Source: a virus
Virus record (IMG/VR): IMGVR_UViG_3300032284_001603
Span: 1 to 20,175 of that record
Direction: 5' to 3' (one strand)
Length of the DNA stretch: 20,175 nucleotides
Position numbers and translations under genes: made by a program. The stretch's first letter is position 1. Each line of letters starts with the position of its first letter. Below the pieces are notes generated by a model. That model saw nothing but the letters and a program-made list of their open reading frames with translations, made no database searches and was not told the DNA's origin. Below are positions 1 through 20,175 of the stretch, one piece after another.

Positions 1-212
1 ATAACAGCACCAAAAGATACAGGTGTAACTGTTCCAGCTACTCCACCGGTAGTAACTCCACCTATTTTACCAGATGTAACCATAACAGCACCAAAAGATA
101 CAGGTATAACTGTTCCAGCTACTCCACCGGTAGTAACTCCACCTATTTTACCAGCTGTAACCATAACAGCACCGAAAGATACAGGTATAACTGTTCCAGC
201 TACTCCACCGGT
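1..212 (+). repeat. 81-bp in-frame tandem repeat, 2.6 copies
   Basis: Copies start at 1, 82 and 163. The first two are full 81-bp units (27 codons). The third matches for 50 bases and diverges after 212. Copies differ by only one to three bases each, so the duplication looks recent or is kept homogeneous by recombination. More copies may lie left of the window. Confidence 0.9.
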
Positions 213-819
213 TGTACCAGCAGTACTGCCACCAGTTACCATTACTACTCCCCCGGTTAACCCTGTTGTTCCACCAACGCCTCCAATAGTTGTTCCACCA
301 ACGACTCCTGTTACACCAAAAGTAGTTCCACCAACGATTACTACTCCTAGTGTTCCACAAACAAATATTCCATTAATTAATGGTGGATTAAATCCAGGAT
401 ACATTACACCAAGTGCTTTTTATTCTACAACAAGCCCAGTACAATCACAATTTAATTATGGACAACATCCATATCAAGCAGGTTCAACATTTAATCAAGC
501 TTTATATAATCAAGTTCCAAATGCATCTCCTTATCCATGGGGCTTACAACAAATGGAACAACCATTATCACAAGAACAAATCAATTCTTTGTTAAGAGGT
601 GAAAATGTTAATCCAACATTAACTACAGCAACAAATTACAATTGGCGTATGCCCAATGCACCAACAAATTATGGTATAACAAATTATGCAAAAAATCAAC
701 AATTGTTAGCACCATTCAAACCATTACCAACAGTAAATATTACACCAATCGCACCCTATGTACCAACTATAACAACTAATACAACTGATCAATCAGGAGC
801 CACAGGGGGCGCCGGATAA
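1..819 (+). CDS. Pro/Thr-rich repeat protein, C-terminal part (5' end outside window)
   Basis: Frame 1 is open from the first base to TAA at 817-819, so this is the last 272 codons of a gene that begins left of the window. The N-terminal half seen here is dominated by Pro, Thr and Val and starts with nearly identical 27-residue repeats (ITAPKDTG..TVPATPPVV type). Next comes a run of PPT/PPV motifs up to about residue 120, then a less biased Asn/Gln/Pro/Tyr-rich tail containing SQEQINSLLRGENVNP, and a Gly-rich end (GATGGAG). No catalytic motif, signal peptide or membrane segment is visible. It lies directly upstream of ejection-protein candidates in the same direction, so a virion structural or tail-associated role is plausible, but that is inference from position only. 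I do not recognise the family. Confidence 0.8.
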   Translation: MTAPKDTGVTVPATPPVVTPPILPDVTITAPKDTGITVPATPPVVTPPILPAVTITAPKDTGITVPATPPVVPAVLPPVTITTPPVNPVVPPTPPIVVPPTTPVTPKVVPPTITTPSVPQTNIPLINGGLNPGYITPSAFYSTTSPVQSQFNYGQHPYQAGSTFNQALYNQVPNASPYPWGLQQMEQPLSQEQINSLLRGENVNPTLTTATNYNWRMPNAPTNYGITNYAKNQQLLAPFKPLPTVNITPIAPYVPTITTNTTDQSGATGGAG

Positions 820-825
820 TTCGAT

Positions 826-833
826 GATAAATA
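826..833 (+). promoter_or_regulatory. Candidate late promoter octamer GATAAATA (distal of a pair)
   Basis: Exact GATAAATA in the gap between the repeat protein (stop at 819) and the gene at 865. A second exact copy begins 12 bases further on. With T4-late spacing (start six bases after the octamer) transcription would begin at A839. No convincing -35 element is visible upstream. Confidence 0.5.
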
Positions 834-837
834 TTAA

Positions 838-845
838 GATAAATA
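838..845 (+). promoter_or_regulatory. Candidate late promoter octamer GATAAATA (proximal of a pair)
   Basis: Exact GATAAATA, 20 bases before the ATG at 865. The predicted start, six bases past the octamer, is A851. That would give a 14-base leader whose third base begins the Shine-Dalgarno GAGGA (853-857). This is the copy most likely to drive the ejection-protein genes. Confidence 0.55.
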
Positions 846-864
846 ATACTATGAGGATATATAT

Positions 865-1590
865 ATGAGCGCAGGCAAAGGCACTAGTACTACGGTACCA
901 ACATTATCACCAGAACAAAATGCACAGATAGCGGCACAAACAGGTTTCTTTACTGGAACAGTTGCACCAACTTATCAAAATGCAGTAACTGGTGCAACTA
1001 ATCTGTATAATCAAAATGCAGGCGGTGTCTTAAATGCCGCACAAAACTTAGCTGGTACAGCACAACAAGCTGGTCAACAGTTAGGACAAACAGGGGCATC
1101 AGCATTGAACACTGGTGTAACAGGATTAGAAAGTTTATTTTCACCCGATTACGAACAAAGTCAAATCAATGCAGCCATGGCTCCTGCTCAAGCACAATAT
1201 GCACAAAACTTAGCTGGACAACAAGCACAATTTGGTGGTGCTGGTCAATTAGGTTCAGCACGACAAGCTTTAGCAGGACAACAACTAGCTGGAACAACAC
1301 AAGCTGCAATGGCACAAACAGCCGCACAAATTCAAGCTGGTATAGAATCACAAAAAGCTGCCGCAGCTGGTCAATTAGCTGGATTAGGTCAAGCTGGATT
1401 AGGTCAAGCGATAGGTGCACAAGGACAAGCTGTTACAGCCGCGATGACTCCACAACAATTGTATAATCAATATGCTAGTGTTATATTTGGTACACCAAGT
1501 GCAAGTTACAATCCTAACTTTTCTGGTACTCAATCTACAACTACTAGTGGTTCAAATCTTGGAGCATCCTTTAAGGGTATTTCATTTTAA
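865..1590 (+). CDS. Ala/Gln/Gly-rich virion protein, probable DNA-ejection (internal virion) protein
   Basis: 241 residues. The start is set by GAGGA at 853-857, seven bases before ATG. Residues about 50-195 are extremely rich in Ala, Gln and Gly, with few charges and many AxxAxQ and GLGQAG patterns, so long amphipathic helices are likely. The N-terminus (about 1-45) and the C-terminus (MTPQQLYNQYASVIFGTP, then a Ser/Thr/Gly tail) are different in character. Short Ala/Gln-rich helical proteins just upstream of a transglycosylase-bearing internal virion protein are typical of podovirus ejection modules (compare T7 gp14). The assignment rests on composition and on the next two genes. No catalytic motif is seen. 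It could instead be another minor capsid or tail protein. Confidence 0.65.
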   Translation: MSAGKGTSTTVPTLSPEQNAQIAAQTGFFTGTVAPTYQNAVTGATNLYNQNAGGVLNAAQNLAGTAQQAGQQLGQTGASALNTGVTGLESLFSPDYEQSQINAAMAPAQAQYAQNLAGQQAQFGGAGQLGSARQALAGQQLAGTTQAAMAQTAAQIQAGIESQKAAAAGQLAGLGQAGLGQAIGAQGQAVTAAMTPQQLYNQYASVIFGTPSASYNPNFSGTQSTTTSGSNLGASFKGISF

Positions 1591-1607
1591 TATAAAGAAA
1601 TAAAAAC

Positions 1608-3998
1608 ATGCCACAATATAATCAAGATACTGGTCAATGGGAAGAAACTGATGAAGAAAAACGTCAGCGTGAAGAAACGGCTGCGACTCCTGTACAAAAA
1701 CAGGAGTCAACAACATATGGTGATGGTAGCCAAGAACATAAAACAACTATAAATGTTCCAGCTAATATAGGTCCAGTTAGTCCAACCAATTATAATGCTT
1801 ATATTGGTCAACAAGAATCTAGTAACAATCCCAATATTGGTTATCATTATCCCGTTAACCAAGAAGGACAACGACAATCATCAGCATATGGTACATATGG
1901 TATTACAGGAGCAGCTTATAAAGATGTTCAAGCTGCCAATCCAAAATATGCAAATAGAGATATCACAAGTTTAACTCCAGCTGAACAAACTGAAGTTAAC
2001 AATACATATAAAGGTGTTTTAGCTACACAATTACAAAATCAAGGTATAGAACCAAGCGAATCAAATATACGCGGTGCACATTTCTTAGGTGCAAAAGGTT
2101 TAAGTGATTATTTAACGAATGGTACAATTAGTCCTCAAGCAGCTGCCGCAAATGGTGGAATTCAAAATGTACAAAATATAGTACAAAATAGAATGGGCGG
2201 ACAACCTTCGCCATCAAGTCAACCATCTATTACTGGACCAGTTTCTCCCACTAGTTTACAAAATCAAGCAAATATAGCACCGCCCGGTGAAGCAAGTTAT
2301 ACACCAACACAAAATTTATACAATGCAGCTGGCACAACAGGTGGAATGGGTTTGCAAATGCCAAATCAACAACCACAAATAGCACCTGGTTTTCCAGCTA
2401 GTACCCAAGTAGGTATACCTTCAACAAATGAAAGCGTAAATACATACCAGGCTAATCAAGATAATCCATTAGAATTATTAAAAATACGTAATGATGATAG
2501 TCATCCAGAATGGATTCGTGAACGAGCTGGTAATCGAGCTAGTGAATTGTTAAATCAAGAAGTTAAGCAAAAAGAAGCTACACAACAAGTACAAGATTTA
2601 GCCATGGCAGCCGCACAAGGTGATCCCAAAGCTTCAAGACAAATTGCAAATGAATTATCAAGTAAAGAAGGATCATGGGCAAAGATGATTTTGCTTGGCT
2701 TCATTAGCCCACAATTGGCTGGTGAAGAAGCTGTTAAATTGGGTTTTGGTAATAAATGGCAACCAGCTATGGATGCTAATGGTAAAGCTGGATTGATTGA
2801 ATACAATGCAAAAGGTTTACCATTACGTGGTACATTAGAAAACGGTAAACCAATGACACCAGAAGAACTAACCGCTTATGCATCACAAGGTGTAGGTAAA
2901 GCAACTGATTTAAGTATGACATTGCATCAAGCTCCTGTTAACGGAGAATTGCATACATTTGAATCTAAGCGTACAGCTAGTGGTATGATATATCGTGATT
3001 CTACAGCAAATGGTCAATGGTCTCGTCAAGCTCCAGCTAGTATGACTACAATGGGTCAACAAGATCCTGGTCATATTAAAGGATTAACAGCAGCCAACTC
3101 AATTGTAACTAAAATGAGTAAAGCTAATCAAGATGCAATTGCCGCAACTGGTCGACCATTGTATTCACAAGATCAAATTATACAAGCACGTAATGAATCT
3201 TATTCATCTATAGCAGGTAAACCATTTGGTGGCGGTGCATTACCAGTACCAAGTACAGAAGGTGCTACAACAGCTCCAACAGCTCCAGCAGCTTTCCCGC
3301 GCATAGCACCCGGAGCACCAACTACAGCACCAACGACATCACCAACTACAGCACCAACTACAGCACCAATTGGACCAAAAAGTATAGCACAACAAATATT
3401 AGATTATGATACTCCGGCCCCAACTGGTCCTACTACACCAACTAAGATTGCTATAATGAATGAAGTTAATCGTTTAGCAAGTGAGCAAGGTAAAACATAT
3501 GATGGTTCACAATATAAAATTGCAGCCAAAACTAGACAAGACTTTACAACAGGTAAGCAAGGTCAAGCTGTACAAAGTATGAATGTTGCTGTTGATCATT
3601 TGGATACATTAGATAAAGCCGCTAAAGAATTAAACAATGGTAATATTCCATTGTTTAATAGTATTGCACAACAATATGCTAAAAATACAGGTCAATCTGC
3701 TCCAACGAATTTTGATGCACTTAAATCAATTGTAGGTAGTGAAGTTGCTAAAGCAGTATCAGGTGGTGCAAGTGCATTAGGTGATCGTGAAGAAATTCGT
3801 AGAGAAATTGACAAAGCAAATAGCCCACAACAGTTAGCTGAAGTTATTAAAAAGTATCAACAATTGATGGCTGGTCAAGTTAAAGGTCTAAAACAAACTT
3901 ATGAAAGTGCAGGCTTAAAAGATTTTGATAAAAAACTTTTACCAAGAACAATACAAGTATTAAATTCAGTACAAGAACCGACAAGGAGTAAATGGTAA
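1608..3998 (+). CDS. Internal virion protein with N-terminal lytic transglycosylase domain
   Basis: 796 residues. After a charged N-terminus, residues about 60-170 look like a lysozyme-fold transglycosylase. YIGQQESSNNPN carries the probable catalytic Glu70, SSAYGTYGIT (91-100) matches the usual S-x-YG-x-Y-I substrate loop, and RGAHFLGAKGLSDYL follows. Such domains in virion proteins (T7 gp16, for example) open the peptidoglycan during DNA ejection. A Gln/Pro-rich stretch and a middle helical region come next, then a Thr/Pro/Ala linker at about 547-610. A C-terminal helical domain (about 615-790, VDHLDTLDKAAKELNNGN and GDREEIRREIDKANSPQQL) is of a type common in phage internal virion and tape-measure-like proteins. 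There is no strong Shine-Dalgarno. The stop overlaps the next start. The domain call is firm; the ejection role is inference from domain and context. Confidence 0.8.
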   Translation: MPQYNQDTGQWEETDEEKRQREETAATPVQKQESTTYGDGSQEHKTTINVPANIGPVSPTNYNAYIGQQESSNNPNIGYHYPVNQEGQRQSSAYGTYGITGAAYKDVQAANPKYANRDITSLTPAEQTEVNNTYKGVLATQLQNQGIEPSESNIRGAHFLGAKGLSDYLTNGTISPQAAAANGGIQNVQNIVQNRMGGQPSPSSQPSITGPVSPTSLQNQANIAPPGEASYTPTQNLYNAAGTTGGMGLQMPNQQPQIAPGFPASTQVGIPSTNESVNTYQANQDNPLELLKIRNDDSHPEWIRERAGNRASELLNQEVKQKEATQQVQDLAMAAAQGDPKASRQIANELSSKEGSWAKMILLGFISPQLAGEEAVKLGFGNKWQPAMDANGKAGLIEYNAKGLPLRGTLENGKPMTPEELTAYASQGVGKATDLSMTLHQAPVNGELHTFESKRTASGMIYRDSTANGQWSRQAPASMTTMGQQDPGHIKGLTAANSIVTKMSKANQDAIAATGRPLYSQDQIIQARNESYSSIAGKPFGGGALPVPSTEGATTAPTAPAAFPRIAPGAPTTAPTTSPTTAPTTAPIGPKSIAQQILDYDTPAPTGPTTPTKIAIMNEVNRLASEQGKTYDGSQYKIAAKTRQDFTTGKQGQAVQSMNVAVDHLDTLDKAAKELNNGNIPLFNSIAQQYAKNTGQSAPTNFDALKSIVGSEVAKAVSGGASALGDREEIRREIDKANSPQQLAEVIKKYQQLMAGQVKGLKQTYESAGLKDFDKKLLPRTIQVLNSVQEPTRSKW
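3315..3362 (+). repeat. 12-bp tandem repeat coding an Ala-Pro-Thr-Thr linker
   Basis: Four units of GCACCAACTACA type (3315, 3327, 3339, 3351) with one or two substitutions. They code APTT-APTT-SPTT-APTT within the Pro/Thr linker of the internal virion protein. The linker probably separates the transglycosylase half from the C-terminal helical domain. Repeat number may vary between relatives. Confidence 0.8.
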
Positions 3999-4651
3999 TG
4001 CCAAGAAACGTAACAATACAATTTGATGATGGTACAAGTCATGTCTATGAAGATGTGCCAGATGAAATACATGATGACGAAGTTAACGCAAGAGCAACTT
4101 CACAATTTGGTAAAGATGTTTCTAATGTACAAAATGAAACACAACAAAAACAAGATCAAAGTCCTACAATAGGAACTGCATTGGTAGGTGGTGCACAAAC
4201 AGGTGCAAATATGATAGGACAAGCTTTAGGTCATCCTTTAGTACAATATGGTTTAGAATTAGCTGCTGGTAAAAAGTTTATTGTCGATCCAATATTAAAA
4301 TCAATGAACAACAGACCTGGCATGACACCGTCTGCACCTGTTGCACCAACTACACCGGTTAATCCTGCCGCCGGAGGATCAATGCTTAATCCAACATGGG
4401 ACGCAGCATTAAAACAACCAATTAGTCAACCTAGCATTATACAAAGAGCAACAGAATACACAAGACAAGGTATGGCTCGTGCACATGCAGTAGGTGATAT
4501 TGCAATGCAAAAAGTTATGCAAAATGCAGGCAATATCGGTAGAGCAGGAGTAGGCCTAGGTGCATTAACATATAGTCAAGGATTAAATCCAAACGAACAG
4601 GCTGAGTTGCAACGCAGACAACAAGTGCCTTTTCAACCATATTCTAGATAA
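3998..4651 (+). CDS. Probable internal virion/ejection protein
   Basis: 217 residues from ATG 3998. Its first base is the last base of the preceding TAA. An in-frame ATG at 3992 lies only three bases after AAGGAG (3983-3988), whereas 3998 lies nine bases after it, so 3998 is preferred. The N-terminus (VTIQFDDGTSHVYEDVPD, then EVNARATSQFGKDV) matches a small N-terminal module I know from phage internal virion and tail-associated proteins. Residues about 55-95 are Gly/Ala-rich and hydrophobic (TIGTALVGGAQTG, GLELAAGKKF) and could insert in a membrane. A Pro-rich linker and a helical, basic C-terminus follow. Its place after a gp16-like protein suggests a partner in DNA ejection. The function is inference. 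Confidence 0.65.
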   Translation: MPRNVTIQFDDGTSHVYEDVPDEIHDDEVNARATSQFGKDVSNVQNETQQKQDQSPTIGTALVGGAQTGANMIGQALGHPLVQYGLELAAGKKFIVDPILKSMNNRPGMTPSAPVAPTTPVNPAAGGSMLNPTWDAALKQPISQPSIIQRATEYTRQGMARAHAVGDIAMQKVMQNAGNIGRAGVGLGALTYSQGLNPNEQAELQRRQQVPFQPYSR

Positions 4652-4659
4652 GGGTAGCA

Positions 4660-5097
4660 ATGAATACATTAGACCAATTAAAAGAAACATACAGTGATAA
4701 TTTTGTAAACAGTTATCGCATACATTCAATACATTTTAACATTGAGGGTGAGAATTTTTATAGTTGGCATAAACTATTACAAAAGATGTATGAAGATTCA
4801 GAAGCTATACAAGATGATCTTGGCGAATTGATTCGTGCATGTGGTGAATATGCACCAGAAACAATTGGTGATATCATGAGCTATGCTGATATGGAAGATA
4901 CAATCGCACCAAGCTCTGATCCAAAAGATTTATTAAAATTAGTTCTTGAAGGTCAAGAACATATGATTAATAGTTATATTAAATTAGAAGAAATTGCTGA
5001 AGTAGAAGAATATGATGATATTGCAAATTTTGCACAAGATCGTATTCGTAAACATAAGAAATTTGCTTGGATGCTAAGAGCCAGCTTAGAATATTAA
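4660..5097 (+). CDS. Dps/ferritin-like protein
   Basis: 145 residues. IHFNIEGENFYSWHKLLQ followed by DDLGELIRACGEYAP matches the helix A-B region of the Dps family (DNA-binding, iron-storing dodecamers that protect DNA from peroxide). Aligning by spacing with E. coli Dps gives ligands H25 (H51), H37 (H63), D52 (D78) and E56 (E82). The usual Asp four residues after the second His (D67) is Q41 here. The rest is a predicted four-helix bundle of normal Dps core length. The Lys-rich DNA-binding tail is absent at the N-terminus, though the C-terminus has RIRKHKK. It follows the ejection genes after an eight-base gap and overlaps the converging acetyltransferase gene by 12 bases. It may protect phage DNA or manage host iron, or be a virion component; that is inference. 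Confidence 0.8.
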   Translation: MNTLDQLKETYSDNFVNSYRIHSIHFNIEGENFYSWHKLLQKMYEDSEAIQDDLGELIRACGEYAPETIGDIMSYADMEDTIAPSSDPKDLLKLVLEGQEHMINSYIKLEEIAEVEEYDDIANFAQDRIRKHKKFAWMLRASLEY

Positions 5098-5577
5098 ACG
5101 TTTATAGCAATAACTACCACGAATATCATAATTATTTTTCTCATGTAACTTTATGAAACCATCACGATCTTTACGCATAGTAGTTGAACATATGATTGGA
5201 ACTTTGCAAGTAAAAGCAAAAGCTTCCCAAATTGCCATCATTTCTTTAATTAACTTAACACGTAATCTTATTGGTAATTGCATATCTAAATGTGCCATGC
5301 GAATTACAACCATTTCGTCATCTGACCATGGAGCTCGTTCATTGCGAACCGCCCATGTATATGCTAATAAATTGCCTTCATCATCTTTAGCTATTGAGAC
5401 CAATTCGTCATTTGGCATAAAAAATTGTTTAACTATCGCTAACGTGATATTTCTACTATAAGCAACAGGATCAGGTTTAAATATGGTATCAATTTCAGAT
5501 TCAAAGTTTTTTTGTGTTAGTGAAACAATGTTTGACACATCTAATCCACTAGCTGGAGACCAAGAGTAATATTTCAT
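5086..5577 (-). CDS. GNAT-like N-acetyltransferase, degenerate
   Basis: 163 residues from ATG at 5577-5575. An in-frame ATG exists 30 bases upstream, but AAAGGA sits six bases before the 5577 start, so the shorter form is chosen. LVSIAKDDEGNLLAYTWAV looks like GNAT strands beta3-beta4. MVVIRMAHLDMQLPIRLRVKLIKEMM sits where motif A should be, but the acetyl-CoA-binding Q/RxxGxG/A loop is replaced by PIRLRV. DGFIKLHEKNNYDIRGSYCYKR is a typical C-terminal motif B. Substrate is unknown, and activity is uncertain given the loop. It is the only minus-strand gene in the window. It runs into the 3' end of the Dps-like gene and diverges from the small terminase gene across a 54-base gap. Confidence 0.65.
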   Translation of the reverse strand: MKYYSWSPASGLDVSNIVSLTQKNFESEIDTIFKPDPVAYSRNITLAIVKQFFMPNDELVSIAKDDEGNLLAYTWAVRNERAPWSDDEMVVIRMAHLDMQLPIRLRVKLIKEMMAIWEAFAFTCKVPIICSTTMRKDRDGFIKLHEKNNYDIRGSYCYKRLIF

Positions 5578-5618
5578 TTCGATTCCTTTCGATCTGATAT
5601 TTAACATAAAATAAAAAC

Positions 5619-5626
5619 GATAAATA
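5619..5626 (+). promoter_or_regulatory. Candidate late promoter GATAAATA, leaderless geometry
   Basis: Exact GATAAATA separated by five bases (ACATT) from ATG 5632. With the T4-late spacing the transcript would start at A of the ATG. No Shine-Dalgarno is seen between the octamer and the start or just before it, which fits a leaderless message. The site lies in the divergent gap beside the minus-strand acetyltransferase gene. Confidence 0.6.
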
Positions 5627-5631
5627 ACATT

Positions 5632-6015
5632 ATGAAAAAAAGAATAGAACCAAGCATAGATAAAATAGTTGAAGTGCCAATCATACCGGTTAAAAAGTTA
5701 ACTGGTAAAGGTGGTGCTAGACCAGGTGCAGGCAGAAGAAAAGGTAGTACTCAAGAAATTAGTGTAAACACTTTATTAGCTAAACTTAAAGAAAAGTCTG
5801 GTGGTAAAGATTATGAAGATTTATTGGTTACTGATTTTTTGATAGCTAGAACTAAAGATCCACAACTTACTCACAAATATCATACATTGATATTAGGAAA
5901 AGTTATGAATACTTTAGCTAAAATTGAAGTAACAGATTCGGCTGATGCTGTTGAAAGCAAAAAATTAGCATTTGCTGATGCTTTAGCTAAGTTAACCGGA
6001 ATTGAGAAAGACTAA
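5632..6015 (+). CDS. terS: Probable terminase small subunit
   Basis: 127 residues. KGGARPGAGRRKGSTQE (about 25-42) is the Gly/Arg/Pro-rich motif often found at the N-terminus of phage small terminases and of related DNA-binding packaging proteins. It is followed by a helical segment (ISVNTLLAKLKEKSGGKDYEDLLVTDFL) and a second helical region (about 80-120) that could mediate oligomerisation. The small terminase recognises phage DNA and hands it to the large subunit, coded at 9355 in the same direction. Here the two are separated by about 3.3 kb of small genes, unlike the usual adjacent pair. No ribosome-binding site precedes ATG, and the start lies five bases after GATAAATA. The motif is not exclusive to small terminases, so the call is probable rather than certain. 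Confidence 0.6.
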   Translation: MKKRIEPSIDKIVEVPIIPVKKLTGKGGARPGAGRRKGSTQEISVNTLLAKLKEKSGGKDYEDLLVTDFLIARTKDPQLTHKYHTLILGKVMNTLAKIEVTDSADAVESKKLAFADALAKLTGIEKD

Positions 6016-6023
6016 ATATAATT

Positions 6024-6173
6024 ATGCCACTTATTAAATCAACATCGAATAAAGCATTTTCAAAAAATGTCAAAAAGGAAATAGCTAATGGTAAGCCAAC
6101 TAAGCAAGCTGTGGCAATAGCCTATGCAACAAAACGCACGGCAGCTAATAAATCTAAAGGAAAAACAAAATGA
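6024..6173 (+). CDS. Small basic conserved phage protein
   Basis: 49 residues, too short for many gene finders. The sequence MPLIKSTSNKAFSKNV, then GKPTKQAVAIAYATKR, is a well-known small-protein pattern in phage genomes (MPLIK.. KKA.. GKPQKQAVAIA). It is strongly basic, ends in a Lys-rich tail (NKSKGKTK) and is probably helical. ATGA at 6170-6173 couples it to the next gene. There is no good Shine-Dalgarno. Five bases upstream of ATG lies ACTAAATA, a six-of-eight match to the late octamer at the same spacing as at 5619. The function is not established; nucleic-acid binding is plausible from charge. Confidence 0.7.
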   Translation: MPLIKSTSNKAFSKNVKKEIANGKPTKQAVAIAYATKRTAANKSKGKTK

Positions 6174-6541
6174 AATCAAAAGATCAAGACGATAAAAACC
6201 TAGCTTTTAATGGTCAAGGTGGCGATGGTTATAGTCGCAATGCTAGAACAGGTACAGAACAAGTAAATCATTGGTCACGTACTGAATCAAGTGATAAGTT
6301 AATCAATAAGGGTCGTGGTCCTACAGTAGGTAATCAAGATTATCGTTTAATGGATGTAGGTCCTTCAGCAACCAAAGATGCATATAGAGCCCCTCCAACA
6401 ACTAAATCAGTTCCAAGTACAAAATTTACTAATATTGATAGCATTAAAGGTAAATCACAAGATCGTGGTCAAGGTGGTACTGGTGTAGATAAACCAAAGA
6501 ATAATTGTTCAATTAACTTTGGACCTAAGAGTCAATATTAA
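6170..6541 (+). CDS. Hypothetical Gly/Ser/Asn-rich protein
   Basis: 123 residues, starting inside the previous gene's stop (ATGA overlap), preceded by AAAGGAAAAA with a short spacer. The composition is hydrophilic and low in hydrophobic residues (GQGGDGYSRNARTG, KGRGPTVGNQDYR, GKSQDRGQGGTG), so it is probably mostly disordered. I do not recognise a family. It belongs to a tightly spaced small-gene cassette after the small terminase, so a virion accessory or packaging-related role is possible. Confidence 0.65.
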   Translation: MKSKDQDDKNLAFNGQGGDGYSRNARTGTEQVNHWSRTESSDKLINKGRGPTVGNQDYRLMDVGPSATKDAYRAPPTTKSVPSTKFTNIDSIKGKSQDRGQGGTGVDKPKNNCSINFGPKSQY

Positions 6542-6556
6542 TATTAAGGATATATA

Positions 6557-6796
6557 ATGGCAACTAAAAAAACAACACATGGCGCTCACATGAAAAAAGC
6601 CGAGCATCACATGAAAGAAGCGCATAAGTGGATTCAAAAAGCAATTGAGCATCCTGGTGCTTTACATAGAGAACTTGGTGTACCAATTGGTAAAACAATT
6701 CCAGCTAAAAAATTAGCTAAGGCTGAAAAAGCCCCAGGTGTTGAGGGTAAACGTGCACGTTTAGCTGAAACATTAAAAGGTTTCCGTAAAGGATAA
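6557..6796 (+). CDS. Small basic conserved phage protein (GALHRELGVP motif)
   Basis: 79 residues with AAGGA upstream at a suitable distance. A His/Lys-rich N-terminus (HGAHMKKAEHHMKEAHKW) leads into KAIEHPGALHRELGVPIGK, then IPAKKLAKAEKAPG and RARLAETLKGFRKG. The GALHRELGVP-(x)n-IPAKKL-(x)n-R-A-LA-TLK pattern recurs in many phage genomes as a short uncharacterised protein near structural genes. It is very basic (many Lys and His), so DNA or RNA contact is plausible. The His cluster could bind metal, but no defined site is seen. Function unknown. Confidence 0.75.
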   Translation: MATKKTTHGAHMKKAEHHMKEAHKWIQKAIEHPGALHRELGVPIGKTIPAKKLAKAEKAPGVEGKRARLAETLKGFRKG

Positions 6797-6803
6797 GAAA
6801 TAT

Positions 6804-7178
6804 ATGCAAATTAGTAATATATTAGACAATTTAGGATTAGATTGCACTACAGATCAAATAGACTTCGGTTGGGCCATTCAACGTAATCCATTACCTGGCG
6901 GAACGCAACCAAGATTTTTAAGAATTGATAACATCAGCAACAATAATGGCGTATTCGTCAAAATTGCTCAAGATGGAGGAACAATTACAATTCCCGGAAA
7001 CGGTACAGTAGGCAATTGCTTCTATATCGCACCAAACAGTTCAGTTACTGTAGAAATTATTACATTAGGTGGTGATATAGAAAGTTCAGCATTCAATGAT
7101 GGATATGGAAATTGCGTCATCAGTGGCATTACAATTAGTGGCACTGCATCAATAGTAATAACCCCAACAGGAGGATAA
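6804..7178 (+). CDS. Hypothetical beta-rich protein, possible virion decoration protein
   Basis: 124 residues. AAGGAT upstream overlaps the end of the previous gene. The protein is neutral, Gly/Asn/Thr/Ile-rich, with alternating patterns typical of beta-strands (FVKIAQDGGTITIPGNG, NSSVTVEIITLGG, CVISGITISGTASIVITP). It contains three Cys, no signal peptide and no membrane helix. An immunoglobulin-like or jelly-roll fold, as in capsid decoration or tail proteins, would fit the composition and the surroundings. This is inference, since I recognise no specific family. Confidence 0.65.
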   Translation: MQISNILDNLGLDCTTDQIDFGWAIQRNPLPGGTQPRFLRIDNISNNNGVFVKIAQDGGTITIPGNGTVGNCFYIAPNSSVTVEIITLGGDIESSAFNDGYGNCVISGITISGTASIVITPTGG

Positions 7179-7182
7179 TTTA

Positions 7183-7479
7183 ATGAAAACAACAACTACT
7201 GGTCATAAGATCAATCAAGCACAAGGTCCTCGTACAGGTAACGAAGGTACACCAAGTAAACGTAAAGCTTTTAATGAAGCTAAAGCTACTACTGGTAACG
7301 AAAGAGCTTCAATAGCAAATATGGTTACTTCAGCATTAGAAATGCGCGGACGTGGTCAACGAGGTCATGATGATCCTGCATTGGAAAGTATGCATGATAA
7401 TACAGGTCCTAAAACTAATCCAACAGCTAATGGTTCTAAATTGCCTGGCAAATATAAGAGTCCTAAAAAAATTGGTTAA
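7183..7479 (+). CDS. Hypothetical basic, probably disordered protein
   Basis: 98 residues with a strong AGGAGG nine bases upstream, inside the end of the preceding gene. It is basic and polar (HKINQAQGPRTGNEGTPSKR, TGNERASIAN, LEMRGRGQRGHDDPAL), with one short probable helix (SIANMVTSALEMRGRG). The end is Lys/Gly/Pro-rich (KLPGKYKSPKKIG). The composition resembles the protein at 6170. It is the last gene of the small-protein cassette and is followed at once by a GATAAATA octamer and a hairpin. Function unknown. Confidence 0.65.
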   Translation: MKTTTTGHKINQAQGPRTGNEGTPSKRKAFNEAKATTGNERASIANMVTSALEMRGRGQRGHDDPALESMHDNTGPKTNPTANGSKLPGKYKSPKKIG

Positions 7480-7482
7480 TTA

Positions 7483-7490
7483 GATAAATA
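7483..7490 (+). promoter_or_regulatory. Candidate late promoter GATAAATA just before a hairpin
   Basis: Exact GATAAATA beginning four bases after the preceding stop codon. The five-base spacer GAATT brings the T4-type start to A7496, which is exactly the first base of a perfect 12-bp hairpin. It probably serves the genes from 7553 onwards, unless the hairpin terminates that transcript. Confidence 0.5.
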
Positions 7491-7495
7491 GAATT

Positions 7496-7535
7496 AGTAA
7501 AAGAGTGATTGGCACTCTTTTACTTTATAGTTTTT
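7496..7535 (+). terminator. Perfect 12-bp hairpin with T-rich tail: terminator or 5' stabilising hairpin
   Basis: The arms AGTAAAAGAGTG (7496-7507) and CACTCTTTTACT (7513-7524) pair fully around the five-base loop ATTGG. TTATAGTTTTT follows. The T-tract is interrupted, so termination may be partial. The position fits termination of the small-protein cassette. It also fits a protective 5' end for a transcript started at the octamer at 7483. Confidence 0.7.
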
Positions 7536-7552
7536 AATTGAAAGGTATAGAA

Positions 7553-8389
7553 ATGAAAAAACAAAACACACCCGCGGCAGAAAATATTTGGGGAGAAGAT
7601 ATCAACGCTGATAATCTTAAACCCTTAAAACAAGAACTTAAACAAGAACTTAAAGAAGCATCAGATGCATTTGATGTTGAATACAATAAATTAAAGCCAA
7701 CTAGTCCAGAAGAAATCTCAATTTCAAGTGATTTTGATATTGAAGGCTTAATGACAGACTTTCCCACAGCAACAGATTTAGAACGTTTTGTATATGACGT
7801 AACATCAGTTACTCTTAACCTTAAGGGACGTGCAAATAAATTAAAATATGAAGTTGCATTAGCTGTATTGAATGGTCAGGACATTGATCCTAAATATATT
7901 AGTGGAAACAATCCATATATTGACAAAGCTGAATTAATTCCCACAGAAGATTTGAAAGAAGTTCCTGCTAGAGATATTACTTTACCTGCACGAAATGAAA
8001 TTCAAAATAGTTTTTATTCACCTCATATTCCTCATCCAAATGAAGAAGAAAGAGCGCAAGATAAAAAAGTACATATGATGTTTCGTAAATATAAAAATGG
8101 AATGATTAGTTATGAAATATTAGGTCCACTTGAACAAAAAGCTCATGGTGAAAAACTTGACAAATTTGGTCGCACTCGTCCAGAAGTTATCAAATGGATC
8201 GATCCAAGAACTGGTGAACAAGTTATTATGCGTGAAGATGGTACTCTTACTCCACAAGGTAAACGTTTGCGTGGAATGATGCAATCATTTAGAGTTAATA
8301 AAACCAATCAATGGGAAATATGGATTGATCGTGAATTAATTAGCATTGATAGTTCAGCTAAAGATAATCCGTGGGATTTATCAAAATAA
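7553..8389 (+). CDS. Hypothetical phage protein
   Basis: 278 residues from ATG 7553. GAAAGG (7540-7545) lies seven bases upstream, so the in-frame TTG at 7538 is rejected. The N-terminal quarter is acidic and helical, with a small repeat (LKQELKQELKEAS). The middle contains FPTATDLERFVYDVTSVTLN and a Lys-rich helix. The C-terminal half has a more globular look with many aromatic and charged residues (MMFRKYKNGMISYEILGP, KWIDPRTGEQVIMREDG, NQWEIWIDRELISID). No catalytic motif or membrane segment is seen. I do not recognise the family. It opens the block leading to the large terminase. Confidence 0.7.
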   Translation: MKKQNTPAAENIWGEDINADNLKPLKQELKQELKEASDAFDVEYNKLKPTSPEEISISSDFDIEGLMTDFPTATDLERFVYDVTSVTLNLKGRANKLKYEVALAVLNGQDIDPKYISGNNPYIDKAELIPTEDLKEVPARDITLPARNEIQNSFYSPHIPHPNEEERAQDKKVHMMFRKYKNGMISYEILGPLEQKAHGEKLDKFGRTRPEVIKWIDPRTGEQVIMREDGTLTPQGKRLRGMMQSFRVNKTNQWEIWIDRELISIDSSAKDNPWDLSK

Positions 8390-8405
8390 TAATTAGGTGA
8401 ATATT

Positions 8406-8822
8406 ATGAAAGTTAAAAGAAATAAAAAAGGCGATCCAAAATTATATTATAGACAATATTACAATGCATATTATTGTGCCCAATATCGAGGAATCGATTG
8501 GGAGTTTACATATGATGAATGGGTAAAATGGTGGGGACCAGATATCAATAATAGAGGTACATATATTGGGCAATTAGTAATGGCTCGCTATAATGATACT
8601 GGTCCTTATAATGTTAATAATGTTAAAAAAATAAAATCAAGTGAAAATGTAAGTGAGGGCAATACAGGTAAAATACTTAGTCCAGAACATTTAACTAAAT
8701 TAAGTATAGGCAGAGAAAAAGCATATGCTAAAAAAAGATTAATAAAAGAACAAATATTAGAACAAGAATTAGAACAAGAATTAGAACAAGCAAAGGAATT
8801 AGACAATGATAATGAAAAGTGA
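8406..8822 (+). CDS. Homing-endonuclease-like small protein lacking an HNH site, NUMOD3-like tail
   Basis: 138 residues from ATG 8406, five bases after AGGTGA. An in-frame GTG at 8397 is rejected. The N-terminus is basic and Tyr-rich (YYRQYYNAYYCAQYRG), followed by WEFTYDEWVKWWGP and GQLVMARYNDTGPYNVNNVKKIKSSEN (GPYNVNNV at 66-73). The GPY-xx-NV-(x)n-N-E pattern is familiar from phage HNH/homing-endonuclease-type proteins, but no His-Asn-His catalytic triad is seen. SEGNTGKILSPEHLTKLSIG (84-102) resembles the NUMOD3 DNA-binding repeat. The C-terminus is an acidic helix made of short repeats. It could be a domesticated DNA-binding remnant of a homing nuclease. Its stop overlaps the next gene by 17 bases. 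Confidence 0.55.
   Translation: MKVKRNKKGDPKLYYRQYYNAYYCAQYRGIDWEFTYDEWVKWWGPDINNRGTYIGQLVMARYNDTGPYNVNNVKKIKSSENVSEGNTGKILSPEHLTKLSIGREKAYAKKRLIKEQILEQELEQELEQAKELDNDNEK
8748..8783 (+). repeat. 12-bp tandem repeat coding Glu-Gln-(Glu/Ile)-Leu
   Basis: Three units of GAACAAGAATTA type (8748, 8760, 8772; the first has two differences). A partial fourth follows. They code EQILEQELEQELEQ, an acidic heptad-poor helix at the C-terminus of the protein at 8406. Confidence 0.75.
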
Positions 8823-9144
8823 TGGCACAATTAGTCCAAACTTTAGAAATAAAGAAATTGAAGGTGCAGTAAAACAAAAAGAAGAAAATATGGTTCGAGA
8901 TACTTTAATTTTACAAAAAGTTAATAAAGCTCACCGTGATGCTTTTAAAGAACGTTTTCCAGGTCAAATCGAACATTGTATGCGTTTAACAGCAGAAAGA
9001 TTGCAAGGTTTATTAACCAAAAAATCAACAGATATGACAGACACTTCTACATGGGCAGGATCAGCTAATGAAATTCATGATCTTTCACATGGTTTATATT
9101 ATCTATCAATTATGAATCAACATTATCCTACGGAGGAAGTATGA
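8806..9144 (+). CDS. Hypothetical phage protein
   Basis: 112 residues. ATG 8806 lies eight bases after AAAGGA (8792-8797). The alternative ATG at 8812 is 14 bases away, so 8806 is preferred. It is charged and probably mainly helical (NMVRDTLILQKVNKAHRDAF, QIEHCMRLTAERLQGLL, NEIHDLSHGLYYLSIMNQHY), with no known motif. It overlaps the previous gene by 17 bases and the next by four (ATGA), so translation of the three is probably coupled. The position just before the large terminase suggests a packaging or assembly role at most; no function is claimed. Confidence 0.65.
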   Translation: MIMKSDGTISPNFRNKEIEGAVKQKEENMVRDTLILQKVNKAHRDAFKERFPGQIEHCMRLTAERLQGLLTKKSTDMTDTSTWAGSANEIHDLSHGLYYLSIMNQHYPTEEV

Positions 9145-9353
9145 ATCAAGGTACACGAGTTAATATAACATGCAATGAAGAAAGTTCAATGGATATTGAA
9201 TCAAAATGGTTTGGTAGTCATTTGTTTATTACATTACGTTTTAATCATGATGATCTTGGTATATCACATACAAATATGAATTTATCCAGAGAAGAAGTTG
9301 AAGATGTTATTCAATATTTAACCAATAGACTTAATCATCAACGGATAAATTAA
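9141..9353 (+). CDS. Small hypothetical protein upstream of the large terminase
   Basis: 70 residues with a strong GGAGG upstream (within CTACGGAGGAAGT) and a four-base ATGA overlap with the preceding gene. A beta-rich first half (SKWFGSHLFITLRFNHDD) is followed by a helix (SREEVEDVIQYLTNRLNHQ), giving a compact alpha/beta look. The large terminase ATG lies one base after its stop codon. I do not recognise a family. Confidence 0.65.
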   Translation: MNQGTRVNITCNEESSMDIESKWFGSHLFITLRFNHDDLGISHTNMNLSREEVEDVIQYLTNRLNHQRIN

Positions 9354-9354
9354 G

Positions 9355-10968
9355 ATGATATCTAACGAAACGCTTATGGCGAGAGCGTTACGCTGGGCAG
9401 TTGATGAGAATAAATTAACGATCCCTAGTTTATTAACAATACCAGGTCCTTTAAGAAATCAACTTGAAGACCTGGCTATTAGTGTAGCTGAAGATATGAA
9501 ATATAATCAGCTTAAATACTTTAGACCATTTGAGCATCAACTAAGATTTTTTTCTACTGGAGATAATCCAAGACGTGGAATATTAGCTGCCAATCGTATT
9601 GGTAAAACAGTTTCAACTTGTTATGAAACAGCAATGCATTTAACTGGACTATATCCCGATTGGTGGGAAGGTTATCGATTTGATCATGCAATCACATGCA
9701 TGGTAGCAGGTGAGGGTTGGTCACAAGTTGCGCTTGTATTACAAAATGAATTGTTAGGATCACAAGATGTTAAAATTACAGAAAATCTTGGCACTGGCGC
9801 TATACCTCGTACTTGCATTGTTACTAGTACTATGCGGAATGATGGAGCTAATTGCATTGGGGTTGAAATCAAGCACAAAACAGGTGCTAATAGTTATCTT
9901 TTATTTGCTAACTATACACAAGAAGTTAGACAATTACAAGGATTCAAATTAAACTTAGCTGTATTTGATGAACAACCACCCGATGACTTCTTTTCAGAAA
10001 TGGTTACTAGAACAGCTACAACACAAGGTAAAGTTCTTTGTTCGTTTACACCCTTAAAAGGACTAAATGGATTAGTAAGTAAATTTTGGAACAAAGAAGA
10101 AGGATATGAATTTATTCGTGTAGCATGGGAAGATGTACCTGAATATGATCCATGGGGACAACCTTTTTTGCTTATGGAAACTAGACGGCAACTAGAAAGA
10201 GATTATCTTCCACATGAACGTGAAGCTCGTATAGCCGGTAAACCTGTTATGGGTAAAGGTGCTGTATTTCAAATTGCTAATTGGCCACTTTATAAAACAG
10301 GTGAATTTAATTTTTCAGAAATGCCATATATTCAACGTATTATTGCGCTTGATTTGGGATTAATTAATGACAAAACTGTAATTTCATTAATGTATTGGGA
10401 TCCTTATGATAAAAATGCATATTTACATAAACAAATTATTGTGCAAGGTATTGAAGAAGCTGTCCCCACTCAGTATATCAATCATCTCCTTCGTCCTGAA
10501 GTGTTTGGTACTCCTATTGTTTTACCTGCTGACGCAAGTACTCAAGGCAGATATACTATGAGTGCCAATTCAATTCGTGAATTATTTGAACAATACGAAT
10601 TAAACGTTTATGAAAAAGCTATTATGAATCCACCTGATTCGCAAGGTAGAATAACAAATCATAAAGCATATGGTATAAATCAAATGCGTCAAATGTTAGA
10701 AGTGGGCAGTTTGATGATCAATGAAAATTGTACACATTTTTTAACTGAAGCACAAAATTATTTTGTTGATGGGCAAGGTAGATTTTCAGATCCAGATGAT
10801 TGTATTGATTCAGCTAGATATGCAATATTAGGTTGCTTGAATGGTTTAGCCGAGCCCTGGGACAATAGAACCAGACAACAACGAATGATGGCACAAAGAG
10901 ATAGGTATGTTCCCCAAAGAGATGAAAGTTCTCTTCCCGCATGGAAAAAATCATATAATCCATCGTAA
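9355..10968 (+). CDS. terL: Terminase large subunit (packaging ATPase-nuclease)
   Basis: 537 residues, normal length. The ATPase domain has Walker A ANRIGKT (79-85), after an adenine-motif-like region with FEHQLRFF. Walker B is AVFDEQ with D205-E206, and a motif III-like CSFTPLKG sits at about 229-236. The C-terminal RNase H-type nuclease shows the first acidic site in IALDLGLINDKT (D333). The other likely metal ligands are D393 (PADAST) and D485 in DPDDCIDSARYA. The enzyme docks on the portal, pumps DNA into the prohead using ATP, and cuts the concatemer. No good Shine-Dalgarno precedes ATG, and tight linkage to the upstream stop suggests translational coupling. Basis: direct motif reading plus the neighbouring portal gene. 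Confidence 0.95.
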   Translation: MISNETLMARALRWAVDENKLTIPSLLTIPGPLRNQLEDLAISVAEDMKYNQLKYFRPFEHQLRFFSTGDNPRRGILAANRIGKTVSTCYETAMHLTGLYPDWWEGYRFDHAITCMVAGEGWSQVALVLQNELLGSQDVKITENLGTGAIPRTCIVTSTMRNDGANCIGVEIKHKTGANSYLLFANYTQEVRQLQGFKLNLAVFDEQPPDDFFSEMVTRTATTQGKVLCSFTPLKGLNGLVSKFWNKEEGYEFIRVAWEDVPEYDPWGQPFLLMETRRQLERDYLPHEREARIAGKPVMGKGAVFQIANWPLYKTGEFNFSEMPYIQRIIALDLGLINDKTVISLMYWDPYDKNAYLHKQIIVQGIEEAVPTQYINHLLRPEVFGTPIVLPADASTQGRYTMSANSIRELFEQYELNVYEKAIMNPPDSQGRITNHKAYGINQMRQMLEVGSLMINENCTHFLTEAQNYFVDGQGRFSDPDDCIDSARYAILGCLNGLAEPWDNRTRQQRMMAQRDRYVPQRDESSLPAWKKSYNPS

Positions 10969-10986
10969 TTAATAAAAGGAAATAAT

Positions 10987-11121
10987 ATGAGTAAAGGAAG
11001 CAATCAAAGACCAAGAGAAATACCACTAGAAGATTTTTCAGCTAGATGGGAAAAGATATTTGGTAACAAAGACTTAAAAGAAAAAAAATATCCTAAGCCA
11101 AATGAGCCAAAATCAAAATGA
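10987..11121 (+). CDS. Small conserved phage protein between terminase and portal
   Basis: 44 residues, below usual gene-finder limits. AAAGGAAA lies a suitable distance before ATG 10987. The protein reads MSKGSNQRPREIPLEDFSAR, then WEKIFGNKDLKEKKYPKPN. The MSKGS-x-RP-(x)n-F-x-x-x-W-x-x-IF pattern is a familiar short phage protein of unknown function. It is basic and hydrophilic. Its TGA stop (11119-11121) overlaps the first two bases of the GATAAATA octamer that precedes the portal gene. Confidence 0.75.
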   Translation: MSKGSNQRPREIPLEDFSARWEKIFGNKDLKEKKYPKPNEPKSK

Positions 11122-11127
11122 TAAATA
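11120..11127 (+). promoter_or_regulatory. Candidate late promoter GATAAATA upstream of portal
   Basis: Exact GATAAATA overlapping the stop of the 44-residue protein. The predicted start is T11133 or A11134, giving a leader of about 20 bases that includes AAAGG (11136-11140). The A found at +1 in the other copies is one base off here. Confidence 0.5.
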
Positions 11128-11152
11128 ATTATTATAAAGGTAAACCTTCAAT

Positions 11153-13432
11153 ATGTTAGATATAAAAAATATCCCTGTTAGTAATATTAATCAAAATAAA
11201 AATATTAATGCCAGATTTGTCCGAATGAAGAATCAAATGGACACAAAAATGGCAAGTTATCTTCGTTATTTAGGAACTAAAAATGCGGTCAACAGAGCCT
11301 CCGACTACCATTATTTGTGCCTTGCTGTTACTGATAGTACTGCCCCTGTTAATGGTATTGATTACATTCATCCTAGTGTCAAACCTGTCGTGGATTACGC
11401 AACGGCTGTTATCGCTAAAGGTCTTATGCCAAACGGTGAGATCAATTTTGAATTTGTAGCTGATAGTGAAGATGATGAAGTTGCGGCTAGACAAGCAACT
11501 GAAATGGTTAAAAAAATCGTAAATCAAATGAATGATCCACATTTTATTTTAGAACGATGGATCATGGATGCATGTATGCATAAAAATGGTATGATGATGA
11601 TCAAACCAGTTAGAGAACAAGTTGTTCGTTATGTAGATACACAAGGTACATTAGATCAATTGAAAGCATTTGAACAACAAGCTGCCGAATCAGGTTTAAC
11701 CGCATTGCGTCAAAATCGTAGAAAACTTACAGTTGATATGAATAAAGTAATGGCTGAAGTTAAACAAAATCTTGGTGAAAATAGTCAAGAACATGCTAAA
11801 AATATTGCTGATAAATTTATATCTGGCTTAAATGACTTACCAGAAGATAATCAAGAAAACTTACAAGATGAAGTTGGACAAATGCATGAAGATCATCTTG
11901 ATCAGCAAGAATCAATTATCAATGATGCTATTAATCGCAATACAATTTATAAAGCAAAATACAAGTTAACTGGTTATAGTGTTAACATTAAATTTCATCC
12001 TATCGCACAACATTATTGGATTTGTGATCCCACATGTCCTGAAATGAAAGATCAACCATTTTGTGGTTATTATGATCCAATGACAATTCAAGAATTAACT
12101 GATTTATATCCTGGTGTAGATTTAGATGAAGTTAGGTTACATGCACAATATAACATGAACGGAGCTTATCAAGCTGGATCAGTTCTTAATAACTTAGCAA
12201 TACATGCAAGAGATTCAGTACCTGTAATGGGTATTCCTGTTTCATCAGCCGCATCAGCAGATCCAGATTCACGTATGGTATCAGTTGTAACTGTATGGAA
12301 CAAATATGATATTGACGGAGATGGAGAATTAGAATTAATTGAATTAATTTATTCTGGTTCATATATCATTAGTGCAAGAGAAGTTGAATTTATTCCAGTT
12401 GCTAACATGTGTCCTAAGCCATTACCAGGGAACTTCTATGGCATGAGTATTGCTGAATCAGTAATACCTATGCAAGAATACAACACATCCGCTGCAAGAG
12501 CAGAGATACAATTAGGATTATTAACAGCAACACCTAGGATTGGTGTAAAGCCAGATCGTGTTGATTTTGAAATGATGCAAGATGGTGAATCAGCCATTTT
12601 TATTTTAGATAGTAAATTCGACCCAACAAAAGACGTTTATCCAATGCCTCCTCCAAGCGGCAATTTGCAATTTTTAGAAGTTGCAATGAATCGTATACAA
12701 CAAGATACAATGGCCATGGTAGGAATGACTACACCAACAGATGTGTTTAATCCAGAAGTAATGGCTCCAGGCAATTCAGGTGTAAAATTACAAATGGCAT
12801 TGTCTCCAAATCAAATTATACAAGACAACACAGTTCGTAACTCAGCCGAAGGATTAAAAGAAGCTTTATGGTTAATATGGCGTACATTGATTCAGTATGG
12901 TGATGATTATGGAATCAAAAAACTAGCACAAGCTTCTCATCCAGACAAAACTCCTGTCTTTTTAGATTATCAAGCATGGGACGATATGAACTTTTGTGAA
13001 CGTAAACAATTGCATTTAGAATTATCATTAGGTATGATGAGTGAAGAAAATGCATTAGGTAGATTGCAAATTATACAAAAATGTCAAACTGATTTATATA
13101 CAGTTACACAAGGTATGGTACAAGCAGGTACATTAACTCCAGATATGTATAAAAAAGTTAAGAAACCATTTGCTGATACATTATATGTTCTTGGTGTAAA
13201 AGATTGTGATGTTTATCTTCCAACTGATGATGAAGTAAAAGCTATGATACAACAAGGTCAAGCATCAGCAAAACAAAAAGGACCTAGTCCAGCTGATCAG
13301 AAAGATATAAGTGTTGCTCAATTGAATCAAGCAAAAACACAACAAATTGGTGCAGAAGTAACAGGTAAAGATGCACGTAGTCAATTAGATTATATGGCAC
13401 AAGCTGTTGGTAAACCAAAAGTTTATTCTTAA
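11153..13432 (+). CDS. Portal protein, long P22-like type
   Basis: 759 residues, close in size to P22 gp1. It forms the ring at the unique capsid vertex through which DNA enters and leaves. Family features include an N-terminal region (DYATAVIAKGLMPNGE), the wing-type segment WICDPTCPEMKDQPFCGYYD, WNKYDIDGDGELELIEL, PKPLPGNFYGMSIAESVIPM, and the helical region IQQDTMAMVGMTTPTDVFNP with GVKLQMALSPNQ. The segment D386-I-D-G-D-G...E397 matches the EF-hand loop pattern DxDxDGxxxxxE, a variant often seen in this portal group. The C-terminus is helical and Gln/Ala-rich. It follows the terminase and precedes the scaffold, the standard order. AAAGG lies 12 bases before ATG, an unusually long spacing. 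Confidence 0.9.
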   Translation: MLDIKNIPVSNINQNKNINARFVRMKNQMDTKMASYLRYLGTKNAVNRASDYHYLCLAVTDSTAPVNGIDYIHPSVKPVVDYATAVIAKGLMPNGEINFEFVADSEDDEVAARQATEMVKKIVNQMNDPHFILERWIMDACMHKNGMMMIKPVREQVVRYVDTQGTLDQLKAFEQQAAESGLTALRQNRRKLTVDMNKVMAEVKQNLGENSQEHAKNIADKFISGLNDLPEDNQENLQDEVGQMHEDHLDQQESIINDAINRNTIYKAKYKLTGYSVNIKFHPIAQHYWICDPTCPEMKDQPFCGYYDPMTIQELTDLYPGVDLDEVRLHAQYNMNGAYQAGSVLNNLAIHARDSVPVMGIPVSSAASADPDSRMVSVVTVWNKYDIDGDGELELIELIYSGSYIISAREVEFIPVANMCPKPLPGNFYGMSIAESVIPMQEYNTSAARAEIQLGLLTATPRIGVKPDRVDFEMMQDGESAIFILDSKFDPTKDVYPMPPPSGNLQFLEVAMNRIQQDTMAMVGMTTPTDVFNPEVMAPGNSGVKLQMALSPNQIIQDNTVRNSAEGLKEALWLIWRTLIQYGDDYGIKKLAQASHPDKTPVFLDYQAWDDMNFCERKQLHLELSLGMMSEENALGRLQIIQKCQTDLYTVTQGMVQAGTLTPDMYKKVKKPFADTLYVLGVKDCDVYLPTDDEVKAMIQQGQASAKQKGPSPADQKDISVAQLNQAKTQQIGAEVTGKDARSQLDYMAQAVGKPKVYS

Positions 13433-13440
13433 AATATACA

Positions 13441-13448
13441 GATAAATA
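13441..13448 (+). promoter_or_regulatory. Candidate late promoter GATAAATA upstream of the scaffold-capsid block
   Basis: Exact GATAAATA eight bases after the portal stop. The predicted start A13454 lies just before the Shine-Dalgarno GGAAAG (13456-13461), giving a leader of about 16 bases to ATG 13470. It probably drives the small protein, the scaffold and the capsid gene up to the terminator at 16210. Confidence 0.55.
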
Positions 13449-13469
13449 AACATACGGAAAGAATAGCAT

Positions 13470-13814
13470 ATGATAGATGAGAATAGCATAGAATTTTTTA
13501 ATAACAGATTAACATTTAATGTTAATGATTTTAAAAATTTGACACCAAGTCAAAAAGATAAAATTAGGCATTATGGAAGTCAAGCAGAAACATTACTAAA
13601 GAATCGTGATTTAGCAATGTTTGTGCATCATTTTAAATTTGAGTTAGCCGATGAGTTAATTGAAACTCACGGCTACTCTCAAGAAGATAATAACGAGAAG
13701 ATTGCGATAGCGCATGAACTCAAAGGCATAGATAAGTTTATAAACAGCTTGAAAAGAGCTGTTGTTTTAAAAAATCGTGTAGGTAATGCAGAAATTGCAC
13801 CCGAAGAAAATTAA
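13470..13814 (+). CDS. Hypothetical protein between portal and scaffold
   Basis: 114 residues with GGAAAG eight bases upstream of ATG. Probably all helical and charged (LTPSQKDKIRHYGSQAETLL, AMFVHHFKFELADELIETHG, NEKIAIAHELKGIDKFINSL). No catalytic motif is visible. Position between portal and scaffold is often taken by small head-assembly proteins, but I recognise no family. The gap to the scaffold start is 11 bases, with AAAGGAAA as its ribosome-binding site. Confidence 0.65.
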   Translation: MIDENSIEFFNNRLTFNVNDFKNLTPSQKDKIRHYGSQAETLLKNRDLAMFVHHFKFELADELIETHGYSQEDNNEKIAIAHELKGIDKFINSLKRAVVLKNRVGNAEIAPEEN

Positions 13815-13825
13815 AGGAAAATTAA

Positions 13826-14983
13826 ATGACAACAACAATCAGCCCTAATGCTTCAACAAGCACGGTCACTGAAACAAGTGCAGTCCCAAGTTTAGATTCT
13901 ATAGCATCTAAAATGACCGCAATGCGTGAAAACACATTACGTAATCAAATTAGACCTACTGAACAGACTGTAACAGGTGAAAATGAATCGGCAGAGTCAT
14001 CGACCCCTGTGGCGCCAGAGCCAGAAATTGCTGAATCCAGCGATGATAATTTTGAAGAAAGCAATCATGAAGAAGATACCCCAAATGAAGATTTGGTAAG
14101 TATTGATTCAGAGAATTCTACAGCAGACGAACTTATTGATTTTATCGAATTTGCAGATACGAACCCGAACGCTAAGTTCAAGTTCATGCGAAATGGTAAA
14201 GAAGTAGTTATTGATGCAAAGAAAGCAGCTTCAATATTAGGTCAAGGAAGCGCAATACATGAAGAAGCCAGACAGTTAAAAATTGAACGAGCTGACTTTG
14301 ATGAGTATCGTAAAGAATCTCATATAAGACAAGAAGGTTTGACTTTAGCAATGGAATTTACAATTGAACCAAAGTTGAAAGGTGCATATGATGAAATTGT
14401 CAAAACACAAAATTATCAATCTACATTTCAACAACAATTAGCTAATACGAGGGATCCAGCGCAAATTGCAAGGATTCAAGCAAGTATGGCACAAAATGAA
14501 GCTTATATTCAGCAACAGCAAAATGTGATCGGGCAACTGAAACCAGCTGTAGATGAATTTAGACAAATTCGTAGCCAACAAGTTAATGAAAGATTAGATA
14601 CCGCACGTAAAAACTTTAAAGACAAAGAGTTGAAAAACGAATATGTTTATAAAGAAGTTCGTGATAAGGTAGCTAAACTTTGGCCTCAAGCTAATCAAGA
14701 ATTAATTCCGGGAGTTGCTAATATCGATTTAATTTCATCTGATGAAAATTTATTAAGTTTAGTCAGAGATGGATTAAGATATCGAGATAAACCTACTCAA
14801 AAATCAGCCGGGTCGTCAATGGCAGCATTGACACAAAGACGCGGTAGTTCAACTAACAATCGTGGCGCTAATGATGATATTAGCAAACTTCGTGAACAAG
14901 CCAAGACCGGTGATAAAAAAGCCGGAGACAATCTTTTGATGGCACAACTTAGTAAAATTCGTGCGTCAAGAGGTGGTAGATAA
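13826..14983 (+). CDS. Scaffolding protein
   Basis: 385 residues. The N-terminal third is Ser/Thr/Glu/Asp-rich and probably disordered (residues about 1-100, with SSDDNFEESNHEEDTPNEDL). A small folded segment follows (DELIDFIEFADTNPNAKFKF then NGKEVVIDAKKAASILGQGS). A long helical, coiled-coil-prone region spans about 145-275 (RQLKIERADFDEYRKES, QQQQNVIGQLKPAVDEFRQI). A basic, Gly/Arg-rich C-terminus (SKIRASRGGR) is typical of the capsid-binding end of scaffolds. Such proteins guide procapsid assembly and leave or are cut before packaging. Position directly before the capsid gene supports the call. No protease motif is seen. Confidence 0.8.
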   Translation: MTTTISPNASTSTVTETSAVPSLDSIASKMTAMRENTLRNQIRPTEQTVTGENESAESSTPVAPEPEIAESSDDNFEESNHEEDTPNEDLVSIDSENSTADELIDFIEFADTNPNAKFKFMRNGKEVVIDAKKAASILGQGSAIHEEARQLKIERADFDEYRKESHIRQEGLTLAMEFTIEPKLKGAYDEIVKTQNYQSTFQQQLANTRDPAQIARIQASMAQNEAYIQQQQNVIGQLKPAVDEFRQIRSQQVNERLDTARKNFKDKELKNEYVYKEVRDKVAKLWPQANQELIPGVANIDLISSDENLLSLVRDGLRYRDKPTQKSAGSSMAALTQRRGSSTNNRGANDDISKLREQAKTGDKKAGDNLLMAQLSKIRASRGGR

Positions 14984-15016
14984 AATAGCCAATCAATTCA
15001 TTTTAAGGAGAATATT

Positions 15017-16186
15017 ATGGCAGAAATTACAACCAGTCAAATTGGTAACGGTACTACAGCTTATGGTTCTGATATCGTTGTTAAAGACTTAGATTTAGAT
15101 GTATCAAATCGTGTAAAAGACGATACCCCTGTGTTAAACATGGCAATGAGTAAAAAACGTAAAGTTAATTCAACTTTGCCTTTGTGGACAGATGATATCT
15201 ATCGTTTGCCTGCAGTGCAAGCTCAAGTTGAAGGTGCTACAGTTGCAACATCACAAGCTGAGTCAAATCAGCGTTACAACTTAGGTAACTATACTCAGAT
15301 TTTCAGTACAGTTATTGCCGCTTCAGGTACAGCTCGTGCTGTTATGCAATCTGGTGGTGATCCACAAGCTTATCAAGAAGTCAAGCAATTGATTGAAATG
15401 ATGTTTGACGTTGAGGCTCAATTGGTACGTAATGACCAAATTGGTACAAAATACGCTGGTCAAACTGGTACAGCATCTGGTTTACCATCAGGTCAAACTG
15501 GCCGTCGTATGGGTTCATTGTCAGCTTTTGCTGGTACACAATCTTTCAATACAACAAGTGGTTCAGTTACAGGTTTGAATACATGGACAAATAATGAAAG
15601 TTCAGATAGTGCTTCAGAAGCAACTGATACATTCAATATTTCAGCTAATGGTTCACAATTTTATACTGGTACATTCACTAATCAATTGTTCTCACCAGCT
15701 TTATACAAGCAATTGGTAACTGTTGCTGAACAACGTTATAACGCTAAAATTCGCACTATTGTTGCTCCTACAAGTTTAAGAACTAGTATCAGTGATAACA
15801 TTCCTCAATCAAGAGGTATTAATCGTGTGAACTCAGAGCGCGGTGATACAATTGCTACATACGAAGGTGACTTCAATTATAGCTATGAAGTATTTGATTC
15901 ATGGATTATGAATCAATCAGGTATGAGCAATAGCATTTACTTCTTGAATGAAGATGTTATTCAATGGGGTGGTTTGCGTGATCTAGGACCTAACAATGAA
16001 GTATTCTCAAATGCTGACGCATCTTTGGATCAGTTCATTATGGAAGGTACATTGATTGTACGTAACCCAGCTGGTGTTGGTTTGTTAAACAACATTATGG
16101 CTGGTACAGATCAACAAGCTAACTTACCAGGTGCACGTCCTTCAGTATTGGTATCACGTACTAATCAAGGTGCAGGTGCAGTTTAA
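15017..16186 (+). CDS. Major capsid protein, SU10/DUF5309-like HK97 fold
   Basis: 389 residues with an excellent AAGGAG upstream of ATG. NYTQIFSTVIAASGTARAV, GGDPQAYQEVKQLIEMMFDV and EAQLVRNDQ match the E-loop and spine-helix region of the SU10-type major head protein family. Later features are FSPALYKQLVTVAEQRYNAK, IVAPTSLRTSISD and YSYEVFDSWIMNQS. It builds the icosahedral or elongated shell. Codon use differs from neighbours: about 15 of 25 Leu codons are TTG, against mainly TTA and CTT in the terminase, as expected for the most highly expressed gene. A strong terminator follows 23 bases after the stop. Confidence 0.9.
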   Translation: MAEITTSQIGNGTTAYGSDIVVKDLDLDVSNRVKDDTPVLNMAMSKKRKVNSTLPLWTDDIYRLPAVQAQVEGATVATSQAESNQRYNLGNYTQIFSTVIAASGTARAVMQSGGDPQAYQEVKQLIEMMFDVEAQLVRNDQIGTKYAGQTGTASGLPSGQTGRRMGSLSAFAGTQSFNTTSGSVTGLNTWTNNESSDSASEATDTFNISANGSQFYTGTFTNQLFSPALYKQLVTVAEQRYNAKIRTIVAPTSLRTSISDNIPQSRGINRVNSERGDTIATYEGDFNYSYEVFDSWIMNQSGMSNSIYFLNEDVIQWGGLRDLGPNNEVFSNADASLDQFIMEGTLIVRNPAGVGLLNNIMAGTDQQANLPGARPSVLVSRTNQGAGAV

Positions 16187-16209
16187 TCTTAATTAATTAA
16201 GTTAATCTA

Positions 16210-16240
16210 AAAAAAGGCTCTTAGGAGCCTTTTTTCTTTT
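16210..16240 (+). terminator. Rho-independent terminator after the major capsid gene
   Basis: The arms AAAAAAGGCTC (16210-16220) and GAGCCTTTTTT (16225-16235) form an 11-bp stem with a four-base TTAG loop. A GC-rich core (GGCTC/GAGCC) and a T-rich tail (to 16240) make it a textbook terminator. The next GATAAATA begins at 16241. Confidence 0.9.
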
Positions 16241-16248
16241 GATAAATA
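16241..16248 (+). promoter_or_regulatory. Candidate late promoter GATAAATA, leaderless geometry
   Basis: Exact GATAAATA immediately after the capsid terminator, with five bases (CTATT) to ATG 16254. T4-late spacing puts the transcript start on the A of that ATG, the same geometry as at 5619. The 25 bases upstream are terminator sequence, so a conventional -35 box is very unlikely. Confidence 0.65.
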
Positions 16249-16253
16249 CTATT

Positions 16254-16838
16254 ATGAATGATATTAATAAACCCGAATATTTAAGCGATAAAGATCCTGA
16301 AAAAAATCATGATTATTGGAGACAAGATCATGGTGGTATGGTTACAAATCATAATGGTGTGGCAGATAAATTATTGAAAAATAATGATCTTTACAATGCT
16401 ATGAAAGGTGATTGGAAAAGATCATCGTATAATAAAAGTAAAAACATTAAAGTTACATCTGGTCGTGAAGACGGTAAATTTTATATACAACGTGAACAAA
16501 CAAATACTGATGCAATTGCAGAATATTGTAGAATATATCGCAAAGCGGCAGAAGAAGGTATACCTGATCCATTGGCACCGCTTATGCCAGATGGTAAATT
16601 AGGTCATAAATGGATGGAATTACCCACAGTGGTTTCTATTCGTATATCAGATGAATATTTTGGTGGCATGCCCTGGAATGCAATCAAAAATGATAGAACA
16701 TTAAAAGCACAGTTTTATCGTGTAGTAGAAACAGAATACAATCAATATGTATGTTATCCAGGAGGCAAATTACCTATTCCAGTTGATGTTCCTTATCCAA
16801 CTCGTGTAGGCCAAACTAAATTTTTTAAGGGCAATTAA
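16254..16838 (+). CDS. Hypothetical virion-associated protein
   Basis: 194 residues from ATG 16254. An in-frame TTG at 16239 lies within the terminator and octamer, and is rejected. The N-terminus is charged (PEYLSDKDPEKNHDYWRQDH). A middle stretch (GREDGKFYIQREQTNTDAIA, YCRIYRKAAEEGIPDPLAPL) leads to a more globular C-terminus (LGHKWMELPTVVSIRISDEY, FYRVVETEYNQYVCYPG). No catalytic motif is visible. Its place between capsid and head-tail adaptor suggests a head-completion or structural role, by position only. There is no Shine-Dalgarno, so it may be translated from a leaderless message. It is two bases from the adaptor gene. Confidence 0.7.
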   Translation: MNDINKPEYLSDKDPEKNHDYWRQDHGGMVTNHNGVADKLLKNNDLYNAMKGDWKRSSYNKSKNIKVTSGREDGKFYIQREQTNTDAIAEYCRIYRKAAEEGIPDPLAPLMPDGKLGHKWMELPTVVSIRISDEYFGGMPWNAIKNDRTLKAQFYRVVETEYNQYVCYPGGKLPIPVDVPYPTRVGQTKFFKGN

Positions 16839-16840
16839 TA

Positions 16841-17800
16841 ATGTTCGTAATCCCAACAGCAGATGACTTGGTAACATTTATCCAAGATTTTACCGGAAGC
16901 AATAATACCGAAGAAATTAAAAAATGTATATTCATGGCCGAAATGTCTATGCGTAATATCGAATTACCAGCTTTGCGTTGTGATCCATATGCTCCAGAAA
17001 ATATAGGTGTAGCTGATCAATATGGTCATATACCAATTCCAGGCGACATGAATAAACCAATTTTGTTTTTCAAACAAGGTCAGCAAGTTACAACTTCAGC
17101 AACAGCTACTGGTACCAGTGGTCAATATACAGTTACTTTAACTTCAATTCCAGCTAGAACATTAAATGTAGGTATGTATGTAACTGGTACAGGAATCGGT
17201 ACAGGTGCAACAATTAGTCTTATTACTGGTGCTGGTGGTATTGGAACTGTTATAACTTTAACTTTACCAAATACCACAACAGTTAATGGTTCATTGATAT
17301 TTTCTAGTGGTGGACAAACATCTAGTCAAACAGGACCATGGATCGTATATGATCGTATTGGTGATCGTGATATTATTACACAAAGTATGGTTGCTCAATT
17401 ATATTTGCAACCAGTTAACGTACCTGCAGTTATTCGTGGTAAATTTAGTGAGGTGGGAAACAAATATCAATTTTTACCATATGTAGCAGCCGGTGATTTA
17501 ATTAATATGTATTATTATAGAGCTTGGCCTTTATTGTTTGCACCAACAAGCACTGAAGATGTTACTGTTCAAAATAATGCTGTTCTTGCAACTTGGCCAG
17601 AAGGTTATGTTTATGCAACTTTACGTGAATATTATGTTAAACGTCACAATACAACTGATGCCGCAATTTATGATACAAAATTTAATGAAGCATGGCAAGC
17701 AGTTGAAGATCAAAATAATCTTGGTAAATGGTCTGGTGGTCATACAAGATTAACTTCAGTTTGGCAACCAAGACAATATCGCCAATATAATATTAAATAA
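16841..17800 (+). CDS. Head-tail adaptor (gp4-like) with an inserted beta-rich domain
   Basis: 319 residues with AAGGG about nine bases upstream. The outer parts look like a podovirus gp4-like adaptor. The helical N-terminus has VTFIQDFTGSNNTEEIKKCI, FMAEMSMRNIELPALR and PYAP. Later come GPWIVYDRIGDRDIIT, YYRAWPLLFAP, VLATWPEGYVYATLREYYVK and the helix YDTKFNEAWQAVEDQN. Residues about 82-164 are quite different: Thr/Gly/Ile-rich, beta-type (SGQYTVTLTSIPARTLNVGM, YVTGTGIGTGATISLI), bounded by similar short Gly/Gln-containing segments (KQGQQ and SGGQT). This appears to be a domain inserted in the adaptor core. The protein would seat on the portal and bind tail parts. The family call is moderate; the domain boundary is read directly from composition. 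Confidence 0.65.
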   Translation: MFVIPTADDLVTFIQDFTGSNNTEEIKKCIFMAEMSMRNIELPALRCDPYAPENIGVADQYGHIPIPGDMNKPILFFKQGQQVTTSATATGTSGQYTVTLTSIPARTLNVGMYVTGTGIGTGATISLITGAGGIGTVITLTLPNTTTVNGSLIFSSGGQTSSQTGPWIVYDRIGDRDIITQSMVAQLYLQPVNVPAVIRGKFSEVGNKYQFLPYVAAGDLINMYYYRAWPLLFAPTSTEDVTVQNNAVLATWPEGYVYATLREYYVKRHNTTDAAIYDTKFNEAWQAVEDQNNLGKWSGGHTRLTSVWQPRQYRQYNIK

Positions 17801-17811
17801 GGTCAATATTA

Positions 17812-20175
17812 ATGTCTAGCAATACAAGCAATACAACAAGTTTATATTCGTTTGTGGATAATGTAACAGTTTCTACAAATAATTTTACTACCTTATATAA
17901 TAGTACACCGGGTAATGTTGTAACATCGGCAGTACCAGATACAAATTATACTACATTATACAGCACTTCTACAGAAGTTAATCCAACTTACGCATATGGT
18001 AATAGTAATGTAGAAGCTTTTTTAAATTCAGGCACAGATGGTGCTAATCAAGTTCAAAATATTCATGCAAATGGAAATGTAACTGCTAATTACTATTTTG
18101 GTAATGGTAGTCAATTAACTGGTATCATTGCTGTTAATGCAAATTATTCAAGCTATGCGGGTAATTTAGTTGTAAAAGGCAATGAAGCAAATGTTCACGT
18201 AAATTTAGCAAATACATATATTGACTCTCTTGCTAAAAATGGTAATGCATATACACAAATTTATCATAATGAACAAAATTGGCAAGTATATCCTGAAGAT
18301 GATAATACAGGACCTAATCCTGCTTGGGCATGGCTTAATCTAGATTTAAGCAATATTAATCAGCCTACTATTATTATTGAAACTCAACCAGCTGATACTG
18401 GAATAAAGAATACATGGACATTTGACTCAAAAGGTAATTTAACATTACCAGCAAATACATTTGCAGTTAATTATGCAAATGGGTCACCTGTTAATTTAGC
18501 AAATTCAAATTATGCAAACTTTGCAAATTACGCAAACTTTGCGGGCAATGCGTTTGCTGTCAATGGAGCTAATGTAAATGGTCAAGTAGCTAATGCATTA
18601 ATTGCTGGTACTGTATATACGAATGCTCAACCAAATATTACATCAGTTGGTACATTAGATTTATTAGATGTAACCGGTAATGTATCCGCCAATTACTATA
18701 CTGGTAATGGTAGTTTGTTAACTGGTATAGGTAATGCAACTAACATTGTTAATGGTAATACAAGTGTTACTATACCTATCGTAGATGGCAATGTTATAGT
18801 AGATGCTAATGGTGCAATATCAACATTTGCAACTGATGGTACACTTACTTTAGCTGGTAATGTTATTTTTAACAATGATGCAAAAATAATTACTGGTCCA
18901 TCAATATTAGAGATTACAGCTAATGCACTTAATGATGCAACTGGTTTATATTTAGAGTCAAATGGCAATGCAGCCATATATGCTAATGCTAATTTTGTTG
19001 TTCAAACAAATGAAACAGGAGTACAACAGAATTGGACGTTTGATTATGCAGGTAATTTAACATTACCAGGCAATACCTTTGCGGTTAATTATGCAAATGG
19101 TAATCCTGTAAATTTAGACGGACCAGTGGCAAATGCAAACTATGCAAATTATGCTGGTACAGCTTTTTCAGTAAATGGAGCTAATGTATCTGGTGCTGTT
19201 AACTTAGCAACATACGCAACAACAGCTAATAGTGTAGCAGGTAGTAATGTATCTGGTCAAGTGGCTAATTCATTAATAGCTGGTACAGTTTATACAAATG
19301 CTCAACCAAATATTACATCAGTTGGTACTTTAGTTAATTTATCAGTTGGAACAAATCCTGCAAATACAGGTGCTATTACATCATATGGTAATATTACTTT
19401 AATCGGTAATGTTACAATGGCTAATATTATTGAAGTTAATTATTTGGCCAACAATAATTCAGCATTGAACACAAATCAAAATTATCTATTTGGAACTGCA
19501 CGTGGTAATCGTGCATCTCCGAGCAATTTAGCAGTAGGTGATTATCTTTTTAGAAATGGCTTACTTGCATATACAGGTAACGGTGGTGCAAATTTTGATG
19601 GAGGTAATGGTGTATGGAGATCGTTAGCATGGCAAAAAGTGTTAATGACTGATTTACCAACAGGCGCTAATAGAAATCCAGGTACTCAATCACAAACAAT
19701 AGTATATAATGCTACCAATAATACTGCATTAACATTTACTATGGATCAAAATGGTAATATGAATATACCATCAAGTGTAGTTGCTAATGGTGCTAATATT
19801 AATGGTAATGTAACAGCAAATTATTATATAGGTAATGGTAGTTTGTTAACAGGAATAGTAACTACTGGCGGTAATGCAAATTATGCAAATTATGCTAATA
19901 ATGTTGTAAATGCATCACAACCTAATATTACCTCAGTTGGTAACTTAACAAGTTTAACTGTAAATGGTCCAGTTAATATTACTGGCAGTCTTACCTTTTC
20001 AGGTAATGTAGGTGCAAATTATTTTCTTGGTAATGGTAGTCAATTAACTGGAATAATATCTACTGATGGTAATGCAAATTATGCAAACTATGCTGGTACT
20101 GCTTTTACTGTTGCGGGTCCTAATGTAACAGGATATGTAAATAATGCAATATATGCTAATGTAGCTAATGTAGCC
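17812..20175 (+). CDS. Modular tail fibre/shaft protein, 3' end outside window
   Basis: ATG 17812 follows AAGGT (17799-17803), which overlaps the adaptor stop. The frame stays open for 788 codons to the window edge. The sequence is Asn/Gly/Ala/Thr-rich, low in charge and highly repetitive. GNGSQLTGI or GNGSLLTGI recurs at about 18100, 18700, 19840 and 20030, and NAQPNITSVG or a variant (NASQPNITSVG) at about 18620, 19300 and 19910. ANYANYAG and NVTANYY strings, and a WTFD..GNLTLP..NTFAVNYANG module, also recur. These patterns are typical of beta-helical phage fibre shafts in aquatic phages. A less repetitive segment lies at about 19440-19700 (LFGTARGNRASPSNLAVGDY). No receptor-binding tip or chaperone is seen yet, so those are likely outside the window. 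Confidence 0.85.
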   Translation, partial: MSSNTSNTTSLYSFVDNVTVSTNNFTTLYNSTPGNVVTSAVPDTNYTTLYSTSTEVNPTYAYGNSNVEAFLNSGTDGANQVQNIHANGNVTANYYFGNGSQLTGIIAVNANYSSYAGNLVVKGNEANVHVNLANTYIDSLAKNGNAYTQIYHNEQNWQVYPEDDNTGPNPAWAWLNLDLSNINQPTIIIETQPADTGIKNTWTFDSKGNLTLPANTFAVNYANGSPVNLANSNYANFANYANFAGNAFAVNGANVNGQVANALIAGTVYTNAQPNITSVGTLDLLDVTGNVSANYYTGNGSLLTGIGNATNIVNGNTSVTIPIVDGNVIVDANGAISTFATDGTLTLAGNVIFNNDAKIITGPSILEITANALNDATGLYLESNGNAAIYANANFVVQTNETGVQQNWTFDYAGNLTLPGNTFAVNYANGNPVNLDGPVANANYANYAGTAFSVNGANVSGAVNLATYATTANSVAGSNVSGQVANSLIAGTVYTNAQPNITSVGTLVNLSVGTNPANTGAITSYGNITLIGNVTMANIIEVNYLANNNSALNTNQNYLFGTARGNRASPSNLAVGDYLFRNGLLAYTGNGGANFDGGNGVWRSLAWQKVLMTDLPTGANRNPGTQSQTIVYNATNNTALTFTMDQNGNMNIPSSVVANGANINGNVTANYYIGNGSLLTGIVTTGGNANYANYANNVVNASQPNITSVGNLTSLTVNGPVNITGSLTFSGNVGANYFLGNGSQLTGIISTDGNANYANYAGTAFTVAGPNVTGYVNNAIYANVANVA
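18415..19332 (+). repeat. Duplicated module inside the tail fibre
   Basis: The block starting TGG at 18415 (coding WTFD.KGNLTLPANTFAVNY) recurs at 19033 (WTFDYAGNLTLPGNTFAVNY), 618 bases later. The downstream part coding ANALIAGTVYTNAQPNITSVG at 18589-18657 recurs at 19264-19332, 675 bases later. The second copy therefore carries an extra 57 bases (19 codons, around VNLATYATTANSVAGSNV). The frame is kept throughout. Confidence 0.75.

Follow-up and report, generated by a model that had tools for sequence, protein, structure and literature searches.

Predicted T4-like single-element promoters across a clade of small uncultured phages

We analyzed a viral DNA stretch of 20,175 bases (the window), which constitutes a whole IMG/VR record, and conclude with a probability of roughly 70% that the seven copies of the octamer GATAAATA in it belong to a clade-wide, T4-like set of single-element promoters. 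T4 late transcription is the textbook case of a sigma factor that reads one short element and is assisted by the replication clamp. The sequences show where the elements lie, which way they point, that they are conserved, and how they are spaced. In the proposed mechanism, the consensus RMTAAATA-N5-A(+1) would start the virion and packaging units and some other units, with host core RNA polymerase directed by a specificity factor whose sole contact would be this -10-like element, in the manner of gp55 in T4. Transcription would begin six bases past TAAATA, often on the A of a start codon to give leaderless late mRNAs, and at other sites the +1 position would open a short leader that includes a ribosome site; the early genes would probably be read by the ordinary host sigma-70. 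The elements resemble T4 late promoters in sequence and probably also in the way they work, and we do not claim that they are part of the T4 system.

The positions given for the seven octamers in the initial annotation are exact, and all copies lie on the plus strand and point with the genes (Table 1). All seven are wholly noncoding although noncoding sequence makes up just 452 of the 20,175 bases (2.2%). The noncoding gaps are A/T-rich; seven of them span 20 bases or more, and all of these contain GATAAATA except the one ahead of the major capsid gene. Every ATAAATA in the window is part of a GATAAATA. In a comparison with shuffled sequence, the seven copies stand against a mean of 2.03 and a maximum of 6 in 100 dinucleotide shuffles; the seven octamers are more than chance. 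The A six bases past the octamer was recovered at six of seven copies, all except the one at 11120. That the minus strand is free of copies is correct for the exact octamer but not for the element, which occurs there as TTAAATA at 5604-5598. As a unit the exact octamer is real but too narrow: it misses the CTAAATA at 6012-6018, which has the six-base spacing to the ATG at 6024, and it was abandoned as a definition, relatives carrying CTAAATA or ATAAATA at the same places.

Table 1. Promoter elements and associated features in the window, with predicted transcription starts (+1)
Feature	Position	Strand	Remarks
GATAAATA	826-833	+	predicted +1 at 839; first of tandem pair, gene 865-1590
GATAAATA	838-845	+	predicted +1 at 851; short leader, GAGG before ATG 865
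TTAAATA	5598-5604	-	before the window's only clear minus-strand gene, 5086-5577
GATAAATA	5619-5626	+	predicted +1 at 5632 = A of ATG, gene 5632-6015; predicted leaderless
ACTAAATA	6011-6018	+	predicted +1 at 6024 = A of ATG, 49-aa gene
GATAAATA	7483-7490	+	predicted +1 at 7496; gene 7553-8389 follows
12-bp stem-loop	7496-7524	+	begins at predicted +1
Large terminase gene	9355-10968	+	phrog_2; query used for finding relatives
GATAAATA	11120-11127	+	predicted +1 at 11133 (T); leader with AAAGG
Portal gene	11153-13432	+	phrog_1216; downstream of 11120 element
GATAAATA	13441-13448	+	predicted +1 at 13454; unit 13470-16186
Unit of three genes	13470-16186	+	one gene of unassigned function, scaffold-like gene, major capsid gene (major head protein phrog_1328)
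Terminator-like hairpin with T-run	16210-16235	+	directly upstream of 16241 element
GATAAATA	16241-16248	+	predicted +1 at 16254 = A of ATG, gene 16254-16838; predicted leaderless
TTAAATA core	17794-17799	+	doubtful further member; 13 bases before tail-fibre-like gene 17812

Relatives of the window stood in for a whole-genome scan for the octamer. Searches of IMG/VR with the terminase and the capsid gathered 155 related loci, and the comparison set consisted of 20 long relatives of 34-40 kb, one of which was compared over 40.0 of its 40.5 kb. At least six relatives (G003, G004, G012, G014, G019, and G020) carry direct terminal repeats of 109-191 bases, as expected of circular assemblies, and are apparently complete; the low-complexity repeats at the ends of G005 and G010 are weaker proof of completeness. 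Because at least six relatives end in direct repeats, the full genome size of the clade is probably about 35-40 kb. Nearly all genes of the relatives lie on one strand. One relative with a name, MW202484, shares 52% terminase identity with the window. The clade is large, and its small phages are uncultured and not T4-like. Neither of two routes pointed to a host: terminase relatives in bacterial genomes reached only 28-34%, and 24 half-genome pieces contained a single tRNA gene, tRNA-Gln. The early gene content in the replication regions varies widely among the 20 otherwise similar relatives and includes different primase and helicase types and methylase-like, ParB-like, and GIY-YIG-like proteins (G004 was analyzed, the others inspected by eye).

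At the same positions in the 20 long relatives the element takes the form RMTAAATA (R = A/G, M = A/C), with TAAATA as the sole part common to all and CTAAATA as common as ATAAATA. When the same genes were aligned across genomes, CTAAATA or ATAAATA, and sometimes GTAAATA, was found at the same place, and the element was kept although the flanking sequence had diverged. A logo of 259 clade sites gave A 39%, G 43%, T 10%, and C 8% at the first octamer position and A 40% and C 39% at the second, which rules out the G-first rule of the initial annotation. Nor is G required, because the strand bias of ATAAATA holds with any base in front (350 sense versus 33 antisense in the related loci). The upstream part of the same logo was flat, with nothing further upstream conserved, in agreement with the reported absence of a -35 box. 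Within 80 bases upstream of core genes, TAAATA occurred 159 times in sense and 18 times in antisense orientation, the strongest result among the 15 hexamers of composition A4T2, and some of the 18 antisense copies belong to a conserved minus-strand gene. The arrangement TAAATA-N5-ATG was found 271 times in sense and 3 times in antisense orientation across the 155 loci, which are related and partly overlapping and hence yield non-independent events. A better guide than such pooled counts is given by the 21-genome counts and by the sister clade of MW202484, with 2 sense and 3 antisense occurrences in 44 loci. Some TAAATA sites precede replication-region genes, so the set does not consist of late promoters alone.

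In the early regions of four relatives (G001-G004), TAACWGAAY boxes precede GATAAATA at a distance of a few bases, and sigma-70-like hexamers are often present upstream. A combined box of TAACWGAAY and GATAAATA was considered as a general early-region feature and dropped, as it is confined to one subclade.

The base six past TAAATA is most commonly A (54% of the 259 clade sites), and the best reading of this spacing is the T4 geometry, with TAAATA at -11 to -6 and A at the predicted +1. At 46 sites the distance from TAAATA to the start codon is exactly six bases; a second peak of start-codon distances, at 20-28 bases, would fit a leader carrying a ribosome site. In the window, the base six past the core is the A of a start codon at 5619, 6011, and 16241, and the many clade sites of this kind would imply leaderless late mRNAs. 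For the element at 16241, a leaderless late mRNA is predicted as the simplest reading, because the terminator-like hairpin adjoins it upstream and the protein encoded by gene 16254-16838 is conserved from its first residues. No TAAATA-N5-ATG arrangement was found in the late stretches of T4 and Aeh1 that we examined. The titles and abstracts returned for leaderless late phage mRNAs, and for T4-like late promoters in podoviruses or satellites, held no match.

Homologues of gene 865-1590 in the relatives are preceded by CTAAATA or ATAAATA. The ACTAAATA at 6011 overlaps the stop codon of gene 5632-6015 in front of it, whose putative product is small-terminase-like as judged from a GGARPGAGR motif, and AATAAATA stands before the homologue of the 49-aa gene in relatives. 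The homologue of the tail-fibre-like gene in one relative (G018) is preceded by CATAAATA. Before the homologues of gene 7553, nearly all relatives have a stem-loop immediately after the promoter element; the arm sequences differ and the hairpin is similar, with z-scores of about -2 to -6 against base-shuffled sequence. RNAalifold found no consensus for this hairpin, because the arm sequences do not align. The stem-loop at 7496-7524 is possibly an insulating terminator or a 5' stabilizer. Elsewhere in the window, positions 6170-6541 and 7183-7479 encode two small clade-conserved proteins with repeated GRGPTKGN-like glycine-rich motifs, and positions 4660-5097 hold a ferritin/Dps-like gene (PF00210); Dps-type genes are also present in phiEco32 and 7-11.

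The minus-strand gene, which probably starts at 5577 rather than 5607, provides an orientation control. In most relatives a minus-strand TAAATA occupies the same place and is followed by an AAGGA-type ribosome site. The orientation of the element thus follows the gene, which disfavors an artefact of strand composition. This is the only conserved minus-strand gene; its product appears GNAT-like by eye, and the closest PDB structure, 2aj6, matches weakly (E 0.023).

The initial annotation had assigned the elements to a dedicated gp55-like sigma factor, and this assignment found no backing. Both gp55 (phrog_234) and sigma region 2 (PF04542) were absent in 58 records, made up of 21 records and 37 further ones that are partly fragments; ORFs were identified mechanically. 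As a control, PF04542 matched phiEco32 gp36 and 7-11 gp47. A gp55 profile built from ten diverse phages gave a best E value of 0.31 over all ORFs of 21-22 genomes, and hhalign with gp55 reached a best probability of 5.3%, against at least 99.8% in leave-one-out controls. With phiEco32 gp36 and 7-11 gp47, phmmer gave no match and hhalign reached 8% at best, compared with 95% for each other. There was no match to phrog_12791 in 21 records, nor to the gp45-type sliding clamp (phrog_223), also suggested at the outset, in the same number, at least six of them apparently complete. The clade-conserved helical protein of 112 aa encoded before the large terminase (8806-9144) was considered as a hidden sigma factor and set aside, as it had no significant PDB match; its AlphaFold2 model consists of long helices (pLDDT 83, pTM 0.53). 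The reader may be an unrecognized phage protein, a host sigma factor, or machinery that a co-infecting T4-like phage would supply. We consider the first of these the most likely, at about even odds: a protein encoded by one of the phage's unassigned genes, either diverged or non-homologous.

A host alternative sigma factor, rather than a phage protein, would account for the failure to find a phage-encoded sigma in the searched records, and a clade this widespread could have adapted to one host group. TAAATA, however, does not fit TANNNT, the pattern of sigma-70 -10 elements, and we know of no host sigma factor with a TAAATA-type single-element consensus, so that we regard this reader as rather unlikely. 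Still less probable is that the element is a T4-superfamily promoter read in trans by gp55, gp33, and gp45 of a co-infecting T4-like phage, so that complete virions would be made under a borrowed transcription program. Such a scheme agrees with the match in core and spacing to T4 and Aeh1 late promoters and with the lack of a reader in the 58 records, but these small phages have terminase, portal, and capsid genes of their own, and the leaderless spacing is missing from the T4 and Aeh1 late stretches examined.

The motif could instead act in RNA, as a translation signal or processing site, given its closeness to start codons and the sigma-70-like promoter just upstream at some early-region sites, which would place it in the transcript. 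This is very improbable: the six-base sites leave no room for a ribosome site before the ATG, at other sites the motif stands off by a further 20-60 bases and a ribosome site is present separately, and the copy at 16241 comes after a terminator-like hairpin. The A/T-richness of the noncoding gaps might suggest chance occurrence, which is refuted by the 271 versus 3 sense and antisense counts and by conservation across divergent relatives; other A4T2 hexamers also show less asymmetry, and the odds left to chance are negligible. A T4-like promoter set shared by the clade is the reading that we prefer.

Late promoters of T4 and Aeh1 are known already, as are dedicated single-element late promoters in phiEco32 (PMC8948821). 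Within the reach of our searches, what is new is the combination: a T4-type code that runs through a large clade of small phages but is missing from its sister clade, that has no detectable reader, and that comes with many starts predicted to be leaderless. The T4 late promoter TATAAATA lies at -13 to -6, and its first base varies among T4-like phages (PMC1524935, PMC2984593); the Aeh1 late element is CTAAATA from -12 (PMC1524935), and the S-PM2 late promoter is NATAAATA (PMC1524935, PMC2984593). The clade has the same TAAATA core and variable first bases; no upstream element is conserved in it, and its sequence spacing to the predicted +1 would fit the T4 distance. The T4 superfamily uses gp55 with gp33 and gp45, whereas the phages of the clade are small and unrelated and gp55 and gp45 were not found in the records searched; the clade also places the predicted +1 on the A of ATG at many sites, unlike the T4 and Aeh1 stretches. 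From the initial proposal of a T4-style late code, the core sequence, the spacing, the missing -35 box, and the occurrence in phages that are not T4-like are supported, but the G rule and the link to gp55 and gp45 are not.

Overlapping early and late promoters have been described in RB49 and S-PM2 (PMC2984593), and the one subclade with sigma-70-like hexamers just upstream of its early-region GATAAATA is reminiscent of them. The Ackermannviridae motif CTAAATAcCcc (PMC7283392) has the CTAAATA core in common with the clade, which is without the conserved CcCc extension and consists of very different phages. The middle and late promoters read by phiEco32 gp36 are also single elements, tAATGTAtA, with the start 6-8 bp downstream (PMC8948821), and the phiEco32 terminase is distantly related to that of the window; its promoter core differs from TAAATA, and its sigma factor has no detectable relative in the clade. 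The uncultured sister clade of MW202484 (about 40 kb) has the terminase (52%) and structural genes such as those for portal and capsid in common with the clade of the window but, unlike it, is without the TAAATA promoter code. A code that is shared with T4 and missing in the sister group, and whose known reader was not found, would point to convergence via another factor or to the use of someone else's factor. The many sites with the predicted +1 on the A of ATG would also contribute a large number of phage mRNAs predicted to be leaderless.
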